A stretch of 56,925 nt of DNA from Spirochaetes bacterium ADurb.Bin133 (GTDB lineage: Bacteria > Spirochaetota > GWE2-31-10 > MWDO01), in NCBI GenBank assembly GCA_002070605.1, contig MWDO01000013.1, positions 1 through 56,925 of the forward strand, read 5' to 3'. This document shows positions 1 to 56,925 of this stretch, in pieces. The notes beneath the pieces were generated by a model, which made no database searches, had not been told where the DNA came from, and worked only from the letters and a program-made list of their open reading frames with translations. The position numbers and the translations under genes are program-made. Positions within the stretch are counted from its first letter, which is position 1, and every line of letters starts with the position of its first letter.

Positions 1-204
1 TAAGATCTGCTATTGCGACTAAACATCATCCATCTATACAGGCTCGAAGCCTATGATGTCGCTTTCGATGTAAGATTGACCGTTGATTAAATATATTAAT
101 CATATGTACGAGCTCGAAGCTCATGCGTCCTAACAATCTTTCATCGTACTTAACCAAACTTGGTTCAATTATAACCGCTTTAGCAGATTTAATCAATACT
201 TTTA
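1..204. other. Left-edge region without a supported gene
   Basis: No convincing coding region is seen here. Two small inverted repeats share the core GCTCGAAGC: AGGCTCGAAGCCT at 40-52 and GAGCTCGAAGCTC at 110-122. They are 70 bp apart. Short open stretches exist on both strands but lack starts or are under 65 codons. It may be the tail of a feature outside the window. Confidence 0.3.
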
Positions 205-300
205 CCTTAGCATCATATGCGGCGGGGTAGGGCAGCGCGCGACAATTGTCGCATATGTGTTAAATTCATTTATAACGTCTACCGCCGCCCGTCAAAAATA
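205..300. repeat. Degenerate copy of the CATATG palindromic repeat family
   Basis: Contains TCATATGCGGCGGGG at about 212-226, the 12-bp palindrome CGACAATTGTCG at 240-251 and CATATGTGTTAAATTC immediately after it. The same CGCGCGACAATTGTCG module is found next to CATATG cores near 14.33 kb and 52.14 kb. GC-rich blocks near both ends (GCGGCGGGGTAG and CTACCGCCGC) are imperfect inverted copies of each other. It lies just upstream of the cheB promoter. Confidence 0.55.
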
Positions 301-330
301 TTTTTATTAATCTTTTTTTATCATAGATAA

Positions 331-359
331 TTGACTTTTAATAAATTATTCAATATTAT
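331..359 (+). promoter_or_regulatory. Candidate sigma70-type promoter of cheB
   Basis: TTGACT at 331-336 and TATTAT at 354-359 are separated by 17 bp. Transcription would start near 366, giving a leader of about 37 nt before the cheB start at 403. Confidence 0.6.
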
Positions 360-402
360 ACGAGGCGAGTAACATTTTTTAACTGTTTTAGAGCGCAATA
401 AA

Positions 403-1467
403 ATGAAAAAAATTAGAGTATTGATAGTCGACGATTCAGCAATAGTGAGAGACGTTCTTACAAAAAAATTATCCGAACAGGGCGATATTGAAATAATAGG
501 GGTCGCGCAAGATCCGTTTATAGCGCGGAATAAAATTGTAAATCTATCGCCCGACGTTATAACGCTTGATATTGAAATGCCAAAGATGGACGGGCTTACT
601 TTTCTTGAAAAACTTATGAGATATAATCCTCTTCCGGTTGTCGTAGTAAGTTCGGTTACGACAAAAGATAAATACGCATCCATCAAAGCTCTCGAATTGG
701 GCGCGTTTGACATTGTTAATAAACCCGGCGAAAGTATAAGCGTTAATGAAATAACCGATGAAATAGCGGATAAAATAAGAAAAGCGTATGAATTAAAAGA
801 CGTTTATCTGCATAGAAAAAAAATAGTCGAGGACTCTCTTGCTCAAAAAAAAGTTGCGTTTCAAAAAAATATTCTCGGAACAATAGCTACTACCGATAAA
901 ATAATCGCTATCGGAGCGTCGACCGGCGGCACTATTGCAATCGAGTATATTTTCAAAAATCTTCCTAATAACTTGCCTCCGATCGTAGTCGTTCAACACA
1001 TGCCGCAAAACTATACAAGACTGTTTGCGGATAGACTAAACGAATTGTCCAAAATAAATGTAAAAGAAGCCGAAGATAATGAAATTTTAGAAAACGGCGC
1101 CGCTTATATTGCAAAAGGCAACTTTCATTTGATTATAGAAAGAAGGGGGGCTAGTTTTTATACAAAGCTCGTCGCGTCCGATAAGGTTCAGTTTCAAAGA
1201 CCCTCGGTCGACGTGATGTTTAACTCTGTCGCAAATTGCGCAGGTAAAAACGCTTTGGCGTTTCTGCTTACCGGTATGGGAAAAGACGGAGCGGAAGGTC
1301 TTTTAAATATCAAAAACAGCGGCGGTCTGGCGGTTATTCAGGATGAAAAGAGCTGTATAGTGTGGGGAATGCCAAAAGCGGCTTACGACTTAAACGCTTA
1401 CGACCGTATTATACCGTTATCGGACATTCCCGAAGCCGTCGTTCGCATTGTTGCGGATATTATTTAG
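403..1467 (+). CDS. cheB: Chemotaxis response regulator protein-glutamate methylesterase CheB
   Basis: Demethylates (and in many species deamidates) methyl-accepting chemotaxis receptors in the cytoplasm, opposing CheR, when phosphorylated by CheA. The 354-residue protein has the standard two-domain layout. An N-terminal receiver has acidic residues D10/D11 and probable phosphoacceptor D56 (ITLDIEMP). After a linker of about 40 residues comes the CheB methylesterase domain, with the catalytic triad visible as S173 in GASTGGT, H199 in VVQHMP and D295 in GMGKDGAEG. Length is typical. The ribosome-binding site is weak (GAG about 10 nt upstream). It is transcribed alone rightward and its last 51 bp overlap the end of the convergent cheD gene. 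Identity is secure from motifs and from the neighbouring cheA, cheR and cheD. Confidence 0.96.
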   Translation: MKKIRVLIVDDSAIVRDVLTKKLSEQGDIEIIGVAQDPFIARNKIVNLSPDVITLDIEMPKMDGLTFLEKLMRYNPLPVVVVSSVTTKDKYASIKALELGAFDIVNKPGESISVNEITDEIADKIRKAYELKDVYLHRKKIVEDSLAQKKVAFQKNILGTIATTDKIIAIGASTGGTIAIEYIFKNLPNNLPPIVVVQHMPQNYTRLFADRLNELSKINVKEAEDNEILENGAAYIAKGNFHLIIERRGASFYTKLVASDKVQFQRPSVDVMFNSVANCAGKNALAFLLTGMGKDGAEGLLNIKNSGGLAVIQDEKSCIVWGMPKAAYDLNAYDRIIPLSDIPEAVVRIVADII

Positions 1468-1935
1468 AATGTTTTTGATGTTGAACTTATTGTGAACTTT
1501 AACGTGGATATCTCCCGTATAAGTGTTAAAAGTAACGGTTCTTCCTTTATCGCCGCCCGTCTCCTCAAAGCAAATATTGATGTTCTTTTCTCTTAATATC
1601 TTAAACGCCAAGTCTACGTTTCTATCGCCTATAAAGAAAATTTCATTCTGATTCTCTAAAATTAACGATCCGCCGACTACGTTTGCCACAAGATCTTTTT
1701 TTTGGGATTTTATTTTATAAAATTTATTTAAAAGCAAATGGATTGCGACGTTTCCGTATTTAACGCTGTCGTTTTTTTCAGATTCGGGGAGTAAATAGTG
1801 GCAAATTCCACCTATTTTTTTAACTCTATCAAATATAGCTACCGCAACGCACGAACCTAGAATCGTTTTGACTCTATGAGGAGTTGTCGCAAAAATAAGT
1901 TCGCCCGGATTTAAAAATATATCTTTTGGCTGCAT
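1417..1935 (-). CDS. cheD: Chemoreceptor glutamine deamidase CheD
   Basis: CheD converts selected glutamines of chemoreceptors to glutamates and in some bacteria binds CheC to tune adaptation. The 172-residue protein has the family signature KTILGSCVAVAIFD, with probable nucleophile C29, and GGICHYLLPE, with catalytic H46. Both residues match the known Cys-His arrangement. Length is normal (about 160-200). It is the last gene of a leftward unit with an MCP-like gene and cheR. Its start lies 1 nt after the cheR stop, with AGAAGGAG in the cheR 3' end as ribosome-binding site, so translation is probably coupled. The C-terminal 17 codons overlap the end of convergent cheB. No cheC or cheX is present in this window. 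Confidence 0.95.
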   Translation of the reverse strand: MQPKDIFLNPGELIFATTPHRVKTILGSCVAVAIFDRVKKIGGICHYLLPESEKNDSVKYGNVAIHLLLNKFYKIKSQKKDLVANVVGGSLILENQNEIFFIGDRNVDLAFKILREKNINICFEETGGDKGRTVTFNTYTGDIHVKVHNKFNIKNILNNIRNNANDGFGNVR

Positions 1936-1936
1936 A

Positions 1937-2743
1937 TCACTCCTTCTTGTATATTGAGTATTTTAACGTTTTAAAATTATGCTTTATCCCCAGTAAAGTT
2001 TCAGATAATCCTAAAATGAGATATCCCCCTTTTTTAACGTATGGATAGATACGGTTTATTATATACTCCTTTTCGCCGGGATCAAAATATATTAACACAT
2101 TTCTAAGAAATACTATATCAAATTCGCGCGTAAAAGGGTAAGATTTCATAAGATTTAGATATCTAAAATCGATAAACTCTTTAACAAAATCTTTTACAAT
2201 ATAATTATTATTAACTTTATCAAAATACGTTTTTAATAATCTTTTGTCAACATTGCTATCTAATTTCTCAACATTATAACTGCCTCTCTCCGCGCCGCTT
2301 AAGACCCTTGTAGATATATCCGTTCCTAGTATTTTAAAATCATAGTTCGCTAAATTGTCTACAGTTTGCAAAACGCTAATAGCGGCGCTGTACGTCTCTT
2401 CTCCGGTAGAACAAGCGGCGCTCCATATTCGCGCGTAATTGTTTTTAAAATCAAATTTACTAAAAAAATATCTTAGGAAATCAAAATGGACTCTTTCTCT
2501 AAAAAAGAAACTGAAATTTGTAGTAATAGCGTTAACAAAACTATTAATAAAATCCGGATCGTCCGTACTAACAAGCGCGTCGTAAAAATCCTTAAACGTT
2601 AAGTATTTTTTATCGCTCCCGATAAATTTAGATAATCTATTAACAATGAGGTATTTTTTATAATCTTTGAGTTTTATACCGGTTTTAGAGTAAAAAAAAT
2701 CTGCGAATTTAGAAAATAAAGCGTCGGATAAAATTTCTTTCAT
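1937..2743 (-). CDS. cheR: Chemotaxis protein methyltransferase CheR
   Basis: SAM-dependent methyltransferase that methylates glutamates of chemoreceptors. The 268-residue protein has the N-terminal CheR helical domain (about 1-75), the conserved ITTNFSFFFRE segment (about 73-84) and the SAM-binding region with WSAACSTGEETYS (about 107-119). Further on is VFLRNVLIYFDPGEKEYII, the usual CheR motif around the end of the Rossmann fold. Length and order match the family. It sits 2 nt downstream of the MCP-like gene and 1 nt upstream of cheD, a tight adaptation operon. The receptor at 6982-9000 ends in an EDFRNF-like tail, a candidate docking peptide for this enzyme. Confidence 0.96.
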   Translation of the reverse strand: MKEILSDALFSKFADFFYSKTGIKLKDYKKYLIVNRLSKFIGSDKKYLTFKDFYDALVSTDDPDFINSFVNAITTNFSFFFRERVHFDFLRYFFSKFDFKNNYARIWSAACSTGEETYSAAISVLQTVDNLANYDFKILGTDISTRVLSGAERGSYNVEKLDSNVDKRLLKTYFDKVNNNYIVKDFVKEFIDFRYLNLMKSYPFTREFDIVFLRNVLIYFDPGEKEYIINRIYPYVKKGGYLILGLSETLLGIKHNFKTLKYSIYKKE

Positions 2744-2745
2744 AG

Positions 2746-4368
2746 TTAAAACATTATTATATTTTTATCAACTTCTTTTAGTTCTTTTGCCGCCTCGACA
2801 TTTTTATCTTCAAAAACGTTATGTTTTTTTGCAAATTCGACTATTACTTCGCGCTCTTTTTGAGTCGTTATTATCTTGTTAAAAGTATTGTAAATTTTTT
2901 TATCTATCTCTCTTTTTTCATTCTCCGTTATCTGTAAATCTATATTTAAATTTGCAGATATATCTACAAACTCGTCGGATAAGCGATTTATATAAGATAT
3001 AATATTTTGGGTCTCCTGCAGAGTAATGTCTTGATATTGAAATTTGTCTATTATCTTCTTTATAGAGGCATTAATATCGCTAGACGTTTTATAAAGTTCC
3101 GATATGATTAACCTTATTTTATTAAACGAGCCGTTTAATATAGATTCAAACGGGGAGAGAGATTTTTGAAATTCTGGGATGTAATTAATAACTTCGTTCA
3201 TTTTATTAACGTAGTCGTCTTTTACGCTGTTTATATGAGTTAACGTATCGCTTACTTCCGTATTTGCCCTGGATATGATTTTGGACGTTAAACCGGCAAA
3301 TTCGCTAATTTCGTTTCCAAGCGTCTTAAAACCGGAAGTTTTTGAATCAAGGCGGGCCGCCTCTATCCGAACGTTAATCGATATTATTTTTATCTTTTCA
3401 GAAATTTCGTTTATACTATTAGCGATATTTTGTATCTCTTTTAAACTTGCTAAAGTTTTATTCATAAACGTATCGGATATAGTTTTTAAATCATTTATTA
3501 TCGCGTTAAAATCGTCAAACCTTGAAATAAACGTTTTTGTCTCGTTTAGTATATATAGCAAACTATCGTCGTTTGTACTGTCGATAAAACTTCTCATAAT
3601 TTTTTCGGTATCCTGCGCCGATTCTTCGCTCTCTTCAGAAATTTTTTCAAACTCTTCAAATATCTCTTTGATCATCTTGACGCTATAATCCATAGATTCC
3701 GTAGAAATTGACGACAAAATCTCCGAGGAGGTCCGAAACTGATAAAGAATATTTGCTAAATTATTTGTCGCTTTACCGCGTATTGTCTCCACATATTTCA
3801 TTTTGCTATTAAAAATATGAATCTCTTCGTTAACAGATGGAATTACTTTTTGAAGAATTTCATTTGCTTTATCCAGGTCGTCAAACATTCGAAAAATTTG
3901 ACCTATTTCAAATTTTTTTTCAGACGATTCTGAACTCTCTTCAAAGTGTTTTTGTCTTATCTGGATAAATTGTTTGATATCGTCCTTTAAATATGAATAC
4001 TCCCCGTAGTCGTTGTTATCGGCGCTTACTACGCCTCCCACCAAGTTTAGACTTCTGAAAAATTCTAAAACAATATCAAATAAAATGCTAACGGATTGAA
4101 ACATCCTCATATGCCCTTTTCTTCGTATTGCGACATGTTTCTTAACCAATACAAAAATAGAGTTGTTAAGCGCGAATATAAGAGCAATCGACAAAACGTA
4201 TATAACTATCAGCGATAGAATCGCTTTATTTCTATCTTCTTTAAAGATAAAAAAAGAAATCGCAAGCGCTAATTCGAGTACGGTTGCCAGAAAAAAACTG
4301 ATCCATTTTATAGCTATTATCATCCTTGAAAGACTATTTTTAGACATAGAAAGATTATTCTTAGACAT
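2746..4368 (-). CDS. Membrane-anchored MCP-like signalling protein without a periplasmic sensor
   Basis: The 540-residue protein has two adjacent hydrophobic segments (about 16-42 and 50-75) with almost no periplasmic loop, then a long predicted coiled coil. A degenerate receptor hairpin tip can be read in IKIISINVRIEAAR, the counterpart of the MCP motif with [13 protein letters not shown], followed by a spacer and GNEISEFAGLTSKI. This suggests a transducer-like protein sensing from the membrane or cytoplasm, or a scaffold for the array. It may not bind CheA/CheW normally because the tip is divergent. It heads the leftward operon with cheR and cheD and is divergent from cheA (92 bp). The start codon follows AGGGAAAATT. 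A 21-bp tandem duplication makes the N-terminus MSKNNLS-MSKNSLS and gives a second in-frame ATG. Confident as a coiled-coil signalling protein, less so as a functional receptor. Confidence 0.75.
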   Translation of the reverse strand: MSKNNLSMSKNSLSRMIIAIKWISFFLATVLELALAISFFIFKEDRNKAILSLIVIYVLSIALIFALNNSIFVLVKKHVAIRRKGHMRMFQSVSILFDIVLEFFRSLNLVGGVVSADNNDYGEYSYLKDDIKQFIQIRQKHFEESSESSEKKFEIGQIFRMFDDLDKANEILQKVIPSVNEEIHIFNSKMKYVETIRGKATNNLANILYQFRTSSEILSSISTESMDYSVKMIKEIFEEFEKISEESEESAQDTEKIMRSFIDSTNDDSLLYILNETKTFISRFDDFNAIINDLKTISDTFMNKTLASLKEIQNIANSINEISEKIKIISINVRIEAARLDSKTSGFKTLGNEISEFAGLTSKIISRANTEVSDTLTHINSVKDDYVNKMNEVINYIPEFQKSLSPFESILNGSFNKIRLIISELYKTSSDINASIKKIIDKFQYQDITLQETQNIISYINRLSDEFVDISANLNIDLQITENEKREIDKKIYNTFNKIITTQKEREVIVEFAKKHNVFEDKNVEAAKELKEVDKNIIMF

Positions 4369-4397
4369 AATTTTCCCTATATTTTTACAATATTTAT

Positions 4398-4426
4398 TTG
4401 CAATCTATGCAGATTTAAGATATAAT
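4398..4426 (+). promoter_or_regulatory. Candidate promoter of the cheA operon
   Basis: TTGCAA at 4398-4403 and a consensus TATAAT at 4421-4426 are separated by 17 bp. The transcript would start near 4433, leaving a leader of about 27 A/T-rich nucleotides with no recognisable Shine-Dalgarno sequence before cheA. Confidence 0.65.
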
Positions 4427-4459
4427 ATAGTTAGGCATTATACAAAAATTAATAATAAA

Positions 4460-6577
4460 ATGAAAGAATTAATTGAATTAATATTACATTTAGAGACGAT
4501 TTTACTTAACTACGAAGAGGGCGATTTATTAAAACTGCTCGATATAAAAGATAGCAGCGCTGAGATCGATAATATTCTATCCAAAAATAAAGAGCTGGCT
4601 TGTTTGATCGATTCAGATTTATCTCAAAAAGTTGCCTCTATGAACGAAGGCGATTTGGTAAATATTCTCCCCGCTCTGGAAAAACATGTAGATGAGATAA
4701 AACTGTTTGTCGAGTCTATTCCGGATAAACAAGACGAAGAGTTATCCGACGATACGCTAAATTATCCGAAAAACGGCGAAACAAAGGATTTGGATTATTC
4801 CGAATTGATCGACGACGCCGATATGCTTATCAAGTACGCGGACGAGATAAAGGAACATCTTGACAACGCTCAAATTGCGCTTCTCGATCTGGAGTACGAT
4901 CCCACGAATCAAGAGAAGATTAATCAGGTGTTTAGATGTTTTCATACGGCAAAAAGTTCTTCGGCGTTCCTCGGCGTCAAAAACGTTGAAGAAATTTCTC
5001 ATAAAATGGAGGATCTTCTCGTCTTAGTAAGAGATAAGAAGATCGTTATAAGCGGCGAATTAATAGACGTTATTTTTTACGGAATAGGTTTTATACGGGA
5101 TATTATCAACGTTATGATAATCAACGATTACGACAGAGATAAAATTATAAAAATATACCAAAAAATTGACGTTTTTAAATACTCTAAAATGATCAAAAAG
5201 ATCATCGACGAGCATCAAAGGAAAAAGATCGGCGAGATTTTACTTGAGGAAGGTAAAATTAATAGCGATTTGATAGATAAAATCATTAATATTCAAAAAG
5301 ACAACTATAAAAAATTCGGCGAGATAGCCGTCGAAGAAAAAATCATAACTCCCGACGAGCTGCAATCCGCCGTAATTAAACAGAGTTCGTCCGTTAAAAA
5401 AATAAATTACGTAAAGGTATCAAACTTTAGACTAAACGATCTTGTCGATATGGTCGGAGAGCTTGTGATCGTTCAATCAATGATTAAAGATATGATTCGC
5501 TCTTCTGCGCTTCAAAACGCTTCAGACTATAAAAATATTACTCAACTCGAAAATATTACGACAAATATCAAAAACATCGTTCTTTCTATGGGAATGGTCC
5601 CGATATCCGAGATATTTAATAAACTGAGAATCGTTATCCGCAACGCATCTCATGAATTAGGCAAAACCGTCGACGCGCATTTTTCAGGAGAAACTACCGA
5701 GCTTGACAGAAATATTATCGAATTTATATACGATCCGTTAGTTCATATAGTCAGAAACTGTTGCGATCACGGTATCGAATCGGCTGAAGAGAGAGAGAAG
5801 AAAGGTAAAGATATTGTTGGAAAAATCGATATATCCGCTTCTCACAAAGGCAGCGGGATTGAAATATCGATAATCGACGACGGCAAGGGAATATCTAAAG
5901 AGAAAATTATCGAAAAAGCGGTTAAAAACGGATTAGTAAGCGCCGAGAATGCAAAAAATATTCCGGATAAAGAGATATACAATTTCATTTTTCTCGCCGG
6001 TTTTTCCACAGCCGAAAAGGTGTCTGAAATATCGGGAAGAGGAGTAGGTCTCGACGTTGTGAAAAAAAATATCGAAAATATTCACGGTAGAATAGAAATA
6101 ATCAGCGAAGAGGGCGCTTTTACAAATTTTATTATTAAAATCCCTTTAACTCTTGCTATTATCGACGGTTTTGTTACAATTGTCGGAGAAAAAAAATATA
6201 TATTTCCTTTTGTTCTTGTAAACGAAATTATCGTCCCGAAAGCCGAATCATTGGATAAGATGGAAAACGAACAGGTGTTTTTGTCTTTTAGGGGGAGGCA
6301 TATCCCTTTAATTTGGGCGGGAGACTTTTTGAATGAAACCGATTTTGTTAAAACGATAGAGAACGCGGTAATAATAGTAATATCTTACGAAAACGCCGAA
6401 TATGGAATAATAGTAGATGAAGTATTGGGAAAGCAGGAGATTGTAATTAAAAGTTTAAACGAAGTTCTATATCAATATAAAAAAGTTTTCTCCGGAGGAA
6501 CAATTTTCGGAGACGGAAGCATTGGGTTTGTTATAAATATTGACGAGTTTATCGATCAAGTAAAAGAAAAATTATAA
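4460..6577 (+). CDS. cheA: Chemotaxis sensor histidine kinase CheA
   Basis: Central kinase that phosphorylates CheY and CheB in response to receptors. The 705-residue protein carries a P1 (HPt) domain with phospho-acceptor H162 in CFHTAKSSSAFLG. It then has a tandem KIGEILLEEGKI / KFGEIAVEEKII segment (about 254-310), a dimerisation helix pair (FRLNDLVDMVGELV), and a GHKL ATPase with N-box HIVRNCCDHGIE (about 429-440), DDGKGI and GRGVGLDVV. A C-terminal CheW-like P5 domain follows. The tandem segment resembles the MshEN-type repeat of PilB/GspE N-termini and replaces a classical P2 domain. The frame stays open upstream of 4460, but that part overlaps the divergent gene and the promoter, so the ATG at 4460 is chosen. 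It is followed after 20 bp by cheY. Confidence 0.96.
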   Translation: MKELIELILHLETILLNYEEGDLLKLLDIKDSSAEIDNILSKNKELACLIDSDLSQKVASMNEGDLVNILPALEKHVDEIKLFVESIPDKQDEELSDDTLNYPKNGETKDLDYSELIDDADMLIKYADEIKEHLDNAQIALLDLEYDPTNQEKINQVFRCFHTAKSSSAFLGVKNVEEISHKMEDLLVLVRDKKIVISGELIDVIFYGIGFIRDIINVMIINDYDRDKIIKIYQKIDVFKYSKMIKKIIDEHQRKKIGEILLEEGKINSDLIDKIINIQKDNYKKFGEIAVEEKIITPDELQSAVIKQSSSVKKINYVKVSNFRLNDLVDMVGELVIVQSMIKDMIRSSALQNASDYKNITQLENITTNIKNIVLSMGMVPISEIFNKLRIVIRNASHELGKTVDAHFSGETTELDRNIIEFIYDPLVHIVRNCCDHGIESAEEREKKGKDIVGKIDISASHKGSGIEISIIDDGKGISKEKIIEKAVKNGLVSAENAKNIPDKEIYNFIFLAGFSTAEKVSEISGRGVGLDVVKKNIENIHGRIEIISEEGAFTNFIIKIPLTLAIIDGFVTIVGEKKYIFPFVLVNEIIVPKAESLDKMENEQVFLSFRGRHIPLIWAGDFLNETDFVKTIENAVIIVISYENAEYGIIVDEVLGKQEIVIKSLNEVLYQYKKVFSGGTIFGDGSIGFVINIDEFIDQVKEKL

Positions 6578-6597
6578 AAATAAGGGAAGGAAGTATT

Positions 6598-6963
6598 ATG
6601 ACTATTTTTGTTGTCGACGACTCTACGGTTTTGAGATCGATTGTAAAGACGGCTTTAGCCTCTTTTGACTACGACGAGATTATTGAAGCTAAAGACGGGG
6701 AAGACGCCTGGGAAAAGATAAAAACCATGCAAAAAAAAATCGATCTTTTTATTCTTGACATAAATATGCCGAAATTAAACGGATTGCAACTATTGGAAAG
6801 AATAAGAGCTGAAGATAAAAAAACTCCCGTTATCATCTTAACGACGGAGTCCGATAAAGATAAGATGATAGAGGCTAAAAAACTGGGAGCGACCGGGTGG
6901 ATCATAAAGCCTTTTGATAAAGGAAAACTTATACAAATAGTCGATATGTTAATAAAAAAATAA
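6598..6963 (+). CDS. cheY: Chemotaxis response regulator CheY
   Basis: Single-domain receiver of 121 residues that carries the signal from CheA to the flagellar switch. All canonical residues are present: acidic pair D7/D8, phosphoacceptor D54 in FILDINMPK, T82 in ILTTESD and K104 in WIIKPF. There is no output domain. The ribosome-binding site AAGGAAG is clear. It lies between cheA and an mcp gene in one transcription unit, which supports a CheY rather than a general regulator. It could also be a phosphate-sink CheY, which sequence alone cannot exclude. Confidence 0.93.
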   Translation: MTIFVVDDSTVLRSIVKTALASFDYDEIIEAKDGEDAWEKIKTMQKKIDLFILDINMPKLNGLQLLERIRAEDKKTPVIILTTESDKDKMIEAKKLGATGWIIKPFDKGKLIQIVDMLIKK

Positions 6964-6981
6964 TTTTTTTGGAGAAATATT

Positions 6982-9000
6982 ATGAAATTAGGCGTTAGAG
7001 GAAAATTGTTAATTAGTTTTGGGATTGTTACCTTACTGTCGCTTGGCGTTACCGGCGGACTCGCTCTGTATTTTTCAAGCGAGTCTATTGAAAAACTGGC
7101 AAGAGAGAGTCTCTTAGGTATTACGGACTCAATGTATCAATCCGTAAAAAACCAATACCATCTGTCAACTTCTTTAAACACGTCTTTACAGAAGAGCAAT
7201 CTCGACGTCGCGTACAACATGGTAGCCGGTAAAATCGAGGCTGATCCTAAGAGAAAAATAGCTCTCAGCGTAGAGAATCAAGACAATCATACGATCGAAA
7301 AAGTTCAGATACCAGAACTGCTTTACAACAATCGTCCCGTTTATAAAAATAACGGTATCGTAGATAACATATCGGAACATACGGGTAGCGAGGTAACTAT
7401 ATTTCAAGTTGCAAATATAGGGTTGGTCAGACTTTCGACTACCGTGAAAAAAGCCGACGGAACAAGAGCGGTTGGCACTTTTGTTCCGAGCTCTTCTCCT
7501 ATGTACCAAACCGTAATCTCCGGCGCTACTCATATCGGAAGGACTTTCGCCGTCGGCGATTGGTATATAACGGCTTGCAAGCCAATTTTTGATTCGGAAA
7601 ATAACGTAATAGCGGCGGTTTATACGGGAGCGCTGGAACTTGATATCGACCACCTTCGAGAAGATATAATCGAAATAAAACTTGGAAAAAGCGGATATTT
7701 CTTTGTAATTGATTCGAAAGGTTCGGTCGTAATTCATCCGTATGTGGATGCGAAAGAGCGAGGCAAAAATGTATACGATGCGGTAGATAAAAACGGTCTT
7801 CATTTTATCAAAGAGATGTGCGAAAAGAAAAACGGAGAAATTTCATACTGGTGGCAGAATGAAGGCGATAGCAAACCGAGAAAAAGTTTGGGTATATACA
7901 AGTATATGCAAGAACTTGACTGGATAGTATGCGCCGAAATTTATTACGACGAACTTTACAAAAATATTGATAATTTTAGAAATATATTTATAGGAGTATT
8001 AGTCGTTTCGGTTATTGTTATAACTGTCATAGTAATTTTATTATCAAGTTCGATAGCAAATTCCGCCGACAAGTTCGCGCGAGAACTATCGTTTGCCTCT
8101 AAAAATCTTGAGTCGGCCTCTTATCAGGTCTCCTCGTCCAGTCAGGAGTTGTCAAGCGGTTCGTCCGAGTTAGCGTCGAGTATAGAGGAGATAACCTCGT
8201 CGCTCGAAGAACTCCAATCGGTTATCGAGTCCAATACCAAAAATATAAATCAGAGCGATATTATGATGAAAGAAAACGCAGAGGAAGCGGCGAGAGTTAC
8301 CGATAAAATCAACGTTCTTCAAGAAGCTTTTGCGGAGATCGACGATAATAGTAAAAAAATAGTGAGAATCATAAAAGTTATCGACGATATAGCTTTCCAG
8401 ACTAATATTTTAGCGCTAAACGCTGCCGTTGAAGCCGCGCGAGCCGGAGACGCCGGAAGAGGTTTTGCCGTCGTAGCGGACCAGGTAAAAAATCTCGCTC
8501 AAAAAAGCGCCGACGCGGCTAAAGAGACCGCAGAACTAATCGAAAAAGCGATAGACAGCGTCAATAAAGGGGAAGCGCTGGGTAAATCCGTAAGCGAATT
8601 TCAAAACGAATCAAAACAGATGACGGATAAGGTATTGGTTTTAATAGAGGAAGTAAATACCGCTTCAAAAGAGCAGCTAAAGGGAATAAATCAGATAACT
8701 CAAGCGATTGGTCAGGTCAATTCCGTAGTTCAACAGACCGCGAGCAGCGCCGAAGAGTCCGCCGCCGCGTCGGAAGAGCTGCTTTCTCAAGCGGAATCGT
8801 TAGACAAAATCGTAGAGAATATGACGATTGTTATAAAAGGAAAATTAGAAAAATCAATCGAAAACAAACAGAGCAATACGATCAAACAGATAGAGCCTAA
8901 AAAAACCGAACATAGTTATAAAACTTCTACAAGGGACAACTCTGTTGAAGTTATTAAACCTGAGGATAAAATTCCTCTTGAGGATTTTAGAAATTTTTAA
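6982..9000 (+). CDS. Methyl-accepting chemotaxis protein with a Cache-type sensor
   Basis: Transmembrane receptor of 672 residues. Residues about 7-29 form the first membrane helix. Then comes a periplasmic region of about 290 residues of Cache type ([35 protein letters not shown]), the second helix (about 333-357), and directly the cytoplasmic coiled coil. I cannot make out a clear HAMP domain. The hairpin tip [23 protein letters not shown] is canonical, so it should bind CheA/CheW. The C-terminus EDFRNF, after a flexible linker, fits an aromatic CheR/CheB docking peptide of the DFxxF kind. It follows cheY by 18 bp with the ribosome-binding site GGAGA. The ligand is unknown; Cache domains usually bind small molecules such as amino or carboxylic acids. 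Confidence 0.93.
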
Positions 9001-9056
9001 CGCTTTTTCTTGGTTTTTTTATATAGCCGTTGATTTCGGCAAAGTAGAGAGGATAT

Positions 9057-9518
9057 ATGGACGCTTTGAATAAATATTTATTTTTTTCCGTTTCTAACGA
9101 TTTGTATTGCATTCCTATAATGATAGTTAGAGAAATTATAAGATATGAAAAAATAACTCCTATGAGGGACGCCGACAACTACCTTAAAGGAGTTATTAAT
9201 CTAAGGGGAAAAATTATTCCAATTATCGATATGAGATTAAAATTCGGAATTGAAGCAAAAGAATACGACGATAGAACCGTTTTTATAATAGTCGATATTA
9301 ACGGCGATAAAGAGGTCTACAACGTAGGAATCGCAGTCGATTCGGTATCGGACGTTATTGACGTAAATAGCAATCAGATTGAAAAAACTCCGGAAGTCGG
9401 CTTTAAATTAAAAACCGAGTATCTTAAAGGGATAGCAAAGATAAAAAATCAGATTGCCATGATAATAGATATGAATAAAATCGTTAAAACTGAAGATATT
9501 ATTGAACTAACTAATTAA
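9057..9518 (+). CDS. cheW: Chemotaxis coupling protein CheW
   Basis: Scaffold protein of 153 residues that links receptors to CheA. The whole protein is one CheW-like beta-barrel domain. It has YLFFSVSNDLYCIPIMIVREII at the start, the conserved LKGVINLRGKIIPIIDMRLKF region (about 43-62), and the second-half motif AVDSVSDVIDVNSNQI. No extra domain is present. It is the last gene of the cheA-cheY-mcp-cheW unit and is followed by a hairpin terminator shared with the convergent kbp-like gene. Size and motifs are standard, so the call is firm. Confidence 0.95.
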   Translation: MDALNKYLFFSVSNDLYCIPIMIVREIIRYEKITPMRDADNYLKGVINLRGKIIPIIDMRLKFGIEAKEYDDRTVFIIVDINGDKEVYNVGIAVDSVSDVIDVNSNQIEKTPEVGFKLKTEYLKGIAKIKNQIAMIIDMNKIVKTEDIIELTN

Positions 9519-9526
9519 TAAAAAAA

Positions 9527-9545
9527 ACCGGCGAAAACCGCCGGT
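9527..9545 (-). terminator. Rho-independent terminator between cheW and the kbp-like gene
   Basis: ACCGGCG and CGCCGGT form a 7-bp stem with a 5-nt loop. On the minus strand the stem is followed by a run of T, so it mainly serves the kbp-like gene. In the rightward direction the downstream sequence is not T-rich, so cheW termination is less certain. Confidence 0.8.
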
Positions 9546-9558
9546 AAGTTATAGTTTA

Positions 9559-9993
9559 TTAAACGTTTTTGGGTATTCTGATTACCTGTCCGGGATATAT
9601 CAGATTGGGGTCCTTTATAACCTCTCTGTTAGCTTCAAAAAGCGCAGGCCACTTCTTTGAATCGCCGTAAAATTTCTGAGCAATTTTGAAAAGAGCGTCG
9701 CCCTTAACGATCGTATAGAATTCCGAGTCGCCGGTTCCTACCTTAGATTTAACTTTTAATTCAGAATCGTCGACAGATTTGATCCCTTTGATATTGCCGA
9801 GTATCAATATAGCCTTCTCTCTATCGGCGTCGTTTTCGCATTCGCCCGATATCTTGGCGTCGCCTTTTTCGCACGAAATGGCTAAATTGGCAATTTTTCC
9901 CGGCATATCCTTCTCAACCTTTTCTTTCAATTGAGCGTCGCTCAATCCGGCCATCTTTTCGCCCATATCCGATAAAAATTTAAATAATCCCAT
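9559..9993 (-). CDS. kbp: BON and LysM domain protein, Kbp (YgaU) family
   Basis: The 144-residue protein matches the layout of E. coli Kbp (YgaU), a small soluble protein reported to bind potassium. It starts MGLFKFLSDMGEKM, has a BON domain (about 25-85, with ISGECENDADREKAILILGNIKGIKSVDD) and ends with a LysM domain (about 93-143, FYTIVKGDALFKIAQKFYGDSKKWPALFEANR, YPGQVIRIP). There is no signal peptide, as in Kbp. The ribosome-binding site AGGAGA precedes the ATG. It is a single-gene unit convergent with cheW. A role in potassium or osmotic response is known for the family and inferred here. Confidence 0.88.
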   Translation of the reverse strand: MGLFKFLSDMGEKMAGLSDAQLKEKVEKDMPGKIANLAISCEKGDAKISGECENDADREKAILILGNIKGIKSVDDSELKVKSKVGTGDSEFYTIVKGDALFKIAQKFYGDSKKWPALFEANREVIKDPNLIYPGQVIRIPKNV

Positions 9994-10083
9994 AAAATCT
10001 CCTTGTTTCTTATTTGTTTTTTCTGCGCCTAAAAACTTTAAACGCCAGATTGATAGAAATATACTCTATTTCCACCCCCCCAT

Positions 10084-10111
10084 ATTGTATTAAAAATATT
10101 TATAATGTCAA
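10084..10111 (-). promoter_or_regulatory. Candidate promoter of the kbp-like gene, start site in a G7 tract
   Basis: On the minus strand TTGACA (10106-10111) and TACAAT (10084-10089) are 16 bp apart. The expected start point falls in a run of seven G (10075-10081), unusual in this AT-rich DNA. The leader would be about 85 nt. Confidence 0.5.
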
Positions 10112-10146
10112 GGAATTTTTAACAATAATTAATATCTAAATAATTG

Positions 10147-10176
10147 TTGATAATATCAAAAATATTTTGTTATAAT
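10147..10176 (+). promoter_or_regulatory. Candidate promoter of the HD hydrolase / AddB-like operon
   Basis: TTGATA at 10147-10152 and consensus TATAAT at 10171-10176 are 18 bp apart. Transcription would begin near 10183, about 30 nt before the ATG at 10213. Confidence 0.6.
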
Positions 10177-10212
10177 CGGTTCTGATTCTTTCTTATTAGA
10201 TCGGGATTGGTT

Positions 10213-11403
10213 ATGATTGATAAAAACTTGCTTTTAAAAATATTCGGCGCTTTTTATATGGAGAGGTGGAACGACAAACTTAGGCCGCTTCCTTTTTATG
10301 AAATAGATAAGCAATCGCATAAAATGATGATCGCTTTTTTTCTTGCAAATTTTGAAGACGACAAAGAGGGGTTTGACTGGCAAGAAATTATCGAGGGCGG
10401 AATTTTTGAATTAATTCAGAGACTTATTATTACAGATATAAAGCCGTCCGTTTTGAGAAAAATAAAGGAGTATAAAGAGAAAAACGAAGAGTTCAAAGAT
10501 TGGATTTACGAGCAGGCGCGCCCAATGATCGCGTCGTTAGGTCTGGAATTTTTGCAAAAATTCAAAAATTACAATAAATCTGAAGACTACGACAATTTAA
10601 ACAGAAAAATTTTGGGCGCGGCGCATTTATACGCTTCAAAATGGGAATTTGATATAATCGAGCGGGCTAATCCCGAAGGTTACGATATCGATCTTATCAA
10701 AAAGGAATTTGAAGATTCGATGGAGAAATTTTACGATCTTGAAGGCATCAAGCTCCTTGGATTGTATAAATCTTACAGAAAATTTATAGACCTTTGCGGT
10801 CAACTGAGATTTCAGTTAAGATGGGCTAACCTTCACCGTATCCCGAAAACCTCCGTTCTCGGACACTCCTTTTTCGTCGCGGTTTTTTCATATTTATTTT
10901 CATATCTAAACGGTTCCTCTCCAAGACGGGCGCGAAATAATTATTTAACGGGACTTTTCCACGATCTGCCCGAAGTCCTAACCAGGGATATTATTTCGCC
11001 GGTAAAAAAATCGATTGACGGGCTTTCGGATATTATTAAAGATTTTGAACGGGAACAGATGGAAAAAATAGTATATCCGCTGGCTCCTAAAAAAATTAAT
11101 GAAGCTCTTCGATTTTACTCGGAAAATGAATTTGACAATATCGTCGAGATTAGCGGCGTTTTTAGAAATTTTCACAATGAAGAAATTCCTTCGATATACA
11201 ACAAAGATAATTTCAACGTCAAAGACGGAGCGCTCGTAAAGGCGGTCGACGAGCTCTCGGCGTTTATCGAAGCCAAAACCGCTCTTGAAAACGGCGGCAA
11301 TTCCAAAGAGTTCTCGACCGCCGCGGTAACGCTAAAAGAAAAATATATGAATTCCGGTTCGATATGCGGAATCGATTTTTCTAAGATATACGGCGAATTC
11401 TAA
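10213..11403 (+). CDS. HD domain hydrolase
   Basis: The 396-residue protein has a metal-dependent HD phosphohydrolase core: LGHSFFVAVFSYLFSYL, with H218 as first ligand, and GLFHDLPEVLTRDI, with the H250-D251 pair. This is the pattern of the HD_3 (YfbR-like) group, which includes 5'-nucleotidases. The N-terminal 200 residues are a helical region I do not recognise. The ATG at 10213 is chosen over an in-frame TTG six bases upstream. Its stop codon overlaps the ATG of the AddB-like nuclease by one base (TAATG), so the two are translationally coupled. That pairing suggests a nucleotide or DNA-end metabolism role, but the substrate is unknown. Confidence 0.82.
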   Translation: MIDKNLLLKIFGAFYMERWNDKLRPLPFYEIDKQSHKMMIAFFLANFEDDKEGFDWQEIIEGGIFELIQRLIITDIKPSVLRKIKEYKEKNEEFKDWIYEQARPMIASLGLEFLQKFKNYNKSEDYDNLNRKILGAAHLYASKWEFDIIERANPEGYDIDLIKKEFEDSMEKFYDLEGIKLLGLYKSYRKFIDLCGQLRFQLRWANLHRIPKTSVLGHSFFVAVFSYLFSYLNGSSPRRARNNYLTGLFHDLPEVLTRDIISPVKKSIDGLSDIIKDFEREQMEKIVYPLAPKKINEALRFYSENEFDNIVEISGVFRNFHNEEIPSIYNKDNFNVKDGALVKAVDELSAFIEAKTALENGGNSKEFSTAAVTLKEKYMNSGSICGIDFSKIYGEF

Positions 11404-14186
11404 TGGCTACGACGTTTTTCGCCGCAAGCGGCGCTTTATCTCCGGAAGAGGCTATATACGAACTTCTCAACCGATTAAATACTAAAACTACCGTTATTTT
11501 CAAGGAAAAATCAGTATTTGACTCGTTTACGCATAAATTCAGTTCATTAATCCTTAAAGGAAGCGTCGTTTGCGCTAATTTTGAAGATATTAAAGAGAAT
11601 ATATTTGTTTCCGACAGACCTATCGTAGCGGAAGACCGAAGAGTTATCTCTTTTTATAAAAGTCTGAAAAAATCTGATAAAGAATTCTTCAAGCTGGAAA
11701 ACTATTTTCAAACTATACCTCTCGCTAACAACTTCTTTTCGTTATTTCAAGAATTATCGTCGGAATTTATCGAACCGGAGTCGATTTTAAATAATCGCGA
11801 CCTTTTAACTAACGAATTTCAAAGAAACTTTTTTGTTAAACTTGTCGAGATAAGAGAGCAATTAAAAATATTTCTTGAAAACAAATCGCTCGAAGATAAA
11901 ATTTTTCTTTATAACAAAGACAATTTTGATAAAAACCGCGATACGATTTGGCGGATAATCGATAAACAAATCCCGCTAATCTTCGTAGACTGCTTTTCGG
12001 CGAATAAAATAGAAGAGTCAATTTTAAAAACTATAGCCGAATCGGTCGACGCTAGCTATTATATATCCGGTCTGCCTCTATCCCTTATCGATAATTCTAC
12101 TTTTAGACTGATTTACGAAGAAAAAACCAAATATTTGAAAAATTTCGACTTTTTTCTGACAAATAAGGTAAATATTTACGTATCGCAGAATAAAACCGCT
12201 ATGTTAAGCGATCTATTTAACTATTTAGGCGACAAGAAAAACGCGTCCGTTTTGAATTGCGATAAAGACGACGTCTACGCGTATTTGCTGAATAGAGACG
12301 TTTTTTCTTTAAAAGAAGAACTTCCTTACATAAATAGGGGAATTTACGCCTATTTTGACATGTTTTATAAGATATTAGAAAATATATCTTATAATCCGAC
12401 GGTAAAAACTTTTTTTATAAGCATAGACTCGGTTTTAGACGCGTTTTCAACGTACGATTTTATAAAATATTATTTATCCGACGAGCTTATCTCCAAGTAC
12501 AGAGACAAATTATTATCGTATATCTCTAATAACGTAATTTATATCGACTATACTTTTCGTAAATTCGAAGAAAACGACGAGCTCAAAGAGTTAAAACAGG
12601 ATTTAAAAACTCTTTTAGAGATAAAAAATATTTCGGGGTTCAAAAATTTCTGTTATAAAAGAGATTTTGTCAGATTTAAAGAGAATATTCAAAATTCCTA
12701 CGATACTTTTTTTATCGCCGTCGAAGATATAGAGTCGATCGAGATATTGGATATGGTATCCGACTGGAATGAAATATTTGAACCGGCGGGACGTATTTCT
12801 AAAATCGGAAGCGGATTTATCAAACTTCTGTTAGACTATTTGAAACCCAAAAAACTGAAGATTTCCGATAAAAATGCCGGAATTAACTTTTATTCAACGG
12901 ACGATTTTAATTTCAACTCTAAACGCAAAGAGTTGGCCGTAATTAATATTGATTCGTCGCGATACCCCGTTGTAGAGCAAAAAAACTTTTTATTTACCGA
13001 AAACGACAGAATTAAACTAAACCTTCCCGCCGCCGATTACTCTATATTTCTACAACGGTTGAATATTCTAAAATTATTGCAAAATTATGAAGAACTGAAC
13101 TTTTTTTACATAAAAAATTTGAATAAAAATATTGGAGCGAGCGGTTTTATTGAAGAGATAAAACTTATGTCGAAGGATAAGAATATCGAAATAAACGAGA
13201 TAAAAACCTCGATTTTTAACGATAACTACCTCTATTATTATAATAATATTTTAAAAAACGGAGATAACGGAGCTTCAAAAGACGCATCCGCTAAAAATAA
13301 GATTTTATCTAAAAATGAAAAGCTCGTTATTCCGATAGATTACGACAAAGACTTTCTAAAAAACAGACTCGAATTGAGTTACTCGTCGTTTTCCGAACTG
13401 ACAAAAGATCAAATATCTTTCTTTATAAAATATCTTATGAAGCTCGATAATTTCAAATTGAAAAGCAATCCCAAAATTAATAATCAACTGATAGGCGTAA
13501 TAACGCACGATACTTTCCGCTTACTATTTGAAACGATTGAGAAAGACAAAATAGATCTAAACGACACGGCTTCAATTATGCAGATTATCGATAAAATATT
13601 CGACGACTATTTTATCTCTTTTAAAGAAGAAAACTATATTTACAAACTTCCAAACAACGTCGGCGCGATTTTTTTCCAAAAAGTAATTTTGGAATTTATA
13701 CGGGAAAGCGCCGTCTATTTTATAAAAATGATTAAACAAGATATCGGAGATAAACCGATGAAATTGATCCCCGAAAAAAAAGATCTGTCCAGAGACGAAA
13801 TCAGAGGCGTTTCTATACCGTTAAGCGATTATTTCAAAGATAATCCTTTGACTCTGCATATAACCGCGAAATCCGATCTGAGAATTGAAGCCGGCGATAA
13901 GCGCTACGTTTACGACTACAAGTCCGGCTCGGGCGAACCGGATAAAATTCAACTTAAATTTTATGAATATTTTTATTATCTATTCGACAACAAAACAGAA
14001 ATCGGCGACATATCTTCGTATTTTTATATGGTATTTAAAAAAGATTTTATTGCTAACGACGACAAAGAGAACCTTATCGACATTATTATAACTAGTCTCA
14101 ATGAACTGTTCGAAAAAGGATGCTTTTCGCTTCCTGAAAAGAAATACGGATACAATCAAGAATTTTTAGATATTTACAGAGCCTGA
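11403..14186 (+). CDS. AddB/RecB-like PD-(D/E)XK nuclease
   Basis: The 927-residue protein ends in a RecB-type nuclease domain. D825 in KSDLRIEAG, D838 and K840 in YDYKSG, and the following QLKFYEYFYYLF match the PD-(D/E)XK arrangement of RecB/AddB nucleases. The first 780 residues resemble AddB-type inactivated helicase domains only in length and general pattern; I find no Walker A motif. There is no C-terminal cysteine cluster like that of Firmicutes AddB. It is coupled to the HD gene upstream. The expected partner helicase-nuclease AddA is not adjacent, because the gene is followed directly by repeat DNA. Likely role: processing double-strand DNA ends for recombination. Nuclease domain is confident, AddB role moderate. 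Confidence 0.75.
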   Translation: MATTFFAASGALSPEEAIYELLNRLNTKTTVIFKEKSVFDSFTHKFSSLILKGSVVCANFEDIKENIFVSDRPIVAEDRRVISFYKSLKKSDKEFFKLENYFQTIPLANNFFSLFQELSSEFIEPESILNNRDLLTNEFQRNFFVKLVEIREQLKIFLENKSLEDKIFLYNKDNFDKNRDTIWRIIDKQIPLIFVDCFSANKIEESILKTIAESVDASYYISGLPLSLIDNSTFRLIYEEKTKYLKNFDFFLTNKVNIYVSQNKTAMLSDLFNYLGDKKNASVLNCDKDDVYAYLLNRDVFSLKEELPYINRGIYAYFDMFYKILENISYNPTVKTFFISIDSVLDAFSTYDFIKYYLSDELISKYRDKLLSYISNNVIYIDYTFRKFEENDELKELKQDLKTLLEIKNISGFKNFCYKRDFVRFKENIQNSYDTFFIAVEDIESIEILDMVSDWNEIFEPAGRISKIGSGFIKLLLDYLKPKKLKISDKNAGINFYSTDDFNFNSKRKELAVINIDSSRYPVVEQKNFLFTENDRIKLNLPAADYSIFLQRLNILKLLQNYEELNFFYIKNLNKNIGASGFIEEIKLMSKDKNIEINEIKTSIFNDNYLYYYNNILKNGDNGASKDASAKNKILSKNEKLVIPIDYDKDFLKNRLELSYSSFSELTKDQISFFIKYLMKLDNFKLKSNPKINNQLIGVITHDTFRLLFETIEKDKIDLNDTASIMQIIDKIFDDYFISFKEENYIYKLPNNVGAIFFQKVILEFIRESAVYFIKMIKQDIGDKPMKLIPEKKDLSRDEIRGVSIPLSDYFKDNPLTLHITAKSDLRIEAGDKRYVYDYKSGSGEPDKIQLKFYEYFYYLFDNKTEIGDISSYFYMVFKKDFIANDDKENLIDIIITSLNELFEKGCFSLPEKKYGYNQEFLDIYRA

Positions 14187-14663
14187 TAAAAATTATCTGT
14201 CGCATATGTGTCAATTTATTCGTCGGGAAGCGACGCGGCGGCGTATGCGTCGCGCTGAACCCTCGATTTAAATCGAGGGTTCAATAGCAGCGGCGCGTGT
14301 AGCTCCATATGCGTCAATTTTTATACGACAATTGTCGCGCGCGATAAAAGCGGGAATTCCCGTTTTGAATATACTAAAATGCTAAACACTGCTAATGCCG
14401 GGACCTTAGCGGGGCTTGCGGCGTTAAGAACAAAATGCTCCCATATGTGTCATTTCGCCTAAGGAACGGCGCGGCGGTTATACGGCGCATATGTGTCAAA
14501 TTTTTATCGGGGAGTAGCCGCGGCGTATGTAACCCCATATGTGTCAATTTTTTATCGGGAAGTAGCCGCGTCCCATATGTGTCATTTTATTCGTCAAGGA
14601 GCGACGCGGCGCCGTATAGCTCCATATGTGTCAATTTATTTCCCACCCCAAAAAACCGATGGG
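14187..14663. repeat. Repeat-filled gap with seven CATATG-core copies and nested palindromes
   Basis: There is no gene in this 487-bp gap between convergent genes. CATATG(T/C)GTC cores start at 14203, 14306, 14442, 14488, 14536, 14574 and 14623. The last five are spaced 46, 48, 38 and 49 bp, and GC-rich segments such as GGGGAGTAGCCGCGGCG lie between them. The right end (14646-14663) is CCCCAAAAAACCGATGGG, an element end of the type seen elsewhere; no matching left end was found. Palindromes CGACAATTGTCG (14326-14337) and CGGGAATTCCCG (14351-14362) lie in the middle. The array runs in the opposite orientation to the one at 23.6-24.2 kb. Confidence 0.85.
14256..14283. repeat. 28-bp perfect palindrome
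   Basis: TGAACCCTCGATTT followed directly by its exact reverse complement. As RNA it could fold to a hairpin with a tiny loop. As DNA it is a symmetric site. It is embedded in the repeat cluster and is not seen elsewhere in the window. Confidence 0.8.
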
Positions 14664-14673
14664 ATAAAAAACG

Positions 14674-15900
14674 CTATTTCTTTACCAATAGCGCCAGTAA
14701 TTCCAAATGGCGAGTCTGCGGAAACATATCTACCAACGCCAGCTCTTTTATCTTATAATCGTTTGATAAGAGCGATATATCCCGAGCCATCGTTTGATGT
14801 TTGCACGACGAATATATTATTTTCTTAGGAGAAATATCTAAAATGCTATCCAGAGTTTTTTGGTCTATCCCTTTTCTGGGCGGGTCTATTATAACTACGT
14901 CGGCGCGCCCCAGTTTATCGACGACCTCTTCTACGGCCGATTCGATAAATTTAACGTTTGACGCGCCGCCGTTTATCTCCAGGTTATGCAGAGCGTCCTT
15001 AATGGAACTTTTTGACAGCTCGACTCCGATCGTTTCGCTTGAAAAATGACCGACAAAAAGCGTTATCAATCCGATTCCGCAGTATAGGTCAAATATTCTT
15101 TCGTTTTTATTTTTATCCAAAAAACTTATAATTTTTTCTATCCATAACGGTATAACGTAGTCGTTTACTTGAAAAAAACTGTCTTTTGAAATTTTGTACT
15201 TTATTGAAAGCCCCGCCGCGCTAACCGTTTCATAGACCTCGGAGTCCCTATATCCATCGACTTTTATCCAGTTAATCACGGTATCGCCGTCTAAAGTAGT
15301 TCTAACTTTGAAGTTATGCTTCGGATAGTCGCCGTTTCTAACTGCGTTAAGAGCTTTATTAATCCCGTTCATAGCTATTTTGCACTCTTCAATATCGACG
15401 ACAAACCTGGAGTCCTTCCTGAAAAAACCGATACTTTTATATCTCATACCGACTTTGAAGGTCTCGGTATTTCTATAATTATAGCAAGGATCGCTTTTAA
15501 TAACGTCCGTTATTTCGACGTCTTCCATTTTACCTATCGATTTGAAGGTATCTATAGCCAGAGCTTTTTTAACTTCGAGTTGCGTATCGTAATCCAACAT
15601 CTGATAATCGCACCCGCCGCATAAAGAAAAATAGGCGCATTGCGGCTCAATCCTCGACGCCGACGCTTCGAGTATCTCCAGCGGCTCGGCTATAGCGTAA
15701 TCTTTGTGTTCTCTATATATATTTACCCTGACAAGCTCGCCGGGAAGAACATATCTTACAAATACGGGCTTCGAGTCGGCGTCGTAAGCGAGACACATCC
15801 CCTCGTTTACAAATTTAACTATTTTTAAAGTCTCTTCTCTTTTAACGCTTTTTATTTTTCTTGGATTAATATTTTCTACTACTCCGTCAAATTCCGTCAT
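14674..15900 (-). CDS. TrmA/RlmD-family RNA (uracil-5-)-methyltransferase
   Basis: SAM-dependent enzyme forming 5-methyluridine in rRNA or tRNA. The 408-residue protein begins with a TRAM RNA-binding domain (about 20-78). It has four cysteines for a [4Fe-4S] cluster (C88, C94, C97 and C173) and a Rossmann fold with IFDLYCGIGLITL (about 269-281) and DPPRKG (339-344). The catalytic cysteine is C366 in YSSCKHQT. The C-terminal DMFPQTRHLELLALL is a family signature. The cluster and the TRAM domain favour an RlmD/RlmCD-type rRNA enzyme, but the exact uridine cannot be told. The ribosome-binding site GGAAGGGGA precedes the ATG. It is convergent with the AddB-like gene across the repeat cluster. Confidence 0.9.
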   Translation of the reverse strand: MTEFDGVVENINPRKIKSVKREETLKIVKFVNEGMCLAYDADSKPVFVRYVLPGELVRVNIYREHKDYAIAEPLEILEASASRIEPQCAYFSLCGGCDYQMLDYDTQLEVKKALAIDTFKSIGKMEDVEITDVIKSDPCYNYRNTETFKVGMRYKSIGFFRKDSRFVVDIEECKIAMNGINKALNAVRNGDYPKHNFKVRTTLDGDTVINWIKVDGYRDSEVYETVSAAGLSIKYKISKDSFFQVNDYVIPLWIEKIISFLDKNKNERIFDLYCGIGLITLFVGHFSSETIGVELSKSSIKDALHNLEINGGASNVKFIESAVEEVVDKLGRADVVIIDPPRKGIDQKTLDSILDISPKKIIYSSCKHQTMARDISLLSNDYKIKELALVDMFPQTRHLELLALLVKK

Positions 15901-15969
15901 TAAAATTCCCCTTCCACAGTTCGGTATACGACGCCCCCTTTATAGAGAGTTGAGATTTATACAAAAGTT

Positions 15970-17412
15970 CTAAATTTTATCCTCAAATTCCTCATATCTT
16001 TCAAAAATTGTATCGCAATATTCTTTAAAAGAATTTTTATCCTGAAAATCAAAATATTCAAGTATTTTCCCGTCAATATTTTCAAAATCCGCCGTATTTC
16101 TTAGATAATAATAAATCGCGTCGGCGAGATAGACCGTATATACGACTTCCTTATTTTTTATTCTATAATCGTGAGGTATATGATGATATCTCATTGCTTC
16201 GTAAAGAAATTCCGGAAAATTCCACTTTTCCGATAGTTTAGAGCCTATAACCGAATGATTATAGCCGCTTATGATAGATTCTACGCTAAAACTGTTCATG
16301 CCATTTTTCAAACAAAGATCGTTTATCGAATCGATAAGCCCGGGTTTAACAGAATTTACTATAATTTTGCCAAAATCGTGCAACATTCCGCAAATAAAAG
16401 CGTTCTCTTTAAGTTCTTTATCTTTTTTTAATTTAGCCGCCAGTTCGTTTGAGTAGAAAGCTACCTCCTGACAGTGCTTCATAATATTTTTAATAAGGTT
16501 TAAATTGTACTTATTCATAAAAATCTTTTTTGTCGAATAAAATATTACAACATTTTTTATATATTTTATCCCTATCGTTCTTACCGCCTCTTCAATTGAC
16601 TCTACTTTTCGGTTAGGCAGGTATAAAGGGGAATTTGCCAACTTCAACAAATCGGCGGTCATTGCCGGATCTTTTTTAATAATGGCGGATATTCCGGAAA
16701 AATTGGTATTCGGATTGTTTAAAGTGTAAATAGCTTCTAAAATATGTTGCGGATATTGCGGAATATTCTGTATCTCTTTCGATATCTCTTCGCTTATAAT
16801 ATCGTCTTTAAAGTTATCGAGGTTTTTTAAAGGAATACCAAACTTTATCTCCGTTTTTTTCTCTTTTTCAGTCAATGGAAGAGCCGAAATTTCGACTCCG
16901 AGATTTTTAATCATAATAAAGGCGGAGTAAATATTTTTATCAATACGCTTCAAAACGTCGCCGTTATTTAACGCTTCTTTAATGTTGCTGATTTGTCTCG
17001 CTAAAATCATAGAATTTTCTATAGATTTTTTTTCTATCCCTGAGAATAAAATATTTATTTTATAAACAATACAGAGACAATCTTCCTTATCGATATAAAG
17101 ATCCAAACTAAGATTGATATTTCTAGTCAGAGCCAATAAATAATCCGAGTCCGCCTCAAAATCGTTTTTATCATTCTCATATTCGGAGCAATATTTTATA
17201 TATTCTTCATACGAACGAACTTTTATCCCTTTTTTATATAGATACGCCCTTTTAAGAATAGAGTTGTTAAAAAACTTATCCATCTCGTTGAGAATAAAAT
17301 AAACGTTGTAAAGACAGCGCTCCTTGTTAAAACTAGCCAGAAAGTCGCTAAGGTAATTGAAAATATTCAATTTTTCATTTCTAGAAAATAATCTTATTTC
17401 TAAACTTGACAT
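15970..17412 (-). CDS. HDOD domain signalling protein
   Basis: The 480-residue protein carries an HDOD domain at about 215-440, with IQNIPQYPQHILEAIYTLNNP, IIKKDPAMTADLLKLANSPLY and SIEEAVRTIGIKYIKNVVIF. A GMLHDFGKIIV motif follows, so at least part of an HD metal site is kept. The first 200 residues are of unknown fold, perhaps GAF-like. HDOD proteins act in signalling, including chemotaxis, motility and cyclic-di-GMP output; no enzymatic activity is established for most. It lies 40 bp downstream of the large Fe-S flavoprotein and may be co-transcribed. GGGATAG just before the ATG is a weak ribosome-binding site. Function beyond signalling is not inferred. Confidence 0.82.
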   Translation of the reverse strand: MSSLEIRLFSRNEKLNIFNYLSDFLASFNKERCLYNVYFILNEMDKFFNNSILKRAYLYKKGIKVRSYEEYIKYCSEYENDKNDFEADSDYLLALTRNINLSLDLYIDKEDCLCIVYKINILFSGIEKKSIENSMILARQISNIKEALNNGDVLKRIDKNIYSAFIMIKNLGVEISALPLTEKEKKTEIKFGIPLKNLDNFKDDIISEEISKEIQNIPQYPQHILEAIYTLNNPNTNFSGISAIIKKDPAMTADLLKLANSPLYLPNRKVESIEEAVRTIGIKYIKNVVIFYSTKKIFMNKYNLNLIKNIMKHCQEVAFYSNELAAKLKKDKELKENAFICGMLHDFGKIIVNSVKPGLIDSINDLCLKNGMNSFSVESIISGYNHSVIGSKLSEKWNFPEFLYEAMRYHHIPHDYRIKNKEVVYTVYLADAIYYYLRNTADFENIDGKILEYFDFQDKNSFKEYCDTIFERYEEFEDKI

Positions 17413-17452
17413 CTATCCCGCCCCATTCTCAAAAGTAATCTATCGCTCCCGA

Positions 17453-20400
17453 TTATTTTTTAATCGAATACAACTTGATAAAACAATCTTCGGGGAAATC
17501 GGCGCTTCCCGGTTTGTCTATCGGCAAACTTTTTTCGACGTCGACGTTATCATGTTTAATGACTTCGACTTTATCAACGCCAAATACGTCTTTGAAAATA
17601 TTTCTTAATGAAAATATTTTTCCGTCTCCGATAGCGACATTTTGATAATATTGATTTCTTGAATTCAAAAACGTTCCGTCGTCTTGAAAAGAGTACGATA
17701 ACTTTAAAGAGTTCTCTTCTATAATGTTTGCGTCTAAAAATAATTCGGAAACGATAAAAGAGCCTTCGTCAGATTTGAGATTAGGAGTAGTTTGTATATA
17801 TAAACTTCTCTTTTTATCGGACTTTATCTCCTTATCGGCGTCGTAAAAAGAGTAGAGGTTTCTAGAATCGCTAAATAGAGTCGTTCTAACTTTGATCTCT
17901 CCTTCTGTCAGATTATTATAAAGATTTATCGCCGAATCCGCCCCGTATAATTTATCAAAACTTATCGGATTGATTAGTAAAACTATCTCTTCATATTTTG
18001 ACAAATCTTTTTTCTCCAAACCTTTTGCAATAGAAATAAATTCGGCTTGAAGATTCTTTAATCTTACGGTAAGCTCTTTATTAACCAAAACGACGTCCGT
18101 ATCCGGCTTTATTTTGGAAGACAATTCGCCGATAGCTATCGGATTTGTCGACTCCAGATCTCCGGCTATAACGACTAAAGTTTTATCTTTGATATCTTTC
18201 GTAAAAAAATCCATACTTGGCAGTTTATTAATCTTTGCGAAAGCCCTCCACAACGAACTCTGCGAATAATAGTTCGCAACGTCCCAGTTCATTAATTTGG
18301 CGGCGATCTTTACGACCTCGTAATCCTCGGCGCTCAAAGAAGGCGACGGATAGATAACGGCGTCCCTGAAATTTTCAAGTTTATCGTAATTGAAGAGAGA
18401 TACGTCGTTTTTATGCGCCGCGATGTCCGGAAAACCAAACCTTCCTCTGCCGCACAAATAACCGTCTCTTTCATGAACTTCGTATATCGAACCGTTAAAC
18501 AACTCTACGCTGTTTTTACATCCAACGCTGCAATGAAAACAGTAAGAATCAATCATATCCCCTTTTAAAGGAACTTTCTTCATCGCCGGTATTTTAGGAA
18601 CAATCGCGCCGACCGGACATCCCGATATACACGTTCCGCAAGAAATACAATCCGTATCCGATAAATTACGCCCGAAATTCGGCGATACTATTGCGTCGAA
18701 ACCTCTTTTAACGTAGCCGTAAACGCCGATATTTACCTTTTTGGAACACAATCTGACGCATCTGCCGCATAATATGCACTTCGACGGCTCTCTAAAAAGA
18801 TACTTAGAACTATCGTCAAATAGCGGAGTATTTACCGCGCCTCTATACTTATTATCCTGCGCTTCGTAATCCTCGGCGTATTTCTTCAACAGGCATTGGT
18901 AAACGTCCATACAACCGCACTCCATACATCTGGCGGCTTCTCTTAGCGCTCTGCTCTCCGCAAAAACTTTCTCTATCTCTTTAAAATTGCTTTTCCTTTC
19001 GTCGGGTTCTAAAACGTCGATTTTTTCCCTGCTTTTTTTCTCCCATCGCGAGAGGAACTCTTCGTCTATCTCCTTCAAATCCTCTCTTTTGCTCAAAAAT
19101 TCTTTTTTGGGTTCTAAAGACTCCGCTCCTTGCAGATATTTCAATATTGCCGACGCCGCTTTTTTACCGCCGGCTAGCGCCTCGACAACCGTCGCCGCTC
19201 CCGTCGCGTAATCTCCGGCGATAAAAACCTTTTCTAAAGCGGTCTGCCCCGTTTTATCGTTGTAAGATATTTTTTTATTGTCCGGAACCATCTCGTTACG
19301 TCTATCGCCTAATATGTCGTAATCCGGTCTCTGACCGATAGCGGCGATTATAAAATCATAATTTTCCGTAAACTCCGATCCTTCGATCGGAATAGGCTTT
19401 CTTCTTCCCGAAGCGTCGGCGTCGCCAAGTTTCATCTTCCGGCAAACCATACCCGTCGCCTTATCTCCGTCCTTCGCAATCTCAACGGGAAGAGTAAGGA
19501 GTTGAAATTTAATCCCCTCCTCTTCGGCTTCGTCCTTTTCTACCTCGTTTGCCGGCATCTCGTCCCTGCTTCTTCTATAAACTATAACGACCTCTTCGGC
19601 TCCGAGTCTCAACGCCGTTCGAGCGCAGTCAAACGCCGTATTGCCGCCGCCGACTATAGCGACCTTTCCGCTAATTTCGACTTTTTTATCGTCGGCAATA
19701 TTCTCCAAAAATTTAATACCGTCAAGTATATTGTCGGCGTCTTCGTTTGGAACGCCGAGTTTTGATGCGCTCCATGCGCCGCACGCAACGACGACGGAGT
19801 CAAATCCGTCCTTAATCAATCCGTCTATGGTAAAATCTTCATTCAAGACTTTATTATAATTTACCTTAACGCCTAGATCGATAATCAAGGCGATCTCTTT
19901 CGCTAAAACGTCTTTCGGAAGTCTATATTGCGGTATGCCGTATAGCAACATCCCGCCGAGTTTTTCTTTCTTTTCAAATATTTCAACGTCGACGCCCTCC
20001 CTAATCAAATAGTAAGCGGCTGATAATCCGGCGGGACCTCCGCCTATTACCGCTACTCTTTTGCCTATCTTATTTTTTAATTCAGGTCTGTAAGGACTCT
20101 TCGAATTAAGGTCCATATCGGCGACGAACCTTTTTAGATAGTCTATAGCTATCGGCTCTTCTACTTTTTGTCTTCGGCATTTTTCTTCGCAAAACTTCGG
20201 ACATACTCTCCCGATACTTGCCGGAAGCGGTATGGTCTCTTTGATCAATTTTAGCGCGTCGTCGTATTTTTTATTCGCTATAAGACCGACGTAACCCTGT
20301 ACGTCGCACCCCGCGGGACAAGCCGACTTACAAGGCGCGATACAATCGCCGTAGTGGTTGGATAACGTCAACTCAAGCGCCGTTCTTCTCGAGTCCGTCG

Positions 20401-20641
20401 TTGTTTTGGAAGTAGTCTGTATCTCAATCCCCTCTCTCAGCTTAGTCGCGCATGCCGGAATCAAAGTCCTTGCTCCCTTTACTTCGACGACGCAGAGGAA
20501 ACAACTTCCGTAAGGAGTCAATCTTTCGTCGTAACATAAAGTCGGGATCTCGACTCCTTGAGTCTTTGCAAAATCTAATATAGTTAAATCGTCGTCCGAT
20601 ACAAAGTTTTGTCCGTTGAAAATTATATTTACCTGAGCCAT
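17453..20641 (-). CDS. GltD/NuoG-like multi-cluster Fe-S flavoprotein oxidoreductase
   Basis: The 1062-residue protein is a fusion. It starts with a [2Fe-2S] ferredoxin of NuoG type (C36, C47, C50, C64), followed by GltD-type cysteines C100, C104, C108, C112 and C147, C151, C155. Next is an FAD domain (VAVIGGGPAGLSAA from about 197), an NAD(P) domain (VAIVGGGNTAFD, VVIVYRRSRDEMPA) and FIAGDYATGAATVVEAL. Then come two ferredoxin-type [4Fe-4S] motifs (CILCGRCVRLC, CISCGTCISGCPVGAI). The last third begins like a molybdopterin oxidoreductase (YCFHCSVGC) but is too short and degenerate to hold a full cofactor domain. It probably passes electrons between NAD(P)H and another Fe-S protein, hydrogenase or formate dehydrogenase, but no partner is adjacent. 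It is not an ordinary glutamate synthase small subunit. Confidence 0.82.
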   Translation of the reverse strand: MAQVNIIFNGQNFVSDDDLTILDFAKTQGVEIPTLCYDERLTPYGSCFLCVVEVKGARTLIPACATKLREGIEIQTTSKTTTDSRRTALELTLSNHYGDCIAPCKSACPAGCDVQGYVGLIANKKYDDALKLIKETIPLPASIGRVCPKFCEEKCRRQKVEEPIAIDYLKRFVADMDLNSKSPYRPELKNKIGKRVAVIGGGPAGLSAAYYLIREGVDVEIFEKKEKLGGMLLYGIPQYRLPKDVLAKEIALIIDLGVKVNYNKVLNEDFTIDGLIKDGFDSVVVACGAWSASKLGVPNEDADNILDGIKFLENIADDKKVEISGKVAIVGGGNTAFDCARTALRLGAEEVVIVYRRSRDEMPANEVEKDEAEEEGIKFQLLTLPVEIAKDGDKATGMVCRKMKLGDADASGRRKPIPIEGSEFTENYDFIIAAIGQRPDYDILGDRRNEMVPDNKKISYNDKTGQTALEKVFIAGDYATGAATVVEALAGGKKAASAILKYLQGAESLEPKKEFLSKREDLKEIDEEFLSRWEKKSREKIDVLEPDERKSNFKEIEKVFAESRALREAARCMECGCMDVYQCLLKKYAEDYEAQDNKYRGAVNTPLFDDSSKYLFREPSKCILCGRCVRLCSKKVNIGVYGYVKRGFDAIVSPNFGRNLSDTDCISCGTCISGCPVGAIVPKIPAMKKVPLKGDMIDSYCFHCSVGCKNSVELFNGSIYEVHERDGYLCGRGRFGFPDIAAHKNDVSLFNYDKLENFRDAVIYPSPSLSAEDYEVVKIAAKLMNWDVANYYSQSSLWRAFAKINKLPSMDFFTKDIKDKTLVVIAGDLESTNPIAIGELSSKIKPDTDVVLVNKELTVRLKNLQAEFISIAKGLEKKDLSKYEEIVLLINPISFDKLYGADSAINLYNNLTEGEIKVRTTLFSDSRNLYSFYDADKEIKSDKKRSLYIQTTPNLKSDEGSFIVSELFLDANIIEENSLKLSYSFQDDGTFLNSRNQYYQNVAIGDGKIFSLRNIFKDVFGVDKVEVIKHDNVDVEKSLPIDKPGSADFPEDCFIKLYSIKK

Positions 20642-20732
20642 ATCAATCCCGCTTTTATTATAAATTTAAGTTTGTTTGACTTTACTATATTTTTTGACTT
20701 TTTAAAAGGATTTTTTAGCAAAATTTAGCTCT

Positions 20733-20858
20733 CCGCCGGTTTTTTGGGGACGAGGAAATAAAATGACGCATATGCGTCAATTTTATCCTCAACATCATAT
20801 GCGTCAATTTTTTTTTCCACAAAACATCGCATGCGTCAATCCCCAAAAAGCCGACGGG
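20733..20858. mobile_element. 126-bp element with inverted ends and CATATG cores
   Basis: The left end CCGCCGGTTTTTTGGGG (20733-20749) and the reverse complement of the right end, CCGTCGGCTTTTTGGGG (20841-20857), agree at 15 of 17 positions. Inside are a full palindrome GACGCATATGCGTC (20765-20778), a half site CATATGCGTC (20796-20805) and a variant CGCATGCGTC near 20828. No coding capacity. It lies between the 5' end of the Fe-S flavoprotein gene and the 3' end of the thioredoxin-like gene. Confidence 0.75.
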
Positions 20859-20885
20859 ACGCGGAGCTTTATTCTTTTTGGAGTT

Positions 20886-21743
20886 TTATTCTTTGGCGTT
20901 TGAAAGATAATCCGTTTCAAGTTGTTTTAGATAATTTTTCCATTCTTCGCTTAGTTTGTCCCCTTTTAACGAATCCGCAATAAAAAGTTTAGCGGCGTCA
21001 ATTTCGTTATTTAACAACAAAGCGAGAGCGTAATAGTAAACCGAATAGTAACGAACTTCATCGTCCGCCTTATAGTCTAAAAGTTTGTAGAAATACTCTT
21101 TAGCTTTCGGAAAATCCGCCATTTGACCGTAATAATTGCCTATTCCCAAATAAATAACGCCTAATTTATCCTCTTTTATAAGATTCATACCGTTAAGTTT
21201 CTCAAATATAGGAAGGGCTTCGTCGTATCTGGACGATTTTAATAGAATATCCAGCAATTCGGAAGAATTCTCAAAATTATCCTCTTTATACTCCCCCATA
21301 AGTCTGTTAAATTTACCTCTAATCGTAAAAACGTTCTTCATTCTCTCTAAAAACGCCTCGGCGTTGAGAAATCCGCCGATTGAATCTACAAGTTGACCGT
21401 TTGGCTCGACAAATAGTATTGTCGGAAATCCTGAAATATTATAAGGAGCAAGATATTCGCTCGCTTTTTGGTCGGTTTCAGGATTTATCTTCAAATTTAC
21501 AAACATTTTAGACTCTTTTATAACGTCTTTGTCAATATAAGTCTCCTCGTCTAACTTTGAGCACCAACTGCACCAATCGGCGTAAACGTCTACCATAACG
21601 AGCTTGTTCTCTTTTAGCGCTAATTCGTTCGCCTTATCAACGTCTGTAAGCCAATTTATCCCTTTAACGGTTTTCGTTGAAGAACTATCTTTACACGACG
21701 CCAAAACCGACGCAAAAATAAATACAATTATAATCTTTTTCAT
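20886..21743 (-). CDS. Thioredoxin-fold lipoprotein with C-terminal helical repeats
   Basis: The 285-residue protein starts with a lipoprotein signal (MKKIIIVFIFASVLASC, lipidated C17), so it is exported and membrane-tethered. Residues about 30-145 are a thioredoxin fold with active-site C58-S-W-C61 in DVYADWCSWCSK and the cis-proline loop SGFPTILFV. This resembles the DsbD gamma-domain and SoxW-like thioredoxins. Residues about 150-285 look like TPR-type helices (GNYYGQMADFPKAKEYFYKLLDYK). It probably reduces or rearranges disulfides of exported proteins. AGAGG precedes the ATG. It appears to be a single gene; no DsbD/CcdA partner is nearby. Confidence 0.85.
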   Translation of the reverse strand: MKKIIIVFIFASVLASCKDSSSTKTVKGINWLTDVDKANELALKENKLVMVDVYADWCSWCSKLDEETYIDKDVIKESKMFVNLKINPETDQKASEYLAPYNISGFPTILFVEPNGQLVDSIGGFLNAEAFLERMKNVFTIRGKFNRLMGEYKEDNFENSSELLDILLKSSRYDEALPIFEKLNGMNLIKEDKLGVIYLGIGNYYGQMADFPKAKEYFYKLLDYKADDEVRYYSVYYYALALLLNNEIDAAKLFIADSLKGDKLSEEWKNYLKQLETDYLSNAKE

Positions 21744-21883
21744 TGTCGCCTCTTTAAAAAATATAATGTTTAAAATCCGCTAAATATTAGCATAATAAAC
21801 TATAATTCACAATAATAAGTTAGAATATTATAGAAATATTTTTTTTGACGTATCTCTCAGTTTTTGATTGTTAAGCGCGTTTA

Positions 21884-21914
21884 TTAGTATATTCAAAACG
21901 GGAATTCCCGTTTT
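21884..21914. repeat. Second copy of a palindrome-plus-tail repeat
   Basis: AAAACGGGAATTCCCGTTTT (21895-21914) is a perfect 20-bp palindrome. Together with the adjoining TTAGTATATTC it repeats, inverted, the 27-bp sequence at 14351-14377. The gap 21744-22033 shows no other feature apart from the ribosome-binding site of the next gene. Confidence 0.7.
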
Positions 21915-22033
21915 TTAAGAATTTCAATTTTAATCTCAAAATAAATAAAATTTTTTAAAAATATTTAGAAATTTTGTAAAGAGTTTTGAAGAAAAAATTG
22001 TTAATTATAGTATTAAATAAAAAGGAGTCAAAA

Positions 22034-22348
22034 ATGAACAAAAAAGTAAACGAGTTAAATTTAAAGGGTAGGATTTTGAATAATCCGATAGTTAATGAGA
22101 AAGACAACGGAAACAGAATTTTTTCTTTCGATCTCGAAGTCGATCTTACGCTAAAAGACGATAAACGCGGCGATTTGAGAGTCGCGTCGATTCCGGTTAA
22201 TTTAAAGAATCCGTTGATCAAAAAAATTGGGGATAGTCTAAAAAAGAATAAAATAATCTCGGTAGAAGGTTGGTTAAGAGCGCAAGGGGAATCAAACGTT
22301 TTCCTCGAGGCGACCGATCTCGAAGTTCTTAATTATTGCTGGGGTTGA
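22034..22348 (+). CDS. Small SSB-like OB-fold protein
   Basis: The 104-residue protein resembles the N-terminal OB fold of single-stranded DNA-binding proteins. It opens MNKKVNELNLKGRILNNPIV, has an internal beta-rich stretch with FSFDLEVD, and ends with the SSB-like pattern KIGDSLKKNKIISVEGWLRAQ. It has no acidic C-terminal tail, so it is shorter than replicative SSB (about 150-180) and probably not the main cellular SSB. An upstream in-frame ATG at 21986 is rejected because AAGGAGTC sits 5 nt before the ATG at 22034. It is a lone gene convergent with tgt. Possible roles are recombination, competence or plasmid-type DNA handling. Confidence 0.72.
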   Translation: MNKKVNELNLKGRILNNPIVNEKDNGNRIFSFDLEVDLTLKDDKRGDLRVASIPVNLKNPLIKKIGDSLKKNKIISVEGWLRAQGESNVFLEATDLEVLNYCWG

Positions 22349-22358
22349 GTATTTATTC

Positions 22359-23510
<1,152 letters not shown>

Positions 23511-23624
23511 CTAAATAACGTCGCTAATTACAACATTTTCCCGACGACCGTCTTTATTATAAAAGAAACCTGATTTTCGCATATAATTTTATTTTTGTCA
23601 ATTTGGAAAAATTCAGCGAAAATA

Positions 23625-24205
23625 CCCGTGTTTTTTAACGGGAAATAAATTCGACGCATATGTGTCGCATACCGCCGCGCCGCTCCCCGAAGGAAAATTG
23701 ACACATATGGAGCTATATGCCGCGCCGCTCCCCGACGAATAAATTGACACATATGGAGCTATATACCGCCGCGCCGCTCCCCGATAAAAATTGACGCATA
23801 TGGAGCTGCATACGCCGCGCCGCTCCCCGATAGAAATTTGACACATATGGAGCTGCATGCGCCGCGGCTACTCCCCGAAGGAAAATTGACACATATGGAG
23901 CTATACCCGTCGCGGCGCTCCCTGCTATAAATTGACACATATGGAGCTATACGCCGCGTCGCCGATAACGCGCCGCTCCCCGATGAAAATTTGACGCATA
24001 TGGAGCTATATGCCGCGCCGCTCCCCGAAGGAAAATTGACACATATGGAGCTATATGCGCCGCGCCGCTCCCCGATGAAAAATTGACACATATGGGTTGC
24101 ATACCGCCGCGTCGCTCCCTGATGAAAAATTCGACGCATATGCGCCGCGCCGCTCCCCGACGAATAAATTGACACATATGGAGCTATATACGCCGCGCCG
24201 CTACA
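23625..24205 (+). repeat. Tandem array of about 12 CATATG-core units
   Basis: The gap between tgt and the PBP1A gene (762 bp) is nearly filled by this array. GAC(A/G)CATATG cores start at 23653, 23700, 23746, 23793, 23840, 23888, 23934, 23993, 24038, 24085, 24133 and 24171. Spacing is 45-48 bp except for one of 59 and one of 38. Each unit reads roughly AATTGACACATATGGAGCTA then TATGCCGCGCCGCTCCCCGA and a short variable A-rich link. The left edge (23625-23649) resembles an element end (CCCGTGTTTTTTAACGGG then AAATAAA). Several frames stay open through the array but encode only repeat-derived peptides, so no gene is called. Confidence 0.9.
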
Positions 24206-24220
24206 ATTACAATTTTTACG

Positions 24221-24249
24221 TTGACATAAGAGAATAAAATGGATATAAT
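24221..24249 (+). promoter_or_regulatory. Consensus sigma70 promoter of the PBP1A operon
   Basis: TTGACA (24221-24226), a 17-bp spacer and TATAAT (24244-24249) are a perfect consensus. Transcription would start near 24256, only about 8 nt before the GTG start codon. The repeat array ends about 15 bp upstream. Confidence 0.85.
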
Positions 24250-24263
24250 TTCGGGTAAGCGCA

Positions 24264-26492
24264 GTGAAAAGAAGAATAATTAAAATAATACTATTTACTA
24301 TACTAACAATCGTCTCCGTAGCATTTGTAATCGGTTTATCATACGTCGGCGCGGTTTATATGGAGTTTTTATCAAATAAAAATTCCATATTTGAAAAAAT
24401 AGAGCTGTTTGCTAAGGATCTTCAAAGAAACAAGGAGTCCGATATTACGCTCGGATTGGAAGAGGAGGAGATAGACGATATTGATAAAAAGGAGACGGTT
24501 TTCCTCGATAGAAACGGCTCGATCATAACCAAGTACTCAAAAGAGAGGCGTAAACTTATCCCCCTCCGCGAAATACCGTATTTTGTTACAAAAGGATTCA
24601 TTATTATAGAGGATCAGAGGTTTTACGATCATTTCGGTATAAATGTAGTTAGATTTGGCATTGGAATTTTTAACAACATTGTTACTTTCGGTAAAGCCCC
24701 CGGCGGCTCTACAATATCGCAACAACTGGCAAAAATTTTGTTTACAACTCACGAACGCGCGTTAAAAAGAAAGGTTTATGAGATATTCTGCGTTTTCGAA
24801 TTGGAAAAAAGATTTACAAAAGACGATATACTTACGATATATTTAAACTCAATATTTCTGGGACACGGAACTTACGGAATTCAGGACGCGTCAAATTTCT
24901 ATTTCGGTAAGGACGCCGGCGAATTATCTATAGGCGAAGCGGCGTTGCTAATAGGAATGAACAGATCTCCGGAGAGGTATTCGCCTATAAAATATCCCGT
25001 AAAAGCCCGTAATTTACAAATATCGATTCTAAATCAGCTAAAAAACAGGGGCTTCCTTGATAAGAATGAGATTGATTACGAAGTATCCAAATTTTGGACT
25101 AATTTTGAAAACAGGAGCATGGGCGGCAGTCAATCGTTTTGGAAAACCGAAATCAACAGATCGGGTTATATCACGGAATACATTAGGCAAACTCTTGAAA
25201 AAAGTTTCTCTTACGACAAAATTACGGAGGGCGGTCTAACCGTCGAAACGACTATCGATTTGGAAAAACAGAATCTCGCGGAAAACATAGTATCCGAGCA
25301 GTTAAAATATATCAAAAATAAAATCGTTAAAACTGCCGAGAGGGCTAAACTTAAAGGATATGAAGAAAAAGATCTAAAAGACCTTGAAGCGTCGTTAGTT
25401 AGCGTAGATTTCACGACAGGAGAGGTTACCGCTATCGTCGGAGGATCAAACTATACATTTTACAATCAGTTTAACAGAGCGCTTTACGCGCGCAGATCGA
25501 TCGGTTCTTCGGTCAAGCCTTTTATATACTCGTACGCGCTTAGTAAAAAGAGACTAAAGGATAAGGAGATCAATCCTTTTACTAAGTTTAAAGACGAGCT
25601 TGTGGAATACAACATTAATGGAAAAAAGTACGCTCCAAAAAACTATTCCGCCAACCACAAATACGGGAGTTACGTAACTCTTTACGACGCTATGAAAAGA
25701 TCTCTAAACACGGTCGCCGTCGCCGTTCTCAACGATCTCGATATAAAGGAGACCGCCGACTTTATTAGAAAAGCCTCTTTCTTGGTCGACGAGGAGAATA
25801 AAAAAAGAGTCCCCGAAGTGCTTTCGCTTGCCTTAGGCACTTGCGAGATGTCCGCTCTGGAGTTGGCGACGGCTTACTGCATATTTCCGCGGGGAGGCGT
25901 TACGGTTTATCCGGTAATAATCAAAAAAATCTACGACTCCAAAGGCAACGTCTACTACGATAACGCCCGCGCTAATAATCCTTATTTCGACGACCTTTAT
26001 CCTGCGGAATTCAGAAATAACGAAAGGATACTAAACGAAGAGGTCGCCTACGAAACGACGCAGATGTTGAGAAGCGTTTTTGAAAGAGGCGGCACGGCGT
26101 ACGGAGCGGCTTTTAAGACCGGTTTTACGACCCCCGCATTTGGGAAGTCGGGCACAAGTCAAGACTATCGCGACGGCTGGTTTGCGGGATTTACAGATAA
26201 CGAAGTAACCGTTACCTGGGTCGGAATGGACGGCGGCAAATCGCTTCTTCAACCAAGCGAATCAAACGCGGCGATTATTTGGTGCGAGTATGTGAAGCGA
26301 ACGTCCAGAAACGATACAGATCAAATTAAAATTCCAAATAATATGAAATTATATAAAATTTGCGAAGAAACCGGACTACAGGCGTCTGAAAACTGCCCCG
26401 TTATCAAAAACTTTTATTTCTGGATGGACGGCCCGATTCCCGAGAATTGTTATATTCATAACGAACAATATTTTCCAAAAATAAGCGAGTAA
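24264..26492 (+). CDS. Penicillin-binding protein 1A, bifunctional peptidoglycan synthase
   Basis: Inner-membrane enzyme that polymerises and cross-links peptidoglycan. The 742-residue protein has an N-terminal membrane anchor (about 6-30). Its GT51 glycosyltransferase domain shows catalytic E116 in IIEDQRFYDHFGI, GGSTISQQLAK and KRKVYEIF. The transpeptidase domain has S415-x-x-K418 in IGSSVKPF, SLN in KRSLNTVAV and KSGTS at 628-632. Length and order match class A PBPs (mrcA/ponA). The start is GTG with no clear ribosome-binding site and a very short leader. It is the first gene of a rightward run with three membrane or lipoprotein genes, 4 bp before the next start. Confidence 0.95.
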   Translation: MKRRIIKIILFTILTIVSVAFVIGLSYVGAVYMEFLSNKNSIFEKIELFAKDLQRNKESDITLGLEEEEIDDIDKKETVFLDRNGSIITKYSKERRKLIPLREIPYFVTKGFIIIEDQRFYDHFGINVVRFGIGIFNNIVTFGKAPGGSTISQQLAKILFTTHERALKRKVYEIFCVFELEKRFTKDDILTIYLNSIFLGHGTYGIQDASNFYFGKDAGELSIGEAALLIGMNRSPERYSPIKYPVKARNLQISILNQLKNRGFLDKNEIDYEVSKFWTNFENRSMGGSQSFWKTEINRSGYITEYIRQTLEKSFSYDKITEGGLTVETTIDLEKQNLAENIVSEQLKYIKNKIVKTAERAKLKGYEEKDLKDLEASLVSVDFTTGEVTAIVGGSNYTFYNQFNRALYARRSIGSSVKPFIYSYALSKKRLKDKEINPFTKFKDELVEYNINGKKYAPKNYSANHKYGSYVTLYDAMKRSLNTVAVAVLNDLDIKETADFIRKASFLVDEENKKRVPEVLSLALGTCEMSALELATAYCIFPRGGVTVYPVIIKKIYDSKGNVYYDNARANNPYFDDLYPAEFRNNERILNEEVAYETTQMLRSVFERGGTAYGAAFKTGFTTPAFGKSGTSQDYRDGWFAGFTDNEVTVTWVGMDGGKSLLQPSESNAAIIWCEYVKRTSRNDTDQIKIPNNMKLYKICEETGLQASENCPVIKNFYFWMDGPIPENCYIHNEQYFPKISE

Positions 26493-26496
26493 ATTT

Positions 26497-27705
26497 ATGA
26501 AGGTATTCTTATTATTATTTTGTATTATTATATTTTCATGTTCAAAAGTCGATAAGGCGGACTACAATCTCTACCAAAAAAGATTGACGGACGTTGAAAA
26601 CAACGACGATAGAAATTCGGCTTGCTCGACGACTACTCAAAATTGTATCGCCGGTTTTTTTAATAATAAGGGTTCGATCGGCGACAAAGATTTTTACAAC
26701 ATTTCGGTTAGTCAAAAAAACAGCTCTTATAAAATGCTCTTAACTTCGGTACCGGGGATTGATTCAAAGATTACCGTCTATACCCCTCGCGGCAAAATTC
26801 TATTTACCGTCGATGAAAACGGCAGAGGCGAAGGCGAAAAATTGTGGGAATATTATCCAAGCGGAGACGTCATATTGCTTTCGGTTGAAGCAAAAACAAA
26901 CTACAACGAAACGGTTCCTTATTATCTTAATTTTGAAGCGAAAGGGAGGGATAGCGTTGAAGAGATAGAGCCGAATAACGACGAGTCAACCGCTATTAAA
27001 ATTGATATCGGCGATGAAAAACGGGGGCTTATTTCTCCAAAAAACGACTTTGATTATTACAAAATTCAATTAATCGACGGACAGAATTACGACTTTGAAA
27101 TACGGCTTGAAACGTTATCAAAACTGGATCTGAATATGACTATTTACGACAAAGACAACTCTATCCAGAAATTTATCAACGCTAATTCATGGGGAGGAAC
27201 CGAGATATTCTCGTTTTTATCTTCAAAGTCAAAAGTTTATTATATTCGCGTCGGCGGCTCGGTAGATAAATACGACAAGATGGATCCTAAATATACCTTA
27301 TCTGTCAAAAAACTTGATCCTATCTATGTCAACGGAGTAGAGGCTTTCTATGAAAGAGAATTTAACGACGTTATCGGCTTAGCGACGGATATGATAAACG
27401 CTGCGGAGTATATAGGCGCGCTCTTCCCGGAGAACGACGTCGATTGGTATAAATTTGAAGTACTAAAAAACGAAAATATAGTCAACATCTCTTTATCGGG
27501 AATAAGAGGATTAGATCTAGTTTTAGAAATTTATGACAAAAACGGTTCACTAGTTGAAAAAATAGACGAAAATAATATAGACTATGGAGAATATTTTTCT
27601 GCAAACAATTTGAAATCAGGTAGATATTTCATTAAAATATACTCTAAGGTATCAAGATCGATGATAAATTATAATTTATATTATAACGTAAGGTATAAAA
27701 AATGA
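26497..27705 (+). CDS. Lipoprotein with pre-peptidase C-terminal (PPC) domains
   Basis: The 402-residue protein has a short lipoprotein signal (MKVFLLLFCIIIFSCSK, probable lipidated C15). Three similar beta-sandwich blocks of PPC type follow, each with the pattern EPNND...A..I, then DFDYYKIQL, a polar loop, Y(Y/F)IRV or FIKIYSK. The blocks lie at about 45-150, 155-270 and 280-400. PPC domains usually sit beside secreted peptidases, but no peptidase domain is present, so this is probably a surface or periplasmic binding or structural protein. It starts 4 bp after the PBP1A stop and overlaps the next gene by ATGA, indicating one transcript. Confidence 0.8.
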   Translation: MKVFLLLFCIIIFSCSKVDKADYNLYQKRLTDVENNDDRNSACSTTTQNCIAGFFNNKGSIGDKDFYNISVSQKNSSYKMLLTSVPGIDSKITVYTPRGKILFTVDENGRGEGEKLWEYYPSGDVILLSVEAKTNYNETVPYYLNFEAKGRDSVEEIEPNNDESTAIKIDIGDEKRGLISPKNDFDYYKIQLIDGQNYDFEIRLETLSKLDLNMTIYDKDNSIQKFINANSWGGTEIFSFLSSKSKVYYIRVGGSVDKYDKMDPKYTLSVKKLDPIYVNGVEAFYEREFNDVIGLATDMINAAEYIGALFPENDVDWYKFEVLKNENIVNISLSGIRGLDLVLEIYDKNGSLVEKIDENNIDYGEYFSANNLKSGRYFIKIYSKVSRSMINYNLYYNVRYKK

Positions 27706-29276
27706 TGCTAACAATAGCTATAGTCGGCGCAGTAACGATAATTTTTTTTATCGCGATTATTTTAAAAGTTGGATTTGGCGGGAATAAATCGCTAAAAAAC
27801 GGTATGAGACTCGAATCTCAAGGCAAATATCATGAAGCTCTCGTAGCGTACGATTATATCCTAAATAAGGGGTCTTCTTCGCCCGAACTGAGATGGAAAA
27901 TCGCCAACCTCGCCTTAAAGTTAAAACTTATACCGAGAGCGCAAAAAGAACTAAACGTACTGCTGGGAGCCAAAACCCTTCCCGCTAACGTGTCTCTCGC
28001 TACGGTTAAAGCCGCTATGGCGTCGTGTCTGCTCTCCGCCGGAAATGAAAAACAAGCCTTTATGGAGCTGTATGAAATTATAAAAATTGACGACTCGATC
28101 CCGTCGGTATTTTTAGATTTGGGAAAAATTTACTGCAGACAGGCAAAATCGCAAAAAGGAATTCCTCTGATAGAGAAATATCTATCTTTTAATCCTCAAG
28201 ACGGCGAGGCGGCGTTATTTTTAGGTCTTGCCTATCTGGATTACGGTCTTGCGCCAAAAGCTATCGAGGCTTTTGAAAAAGCTCTAAGGAACAAAGTAGA
28301 CGACGACGGCTCGGCTAATTATTATCTGGGAATCTTATACCTTTCGCAGAATAAAACAAACCTTGCTCTACAACATTTTACCCAAGTAATAAGAAAGAAA
28401 AAAAATCAAAAAATGATCACGGAAGCTCACCGATTAATCGGAATGTGTTACAAAGAGAAAGGGCTTATAGACGAGGCGATTACGAGTTTTGAGCAAGCTA
28501 ACGTTTTCTCAAAAAACGAACCAAAGGACGTTAAAACAAAAGAGGCTTTATATAATCACGGCGTTTTATTATACAAAAAAGGAAAATATCAAGAAGCGCT
28601 GGAGATTTTCAAAAAAATTCTACTAATCGATCAATTGTATAAAGACGTAAGAAGAATAATAGAGTCGATAAATAACAAACTCAATGGAACGCCGTCGGAT
28701 TATGCGGTGAAATTTATAGAAGACAAACCTATAAACGCTATCCTTAAAAAGGGACTGCTCCATTCGTCCGCGAGATTCGACGTAGATAGATTTGAAGCCG
28801 AGGTCGGGTCAAAAATATCCCGCAACGTAGGCGCCAAGACTAAATCCGATAAGACGCAGACCTCCGTCGCAAAATACTCCGCAGAGAAACTAAACCAAAT
28901 GGATACAAGAGAGTATAAAGAGGTAGCCAGAAAACTTGTAGCCGCCGTCGGTTTTCAGATAAAACAAGAGATAAGATTTCAAGGAGATACCGAATATATT
29001 GACGGAGCCGCGATAAATTTTTTAGTAGAACCGCTGAACGCTCAAGGAAGAAGTAAAAAGGAAACCGTTTTTACCTTAAGAAGATACCAGGACGAAGTAA
29101 GCGAGTTATCGGTAAGCAACTTTATTGATTGGATAGAGGAGAAAGAGGTTTCTCAAGGGGTATTTATAGCGACAAATCATTTCAGCAAACAGGCGTTGTC
29201 TACTATCCAAAAATACCAACATATCAAATTTATTGATAAAGTCGGACTTACAAGAATGTTAGGGAGGATCAGATGA
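27702..29276 (+). CDS. Membrane-anchored TPR protein with a C-terminal Mrr-like domain
   Basis: The 524-residue protein has one N-terminal membrane helix (about 3-24). About 300 residues of TPR units follow (GKYHEALVAYDYIL, GEAALFLGLAYLDYGLAPKAIEAFEKAL, GKYQEALEIFKKILLID). The final 120 residues resemble an Mrr-type restriction endonuclease fold (REVARKL-like helix YKEVARKLVAAVGFQI, then SQGVFIATNHFSKQAL and a final hydrophobic strand and helix). By eye the usual Q-x-K of Mrr is replaced in VFTLRRYQ, so the domain may be non-catalytic. It overlaps both neighbours by 4 bp (ATGA), so it is part of the PBP1A operon. This points to an envelope-linked role, not restriction. Confidence 0.72.
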   Translation: MMLTIAIVGAVTIIFFIAIILKVGFGGNKSLKNGMRLESQGKYHEALVAYDYILNKGSSSPELRWKIANLALKLKLIPRAQKELNVLLGAKTLPANVSLATVKAAMASCLLSAGNEKQAFMELYEIIKIDDSIPSVFLDLGKIYCRQAKSQKGIPLIEKYLSFNPQDGEAALFLGLAYLDYGLAPKAIEAFEKALRNKVDDDGSANYYLGILYLSQNKTNLALQHFTQVIRKKKNQKMITEAHRLIGMCYKEKGLIDEAITSFEQANVFSKNEPKDVKTKEALYNHGVLLYKKGKYQEALEIFKKILLIDQLYKDVRRIIESINNKLNGTPSDYAVKFIEDKPINAILKKGLLHSSARFDVDRFEAEVGSKISRNVGAKTKSDKTQTSVAKYSAEKLNQMDTREYKEVARKLVAAVGFQIKQEIRFQGDTEYIDGAAINFLVEPLNAQGRSKKETVFTLRRYQDEVSELSVSNFIDWIEEKEVSQGVFIATNHFSKQALSTIQKYQHIKFIDKVGLTRMLGRIR

Positions 29277-30211
29277 AAGGAAGAAATATTTTTTTTATCT
29301 TGCTATTAATAATACTTTTCGGATTATTTTTATCGTTGTATCTGTTGGGATTTATGAATTTATTCCTAACTGAATCAGAATTCTTTAATAAATACAAATG
29401 GCTTGAGTTCGGCAAACCTATAATATCGATTTTTTACCTGATAATTCTCACAATATTTTTTATCGTCGTTGTCTCTATAATGTACAGATTAATTATATCC
29501 ATAAAACACGATAATATAAGACTCGCAAGCGCAAATATCGACGAGTTTTCTATAAAATCTGCCAAGCATGACGGAGCCGTAGCGGATAAACTAAACGATT
29601 CGATCGATAAAAATATTGGCGCTATTGATTATTATGCAAAAAATGTAGACAAAGATATAGATAAAGCCATAAAATTTGAAGAGGACTCGACATTTCAGGA
29701 GAAAATAGATAATTTATACCTTAATTTTTCTCAAATGAGTAACGATATACTCCAATGCTCAAATATTTCGGAACTTCTTGAAAAAATTCTTTTCTGGGGT
29801 TCGGGTCTATCGCATTCGAAAAGAGGCTCGATAATGGTTGTAGACAAATCCAAAGAGCTTTACATCTACAAAACTATGGGATGGACTTCGGAAGAAAAGT
29901 TAAAAGTAAAATCCATCAAAATTCCGCTGGGATCGGGTATAGCCGGCAAAGTCGCGGCTGAAAATAAAAGAATCTTTGTAACTAACGTCGAAAATTTTGA
30001 GGGGCACGATTTTAAATACAAAGACAGATACGAAACAAAATCGTTTATCTCTCTACCGATATACGGACTAAACCGCGTTATAGCCGTACTGAACCTAACC
30101 GACAATCAAAACGGATACTACTCCGCCAGCGATCTTGAAGTCCTGAATATCATAACGAATATAGCGTCAAAAGTTTTTGAACTATTGCAACTGAAGAAGA
30201 GAGCGGGATAA
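29273..30211 (+). CDS. Membrane protein with a cytoplasmic GAF domain
   Basis: The 312-residue protein has two membrane helices (about 5-29 and 48-72), a coiled-coil-like linker, and a GAF domain (about 145-305). Landmarks are LSHSKRGSIMVVDKSKELYIYKTMGW, IPLGSGIAGKVAAENKRIFVTNV, SFISLPIYGLNRVIAVLNLTD and YYSASDLEVLNIITNIASKVF. GAF domains bind small ligands or mediate dimerisation. There is no kinase, cyclase or phosphatase output domain, so it may signal through protein contacts. It is the last gene of the PBP1A run, joined by ATGA overlap, and converges on oadG with only 4 bp between stop codons. Confidence 0.8.
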   Translation: MKGRNIFFILLLIILFGLFLSLYLLGFMNLFLTESEFFNKYKWLEFGKPIISIFYLIILTIFFIVVVSIMYRLIISIKHDNIRLASANIDEFSIKSAKHDGAVADKLNDSIDKNIGAIDYYAKNVDKDIDKAIKFEEDSTFQEKIDNLYLNFSQMSNDILQCSNISELLEKILFWGSGLSHSKRGSIMVVDKSKELYIYKTMGWTSEEKLKVKSIKIPLGSGIAGKVAAENKRIFVTNVENFEGHDFKYKDRYETKSFISLPIYGLNRVIAVLNLTDNQNGYYSASDLEVLNIITNIASKVFELLQLKKRAG

Positions 30212-30215
30212 TTTT

Positions 30216-30443
30216 TTACAATCTCTTCTTCATCGCCATAGCGATAGCGGCAATAATCTCTTTTTCGTCCTTTTCTTTTATCGTCGCCTTGTCGGCTTTG
30301 ATTTTATCCGCGCCGGATATTTTGATTATTTTCCCAACCAACGTAACCAATATTACCAAAGTAATCAGGAATGAAAACACGACAGATATTCCCGTAATCA
30401 TAACTATTGCGGCTTCGCCTATAAGCTGAGATAAATTACTCAT
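30216..30443 (-). CDS. OadG-like small membrane subunit of a sodium-pumping decarboxylase
   Basis: The 75-residue protein has one membrane helix (about 12-37, with ITGISVVFSFLITLVILVTLV) and a charged cytoplasmic tail with EKDEKEIIAAIAMAMKK. That is the layout of the gamma chain of oxaloacetate or methylmalonyl-CoA decarboxylase, which assembles the alpha and beta subunits. The GISVVF segment and the terminal AIA-type helix are family hallmarks. AAAGGAGG precedes the ATG. The catalytic alpha and beta genes are not in the window, so the subunit is encoded apart or this is an orphan. It forms a two-gene unit with the 44-residue membrane protein just upstream. Confidence 0.78.
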   Translation of the reverse strand: MSNLSQLIGEAAIVMITGISVVFSFLITLVILVTLVGKIIKISGADKIKADKATIKEKDEKEIIAAIAMAMKKRL

Positions 30444-30455
30444 ATATTCCTCCTT

Positions 30456-30590
30456 TTACTCTCGCTCTTTATCTTTTTTATTGGCTTTTTTTTCTAAAAT
30501 CGACGTATGAATGAAGTACGCGACTCCTAGACTAAAAAATATTCCCACTAAAACCAAAACAAATATTTTTGCTCCATCCGGATTACCCAT
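30456..30590 (-). CDS. Small single-pass membrane protein upstream of oadG
   Basis: The 44-residue protein MGNPDGAKIFVLVLVGIFFS... has one membrane helix (about 8-29) and a basic C-terminal tail (ILEKKANKKDKERE). I do not recognise the family. The frame is open further upstream, but AGGAGG lies 6 nt before the ATG at 30590, and the upstream part would run through the leader terminator, so the short form is chosen. It ends 12 bp before the oadG-like start and is surely co-translated with it, suggesting an accessory membrane subunit. Confidence 0.7.
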   Translation of the reverse strand: MGNPDGAKIFVLVLVGIFFSLGVAYFIHTSILEKKANKKDKERE

Positions 30591-30615
30591 AAAAATCCTC
30601 CTAAATAATGATAAT

Positions 30616-30714
30616 AAAAAAAAAAGACCGCCGCTCTGTATTATAAAAAATACAGAGCGGCGGCCCAACCGCTCAAGCCTTCGGGAAAAATCCCGAACCC
30701 TTGAATGTTCTACG
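30616..30714 (-). ncRNA. Structured leader or small RNA ahead of the oadG unit
   Basis: Transcription from the TTGACA promoter at 30721-30749 would give an RNA of about 100 nt. It first forms a hairpin around TTCGGGA/TCCCGAA flanked by CAAG/CTTG. It then forms a perfect 15-bp hairpin (30628-30663) followed by ten U. It therefore either ends as a free small RNA or serves as an attenuator controlling read-through into the two small membrane-protein genes. No known riboswitch class is recognised. Confidence 0.55.
30628..30663 (-). terminator. Strong intrinsic terminator with 15-bp perfect stem
   Basis: CCGCCGCTCTGTATT (30628-30642) pairs completely with 30649-30663 around a 6-nt loop. On the minus strand it is followed by TC and ten T (30616-30625). 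It lies upstream of the 44-residue gene, not downstream of a gene in the same unit. The ABC-F gene ends over 220 bp away. Confidence 0.9.
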
Positions 30715-30720
30715 TTTTAC

Positions 30721-30749
30721 AAGATAATACATTATAACTAGATTGTCAA
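30721..30749 (-). promoter_or_regulatory. Candidate promoter of the oadG leader
   Basis: On the minus strand a consensus TTGACA (30744-30749) is 17 bp from TATCTT (30721-30726). The start would be near 30714. TATAAT lies between them but at the wrong distance (7 bp). Confidence 0.55.
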
Positions 30750-30774
30750 TAAAATTTTTCTTTTTTTTGACGCC

Positions 30775-30791
30775 CCGTCGGCTTTTTGGGG
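30775..30791. repeat. Solitary element end CCGTCGG...GGGG
   Basis: CCGTCGGCTTTTTGGGG is identical to the reverse complement of the right end of the element at 20733-20858, but no CATATG core or opposite end is found nearby. It may be a remnant of a lost element. The remaining bases up to the ABC-F gene show no other feature. Confidence 0.6.
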
Positions 30792-30889
30792 AGGAAAAAA
30801 TACTTTACTAAAGGTATCCCTGTTTTTATTTAATTTCATTGATAAGACGCCCTATTGTTCGTTCCAATTTATTATTTATTGCTCGTTTA

Positions 30890-32764
30890 TTAAATTAATA
30901 ATTCAAATCCGGCTTGTTCTAAGCGTTCTTCGTAAATAGCGCTTTTTTCGTCGTAGACATTGGTTAGTTCGTCTAGCTTGAGGTAGTTTTGTTCGATGTT
31001 TTTTTCCAGCGAGTTGATGGAGATCAGCAGTTTTTTTATCGTTTCGCCGTCGCCGGCAATTGTCGCGCTCTCAAATTCCTTATGATTAGCGTCGAGTTCT
31101 TCTTCGAGAGAGTATATCGATTGTTCAATTTTTTTTATATTTAGCTCGATAGGTTTTAACTCTTTAGATTTTTCGGAGATTATTTGCGCTCGGATCTTTC
31201 TTACCTCCTTTTTATTTAGAGCGTCTTTTTCGATCATTTTTTCTTCGGTTTTTTCTTTGGTTTTTTCTTCTTTCTCAAGTTCTTCGTCCCAGCCGATTTT
31301 TTCTAAGAAATCGTCGTAACCCCCTTCGAAAACTTTTATCTCCCCTTTGTCGAATATTATCATCCTATTGGCGAGCGCGCGGAGATACATCTCGTTGTGC
31401 GTGGCGATAAGAAGCGCTCCTTCAAACTCCTCCAGCGCTTCGAGCAGGGAGTCGGCGGATTGAATGTCCAGGTGGTTTGTCGGTTCGTCGAGGAGCAGTA
31501 AATTTACCGGAGCCGCTATAAGTTTGCCGAGCATAACGCGGCTTTTTTCGCCTCCGGAGAGGGCGGCGATTTTTTTCAGAGCGAGGTCCCCTTCAAACAT
31601 CATAGCGCCGGCGATGTTTCTTGCCGAATACTTATCTCGGTTGGTTATCGCCGCGTCGATCTCCTCTTCGACAGTTTTGTTATTGTCCAGAAGTTTGACG
31701 TTCGTCTGTTCAAAATATCCTATTTCAACGTCGTTGTGTTTGACGATTCCGCCGGTATTAGAAGTTAATTTACCCGATAAGAGCTTTAATAGGGTGGTTT
31801 TGCCCTTTCCGTTTTTACCAATTATCGCAATTTTATCGTTTTTAGCGATTGTTATCGAAAAATCTTTAATAATCCAATCGGACGAGTTATACGAATACGA
31901 CAGATTTTTCGCTTCGAAAAAGGATTTTGCATGAATAGGGCGGTAGTTAAAATAAAACTCCAGGTTCTCGATCGCCGAAAGTTTCTCCAATTTTCCCGCT
32001 TTTTCGAGACTTTTTACTTTTGATTGAACCCGACTGCTCAGAGTCGCTTTAGCCCTGAATCTATTAATGAATTGTTCTATATCCTTTCGCTTTTTTTCGT
32101 CGTTTATTCGCGTTTTTTCGTAGAGCTCCTCTTCCGAACTTATTTTCTGATACATCTTTTCCGTATCTCCCGCGATCTTTTTTATCCCTTGTCGATGGAT
32201 CGCTACGGTATGCGTTATTACTTTATCCATAAGATTTCTATCGTGAGTGATAAGAATTAGTTCGGATTTCCAATCGTTTAAGAATTTGATCAACCATCTG
32301 ACGCTCAATATATCAAGATAGTTGCTCGGCTCGTCGAGCAGAAGGAGGTCCGGCTCCGATAAAAGGAGCTTGGCAAGATTTATTCTCACCTGATAACCTC
32401 CGGAGAATTCCGTCGGATTTCTGCCCATATCGGATTGTGAAAAGCCCAGCCCCGATAAGACTTTCTCGCATTTCCATACGTTCTCTTTGTCGCTCTCTTT
32501 TAGCCCCAAAGCGCTCTCTTCAAGCGCCGTGTTTTTTGTAAAATGAATATTCTGTTTTAAGCAACCTATGCGGTAGCCTTTCGGGATGGATATATCGCCG
32601 CTGTCGGGCTCTTCTTCGCCGAGTATAAGTCGAAACAGCGTCGTTTTACCGCGTCCGTTTCTGCCGACAAGACCTATTTTTTCAAACCTGTTTACGTTGA
32701 AAGATATTTTTTCAAATAGCGTTACCGCCCCGTAAGATTTTGTCAGTTCCGATATTGAGATCAT
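30890..32764 (-). CDS. ABC-F family ATPase (ribosome-associated, Uup/EttA type)
   Basis: Soluble protein of 624 residues with two ABC ATPase cassettes and no membrane domain. The first has Walker A GRNGRGKT (about 34-41), FSGGYQ and LLLDEPSNYLDI. The second has GKNGKGKT, LSGGEKSR and LLLDEPTNHLDI. Between them is the long charged ABC-F linker (about 195-285). A C-terminal coiled coil of about 110 residues (KSKELKPIELNIKKIEQSIYSLEEELD) resembles that of Uup. Such proteins act on stalled ribosomes or other RNA/DNA structures rather than in transport. It lies 12 bp downstream of a HEAT-repeat gene and is probably co-transcribed. The subfamily cannot be fixed by eye. Confidence 0.92.
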   Translation of the reverse strand: MISISELTKSYGAVTLFEKISFNVNRFEKIGLVGRNGRGKTTLFRLILGEEEPDSGDISIPKGYRIGCLKQNIHFTKNTALEESALGLKESDKENVWKCEKVLSGLGFSQSDMGRNPTEFSGGYQVRINLAKLLLSEPDLLLLDEPSNYLDILSVRWLIKFLNDWKSELILITHDRNLMDKVITHTVAIHRQGIKKIAGDTEKMYQKISSEEELYEKTRINDEKKRKDIEQFINRFRAKATLSSRVQSKVKSLEKAGKLEKLSAIENLEFYFNYRPIHAKSFFEAKNLSYSYNSSDWIIKDFSITIAKNDKIAIIGKNGKGKTTLLKLLSGKLTSNTGGIVKHNDVEIGYFEQTNVKLLDNNKTVEEEIDAAITNRDKYSARNIAGAMMFEGDLALKKIAALSGGEKSRVMLGKLIAAPVNLLLLDEPTNHLDIQSADSLLEALEEFEGALLIATHNEMYLRALANRMIIFDKGEIKVFEGGYDDFLEKIGWDEELEKEEKTKEKTEEKMIEKDALNKKEVRKIRAQIISEKSKELKPIELNIKKIEQSIYSLEEELDANHKEFESATIAGDGETIKKLLISINSLEKNIEQNYLKLDELTNVYDEKSAIYEERLEQAGFELLI

Positions 32765-32776
32765 ATTTGATTCCGA

Positions 32777-34138
32777 TTAGCTTTTTAAGGATAGAATTTT
32801 GGCGGCGTATCGTTTTACGGTTTCGGCTTTGTCGTTTTGAGCCATATCTGAAACGACGTCCCAAAGCGCGCAGTTTTCGATAGTAGAGACGGCTTTCAAG
32901 CCGCCGAGGCGGAACAGATAGTCGTCGGAGACAAGAAGAAGCCGTATTACGTCGTCTAAAAGATTTGACGTCGTATAAATGATCCTTTTAGCTATTATCT
33001 CCTTGTTTTTTTTATCGCCGTTAATGAAAAGTTCTTTTATATACTCTACGTTATAAGCGTCGGGTTTTTTAGCGGCGACGTCGCATAAAATATTCAGAAT
33101 ATCGGGGGTAATTTTCTGTTTCTCGTAAATCTTTTTTATTTCGGCGATTCCTTCGGCTTCCATAACAAACAGCGACGATATCGCCTCGCTTCTGGTTTTT
33201 GACGACGGATCTTTACGGAATTTGTAAGATAATACCGGTATAGCCGATTTGTCTTTGTTTAAAGCCAGCCCTTTGCAGGCTTCGACTCGTACTTTTTCAT
33301 TGTTGTGAAGAAGCATTTTATTAAGATAAGGCAAAACTTCCGCCCCTTCAAACAGACCGATAGAGTAGGAGGCGTACTCTTGAACCTTGACTTCGGCGTG
33401 TCCGAGATTATTGTATAAAGAGTCGAGCGATTCGACGTCTTTTAGTTTAGCCAGAGAAACCATACCGTACATTATCGAATATTTATCGTTCGAACTTGTC
33501 GATATTATCTCTCTAAGATAGGGAATCGCTTCCGTCGCCCCCATCTCGCCGAGCGCCAATATAAGTTTGTTTTTAACGTCTATGTTGAGAAAATAATCGG
33601 CGTCCTCGTCCGATTTAACCAATTTGTCGAGAATATCTCCGGCGAGATCTCGAATCTTCATCTGTACCAGGGCTTGAGCGGCGGCGTCGGCTATCATTTT
33701 ATCGGGGTTATCGATATTTTCGAGGAGATACTTTCCCTCTCTCAATCCGCCGATTTTTGCGAAGGCGTTTATAATCGAAAGGCGCGTCTGTTTATCTATG
33801 TAGTCGTCGGTCGCCTCGTTATAGAGAGTATCTATGAGATAAGCCGGCGGCGTTTTAATATTTGAGAAATAATTTATGTATTCGATCTTAGCGACGCCCA
33901 GTTTTACCGAGTCGTATCTCTCTACGATTAGCCGAAGAATATCGTCGCCGGGCGACCGACCTAATTCTTGAAACAACGCTACTACTTCCGAATCAATACC
34001 GTATTTCAACGTTTCCAATACCTGCTCTTTATATGCGACCGTTTTTTGCGAATCAGTCGTAAGATCGTCGGTCGCGTCGGGAAATAGGAGCGAAAATGTA
34101 AAGAAGAACAGAGCCAATACTATCGTCAATTGTTTCAT
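32777..34138 (-). CDS. Exported HEAT-repeat protein
   Basis: The 453-residue protein has a signal peptide (MKQLTIVLALFFFTFSLLFPDA). The rest consists of HEAT-like helical pairs, for example AAAQALVQMKIRDLAGDILDKLV, KLILALGEMGATEAIPYLREII, YASYSIGLFEGAEVLPYLNKML and VRVEACKGLALNKDKSAIPVLSYKF. HEAT arrays are protein-binding scaffolds; no enzyme motif is seen. The ATG at 34138 is preferred to a TTG 18 bp upstream because it begins the signal peptide directly. It is divergent from comEC and precedes the ABC-F gene. A second exported HEAT protein is encoded at 35830-37038, so the two may have related envelope roles. Confidence 0.8.
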   Translation of the reverse strand: MKQLTIVLALFFFTFSLLFPDATDDLTTDSQKTVAYKEQVLETLKYGIDSEVVALFQELGRSPGDDILRLIVERYDSVKLGVAKIEYINYFSNIKTPPAYLIDTLYNEATDDYIDKQTRLSIINAFAKIGGLREGKYLLENIDNPDKMIADAAAQALVQMKIRDLAGDILDKLVKSDEDADYFLNIDVKNKLILALGEMGATEAIPYLREIISTSSNDKYSIMYGMVSLAKLKDVESLDSLYNNLGHAEVKVQEYASYSIGLFEGAEVLPYLNKMLLHNNEKVRVEACKGLALNKDKSAIPVLSYKFRKDPSSKTRSEAISSLFVMEAEGIAEIKKIYEKQKITPDILNILCDVAAKKPDAYNVEYIKELFINGDKKNKEIIAKRIIYTTSNLLDDVIRLLLVSDDYLFRLGGLKAVSTIENCALWDVVSDMAQNDKAETVKRYAAKILSLKS

Positions 34139-34227
34139 AAAAAGAATATTACTCAAATTTTTGTAAAAATCAATAATTTTTGTAAATTATAAAAATTTTT
34201 TACTGTTATTTATATATAGGAGTTTGT

Positions 34228-35763
34228 ATGAAAAAAATTATTAATATTTTATCTTATCCGCTCGTTCAGGCGCTTGTTATGATATTTTCAGTTTTGATAG
34301 CCGAAACGGAAAACGCGTTAGTAATATCGTTATCGGTTATAATATTTTTCGCCGGAGCGAGCGCGGGGATAGCGCTATCCGTTATATTTAGAAAGCGCGA
34401 CGCGGTAATTTTTATCTCTTTGATTTTAATTGTTTCTACGCTATTTATCCTGAATATTTGTAGAATACAGAGCGATTATAGGGCGTTATTATCGGAAATT
34501 GAGATATCTCAAGAGTTATTAGGAGTTATTGCAGAATATCCGGGAACTAAAGATAACAGGGTGGAGTTTTATTTTAGAGTATTAGCGGTGAAAAACCCGG
34601 AAATAACGGATTACAAGAGAGTAGCCCCTTTTAATATCTTAGTAAAGGTGAAAAACGGGATAGATTGCGAATTTCATAAAGGGATGGAAGCGCGAATACG
34701 TAAAAAAATATCTCTTCCGAGAGAGAGGATATTTGAGTTTGAATACAAAAAATATCTCAAGCGCAAAGGGATTTATGGAGAGGTATATATAAATGTTAGC
34801 GATATCGAAATTATATCGGGGAAGAAACATTTATCTTTGCGCGATAAATTTATGTCTGAAACGATATGGCTATGGAGAGATATGATTTTATCAGTATTTA
34901 AAACAAGTTTGTCCCAAGATAGTTTCGGATTTTTTTCTTCGATATTTTTTGGGAGTAAAACCGAATTGGACGAAACGGTTTTACAAGAATTTAGAGACAG
35001 CGGCTTGATACATTTATTAGCCATAAGCGGTCTTCATATCGGATTTATAGGCGCTATTTTTTTAAAGTTTTTCTCGATTTTTTTATCCAAAACAAAATCG
35101 TATATATTGAGCGTGACGTTTTTATATCTATACGTCCTACTGCTTCCTTCGCAGCCGTCCGCTTTGAGAGCGGCGCTTATGTATTCGATAACGGCGTCCT
35201 TTTTCGTTATGGGGAATAGGACTTTATCCGTAACTATTTTATCATTTTCTGCAATTATCTTACTTTTTATAAATCCTTATTGCATCTACAATCTGGGTTT
35301 TCAGTTTTCGTATCTCGCGACCCTTGGAATTATTTTGTTTAATAAAGACCTCGGAAGATTTCTGCCAAATATTCTTCCCGGTAAGATAAAAGATTCGATA
35401 TCCGTTACATTTTGCGCTTTTGCAGCTGTTTTTTTTCTTCAATGGGCTATTTTCGGAAGAGCGCCTTTATTCTCTCTGATAACTTCGATTGTTTTTGTGC
35501 CGCTATTTGAACTGCTGTTTTCGTCTCTTTTTATTACGACTATCGTTTTTTTGATTTTTAGGATAGAATTTATGGTTGCGATTATGGATAAAATGATTAT
35601 ACTTTTTCTAAAAGCCGTCTCTTTAGCGGGGAAAGTATCGCCGGTAAACTTACCGGACATTCCGTTATATCTTGGATATATCGGTATTCCGATTATTTTA
35701 TTTGTATTTTATGCGCTTTTTCCGTATATTAAAAAAAAAGTAAAATATTTCATAATTCGATAA
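34228..35763 (+). CDS. ComEC/Rec2-type competence protein lacking the beta-lactamase-like domain
   Basis: Integral membrane protein of 511 residues. It has N-terminal helices, a soluble OB-like region (about 85-195), then the Competence domain with the signature FRDSGLIHLLAISGLHIGFIGAIF (about 253-275), QPSALRAALMYSI and about eight further helices. ComEC forms the inner-membrane channel for transforming DNA. The protein ends after the last helices, so the C-terminal metallo-beta-lactamase-like nuclease of many ComEC proteins (about 250 residues) is absent. Shorter forms are known in several phyla. AGGAG lies 6 nt before the ATG. No other competence genes are here. Confidence 0.85.
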   Translation: MKKIINILSYPLVQALVMIFSVLIAETENALVISLSVIIFFAGASAGIALSVIFRKRDAVIFISLILIVSTLFILNICRIQSDYRALLSEIEISQELLGVIAEYPGTKDNRVEFYFRVLAVKNPEITDYKRVAPFNILVKVKNGIDCEFHKGMEARIRKKISLPRERIFEFEYKKYLKRKGIYGEVYINVSDIEIISGKKHLSLRDKFMSETIWLWRDMILSVFKTSLSQDSFGFFSSIFFGSKTELDETVLQEFRDSGLIHLLAISGLHIGFIGAIFLKFFSIFLSKTKSYILSVTFLYLYVLLLPSQPSALRAALMYSITASFFVMGNRTLSVTILSFSAIILLFINPYCIYNLGFQFSYLATLGIILFNKDLGRFLPNILPGKIKDSISVTFCAFAAVFFLQWAIFGRAPLFSLITSIVFVPLFELLFSSLFITTIVFLIFRIEFMVAIMDKMIILFLKAVSLAGKVSPVNLPDIPLYLGYIGIPIILFVFYALFPYIKKKVKYFIIR

Positions 35764-35770
35764 TATAGTA

Positions 35771-35799
35771 TTGACTTTAAAAATAAAAAAAACAATAAT
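35771..35799 (+). promoter_or_regulatory. Candidate promoter of the second HEAT gene
   Basis: TTGACT (35771-35776) and AATAAT (35794-35799) are 17 bp apart. The start would be near 35806, about 24 nt before the ATG. CGGAG is the ribosome-binding site. Confidence 0.5.
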
Positions 35800-35829
35800 G
35801 GTAATAATATATTTTTAACGGAGTTTTAT

Positions 35830-37038
35830 ATGTTTAAGTTAAATAGCGGACGCGGCGCTTTGGTATTAATTACGTTGTTATCCGTCAATCTTGTCTCTCA
35901 GGAGCCGTTGCCGAATCTTAGAATCCAAAAAATTTTATATAAACAAGCGTCTTCTATGAAAGAAAAACTTGCGAGAATAAAAGATATTTACAAAGTGGCG
36001 ACGTCGGAATACGAGGATTTTGTATTATCGATTGCGTCGGAGGCGGCTCATTATTTCGTCAAAAACGACGAGGACGACGTTAAATATTACGACGATTGGG
36101 CGTTTTATACGGTTTTAACCGCCGCTAAGCTTCAACTAAAAAAATCCGCCCCATTTCTTGCGGAAATATATAAAAAATCAAAAAAACAGATATATAGAGG
36201 CGAAATACTCTATTCGATCGGCAAAACCGGCAATACGGACTATATTCAGTTTCTAAACAACGAACTGAGATATTTTAACAATCAGACAAAACTTGGGGAC
36301 GCCTCTGTTAGAGATTTTGATATGATCGTATCGGGAGCCGTAAGGGGATTGGGCGTTTTTGCCGATAAATCGAGTTTTAACGAGCTTTTTTATGCGACTT
36401 TTCCGTATAACGAAAAGATCAGAAACGAGGCGCTCGCCTCTATCGCTAATATAACCAAAGAGCCCTCCATTTTAGTGGGAGACTTGATAGATCAAGAGGA
36501 CGAACTGGAAATTATAGCGGCGGCTCTAAAATTTTCTTACGAGTCGGATTCGAGTAGAGAGAGTAAAATCATACCCTGCAAAAAAGCTCTATCTAAGATG
36601 ATTACCAAACTTCAGAAATATGAGAGTTCTAAGGAGCATTTTGTTCAAAAGATCAAAGACGAATGCGTGAGACAGCTTGGGGAGCTTAGAGCGACGGAAA
36701 AAGAGGTCGCTCGCATGATAGAGGTCAAATGGCTTGCCGATAAAAATCAGAGGTCGGACTATATTACGATCGAAGCGTTAGTTAAAATCGGCACTTACGA
36801 GGCGACTCAGATATTATCAAAAAGGCTGGCTTATTATAACAATATAGTCAAGGAGGGCGGAAAGACGGCTTTTAATAAGGAAGAGGGGGAGAAACTCATG
36901 CTGAGGATAATCGAAGGACTCGGATTCGTAGGCGACGATCTGGCTATCGAAGAGCTTGAGAAGATAAGAACCGGCGAAGAGTACTCTAGTACAATGAGAG
37001 ACGCCGCCGGCAAATCTATCATGAAACTGTTAAACTAA
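35830..37038 (+). CDS. Exported HEAT-repeat protein
   Basis: The 402-residue protein has an N-terminal signal segment (about 8-24, GALVLITLLSVNLVSQ) followed by helical repeats of HEAT type: KKSAPFLAEIYKKSKKQIYRGEILYSIGKTGNTDYIQFLNNEL, SGAVRGLGVFADKSSFNELF, VKIGTYEATQILSKRL and EGLGFVGDDLAIEELEKI. The last repeats are the clearest. No catalytic motif is seen. It is probably a periplasmic scaffold, similar in type but not obviously homologous in detail to the protein at 32777-34138. It is followed after 22 bp by an unknown membrane protein gene, likely in the same transcript. Confidence 0.72.
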   Translation: MFKLNSGRGALVLITLLSVNLVSQEPLPNLRIQKILYKQASSMKEKLARIKDIYKVATSEYEDFVLSIASEAAHYFVKNDEDDVKYYDDWAFYTVLTAAKLQLKKSAPFLAEIYKKSKKQIYRGEILYSIGKTGNTDYIQFLNNELRYFNNQTKLGDASVRDFDMIVSGAVRGLGVFADKSSFNELFYATFPYNEKIRNEALASIANITKEPSILVGDLIDQEDELEIIAAALKFSYESDSSRESKIIPCKKALSKMITKLQKYESSKEHFVQKIKDECVRQLGELRATEKEVARMIEVKWLADKNQRSDYITIEALVKIGTYEATQILSKRLAYYNNIVKEGGKTAFNKEEGEKLMLRIIEGLGFVGDDLAIEELEKIRTGEEYSSTMRDAAGKSIMKLLN

Positions 37039-37060
37039 AGCGGTCTATTCGGAGATAAAT

Positions 37061-37600
37061 ATGCTAAGTTCAAGTAATATCGGCGCGATTAAAAAAATAG
37101 TCAAAAAGGGGCTTGTAAAACGTTCTGACATTATTCCTATACTAAATAGAGAGGGGATAAATTTGGAGCGCGCCGACGAGATTGCCGAACTGGTTTTTAA
37201 TTATCACTCCGGTAAAACCAAAAATCCGGCGGCGGCTTTTTTTCAGAAAATATTAAGCTTGCTGAATCTAATATGCGCCTTTTTGGTTTCGATTGGCGCC
37301 GGAGTTTTATCCGCCGAAGCGTCCGCCGCTAAAATAATGTCAAATTCTATACTGGATGGAAAACTGACGGGGTATCTTGATCATTTTCTCTTCTGGACCG
37401 GTCTTAAAACGGTCAATCTGGCGTGGACGGATATGCTTCAGGCGGTTTTGGATCTCGTCAAAAATTCGTATAATATTGTGATAGCTCTATTTTTGGGATT
37501 TATAATCGGCTTTCTAATCTGGACGCTCCTTGTCAAACTTATCGGGCGTTTGTTAAAGAATATCTACCTAAACGGCAAAATTAAAAAGATGTTTAAATAA
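37061..37600 (+). CDS. Unknown protein with two membrane segments
   Basis: I do not recognise this 179-residue protein. It has a soluble helical N-terminus (about 1-60, with KKGLVKRSDIIPILNREGINLERADEIAELVFNY). A hydrophobic segment follows (about 64-85), then a polar region of about 50 residues, and a second strong membrane helix (about 137-160, IVIALFLGFIIGFLIWTLLVKLI) with a short basic tail. GGAGAT precedes the ATG. It is the last gene before a strong terminator and is likely co-transcribed with the HEAT gene upstream, which suggests a partner in the same envelope process. Confidence 0.7.
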   Translation: MLSSSNIGAIKKIVKKGLVKRSDIIPILNREGINLERADEIAELVFNYHSGKTKNPAAAFFQKILSLLNLICAFLVSIGAGVLSAEASAAKIMSNSILDGKLTGYLDHFLFWTGLKTVNLAWTDMLQAVLDLVKNSYNIVIALFLGFIIGFLIWTLLVKLIGRLLKNIYLNGKIKKMFK

Positions 37601-37601
37601 T

Positions 37602-37633
37602 AAAAAAGTCCGAATTAAAATTCGGACTTTTTT
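37602..37633. terminator. Bidirectional intrinsic terminator
   Basis: AAAAAAGTCCGAATT pairs completely with AATTCGGACTTTTTT around two bases. A-runs and T-runs flank the GC part, so it can work on both strands. It closes the HEAT/membrane-protein transcript. Confidence 0.88.
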
Positions 37634-37640
37634 ATTATTT

Positions 37641-37718
37641 GACGCATATGTGTCAAATTTAAAGAATCTGTCTCAACCCGCTACATATGTGTCAAATTTA
37701 TTTTGACACATATGTAGC
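37641..37718. repeat. CATATG cores forming a 17-bp inverted pair
   Basis: The palindromic core GACGCATATGTGTC is at 37641-37654. Then GCTACATATGTGTCAAA (37680-37696) is followed after 5 nt by its exact reverse complement (37702-37718), giving a 17-bp hairpin. It lies between two terminators of convergent transcription units. Nothing else is seen up to 37755. Confidence 0.85.
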
Positions 37719-37755
37719 TTTGATTTTAACGCGCATGGGACATGACGCAAAGGGC

Positions 37756-37790
37756 AAAAAAAGGAGCCGTTTAAAACGACTCCTTTTTTT
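37756..37790 (-). terminator. Terminator of the LamG lipoprotein unit
   Basis: AAAAAAAGGAG-C-CGTT and AACG-A-CTCCTTTTTTT form a stem with one internal mismatch. It is followed on the minus strand by T-rich sequence and lies 12 bp after the stop codon of the LamG gene. Confidence 0.8.
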
Positions 37791-37801
37791 GCGTTTATTT
37801 A

Positions 37802-40800
37802 TTACGGCGTAGGCTTCTCTTCATCGTATATGCTAAATATCTCGTCTGCGGATAGCGCGTAGTTGTAAAGCCGGACTTCGTCGATACATCCGTCGAAGAA
37901 GTTGTTATCAATGGTAGTATTAGCTCCTACGCACAATACGTCTGTCATTATATTATATTCTCCGTCTTTAGAATTAACAAACGATCCATTTCTATAAATT
38001 TTAACGCGCTTGGCTCCGCTGTCGGAGCCGTAAGAAATCGCCCAATGACTCCAGCCGGAATCTATTACGATGGGCGTAACAAAATTATGGGAATCTCCGT
38101 GACCGTAGAATCCGATTTTATTAGTATCTTTTTGGACGTATAACCCAAATGCCGATCCATCAGGTATCGAAGTACCATCATGTCCCAAAGAGCATATAAT
38201 TTGATCGGAGGCGGGCGGGGAAGGACTCCCTTTTACCCAGAGCGATAAGGTCTTGTCTAGACTTCCGCCCATATTTATAGAGTTATTGCTTTCTCCCGAT
38301 CTAAACGCGTCTCCGTTTGCCGCTGTAAAAGAGTAGGCTCTATTTGGGTTTCCATATCTGTCCGTCGTCAAATCCGGATAATTTCCGTTTGAGTTATAAC
38401 CATCGCGATTCGGTACGCCCGGATAACCGCTACAATCTGACATATCGCCGTCTAACTTGTAGTAAATCGAAATAGACCTGGGCGTAAAACCGTAGTAGGA
38501 AATATGATAAGGTTTTATATCGGCTCCTTCGGCGTCTTTAAAACCGCTGATAGAATTAATACTGGAATCAATTTCATATCTCATTCCGACAAAATCGGTA
38601 GAAGGATCGATAATAACCGTGTCGTTAGTAACGTCCGTCGTCGTAAAACTCATCGCGCAATTGACGCCGTTTGTATAAGTAAAATTCGGCGATTTAAAAG
38701 TCATTGTTCCGCAAGTCGTTCCGTCCAGAGAGCCGCCAAACCGTATTACGATATTGGCGTCGGGGCTTACGTCGGACGCCCCATTAGTCGGCAATAAGAT
38801 GCTTGCAACTTCAACTTTTGTTTTTTCCGTAATGTAAATAGATCTTATTTCGGCTGCCGTTAGAGCGTAGTTGTAGATATGAACGTCGTCTATCTTCCCT
38901 TTAAAATATTTGAACTCTCCGTTATAATATCTTCCAATGTTGATACCGTTTGTTCCCGTCTGTCTCGTTCCGGTAAACGAGCCGCTACCGGTCTCTGTTC
39001 CGTTTATATAGAGCGCGCCGTTAGCGCCGTTCATAGAAACGGCGACGTGATACCAATTGCCGGCTATAAGGTCCGACGCAGGATCGTTATTTCCGTTGAG
39101 CGTTATCCCTTTGTCCGAGCCGTCTCCCATAAAGAAGTTTAAATTGCCGTTTGTATCAATTTGGAGATTAAACTGGCTATCGGCGTCGCTCGTATTGTAT
39201 TTTGAGATAATAGGTCTTGACGCCTCCGCATCTGTATAGTTTATCCATGCCGATAGCGTGAAGTCGCCGTCCAATTTGGTTATGTTAGTATCGAGGTAAT
39301 AATTGCCGCCGTCGTTGAAATTTACGGCGCTACCGCTTTCGCTATCCTTGCCGGCAACGAAAACGGGAGAATTTCCCCCTGTAGCGGTATAATAATGATG
39401 CGCTTGATAAACAGAACTATAGCTCTCGTTAAATAAAAAGTGAGCCACTTTGCCTCTAACCTTAAAATTATACTCCGAGTTTTCGTATTCAGTCATTGTA
39501 GAGCCGCCGACGTCTTTAAATCCGGTTACGGTTATACCCGAGTATGTATCCGCAGGTAAATAATTACCGGATGGAGTGAAAGTTACCGTGTCGTTATTTT
39601 TATAAGTTTTAGAAAGTGAATAAGAACCGCCAAAATAATCTATAGGAGGATTTGCAAATAATATTTTTGCCTCGCTATATTGATCCATCGTCGCGTCAAA
39701 AATTATTTTTATATCCGCCGTCGGCTCGACAATAGCGCCTACCGCGGGGGAGCTAATTGCCGATACTCCAAAAGGAAGCGGTTTTTCTGAATTATAAACG
39801 CTAGCTACCTCCGTTTCGCTTAGAGCGTAGTTGTATATCCGTATGTCGTCGAGTTTGCCGTTCCAATAGTAATAATCCGAAGAAACTCTGTAATAACCGA
39901 AGTACAAAGGAGTCGTCGTATTCTGCCTGGTTCCGCTAAACGAGCCGGATCCCGATGGAGCGCCGTCTATATACATATTGCCCGTCGTTCCGTCGAAAGT
40001 TATAACGACGTTATGCCATTTATCGTTTGACAAATCGCCGTTCTCGCCGTTGTTTCCGTTTATATCTAATCCCAAATCTGCTCCGTTCCCCATAAAGAAT
40101 TTCAGGTTGCCCGACATCTCTTTTTTTAGACACATCTCGGCGCGTTTATCTTCGGCGCTGAAATCGTCTAGAAATTTTGAAAATATTGTCCGATCCATCG
40201 AATCTACCGAGCTATAAACCCAAACGGATATTGTGAAACTCGACGGTACGCTGGTAATATTTGTATTCATATAATAGCAACTACTTCCCATACTTATAGA
40301 ATAAGCCGAATTTTGACAACCGCGTCTATCGAACGTTAGTTCTGGCGGGTTTGCCCCTGAATAAATAGTTGTAAGGGTCATGTTGTTTCCCTTTCCGCTC
40401 ATGTCGTCCGCGGTCCCGTCGAAGGGGTAGTACGCTATCATTCCATTTACGCTAAAATTATAACCCGACTCGCTATAAGAGATCATCGTATTGCCCGAAA
40501 TGTCTTTAAATCCGCTTACCGCTATAGCGTTATATACCCCGCCCGGGAAATCGGCGTTCGGATTAATAGTTAGAGTAGTTCCCGATATGCTCATCGAGCA
40601 ATTTGTACCGTCCTGAAAGGCGACGCCGGAAAAAATAACCGTTCCAAAAACCGACGGACTCATTTCGCTATCAAAACTAATAACGATATTGGTATTTGCC
40701 GGAACTCCCGTCAGACCAGACGATGGAGTTATAGCGGTTATAGTAGGCAATGCAAATACGCCATGCGCTTCATTACTATACGCCGAACTTCCAAAAGCGT

Positions 40801-41743
40801 TTAGCGCTTTTACTCTATAGTAGTATGTCGCGTCGGCGCTTATATCGCTATCGATATAATTCATCGTATTTGCCGGGAGCGTACCGCCGATAGCGGTAAA
40901 TTCCCCGCCGCTTGTCTTTCTTTCTATTACAAAGCCCTCTTCGACGTTCGATTTATCAACCCAACTTATATTTAACGAAGCTAATCCTTCGACTACGGAT
41001 AATCCGCTCGGAGCGGCGGGCGGTCGGCTAAAACTTGACGTCGATAAAGTTATCGACGCGGACGTCGTTAAATAATCGTACACGTGTACGGATTGAAAAA
41101 CCGTCGCAATAGTCTGATTATTACGTTTGAATTTAAAAACGTAAGTATAAAAACCGGATTTGGCGTTGCTGTCAAGGTAATTTACGCTGTTTCCGGTAAA
41201 AGAGAGATCGGACGTAACGTCCGCCGTTTGATCGATCGAGTTTTTCTTAAATTCTATACTATCGACCGATACGTCGCTTGGCCAGGTTATGGTTATATTA
41301 ACGGTTCCGGTCGCATCTTGAAGGTATCGAACGTCGATTGTCGCGTCGGTAGTTGTTCCTTCGACGATATTAACCGAAACGGAGCCTTTTGCTATCGCGT
41401 TGTTTGCAGAGTCCTTACCTAAAGCGGTTATCGTCCATTCTCCTACGGTTAAATCGCTAATCGATACCGTATCTCCGGTCAAATCGTTTAACGATATTGA
41501 AGATCCGGAAGGTCCGTCTCCGGTAACGTCAAAATGATGGATGCTGATAAAAGAGGGCAATAACGTTCTATAATCTTTTTTCGTAATGCTTAAAGAGACG
41601 TCGCCCGTTTTCTTAGCGATCGTAGCGCCGGTATTTCCCGACGAGTTTTGAGGAGAAAAAATATTGTTACAACCGATAAGAAACAGTATAGAAGATATAA
41701 TAACGATTATCGATAAAAAAATAATATTTGATCTGTTTTTCAT
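37802..41743 (-). CDS. Large lipoprotein with fibronectin III, Ig-like and three LamG modules
   Basis: The 1313-residue protein begins with a lipoprotein signal (about 1-25, ILFLIGCNN). The N-terminal beta-rich part (about 40-240) is of unknown type. A fibronectin III domain follows (about 245-330, PPAAPSGLSVVEGLASLNISW, YYYRVKALNAFGSSAYSNEA). Then three cassettes alternate a Big_5/SwmB-like Ig module (ITPSSGLTGVPANTNIVISFDSEM and relatives) with a LamG/concanavalin-like module (FTISVWVYSS..., LDDIRIYNYALSETEV). Each LamG module ends in (D/E)(V/I)(R/H)(I/L)YNYAL. This is an adhesin-type surface protein that may bind glycans or matrix. The frame extends 93 bp further upstream, but GGAGG marks the ATG at 41743. 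It is co-transcribed with the Thr-rich lipoprotein 10 bp upstream, whose stop overlaps this ribosome-binding site. Confidence 0.85.
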   Translation of the reverse strand: MKNRSNIIFLSIIVIISSILFLIGCNNIFSPQNSSGNTGATIAKKTGDVSLSITKKDYRTLLPSFISIHHFDVTGDGPSGSSISLNDLTGDTVSISDLTVGEWTITALGKDSANNAIAKGSVSVNIVEGTTTDATIDVRYLQDATGTVNITITWPSDVSVDSIEFKKNSIDQTADVTSDLSFTGNSVNYLDSNAKSGFYTYVFKFKRNNQTIATVFQSVHVYDYLTTSASITLSTSSFSRPPAAPSGLSVVEGLASLNISWVDKSNVEEGFVIERKTSGGEFTAIGGTLPANTMNYIDSDISADATYYYRVKALNAFGSSAYSNEAHGVFALPTITAITPSSGLTGVPANTNIVISFDSEMSPSVFGTVIFSGVAFQDGTNCSMSISGTTLTINPNADFPGGVYNAIAVSGFKDISGNTMISYSESGYNFSVNGMIAYYPFDGTADDMSGKGNNMTLTTIYSGANPPELTFDRRGCQNSAYSISMGSSCYYMNTNITSVPSSFTISVWVYSSVDSMDRTIFSKFLDDFSAEDKRAEMCLKKEMSGNLKFFMGNGADLGLDINGNNGENGDLSNDKWHNVVITFDGTTGNMYIDGAPSGSGSFSGTRQNTTTPLYFGYYRVSSDYYYWNGKLDDIRIYNYALSETEVASVYNSEKPLPFGVSAISSPAVGAIVEPTADIKIIFDATMDQYSEAKILFANPPIDYFGGSYSLSKTYKNNDTVTFTPSGNYLPADTYSGITVTGFKDVGGSTMTEYENSEYNFKVRGKVAHFLFNESYSSVYQAHHYYTATGGNSPVFVAGKDSESGSAVNFNDGGNYYLDTNITKLDGDFTLSAWINYTDAEASRPIISKYNTSDADSQFNLQIDTNGNLNFFMGDGSDKGITLNGNNDPASDLIAGNWYHVAVSMNGANGALYINGTETGSGSFTGTRQTGTNGINIGRYYNGEFKYFKGKIDDVHIYNYALTAAEIRSIYITEKTKVEVASILLPTNGASDVSPDANIVIRFGGSLDGTTCGTMTFKSPNFTYTNGVNCAMSFTTTDVTNDTVIIDPSTDFVGMRYEIDSSINSISGFKDAEGADIKPYHISYYGFTPRSISIYYKLDGDMSDCSGYPGVPNRDGYNSNGNYPDLTTDRYGNPNRAYSFTAANGDAFRSGESNNSINMGGSLDKTLSLWVKGSPSPPASDQIICSLGHDGTSIPDGSAFGLYVQKDTNKIGFYGHGDSHNFVTPIVIDSGWSHWAISYGSDSGAKRVKIYRNGSFVNSKDGEYNIMTDVLCVGANTTIDNNFFDGCIDEVRLYNYALSADEIFSIYDEEKPTP

Positions 41744-41753
41744 TTTTGCCTCC

Positions 41754-43592
41754 TTAGTTATGAACGTCAAATTCAATAAACGCCGAGTACGGAATACTAT
41801 CTTTATAAGCCTTAACCGACAAGGTATAGCGCCCATACGAAAGAGTTGCGCTTGTTATAGTTATATTATTGTTCTGCTCTCCTGAGATAAAATCTCCGTT
41901 CAAATACCACTCCCAGCTTTCAGCTTCGTCCAGAGTAGCGGTTATCGTTACGGATTCCGATAAAGTTTTATTTAACATATTATCGAAAGCTCCAAAATCA
42001 ATCGTCGCGTCGGTCGGCGTTATAAGATTAATGTAAACGTTGGCGCTACCGACAATCGTCGTTGTTGTAGTAGTCGACGACGTAGTAGTAGTCGGTTCTA
42101 CCGTAGTCGTCGTTGTAGTCGTTGTAGTAGTAGTCGGCTCGACGGTAGTCGACGTAGTTGAATTTGACACATATGTCGACGTTGTAGTAGTTGGCGCGAC
42201 GGTTGTAGTAGTAGTTGGCGCGACGGTAGTCATTGTGGTCGTAGTAGAATTTGACACATATGTTGTCGACGTAGTCGTCGTCGGATTTGACACATATGTT
42301 GTAGTAGTAGTCGTTAATACTAAGGGCATTACCGAAGTTCTAAAAACTTTATCGACGGAAGCCGTTTCACACGATATCTTTGCCGTAAGCGAAATATAAC
42401 TAATGAAAGAGGCAGTTTGACTATGCTTTACCGCGCCCGAGTTTGATAAAACCGATTCGTTACTCGAAGTCCAGTCGATTGTAAAATTTTTTTCCATAAA
42501 GCTAAACGAAGTCGGATAAGTAACGGAGTTAACGTTTGCCGGAATAACTATTTGGTCGTAGTCGTCCATATAAATAACCGGGAATTTATTTGCGCCTAAT
42601 ATTGATTTTGGGAATTTAGCTAAAGCAAAATTTAACAGGCGCTCGGCGCTAAAGCTTTCGGCAGTCGCCTTTTCGACCGTTTTTCCGCCGACGCTTTCAG
42701 GGTTAATTGTAATAAGTTCTGTTTTAAGCGCCGAAATCTTATTACTAACTGTTCCGGTAATCTTTATATCTACGGTCGTATCGGCGATCGATACCACGTC
42801 GGTTACGGTCGCGGTATCTGCAATAATAATGTTGGGAATTTCGCCGGCGGCTTGATTGTTAAGAATAACGTTCAATCCCGACGTTTTTCCGCTCAACTCC
42901 ATCTTTGTAGCCGCAGGTAGTTTTAAAACATTGATATTATCAGATACAATATTGATATTCATTTGACTTCCCAAGTCGCCCGAAATAATATTCAGATTAA
43001 CGTTGTCGATAATAGGTTCGCTTATCTCAGTATTATCTAACTGTATCAAATTGCAGGCATTTGTGATTAGCGCGCTTTTGATTTCAATAGTGGAATTCAT
43101 TTTAACGCTAACGTTTTTCTTATTAACGTTCATATTTCCCGTTACTTTGGATTCTCCCGATATTTCAACGCTGTTTGAGCCTCCGCCGTTTATGGTGAGA
43201 TTGGTCAGAAAGCAGTTCTGTATTTTACAATCGCCGTCGCCGACGTTCTCCGTAACTTCGACGTTCGTCGCGGACAAAGAGCTTATCTTAGAACCCGTCT
43301 TATTGATTTTTAGATCGTTTATCGTTACTCCGCTCTCGCCCGATATTGCGACGGCGTTATTTACAAGATACGACCCGTCGTAGTCGCCGCTTTTTAGATT
43401 AATGTTTTTTATATTCTTATCGAGAAGGACGGCCGATAAGCCCATACTGCTCGAGACCGAAGCGGTATCTCCGGTTACCGAGTATCCGGGATCGTCTGTA
43501 TCTCCGCCGGAAGAAGGGTCGGAAGATAGTATACATCCGGCAAAAATAATAAAAAACGCCATTGCGGAAATTATAAACCTATTGAGTTTCAT
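41754..43592 (-). CDS. Lipoprotein with beta-rich body and Thr-rich linker carrying repeat-derived TYVSN
   Basis: The 612-residue protein starts with a lipoprotein signal (FIIFAGC). Residues about 45-330 are strand-rich with Asn/Ile/Ser patterns like a right-handed beta-helix. A region at about 335-430 contains IDWTSSNESVLSNSGAV, an Ig-like (Big_2-type) pattern. Residues about 430-525 are a Thr/Val/Pro-rich low-complexity linker, probably extracellular and flexible. A final beta domain ends with GRYTLSVKAY. The linker contains TYVSN three times (from 432, 444, 473), each encoded by the intergenic repeat core. It is first in a two-gene unit with the LamG lipoprotein; GGAGG precedes the ATG. 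No enzymatic motif is seen. Probably a surface or adhesin-like protein. Confidence 0.8.
   Translation of the reverse strand: MKLNRFIISAMAFFIIFAGCILSSDPSSGGDTDDPGYSVTGDTASVSSSMGLSAVLLDKNIKNINLKSGDYDGSYLVNNAVAISGESGVTINDLKINKTGSKISSLSATNVEVTENVGDGDCKIQNCFLTNLTINGGGSNSVEISGESKVTGNMNVNKKNVSVKMNSTIEIKSALITNACNLIQLDNTEISEPIIDNVNLNIISGDLGSQMNINIVSDNINVLKLPAATKMELSGKTSGLNVILNNQAAGEIPNIIIADTATVTDVVSIADTTVDIKITGTVSNKISALKTELITINPESVGGKTVEKATAESFSAERLLNFALAKFPKSILGANKFPVIYMDDYDQIVIPANVNSVTYPTSFSFMEKNFTIDWTSSNESVLSNSGAVKHSQTASFISYISLTAKISCETASVDKVFRTSVMPLVLTTTTTTYVSNPTTTTSTTYVSNSTTTTMTTVAPTTTTTVAPTTTTSTYVSNSTTSTTVEPTTTTTTTTTTTVEPTTTTSSTTTTTTIVGSANVYINLITPTDATIDFGAFDNMLNKTLSESVTITATLDEAESWEWYLNGDFISGEQNNNITITSATLSYGRYTLSVKAYKDSIPYSAFIEFDVHN
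42161..42299 (-). repeat. Three in-frame CATATG-core copies inside a coding region
   Basis: ATTTGACACATATGT occurs at 42162-42176, 42249-42263 and 42285-42299, the same 15 bases as in intergenic copies. All are in the same frame and orientation (ACA TAT GTG TCA AAT, TYVSN) within ACN-rich sequence. Confidence 0.85.
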
Positions 43593-43634
43593 TGCGAACC
43601 TCCGTATATAAAAAATAAATATTAAATATGTATA

Positions 43635-43663
43635 ATTATAGTTTTTTTATAACAAAAAATCAA
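43635..43663 (-). promoter_or_regulatory. Candidate promoter of the two-lipoprotein unit
   Basis: On the minus strand TTGATT (43658-43663) is 17 bp from consensus TATAAT (43635-43640). The leader would be about 36 nt and includes GGAGG. The rest of the gap to 43851 shows no further feature. Confidence 0.6.
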
Positions 43664-43851
43664 CAATAAATAGTTTTTTGCTAAAAAATAATATTTATTT
43701 CTTATTTTTACTGATTTTTAAGGTATAAGGCGTTTTGAAAAGATTTTAAGCGTCGCAAAGATTATAACGGCGCCCCTTTTGGCTCGACAATCCCCAAACA
43801 ATCTGCCGTCCAAAGATCGTCGAGTTAAATCAGAGTAAAAAACTAAAAAAA

Positions 43852-44418
43852 TCAATCTTCAAGTTTAGATATAGCTTCTCTAAATTCTTCTATATTGAAG
43901 GGCTTTTTTAAGAAAGCCGTAGCTCCAGCTTTTAACGACGGATCTTTTTTATCTATATCCGCGCTTATAGCAAGTATTTTCATACCTTTATACTGCTCGT
44001 TGGCTCTGATATTTTTAATTACTTCAAGACCGTCGACGTCCGGCATTAATATATCTACTACAATCACTTCGGGAGCTCTTTTTCCGATAAACATAAGAGC
44101 GTCCGTTCCCGAATAAAAGCTCTTTAGCTCAAATCCATCTATGTTTTTAAATATGCTTACAAAAAATTTGTGAATGTCCTCTTCGTCGTCTATAAGTACG
44201 ATCATCTTTTTTTGCAACAACTCTTGAGGAATATCGTAATTGTGAGATTTCAAAAATCTAATCAACTCCTTATACGGGATTTTTCTATGACCGCCGGGAG
44301 TTACAATCGCATTTATCTCGTTATCGTCGACCCAATTAATTACCGAACCGACCGCTACGTGCAGTATTTTTGCTATCTCCGAAGTCGTATAAAACTCTTT
44401 TCGTTTAATATTTGCCAT
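43852..44418 (-). CDS. Regulator with excisionase/MerR-type HTH and C-terminal receiver domain
   Basis: The 188-residue protein has an N-terminal helix-turn-helix of the excisionase/MerR type (about 8-58: FYTTSEIAKILHVAVGSVINWV, TPGGHRKIPYKELIRFL). A receiver domain (about 70-187) follows, with acidic D78/E79/E80, phosphoacceptor D122 in VIVVDILMPD and the lysine in FLKKPF. The order (HTH before receiver) is the reverse of most response regulators. No histidine kinase is adjacent; the closest signalling neighbour is the divergent MCP across a repeat element. GAAGG precedes the ATG. DNA binding and phosphorylation are inferred from motifs; targets are unknown. Confidence 0.87.
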   Translation of the reverse strand: MANIKRKEFYTTSEIAKILHVAVGSVINWVDDNEINAIVTPGGHRKIPYKELIRFLKSHNYDIPQELLQKKMIVLIDDEEDIHKFFVSIFKNIDGFELKSFYSGTDALMFIGKRAPEVIVVDILMPDVDGLEVIKNIRANEQYKGMKILAISADIDKKDPSLKAGATAFLKKPFNIEEFREAISKLED

Positions 44419-44572
44419 GGTTTACCTTCAAAATTTATATTAATTACATAATTTTATTTATGTTATTTATATAATTTTAAATTAAATAATCAACATTTTT
44501 TTGCGTTTTTTTGATTATTTACAATTAATACAATAAAAAAAATTATAAACAAAAAAGTAGATTATTAGGCGC

Positions 44573-44686
44573 CCGTCGGTTTTTTGGGGTGGGAAATAAA
44601 ATGACACATATGGAGCTATACGCGCCGCGGCGCTTCCCGACGAATAAATTCGACGCATATGCGTTGAATTTCCAAAAAACTGACGG
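44573..44686. mobile_element. 114-bp element with inverted ends and two CATATG cores
   Basis: The left end CCGTCGGTTTTTTGGGG (44573-44589) and the right end CCAAAAAACTGACGG (44672-44686, reverse complement CCGTCAGTTTTTTGG) are inverted copies. Inside are GACACATATG (44603), a GC-rich block CGCGCCGCGGCGCTTCCCGA and GACGCATATGCG (44652). It lies in the divergent 389-bp gap between the HTH-receiver gene and the second MCP gene; the rest of the gap is A/T-rich. Confidence 0.8.
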
Positions 44687-44807
44687 ATTACATAACAAGT
44701 AGAAAGTTTAATTGCGAAAATAAAATATTAATGATATTAAGAAAATAAGAATTTTATTCGATAATTTAATTATATCTTTTTTCAGATAGCTGCATGAAGG
44801 AAAAAAT

Positions 44808-47390
44808 ATGCCTTTAATAAAGAAAAGAACTTTAAAACTCAAATGGAGATTAATCCTTTCTATATTGCCGATAGCGATCATACCGCTAGCTTTTATAGTC
44901 TGGTTTATAAGCGCAAGAATTTTTAACCACTTGGAAAAGCAAAAACTAATATTAAACGAAACGTTGATATTTCAGGTCGCTCAAAATATAGATAAAGTCT
45001 ATCAGGATTATGCCAATAAAATTCCTCAACTTATAGAGCCTAGCGAAATAAGCGGCAATATCTATAGAAAATCTTTTGCCGATCAAACTGAATTTAAATA
45101 CATAGACGACGAGGTGGCGGGCGCATCGGGGAGTAATTTGGGGCTCAGGCATTTGTCGGTCGTTTTAAATATTCCCGGCGTTACGCACATTGTTAATAAA
45201 AGTCTTTACAATCCTAAGGACGATACGTATTTCACATACTGGCGCGGCGCCAACATGAATATTTCTCCGAATCTTGGCGTATTGATAGAAAAAGATCCGA
45301 TGTTTTTAGATAGCGTTAAAGATATTGAGAGACAATTTAGAGAAACCGGAGTCAAATCCGCCGCGTCCGTTAAAATGGGGCGCTTGTCCAGAGATACTTT
45401 TTTGGAATACGACAAATGGACTTCGATGATTTGGCCCGTTATGAATGAAAAGAGCAGCCCCGATCCCGATTCGGCAGATTTTAACGTTTTTGTTTTGTTA
45501 TTGCTCACTAACGAAGGCGAATCCGGCTTTTTGCCAAAGACCGTCTTAAATATTTCGGGTATCAATCAGGGGACTTTATTTATTCTTGACTACAAAAATG
45601 AAACGATGTATTCAAACTGGGCGGGTAAAATGATCGAACCGGAATACGATAACGATCCCGAATACGGCATCTATACCAATCTGATAACCGCCGATTACGA
45701 GATATTAAACGAGCAAATAGTTATGGACGTTTTAAATAATACCGTAGACGAAAGCAAAGTAGTTACTTCGGATTTTGGCAAACATTTTGATATATCTCAT
45801 AATGAAAAAAGAATTGAATTGATAAACGATAAAGAAGTTGAAAAGAGATACAACAATAGGTATCAGACGATTATTATCGATACTAACTATTTTAGCGATA
45901 TGAAATGCGGAGTAAAATTGGTTTATTTCTATCCAAAAGAGCTTATTTATCAGCCAATATACGTTATTCTGATACAGATATTCTTTATAACGCTGGTTAT
46001 TGTCGTGATTATTGTCGTTATATCGATATTTATCAGTAATTCTCTTGCATACCCCTTGATAACTCTCGATTATGCGACAAACAAAGTAAGTCAAGGGTAT
46101 CTGGACGTAGAGATTATCTCCGAATCAAAAGACGAAATCGGGCGTCTGTACAGAAACTTTAGACGAATGTTAAGCACAATTAATGAAGTATTGTCAAATA
46201 TTCAAAAATCGTCAAACAACCTTGTCGGATATCAAAACACTTTGGATAGAGTAGTTACGGATTTTGATACGACGATTAAAAAACAAGCCGCCTCCATATC
46301 GGAGAGTTCCGCTATATTTGAACAACTGAATTTTTCTATAAAACAGGTCGCTCAAAACGTTAAAGCGTCGCTAAATCTTGCCGAAAAAGCCAAAGACCAA
46401 TCCAGAAATTCAAATCAGATTATTACCGATATGGTATCCGAAATTAACAAAATCGCCGATAATAGTAAGGAAATTAACTTTATTACCGAACTTATTAACA
46501 ACATTTCAGAAAAAACGCGGTTGTTATCTTTAAACGCCGCTATTGAAGCGAGTAGAGCTGGCGAAGCCGGTAAAGGATTTAACGTAGTAGCGTCTGAGAT
46601 CAGGAAATTGGCTCTGCAATCAAACGAAGCGGCGAACGATATAGGCGAGCTGATAAAAATGAACGAAAAACGAATCAAAGCCGGCGTAGATAAAACCTCG
46701 GAAGCTTTGGAGGCGTTGAATAAAATAAATGAAAGTATAGAAGATATTACCAACATCGTAGGAGAAATCAATACCGCCACGGAGGAAGAGAGTAAAGGCA
46801 GTCAAGTCATAATGGATATTATCAATTCATTTTCCGAGGAAGCTAATAAAAATATTAAGTCGACCGAGGCGATTGGGAGAACCAGAAACCAACTCTCCGT
46901 AGAAGTGGATAAGATGAAAAACTTGGTCGTCGCCTTCAAACTGCAAAGCGGCGAGAAAGAGATCGTTCGCGATATAAAGATGGTAACTAGCGAAGATAAA
47001 AAAAGAATTCGACGCGAACGCGAGCTAAAAAGAAAAGAGAGACTTGAAAAAAAATCTATAGAGAGGCAGTTGAAATATGACGAAAAATATAAAAAAAAGA
47101 ACGTATCCGAATCAGATTTGGGTCTTGAAAAAAGAACAAGTAAGAAAGGTAAAATTTTTAAGGGAGTTAACGATAGCTTTTTGACAAAACGTAAAAATGT
47201 TAAAATTCCTAATAAAGTCAAATCCGACCTGTTTTTTAATAAGTATATCTCAAAGATTACTAAGGAAGAGGATAGAAATTACTTTTTGTCCAAATATAAA
47301 AAAGACGATTACAACGATAAATATATTCTTATGAGCAACCTTTTAGAGGGGGAGAAGCTCAGATTAAAGAATATCATATCAGGATTATAA
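44808..47390 (+). CDS. Methyl-accepting chemotaxis protein with a long basic C-terminal tail
   Basis: Receptor of 860 residues. It has membrane helices at about 10-34 and 384-410, a periplasmic sensor of about 350 residues of unassigned (possibly Cache) type, and a HAMP domain after the second helix ([39 protein letters not shown]). The signalling coiled coil has tip [26 protein letters not shown]. Beyond residue 720 there is an unusual tail of about 140 residues rich in Lys/Arg ([39 protein letters not shown]). The first part is probably helical. No CheR-docking pentapeptide is seen. GAAGG precedes the ATG. It lies apart from the main chemotaxis operon. Confidence 0.9.
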
Positions 47391-47413
47391 GATTATAAAA
47401 TAGTTATCCTGAA

Positions 47414-48232
47414 TTATTCTTCAATATCCGGAAGTTCTTCTATTTCGAGTTTAACCTTTTTTATTTTTCTATCCAGTATTGATTCGACGGAGAATTTTAA
47501 GTTTTTATATTGAATAGATTCGTTTTTTGAAGGAATCTTACCGAAGAGCATATATAACAAGCCTCCCACGGTGTCGATATCGTCGTTTTCAATATCAAGG
47601 TTCAGAGCTTCGTTGAGGTCTTCCAGAGACGTCTTGCCGTCGATCAGATATTTATTATCGTCTATTTTAATAATATCTTCCGACTCATTGTCAAACTCGT
47701 CTTGAATTTCTCCTACTATATTTTCAATAATGTCCTCAAGACAAACTATGCCGCTCATTCCGCCGTATTCGTCGACGACAATAGCGAGATGGATTTTCTT
47801 TTCGCGAAACTCAATTAAAAGGTCTTTAATTATTTTAGACTCCGGCACAAAATAAGGTTCTCTCAAAATATTTGATAAATCAAAATCTCTGTTTTTAGTA
47901 AAATATTTTAACAGATCTTTAGCGTGCAGAACTCCGACAATGTCGTCGATATTGTCGTTATAAACCGGAAGACGCGATCTCCCCTTTTCATCGACGATTT
48001 TAATAATCTCCTCGATCGCGCTGTTTTTGTTTATCAGCACGACGTCGATTCTTGGAACCATAATTTCCTTTACGGAAATTTCGCCTAATGAGATAATATT
48101 CTCAATCATCTTCTTATCGTAATCGTTAAAACTACTCTCAATCTCCTTTATTTTGATATGCAAAGGTTTGACCGGCGTTTTGCCCTGATTTTTTTCTTTC
48201 ATGAAAACTGATTTAATTATATTCTTACTCAA
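47414..48232 (-). CDS. CorC/HlyC-type CBS-domain protein
   Basis: The 272-residue soluble protein has a CBS pair (about 60-190: ISVKEIMVPRIDVVLINKNSAIEEII, GRSRLPVYNDNIDDIVGVLHAKDLL, AIVVDEYGGMSGIVCLEDIIENIVGEI). A C-terminal CorC_HlyC domain follows (DNKYLIDGKTSLEDLNEALNLDI, VGGLLYMLFGKIP). It has no membrane DUF21 domain, so it is the CorC form, linked in some bacteria to Mg/Co efflux. The start is a TTG with GGGAGA 5 nt upstream. It overlaps the ybeY end by 8 bp; an internal ATG at 48202 is the alternative but has no ribosome-binding site. It is the last gene of the phoH-pgpH-ybeY cluster. Confidence 0.92.
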   Translation of the reverse strand: MSKNIIKSVFMKEKNQGKTPVKPLHIKIKEIESSFNDYDKKMIENIISLGEISVKEIMVPRIDVVLINKNSAIEEIIKIVDEKGRSRLPVYNDNIDDIVGVLHAKDLLKYFTKNRDFDLSNILREPYFVPESKIIKDLLIEFREKKIHLAIVVDEYGGMSGIVCLEDIIENIVGEIQDEFDNESEDIIKIDDNKYLIDGKTSLEDLNEALNLDIENDDIDTVGGLLYMLFGKIPSKNESIQYKNLKFSVESILDRKIKKVKLEIEELPDIEE

Positions 48233-48677
48233 TTGTTTCTCCCAACATCTTTAAATATTCTTTTTGAATTGTATCCATTTCTCCGTCGTCCGTTTCGTGG
48301 TCGTAGCCCAACAAATGAAGAAACCCGTGAAGTATTAATAATTTTACTTCGGACTGAGCCGGTTTGCCGATCTCCTCGGATTGCCTAACGGCTTGCGGCA
48401 TAGATATAACTATATCTCCTATGAATTTCTTATTTGTCCAGATTATCTCTTCCCCTTCGATCTGAGAAAACGATAATACGTCCGTAGTTTTATCAATATC
48501 TCTATAATTTTTGTTGAGTTCGGTCATAGTTTTATCGTCGCAAAAAAATATCGAAAAAAAGACGTTTTCCAAACGAGCTTGGGCAATAATCTCTTTAGAC
48601 CACTCTTCTATCTCTTTGATAGAAATTATTTTTTTGTACTCCTCTTTTTGATAGCTTATATCTACAATTTTCTGCAT
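48225..48677 (-). CDS. ybeY: Endoribonuclease YbeY (rRNA maturation)
   Basis: Single-strand endoribonuclease needed for 16S rRNA 3'-end processing and ribosome quality control. The 150-residue protein has the signature HGFLHLLGYDH with metal ligands H117, H121 and H127. Upstream are TTDVLSFSQ and IGDIVIS, all typical. Length is standard. AAGGAA precedes the ATG. It lies between the pgpH-like gene (79 bp gap) and corC (8 bp overlap), as in many bacteria, which confirms the call. Confidence 0.96.
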   Translation of the reverse strand: MQKIVDISYQKEEYKKIISIKEIEEWSKEIIAQARLENVFFSIFFCDDKTMTELNKNYRDIDKTTDVLSFSQIEGEEIIWTNKKFIGDIVISMPQAVRQSEEIGKPAQSEVKLLILHGFLHLLGYDHETDDGEMDTIQKEYLKMLGETIE

Positions 48678-48756
48678 TCGCCGTTCCTTAATTTCAATTA
48701 TTATCCTTTTATTTAATACCGGTTCGCGCCGTTTACGGGGCGTATCCGGATATTCG

Positions 48757-50994
48757 CTACTCCAAATTATTCGGCAATTTATCGAGCTCTTGTTGATTGG
48801 GATATTTTATCCTGGAGTGATACATTCCGGCTAGAGATTTTACAAAAACAGCCTTGATTTTTGAAAGATCTTTTAGCGTTAGTCCCGAATCGTCCAAAAT
48901 ACCTTCTTCATAGTTTTTATATATAATAGAATCTACCATTTTCTCTATGCTAACGACCGAAGTTTTTTTTAGCGATCTGGTCGCCGCCTCGACCTGATCG
49001 GCAAGAAGCACTATCGCCGACTCTTGAAATTGAGGTTTTATTCCGTTGTAATGATAGAAATCTTCCTTAATGTCCTCTTTTGAAGAGTCGGTCTCTTTGA
49101 GGGCTTTTTCATAAAAAAACTTTATCAACGAAGAGCCGTGATGCTGCGCGACAATATCTATAACTTTTAAAGGAAATTTATGTTTTGTAAGTTTCTCAAC
49201 GCCCTTTTTTACGTGAGATTTGATAATAGTTACAGAAATAGACGGTTTTAGGTCGTCGTGAATGTTATATTCCCCTTGATTCTCGATGAAATACTCGGGA
49301 TTGTCAATTTTCCCTATATCGTGATAATACCCGCCGATTCTCGATAGCGGACCGTTGGCGTTTATCTCCGTCGCCGCAGTTTCAGCTAAATTAGCGACTA
49401 ATATCGAATGATTGTAAGTCCCAATGGCGGAGTTGAAAAGCTCTTTTAACAGCGGCGACGATAAGTCCGACAGCTCTTGCAGTCTAAAAATCGTCGGCGT
49501 ATTGATCAATATTTCTCCCGCGGAAATAAATCCTAAAGCCAAAATACTCGAAGCTACTCCATTAATCAAAGAGAAAACTACCATTCTTACCAGACTTAAA
49601 GTTTCGTTTTCCAAACTGAAATAAATAAATAACGAAGCCAAAATATTAAACAAAGATACGATAAATCCGGCTCTTATAAGTTCAAACCTCTTTGAAATCT
49701 TATTGATAATAAATACCGTCGAAACGCCGGAAAAAAAGACAAAGATAAACGACGACACGTTATAGCCGGATAATATAAAGAACAATATCGACGATAAAAT
49801 TGCGATATGAGTTGAAATGGATCTGGAGTATAAAAAAGTAAAAGTCATCGTTAAAGTAGAAGTTGGTATCAAATAACCAAAATATAAACTATCCGTACTA
49901 TATCCCAGATACGAAGGTAAAGATAAAAATAGAGAGTAAAGGAAAAACAATATGGCAAATAGTATTAAATTTTCCAGCTCTTTAAAAAAATCATTATCGC
50001 CGAGTTTGATAAAGAAGTAAGAGAATACAAATATCAAAACGATAAGCAGAGCAGTCTTTAAAAGCTTAATAAAAGAAAAATTTGAAATATTTAATTTGCT
50101 TATCGATTCGATTTGTTCTATATTTGATTCGGTAACGAGATCGCCTTTACGAGCGATTATTTGACCTTTTTTAATCGTATTGTAAACGTTCGCCTGTTTT
50201 TCTAAAACATTTTGAAGCAGTAAAGAAGTTTGAGTTTCGTCTATTAATATATTTGGAACTAAAACTCTGTTAAACATAGAGTATATTAGATTTCTTTTGT
50301 TCTTATCGTATTCTGAGAATTTAGAGTCAATATTGTCCCGTAATTCTTTTAAATTAATTGAAAATTTTGATAGTTCGTCTTGATAATAGAGAGTTTCTTC
50401 GATTCTGTTGTCGATATTGGTAATTATTATAATACCCGATTTTTCATATTTAACGTCGGAGAGGACTTTGGATTCTATTATTCCGGTTCTTGAATAGTTA
50501 AACAACATCTCTACAAACCGTTTGGTAAATTCCGGGTTTATCTCGATAATCTGTTTTATCATCTCAATTTCTTCGTAAGAAAATACTATGCCGATTTTAT
50601 AAAACTGCTCCGCCGTCTCCTTAACGTCGTTAGCGATAAAAAGTTTATCGAGCAACGTCGTCAGAATAGTTAATCTTTCGTTGGTTTTTGATATATCAAA
50701 CAAAAAAACCGGCGGAGTTTTTAATTTTAAATCGCTTATGTTTTTTTCTGTCTCGATTTTATTAATATATTTGATGTCGCTATCGGCTACGATGTCGTAA
50801 TTGACAATAGCCCCCAGCTGAGGAGCGAAGATTTTACCGATAGGTTTTAATACTATCGTTAAAAATATCGCCGCAAATAACGCAAGCGTTACGGAAAATT
50901 TAAAAAAAATATCTTTATCTTTTAAAATAATATTTTGAAAATAATTAATAATTTTGGTTGTTAATTTTTTTTTAGTTTTATTCTTTTCTTTCAT
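48757..50994 (-). CDS. 7TMR-HD membrane phosphodiesterase (PgpH-like)
   Basis: The 745-residue protein has an N-terminal membrane helix (about 33-52), an extracytoplasmic 7TMR-HDED domain (about 55-310), and seven helices (about 315-500). A cytoplasmic HD domain follows with SAIGTYNHSILVANLAETAA, IGGYYHDIGKIDNPEYF, IIKSHVKKGVEKL and IVAQHHGSSLIKFFYEKAL. PgpH proteins hydrolyse c-di-AMP, and the HD motif and architecture match. The start overlaps the phoH end by 17 bp with no visible ribosome-binding site, so translation is presumably coupled. Whether a c-di-AMP cyclase exists cannot be seen here. Catalytic residues look intact. Confidence 0.9.
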   Translation of the reverse strand: MKEKNKTKKKLTTKIINYFQNIILKDKDIFFKFSVTLALFAAIFLTIVLKPIGKIFAPQLGAIVNYDIVADSDIKYINKIETEKNISDLKLKTPPVFLFDISKTNERLTILTTLLDKLFIANDVKETAEQFYKIGIVFSYEEIEMIKQIIEINPEFTKRFVEMLFNYSRTGIIESKVLSDVKYEKSGIIIITNIDNRIEETLYYQDELSKFSINLKELRDNIDSKFSEYDKNKRNLIYSMFNRVLVPNILIDETQTSLLLQNVLEKQANVYNTIKKGQIIARKGDLVTESNIEQIESISKLNISNFSFIKLLKTALLIVLIFVFSYFFIKLGDNDFFKELENLILFAILFFLYSLFLSLPSYLGYSTDSLYFGYLIPTSTLTMTFTFLYSRSISTHIAILSSILFFILSGYNVSSFIFVFFSGVSTVFIINKISKRFELIRAGFIVSLFNILASLFIYFSLENETLSLVRMVVFSLINGVASSILALGFISAGEILINTPTIFRLQELSDLSSPLLKELFNSAIGTYNHSILVANLAETAATEINANGPLSRIGGYYHDIGKIDNPEYFIENQGEYNIHDDLKPSISVTIIKSHVKKGVEKLTKHKFPLKVIDIVAQHHGSSLIKFFYEKALKETDSSKEDIKEDFYHYNGIKPQFQESAIVLLADQVEAATRSLKKTSVVSIEKMVDSIIYKNYEEGILDDSGLTLKDLSKIKAVFVKSLAGMYHSRIKYPNQQELDKLPNNLE

Positions 50995-51931
50995 ATTTAT
51001 CGTACGCGTTTATAATTTTTTTGACCAAAGGATGCCTGACTACGTCCTTCTCTTGAAAATTGACAATACCGATATCGCTTATTTCCGACACAATTTTAAG
51101 ACCTTCAACCATGCCGCTTTTTATTTTTTTAGGAAGATCTACTTGCGTTATGTCGCCGGCTATTATTAGTTTGGAATTTTCGCCTAATCTTGTGAGAAAC
51201 ATCTTCATCTGAGTATAGGTCGTATTTTGAGCCTCGTCTAATATAACGATTGAGTTGTTGAAGGTTCTTCCTCTCATATAAGCCAGCGGAGCAATCTCAA
51301 TCAAATTTTGGGACATTAGCTTAACATTAATCTCAGTCGTTAATATCGAGTTTATCGAGTCAAAAAGCGGAATGAGATACGGATTAATCTTTTGTATATA
51401 ATCCCCGGGAAGAAAGCCGAGATTTTCGCCCGCTTCTACTACCGGTCTGGTAAGTATTATCTTGTTGTAACGCTTGTTAAGAAGTTCGCTAAGCGCGAAA
51501 GCTATCGCGATAAAAGTTTTGCCGGTGCCGGCCGGTCCGTAAGAAAATATTATATCCCTTTCGCGCAAAAGTTGAATATACAACCCCTGATTTACGCTTC
51601 GCGGATTGAATATTTTTTTGACCTTGTGAATTTCAATGTTTGAGGTTAATACGGTATTAAGATCTACGTCGAGATTTTTTTCTATTTCATAATACAGAAG
51701 CTCGACGAGGTTAGTGTAAATTTCGCCGCCCGTTTCGGATATACGCATCAGGTTTTGTAAAGTTCTTTCGACTATAAAAACATTCTCGCCTTCAAAGCAT
51801 ATCTCGTTGCCGACGGAATGAACCGAGCACCCCGATAGCTTCTCAATGCGTCTTAGATTTTTATCGTTAACTCCGCAGATATTTAAAAGAGTCTTAGGAT
51901 CTTCAATAACAAGATTCTGATTTTTAACCAT
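50978..51931 (-). CDS. phoH: PhoH-family ATPase
   Basis: The 317-residue protein has a KH-like N-terminal part and the PhoH P-loop ATPase domain. Walker A is GPAGTGKT (about 133-140). TRPVVEAGENLGFLPGD, Walker B VILDEAQNTT and LIIAGDITQVDLP follow. PhoH proteins are RNA-associated ATPases that work with YbeY; their exact activity is unsettled. It is the first gene of the phoH-pgpH-ybeY-corC cluster. The promoter lies so close that the message would be leaderless or nearly so; a weak CGGAAT precedes the ATG. Confidence 0.94.
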   Translation of the reverse strand: MVKNQNLVIEDPKTLLNICGVNDKNLRRIEKLSGCSVHSVGNEICFEGENVFIVERTLQNLMRISETGGEIYTNLVELLYYEIEKNLDVDLNTVLTSNIEIHKVKKIFNPRSVNQGLYIQLLRERDIIFSYGPAGTGKTFIAIAFALSELLNKRYNKIILTRPVVEAGENLGFLPGDYIQKINPYLIPLFDSINSILTTEINVKLMSQNLIEIAPLAYMRGRTFNNSIVILDEAQNTTYTQMKMFLTRLGENSKLIIAGDITQVDLPKKIKSGMVEGLKIVSEISDIGIVNFQEKDVVRHPLVKKIINAYDKYERKE

Positions 51932-51939
51932 ATTCCGTA

Positions 51940-51968
51940 CTTATACTATTTTTTTTTATAATAATCAA
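51940..51968 (-). promoter_or_regulatory. Candidate promoter of the phoH cluster
   Basis: On the minus strand TTGATT (51963-51968) is 17 bp from TATAAG (51940-51945). The start point would be near 51933, two bases before the ATG, giving a leaderless message. Confidence 0.5.
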
Positions 51969-51991
51969 ATTTATTTTTTATTCTGCGGTAT

Positions 51992-52236
51992 CCTGTTAGT
52001 TTTTTTGGGGATTGACACATATGGAGCTGTACGCCGCGGCTACTCCCCGATAGAAATTCGACGCATATGGGCTACATACGCCGCGCCGCTCCCCGACAGA
52101 AATTGACACATATGCGACGCATCAATAACGCGCGACAATTGTCGTATAAAATTTGACACATATGTGTCAAATTGCCCTGCGATATAAAAAAGCCCCATAT
52201 GCGTCGAATTTCTCCCCCGCCCAAAAAACCGACAGG
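51992..52236. mobile_element. 245-bp element with inverted ends and five CATATG cores
   Basis: The left end CCTGTTAGTTTTTTTGGGG (51992-52010) and right end CCAAAAAACCGACAGG (52221-52236, reverse complement CCTGTCGGTTTTTTGG) are inverted copies. Both ends are flanked by AT. Cores begin at 52014, 52060, 52105, 52155 (full palindrome GACACATATGTGTC) and 52196. CGACAATTGTCG is at 52133-52144. No gene. It occupies most of the divergent 427-bp gap between phoH and htpX. Confidence 0.82.
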
Positions 52237-52252
52237 ATGGAGATATTAAAAC

Positions 52253-52281
52253 TTGACTTTTTTGTTTAACGGAATTATACT
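52253..52281 (+). promoter_or_regulatory. Candidate promoter of htpX
   Basis: TTGACT (52253-52258) and TATACT (52276-52281) are 17 bp apart, starting 16 bp after the repeat element ends. The leader would be about 70 nt. AGGAGA precedes the ATG. Confidence 0.65.
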
Positions 52282-52358
52282 TTGATTTTCTGAAATTAAA
52301 TGATACGTTAATATCTATTTTAATTTTAGATGTTTCTATATTATTTTAGGAGATTGTT

Positions 52359-53309
52359 ATGGTCGGGTTGCAGATGAGATTGTACTTGTTGTTGGGCGTT
52401 TTTTTTGGAATTATTTATTTTATCGTATTTACTTTAGGTAATTTAATAGGATTCGGAAACAATATTTTTTACTTGGGATTTTCATTAGTTATGATTTTAA
52501 TTCAGTATCTTATGGGACCAAAAATGGTGGAGTGGTCTATGGGAGTGAAATATATTAACGAGGCGGACGATCCCGTTCTATACGGAATGGTAAAAGAGCT
52601 TGCCGAAACGGCTCGGATACCTATGCCTAAAGTCGGAATCAGCGCTCAGAATATTCCGAACGCTTTCGCGTTTGGACGGTCGCTGAGAGACGGTAGAGTG
52701 TGCGTAACGTCCGCTATCAGGGGACTGCTGAATGATAACGAAATGAGAGCGGTATTGGGGCACGAGATAAGCCACCTTAAGAACAGAGACGTTCTGTTTG
52801 TAACTCTATTATCGGTTATCCCCAATATTCTCTATTTTATCTCTATGAGTTTGATGCGCTCGCGAAATAACCGAAACGGAGGCGCGCTTGCTCTAGTCGG
52901 CGTAGCGTCGTTGCTTCTATATTTTGTATCGAACTTGCTGGTTTTATACGCTTCGAGAATAAGAGAATATTTCGCGGACAGAGGGGCGGTTGCGCTCGGA
53001 AACAAACCGGAATATTTGGCGTCGGCTCTGTATAAGTTAGTTTACGGATCGTCAAGAGTCGGCAGAGACGATCTGAGGCGAACCGAGGGGATGAAAGCGT
53101 TTTTTGCCAACGATCCTTCTCGGGCGAAAAAGGAGTTCGCCGACTTGCGACAGCTCGATATAGACGGGAGCGGAACAATAGATTCGGACGAATTGGCGAA
53201 TCTAAGCAACCAAAAAGTGAAAGTCGGTCTTGGCGATAGAATCATGGAATTTATGAGTACTCACCCGAATATGCTGAAACGAATAAAAGCCCTTTCTGAG
53301 ATAAGGTAG
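52359..53309 (+). CDS. htpX: HtpX membrane zinc protease with an EF-hand-like loop
   Basis: Membrane metalloprotease of 316 residues involved in quality control of membrane proteins. Hydrophobic helices lie at about 8-28, 34-53, 148-165 and 178-198. The zinc motif is H135-E-x-x-H139 in LGHEISHLKNRD, with the third ligand in REYFADRGAVALG. The C-terminal THPNMLKRIKAL is typical. Unusual is DIDGSGTIDSDE at 267-278, a full canonical 12-residue EF-hand calcium loop (D1, D3, S5, T7, D9, E12). It follows a region with ANDPSRAKKEFADLRQL, before the THP motif. This suggests calcium control or a structural calcium site. It is transcribed alone. Confidence 0.92.
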   Translation: MVGLQMRLYLLLGVFFGIIYFIVFTLGNLIGFGNNIFYLGFSLVMILIQYLMGPKMVEWSMGVKYINEADDPVLYGMVKELAETARIPMPKVGISAQNIPNAFAFGRSLRDGRVCVTSAIRGLLNDNEMRAVLGHEISHLKNRDVLFVTLLSVIPNILYFISMSLMRSRNNRNGGALALVGVASLLLYFVSNLLVLYASRIREYFADRGAVALGNKPEYLASALYKLVYGSSRVGRDDLRRTEGMKAFFANDPSRAKKEFADLRQLDIDGSGTIDSDELANLSNQKVKVGLGDRIMEFMSTHPNMLKRIKALSEIR

Positions 53310-53343
53310 AGTTATATTTAATTTATATTTTTTTATTTACAAA

Positions 53344-53372
53344 TTGACAATTAAATATTAAGATGATTTATA
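53344..53372 (+). promoter_or_regulatory. Candidate promoter of the HD-GYP gene
   Basis: Consensus TTGACA (53344-53349) is 17 bp from TTTATA (53367-53372); TATAAC two bases further on is an alternative. The leader would be about 45 nt. Confidence 0.45.
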
Positions 53373-53424
53373 ACGATAATAACTATGTATTTCGTTTGTC
53401 AAATCTATATCATAAGAGAGAAAT

Positions 53425-55326
53425 ATGCGTAAACGCCGGAGCAATAAAAAAAACGTCGTTTCAAAGAGCGATAAGAAAATTTTAAAAAAAGAGATAAAGA
53501 AAATTGTCGGCGCTTATAACAAATCTCCCCGTCAACAGATGGATTTGCTCAAAGCCGTTAACGAACTCAGTCAAAATTTTGTAAGATTGAATAGTAAGTC
53601 TGATATAGTTCCTATTTTAAACGACGTTGCGGCCGAGCTGGTCGGAACGACTACCGAAATCTCTTCCACAAAAGAGAAGATCGTTCAAAACAGCGCCATA
53701 AAGGTAATTTCAGAGTATATGCTCGCATATCTCAACGATATTGAGCGCGAGATAATAAACAGTTCCACTTCAAAAATGAAACTGCACGAAAAAATTAAGA
53801 AGATGATTACCGAATATTTGAACGCAAATTATTTTAAAAAAATCCTTATAGTTACAATAGTCGACGATATGATAGAATCGGTTTACGGCGACGAATACAC
53901 TCTGTCAAAATATATTTACGAACAGATTTTTAATATGACCGAGAATAGGGAAGAACTGGAAAAATTCTTTATGATATTTCAGACTACGATAGATTCGACA
54001 GACATTCCGGATTTTAAAATTGCTTACCGTAAGGCGATTGTCGAAAATGAATATTCGCGGGATATTATCTGCGATATGTGGAAAAAGTTATATGAGTTTA
54101 TAGGCGAAGATAACTGTCTAAAAATACGAAATTCTTTATCGATGTTTAAATCTAAGAAAACGGCGTATAACGAGGAGTTTATTAATCCTATCATATACGC
54201 CTTAAAGGACAGTAAAGAGTACCTCAACGAGGAGTTTAAAAAGATAGAGATAAATGGTAAAATTTATTACGGCGCTTCGATATCTACTCTTGAAGACGAC
54301 AATACAAAATTTGAAAGATATGTGTCAAAACTCAGAAGTCTTGAGTTTACAGAAGAAGCCGATCTTTTATACAACTACCTTTTAAATAATATTTCGCTAT
54401 TGACGGACAAGGTAATTTCTGAAAAATTTACCCGTTTAAACAGCGAACTTTTTGACGAGTTAGTGTGTCTTAATCACAATAAATTTTCTCAAACGCGCAT
54501 AGGTCATATAATACTTGCCAATCCTACCGATAACATTTTCGATCCAAGCGGAAATATAAATTTTATCGTATCGATGGTTATGAAATCTATTTTTAAAATG
54601 GGAGAAGTTCTGTTAATAAACGACTTTGAATTTCAAGAATTTCAAAAAGAGATGTTGATCACTTTGCAACAAATGTCGAAGCTTCGCGACATTGAAACGG
54701 CTAATCATCAAGACAGGGTTACGGTTTATACCCGTATTTTAGCCGACGCTCTGAAAAAGAAAAAAGAAGACGGGACGCTTGAGCAACTTATTTTAAAGAA
54801 TAAAATATCTTCCGACACAGATTATTACATAGTGGATAAAGAATACGTAAGGGACGTAGTTTATAGCGCGTCTTTGCACGATTTAGGTAAAGTCGGCATA
54901 GACGACGAGATTTTAAAAAGCACGAAAAAACTCAGCCATGACGAGTATGAAAAAATGAAAAATCATACGATATTTGGTCAGCAACGTCTATCCTCGATAG
55001 TAAGGATGAGCAGAAAAAAGTCTTTCCTCGTACTTGCCGCGGCTTTGGCGGAAAACCATCATGAAAAATGGGACGGCACAGGATATCCAAACAAAAAAAA
55101 GGGCTTTGAGATTCCTCTAAGCGCAAGAATTCTAGCGGTAGCCGACGTTTACGACGCTCTACGAAAAAAGAGAACTTATAAAGACTCGCTATCTCACGAA
55201 CAGGCGATGAAAATAATCGTCGACGGTAAAAACAAGCACTTCGATCCGGTAATTGTCGATATATTTATAGAAAACAACGAACTTCTTGACGAGGCGTTTA
55301 TAAAAAATAAAACCGAGACATATTAG
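53425..55326 (+). CDS. HD-GYP domain protein (probable cyclic-di-GMP phosphodiesterase)
   Basis: The 633-residue protein has an N-terminal region of about 420 residues that I do not recognise: helical, starting with a very basic stretch, and without membrane helices. It ends in an HD-GYP domain (about 425-620) with ANHQDRVTVYTRILA, SLHDLGKVGIDD, MKNHTIFGQ, ENHHEKWDGTGYP and LSARILAVADVYDAL. All HD and GYP residues are present, so hydrolysis of cyclic-di-GMP (or a related dinucleotide) is likely. The long N-terminus may sense or bind partners. GAGAG precedes the ATG. It is transcribed alone and ends 3 bp from the convergent lpdA stop. Confidence 0.88.
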   Translation: MRKRRSNKKNVVSKSDKKILKKEIKKIVGAYNKSPRQQMDLLKAVNELSQNFVRLNSKSDIVPILNDVAAELVGTTTEISSTKEKIVQNSAIKVISEYMLAYLNDIEREIINSSTSKMKLHEKIKKMITEYLNANYFKKILIVTIVDDMIESVYGDEYTLSKYIYEQIFNMTENREELEKFFMIFQTTIDSTDIPDFKIAYRKAIVENEYSRDIICDMWKKLYEFIGEDNCLKIRNSLSMFKSKKTAYNEEFINPIIYALKDSKEYLNEEFKKIEINGKIYYGASISTLEDDNTKFERYVSKLRSLEFTEEADLLYNYLLNNISLLTDKVISEKFTRLNSELFDELVCLNHNKFSQTRIGHIILANPTDNIFDPSGNINFIVSMVMKSIFKMGEVLLINDFEFQEFQKEMLITLQQMSKLRDIETANHQDRVTVYTRILADALKKKKEDGTLEQLILKNKISSDTDYYIVDKEYVRDVVYSASLHDLGKVGIDDEILKSTKKLSHDEYEKMKNHTIFGQQRLSSIVRMSRKKSFLVLAAALAENHHEKWDGTGYPNKKKGFEIPLSARILAVADVYDALRKKRTYKDSLSHEQAMKIIVDGKNKHFDPVIVDIFIENNELLDEAFIKNKTETY

Positions 55327-55329
55327 ACT

Positions 55330-56712
55330 CTACAACGCCGCAGTCTCTTTTATCATCTCGGAGAGCGTCGGATGCGCATGCATAACGTCCGCTAGGTCTT
55401 TTGCCGTCAATCCGCGAACCGCCGCGAGTTCTATCTCATGTAGAAGCTCCGTAACGTCGGGACCGACAAGCCAAGCCCCAAAGATTTTATCGTCGCTTTT
55501 ATTTATAACCATCTTAACGAAACCGTCGCTTTTATCAATCGCGTTGGCTTTGCCGGACATTTTAAAAAAAAGTTTATTAATCTTAACGTCGGGATTTTTC
55601 TCCTTTGCGTTTTTTTCTGAAACGCCAAAACCGGCGACTTGCGGTTCGGTATAAACTCCGAAAGGTATAAAGTTGTAGTCAATCTTGAAAGGTTTACCTA
55701 TTTTGCCTTCAATAAAGGCGATCTCTTCGACCGCCGTTCTCGCTTCGTCGTAAGCTACGTGAGCCAACGCCGGCGACCGGGCGACGACGTCTCCTATAGC
55801 AAAGATATTATTGACGGCGGTTTTCATCGATTTATCCGTCGGAATATATCCTTTATCGAGGGACAGGCCTATATTTTCAACGCCGATACTATCGGTATTA
55901 GGAGTTCGTCCCATAGCGGCTAAGACGTATTCCGAGCTAATCGATTCTTCTTTGCCGTTTTTAGTATAATGAACGACGTTTCCGGCGGCGGCGTTATCTA
56001 TCTTTGTAAGAGACGCCGAGGTCGTTACTTTGATCCCCATTTTTTTAAACGACCTTTCGAGCGTTTTACCGCACTCCTCGTCCATGTTTGGCAGTAACGT
56101 CGGAAAATATTCTAAAACTGTAACTTCCGAGCCGAGACATTTGTAAATATAGGCAAATTCAACGCCGATAGCGCCGCCGCCGATAACTACGAGAGATTTT
56201 GGGATCTCTTCCATGAACAACGCTTCGTCGCTTGTTATAACTCGTCCGTTCGAATTTTTATTGGTCAAAAAACTTGCGAAGTCTTTATTTCTAGAACCGG
56301 CGGCGATTATCATATATTTTGCCGTTACGACTTGGTCGCCGATTCTTACTAAATTTTTATCTACGATTGTCGCGCTTCCGTTTACGACTTTTACGTTATT
56401 TTTTTTGAACAGATACTCTATACCCATTGTCGAAGTTTTAATAACCTCGTTAAGCCGGGTAATTATTTTCGATTTATCCGGTCTAACCTCCATCGCTTCT
56501 AAACCCGCAATTCCGCCGTTTTGGACAGTATCAATCATACTTGCGTTATGAATAAAAGCTTTTGTCGGAATACAGCCTGAATTGAGGCATACGCCCCCGA
56601 TTTTATCCTTTTCGACGACGCAAACAGAAAATCCCAGCTCTCCCGCTCTTGCCGCCGCCGAGTATCCCCCGGGACCCGAGCCGATTATTATTATATCGTA
56701 ATTCATATCCAT
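55330..56712 (-). CDS. lpdA: Dihydrolipoyl dehydrogenase
   Basis: FAD enzyme that reoxidises lipoyl groups of 2-oxoacid dehydrogenase or glycine cleavage complexes with NAD. The 460-residue protein has the N-terminal FAD site (IIIIGSGPGGYSAA), the redox disulfide C42/C47 in GGVCLNSGCIPTK, an NAD motif (VVIGGGAIGVEFA) and the second FAD site (FAIGDVVARSPALAHVA). The C-terminal catalytic HAHPTLSEMI is also present. Length is typical. Two ATGs lie six bases apart at the start and either could be used. No E1, E2 or lipoyl genes are in the window, so the complex served is unknown. Confidence 0.93.
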   Translation of the reverse strand: MDMNYDIIIIGSGPGGYSAAARAGELGFSVCVVEKDKIGGVCLNSGCIPTKAFIHNASMIDTVQNGGIAGLEAMEVRPDKSKIITRLNEVIKTSTMGIEYLFKKNNVKVVNGSATIVDKNLVRIGDQVVTAKYMIIAAGSRNKDFASFLTNKNSNGRVITSDEALFMEEIPKSLVVIGGGAIGVEFAYIYKCLGSEVTVLEYFPTLLPNMDEECGKTLERSFKKMGIKVTTSASLTKIDNAAAGNVVHYTKNGKEESISSEYVLAAMGRTPNTDSIGVENIGLSLDKGYIPTDKSMKTAVNNIFAIGDVVARSPALAHVAYDEARTAVEEIAFIEGKIGKPFKIDYNFIPFGVYTEPQVAGFGVSEKNAKEKNPDVKINKLFFKMSGKANAIDKSDGFVKMVINKSDDKIFGAWLVGPDVTELLHEIELAAVRGLTAKDLADVMHAHPTLSEMIKETAAL

Positions 56713-56787
56713 ATCCGTAATAAAAATCTTGACCCCATATTATACGATTATTTTAAATATTCAAGAGAATTTATAAAATTATTAGTA

Positions 56788-56850
56788 ACTCGTCGTTTTT
56801 TTTTGGGGACAAATAAAATTGACACATATGGTATTAAGGAGAAATTGACG
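56788..56850 (+). repeat. Left end of a further CATATG element at the window edge
   Basis: CGTCGTTTTTTTTTGGGG then ACAAATAAAATT and GACACATATGG (core 56821-56830) matches the left half of the elements at 44.6 and 52.0 kb. A degenerate GACGCATCTATGG follows near 56847. No right end is visible before the window ends. The rest of 56713-56925 shows no gene. Confidence 0.65.
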
Positions 56851-56925
56851 CATCTATGGTAAAAGTCAACGATAATCTTTGTTTTTTTTTAACATTTTAA
56901 TCTATCGTCTATAAATACAGCCTCA

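Follow-up and report, generated by a model that had tools for sequence, protein, structure and literature searches.

Short elements with inverted ends in the window

The window, a 56,925-nucleotide contig from the draft genome of Spirochaetes bacterium ADurb.Bin133, carries three short elements in which CATATG cores lie between inverted ends. The initial annotation had placed all three elements correctly and had reported the cores, which we found in each of them. Its borders need correction, however, as the arms extend 5 bases farther outward, giving 20728-20862, 44568-44691, and 51988-52240. Of the single ends that it had proposed, those at 30775 and 14646 (1 mismatch) and at 56790 (4 mismatches) were recovered, whereas at 23625 the sequence is so degenerate that it does not match within 4 mismatches. 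An Rfam search of the window gave no match. The features are as follows.

20728..20862, unstranded: MITE copy A, 135 bp including the outer bases of the terminal inverted repeat (TIR); two CATATG cores and one CATGCG variant; intergenic
44568..44691, unstranded: MITE copy B, 124 bp; two CATATG cores
51988..52240, unstranded: MITE copy C, 253 bp; five CATATG cores
14199..14667, minus strand: truncated or decayed element with a right-hand TIR (14646-14667) and at least 7 reverse-oriented CATATG units; left TIR not recognised
23625..24202, plus strand: expanded internal-unit array, 11.3 copies with a period of 47 bp (23669-24202), adjoining a very degenerate end; no right TIR
30770..30792, plus strand: solo TIR without a neighbouring CATATG core
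37641..37714, plus strand: relic with three CATATG cores, one in a nearly complete palindrome; no TIR
42166..42298, minus strand: three half palindromes (GACACATATG) within the low-complexity part of ORF 41754-43592
56785..56830, plus strand: left end (gtaac TCGTCGTTTTTTTTTGGGG), then a CATATG core; homology to the sister species G001 ends just ahead, at 56783

The half palindromes at 42166-42298 leave the frame of the repetitive ORF (atrophied Ig domain) open.

A species-specific family with 8- to 9-bp target duplications

The full TIR is about 22 bp long and begins 5 bp outside the limit first assigned to it (GTAATCCGTCRGTTTTTTGGGG, GGCGCCCG...). Ahead of CCGTC, the outer 5 bases of the arms read GTAAT, GTATC, GGCGC, or GCTCT. 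Searching the window's own 2.99-Mb draft genome with the end CCGTCGGTTTTTTGGGG (at most 2 mismatches) returned 407 sites, compared with none for the reversed control, and the family is therefore not a product of chance. Among 60 relatives, the same end has 4 sites in the same-genus G001, which may thus carry a few copies, and few or none, about the level of the reversed control, in the others; it is essentially restricted to this species alone. The 22-base form is absent from the other records of the GTDB and viral collections, which may omit the window's own genome or very near ones.

To survey the elements themselves, ends were paired across 1.18 Mb (40% of the genome), yielding 58 elements. 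CATATG is present in all 58, and 52 are intergenic. Lengths are mostly about 80 to 420 bp; a few elements measure 780 to 830 bp, and these carry genes. One TIR-bounded element of 822 bp (L046, G000:C1:147953-148774) holds a HicA toxin gene with a DUF1902 (HicB-like) partner. FGE-sulfatase-like ORFs beside single ends (C1, C4) were considered as cargo and are treated here as neighbours of separate ends.

A direct repeat of 8 to 9 bp (at most 1 mismatch) surrounds 20 of the 58 paired elements, whereas re-pairing the flanks at random (300 trials) gave a mean of 1.2 and a maximum of 5. The duplications concentrate on short copies (14/25, versus 6/33 long ones), an excess that reads as younger age. 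A 2-bp AT duplication had been suggested for the element at 52 kb; this was ruled out, as the duplication of the family is 8 to 9 bp. The remark that the other two window elements show no clear duplication holds, and we recognised none around copy A, B, or C.

Empty sites and nested insertions indicate mobility

The clearest evidence of insertion comes from comparison with G001. The element at C8:47120-47229 has ATTTATTT on both sides, and in the sister species the matching surroundings enclose one ATTTATTT but no element, a clean empty site. Copy B of the window is likewise missing from the orthologous G001 site (C87), where homology extends as far as the first left-arm base and picks up again right after the right arm; 24 unrelated bases stand in the element's place, so that the site is empty yet leaves no clean footprint. 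The elements at C4:42654 and C4:47784 are also missing from G001. At copy C, synteny with G001 breaks at both borders; the flanks lie inside two different G001 contigs, and gene order there differs between the two genomes. Two further elements (C5:19242-19352 and C5:7277-7397) are nested within other elements, with duplications.

Taken together, the TIRs, the 8- to 9-bp duplications, the empty sites, and the nested insertions identify these elements as MITEs. The window copies are members of a MITE family peculiar to this species, the reduced form of a DNA transposon, bounded by TIRs of about 22 bp, and hundreds of such short mobile DNA pieces lie across this uncultured spirochaete-phylum genome. 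The same four lines of evidence support the earlier reading of the window elements as non-autonomous mobile elements whose ends are conserved and whose interiors vary. The initial annotation had proposed a search for empty orthologous sites in relatives, which G001 supplies, and had named the lack of any such site, or ends that are mere terminators, as findings that would speak against mobility; the mobility hypothesis survived both tests.

Longer relatives carry a gene for a predicted tandem ribbon-helix-helix protein

Comparison of the genome with itself revealed a repeated segment of about 680 bp with one 171-aa ORF. Elements of about 0.7 to 0.8 kb combine MITE-type ends and palindromes with this gene in place of a transposase. 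A full-length element sharing these ends, proposed earlier as a search target, thus exists, but it encodes a predicted tandem ribbon-helix-helix (RHH) protein rather than a transposase. Its own genome holds 83 matches to the gene, 56 of which are full-length and stop-free with 88 to 96% identity among the matches listed. Of the 13 matches in G001, one reaches 85% and most of the rest are near 40%; distant matches occur in two genomes of the same order (G005 and G008), and none was found in plasmids, phages, or IMG/VR. Several contigs terminate in this repeat, and several partial matches lie at contig ends; the draft assembly may thus have merged copies that are nearly identical. The ends of contig C7 (L071/L074, G000:C7:1-2496 and 68775-71265) form a 2.5-kb inverted repeat of 99.5% identity with internal repeats of about 200 bp.

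Among 21 of the genome's own copies, dN/dS has a median of about 0.11 (0.14 when the closest quarter of pairs is taken alone), the minimum dS is 0.22, and the tree is star-like. On these grounds the resident copies look constrained, not merely recent. The TIRs around the gene copies range from good to eroded; since the ends of most parent copies are eroded and no target duplication is clear around them, the parent element may no longer be mobile. Intact 171-aa genes occur in elements with eroded ends, suggesting that selection on the gene outlasts mobility.

Sequence searches with the 171-aa protein found no convincing family, with RHH_1 and RHH_3 reaching E 0.04 for single members only. AlphaFold, by comparison, modelled two beta-alpha-alpha units in one chain (pLDDT 83; E5-13 H14-28 H33-44 and E72-80 H81-93 H99-126), and the protein is accordingly predicted to be a DNA-binding tandem RHH. 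Foldseek matches were weak, the best having E 0.58 in the PDB and 0.018 in the viral set, where the weak rows include RHH proteins. The best PDB rows, also weak, are chains of the F-plasmid relaxosome, which we take to be TraY. The predicted 171-aa protein resembles TraY and other tandem RHH proteins in its two units per chain but differs in its extra C-terminal helices and in showing no detectable sequence similarity to them; unlike that of TraY, its gene is dispersed over chromosome-type contigs, with no relaxase seen. No DDE, HUH, or tyrosine-recombinase core is recognisable in the predicted fold.

A CATATG palindrome links the parent elements to the MITEs

The palindrome GACRCATATGYGTC is kept upstream of the 171-aa gene, about 123 bp before the ATG. 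All 16 of the genome's own copies examined have an upstream CATATG core, which usually retains a GACR arm on one side or both and mostly lies 121 to 125 bp from the ATG, and palindrome and ORF are retained while the ends of the same parent elements erode. Even the divergent G001 copies have the core upstream in the 10 that were read (one weak). On the strength of this conserved association, the RHH protein most likely binds the GACRCATATGYGTC palindrome.

Beyond the gene, the palindrome is widely dispersed. The form TTGACACATATGTGTCAA (at most 2 mismatches) has 152 sites in the genome and 19 in G001; a variant has 8 in G002, and 18 other relatives have none. Of the 649 CATATG sites in the surveyed 1.18 Mb, 518 have a conserved arm on one side or both; scaled up to the genome, this would make about 1,300 armed cores. 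A small mobile element thus seems to have scattered likely protein-binding sites genome-wide. G002, of the same family, contains dispersed TTGCCACATATGTGGCAA palindromes (C154, C47), several of them listed on one contig, and no RHH homologue.

The MITEs share more than the core with the parent. A block, CATATGAAACAAATATTTTT, occurs in 17 of the 20 duplication-bearing (young) MITEs, compared with 6 of 290 in a shuffled control, and in 14 of the 20 it lies exactly 46 bp from one end, with the CATATG core at this same distance. The same block (at most 6 errors) precedes the gene in 13 of 16 parents. With CATATG in every paired element and the common block in most young MITEs, the MITEs look like deletion derivatives of the parent. 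The common block establishes the sequence relation and is no proof of the direction of derivation; that the MITEs arose by internal deletion from the 0.7- to 0.8-kb parent is nonetheless the most likely reading.

A proposed transposase acting in trans and the overall model

MITEs can as a rule be traced back to an insertion sequence that encodes a transposase. The GTAA ends and 8-bp duplication suggested IS66, which was searched for along with five other families (DDE_Tnp_1, rve, IS1, IS1595, and IS256). The IS66, DDE_Tnp_1, rve, IS1, and IS1595 profiles had no match in the genome, and IS256 matched two relics only, both without these ends, so all six were set aside as the source. We saw no transposase ORF between paired ends in the surveyed 40% of this draft assembly, and neither the six profiles in the genome nor the GTDB and viral collections yielded an insertion sequence bounded by these ends. 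A duplication of 8 to 9 bp implies staggered strand transfer of the DDE kind. From its length we infer a DDE-type transposase, and since none with these ends was found, we propose that it acted in trans.

Our model, which we regard as probably correct as a whole, combines MITEs derived from the RHH parent, a palindrome bound by the RHH protein, a DDE transposase in trans, and later spread. The RHH protein would bind the palindrome about 123 bp before its own ATG and might thereby autoregulate its gene; the protein could double as an accessory to transposition. Internal deletion of the 0.7- to 0.8-kb RHH-gene element would generate the MITEs. Strand transfer by a DDE-type transposase supplied in trans, and presumably lost from the genome or unassembled, would insert them mostly between genes and create the 8- to 9-bp target duplication. 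Repeated rounds would spread the sites genome-wide, and MITE interiors may later have grown by rearrangement and by tandem expansion of CATATG-bounded modules. The conservation of each of the 50 or more redundant gene copies is not accounted for by this model.

Two alternatives deny or recast the mobility itself. A reading of the ends and cores as immobile features, either ordinary terminators acting in both directions or RNA hairpins, would suit their strong hairpins (z -4.1 to -6.8) and their position between genes in 52 of 58 cases. Convergent genes are not preferred, however (7/52, versus 35/276 background gaps), terminator-like sites are not in excess in the region, and the target duplications, nested insertions, and empty sites contradict an immobile origin; we therefore reject this reading as extremely improbable. 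Also very improbable is a REP/BIME-type nature of the palindromes, with a RAYT (Y1) transposase moving them. Like REP and CGTC repeats, they are short, numerous, dispersed, and often clustered, ending in CGTC or TGTC, but CGTC repeats are palindromes with a 4- to 5-base loop (PMC3733652), and the palindrome here is perfect and loopless. Nor do the TIRs and 8- to 9-bp duplications fit, and a single-sequence query with the E. coli RAYT had no match in the 1.18 Mb.

The two remaining alternatives accept mobility and assign the RHH gene another part. The tandem RHH protein could itself be a transposition protein, either a binder of subterminal palindromes working with a host or phage recombinase or an unrecognised strand-transfer protein, making the 0.8-kb element autonomous or semi-autonomous. 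It is the sole gene common to the longer elements, it is intact and under purifying selection in more than 50 copies, and the exact 46-bp spacing is kept in most young MITEs; the predicted fold, however, is DNA-binding with no recognisable catalytic core of the three kinds named above, and the gene persists intact where ends have eroded, which leaves this reading decidedly unlikely. Unlikely, too, is a mobile insertion cassette, in which an ordinary regulator was captured between the ends of a lost IS and kept for a host role, as a dispersed regulator or nucleoid-type protein, with the MITEs as separate leftovers of that lost IS. Dispersed, individually constrained copies with a star-like phylogeny would suit it, as would the persistence of palindrome and ORF, the multicopy RHH homologues in G001 and G005, and the hicA-type element, in which another gene sits between these ends. 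Against it, the MITEs have the palindrome and its flanking block in common with the region upstream of the gene and so are not independent of that gene.

Relation to known systems and implications

As a MITE family, these elements are ordinary in kind: they resemble IS-derived bacterial MITEs in their TIRs, target duplication, lack of a transposase, high copy number, intergenic location, and restriction to one species. What sets them apart from known MITEs is the tandem RHH gene and the palindrome common to parent and MITEs; the longer relatives carry that gene and no transposase, and every element has the CATATG core. Mobile insertion cassettes (MICs), listed among IS derivatives without a transposase gene of their own (PMC3129680), are similar in having a passenger gene between transposon ends, as the 171-aa gene lies between TIRs here. 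Unlike in MICs, the passenger here is a DNA-binding-type protein with 50 or more conserved copies and a palindrome shared with MITEs, and the parental IS was not found with the six profiles or in the GTDB and viral collections.

It is possible, though on balance doubtful, that this mobile family, which lacks a transposase, disperses sites bound by its own tandem RHH protein and so builds a genome-wide protein-DNA network. If so, some 1,300 armed cores and 50 or more individually constrained protein genes would function together as a nucleoid or regulatory system of transposon origin. The sole longer relatives to come to light have a conserved gene of DNA-binding type that is intact in dozens of copies, together with a palindrome that also occurs in the MITEs, raising the question of why more than 50 redundant copies each stay stop-free. 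Should binding be confirmed, the family would provide an example, open to testing, of how a mobile element can wire a bacterial genome with its own protein's sites. G005, from the same order, harbours a separate set of dispersed RHH copies, closely related to one another and lacking the palindrome (L081, L085, L088, L091, and L097).
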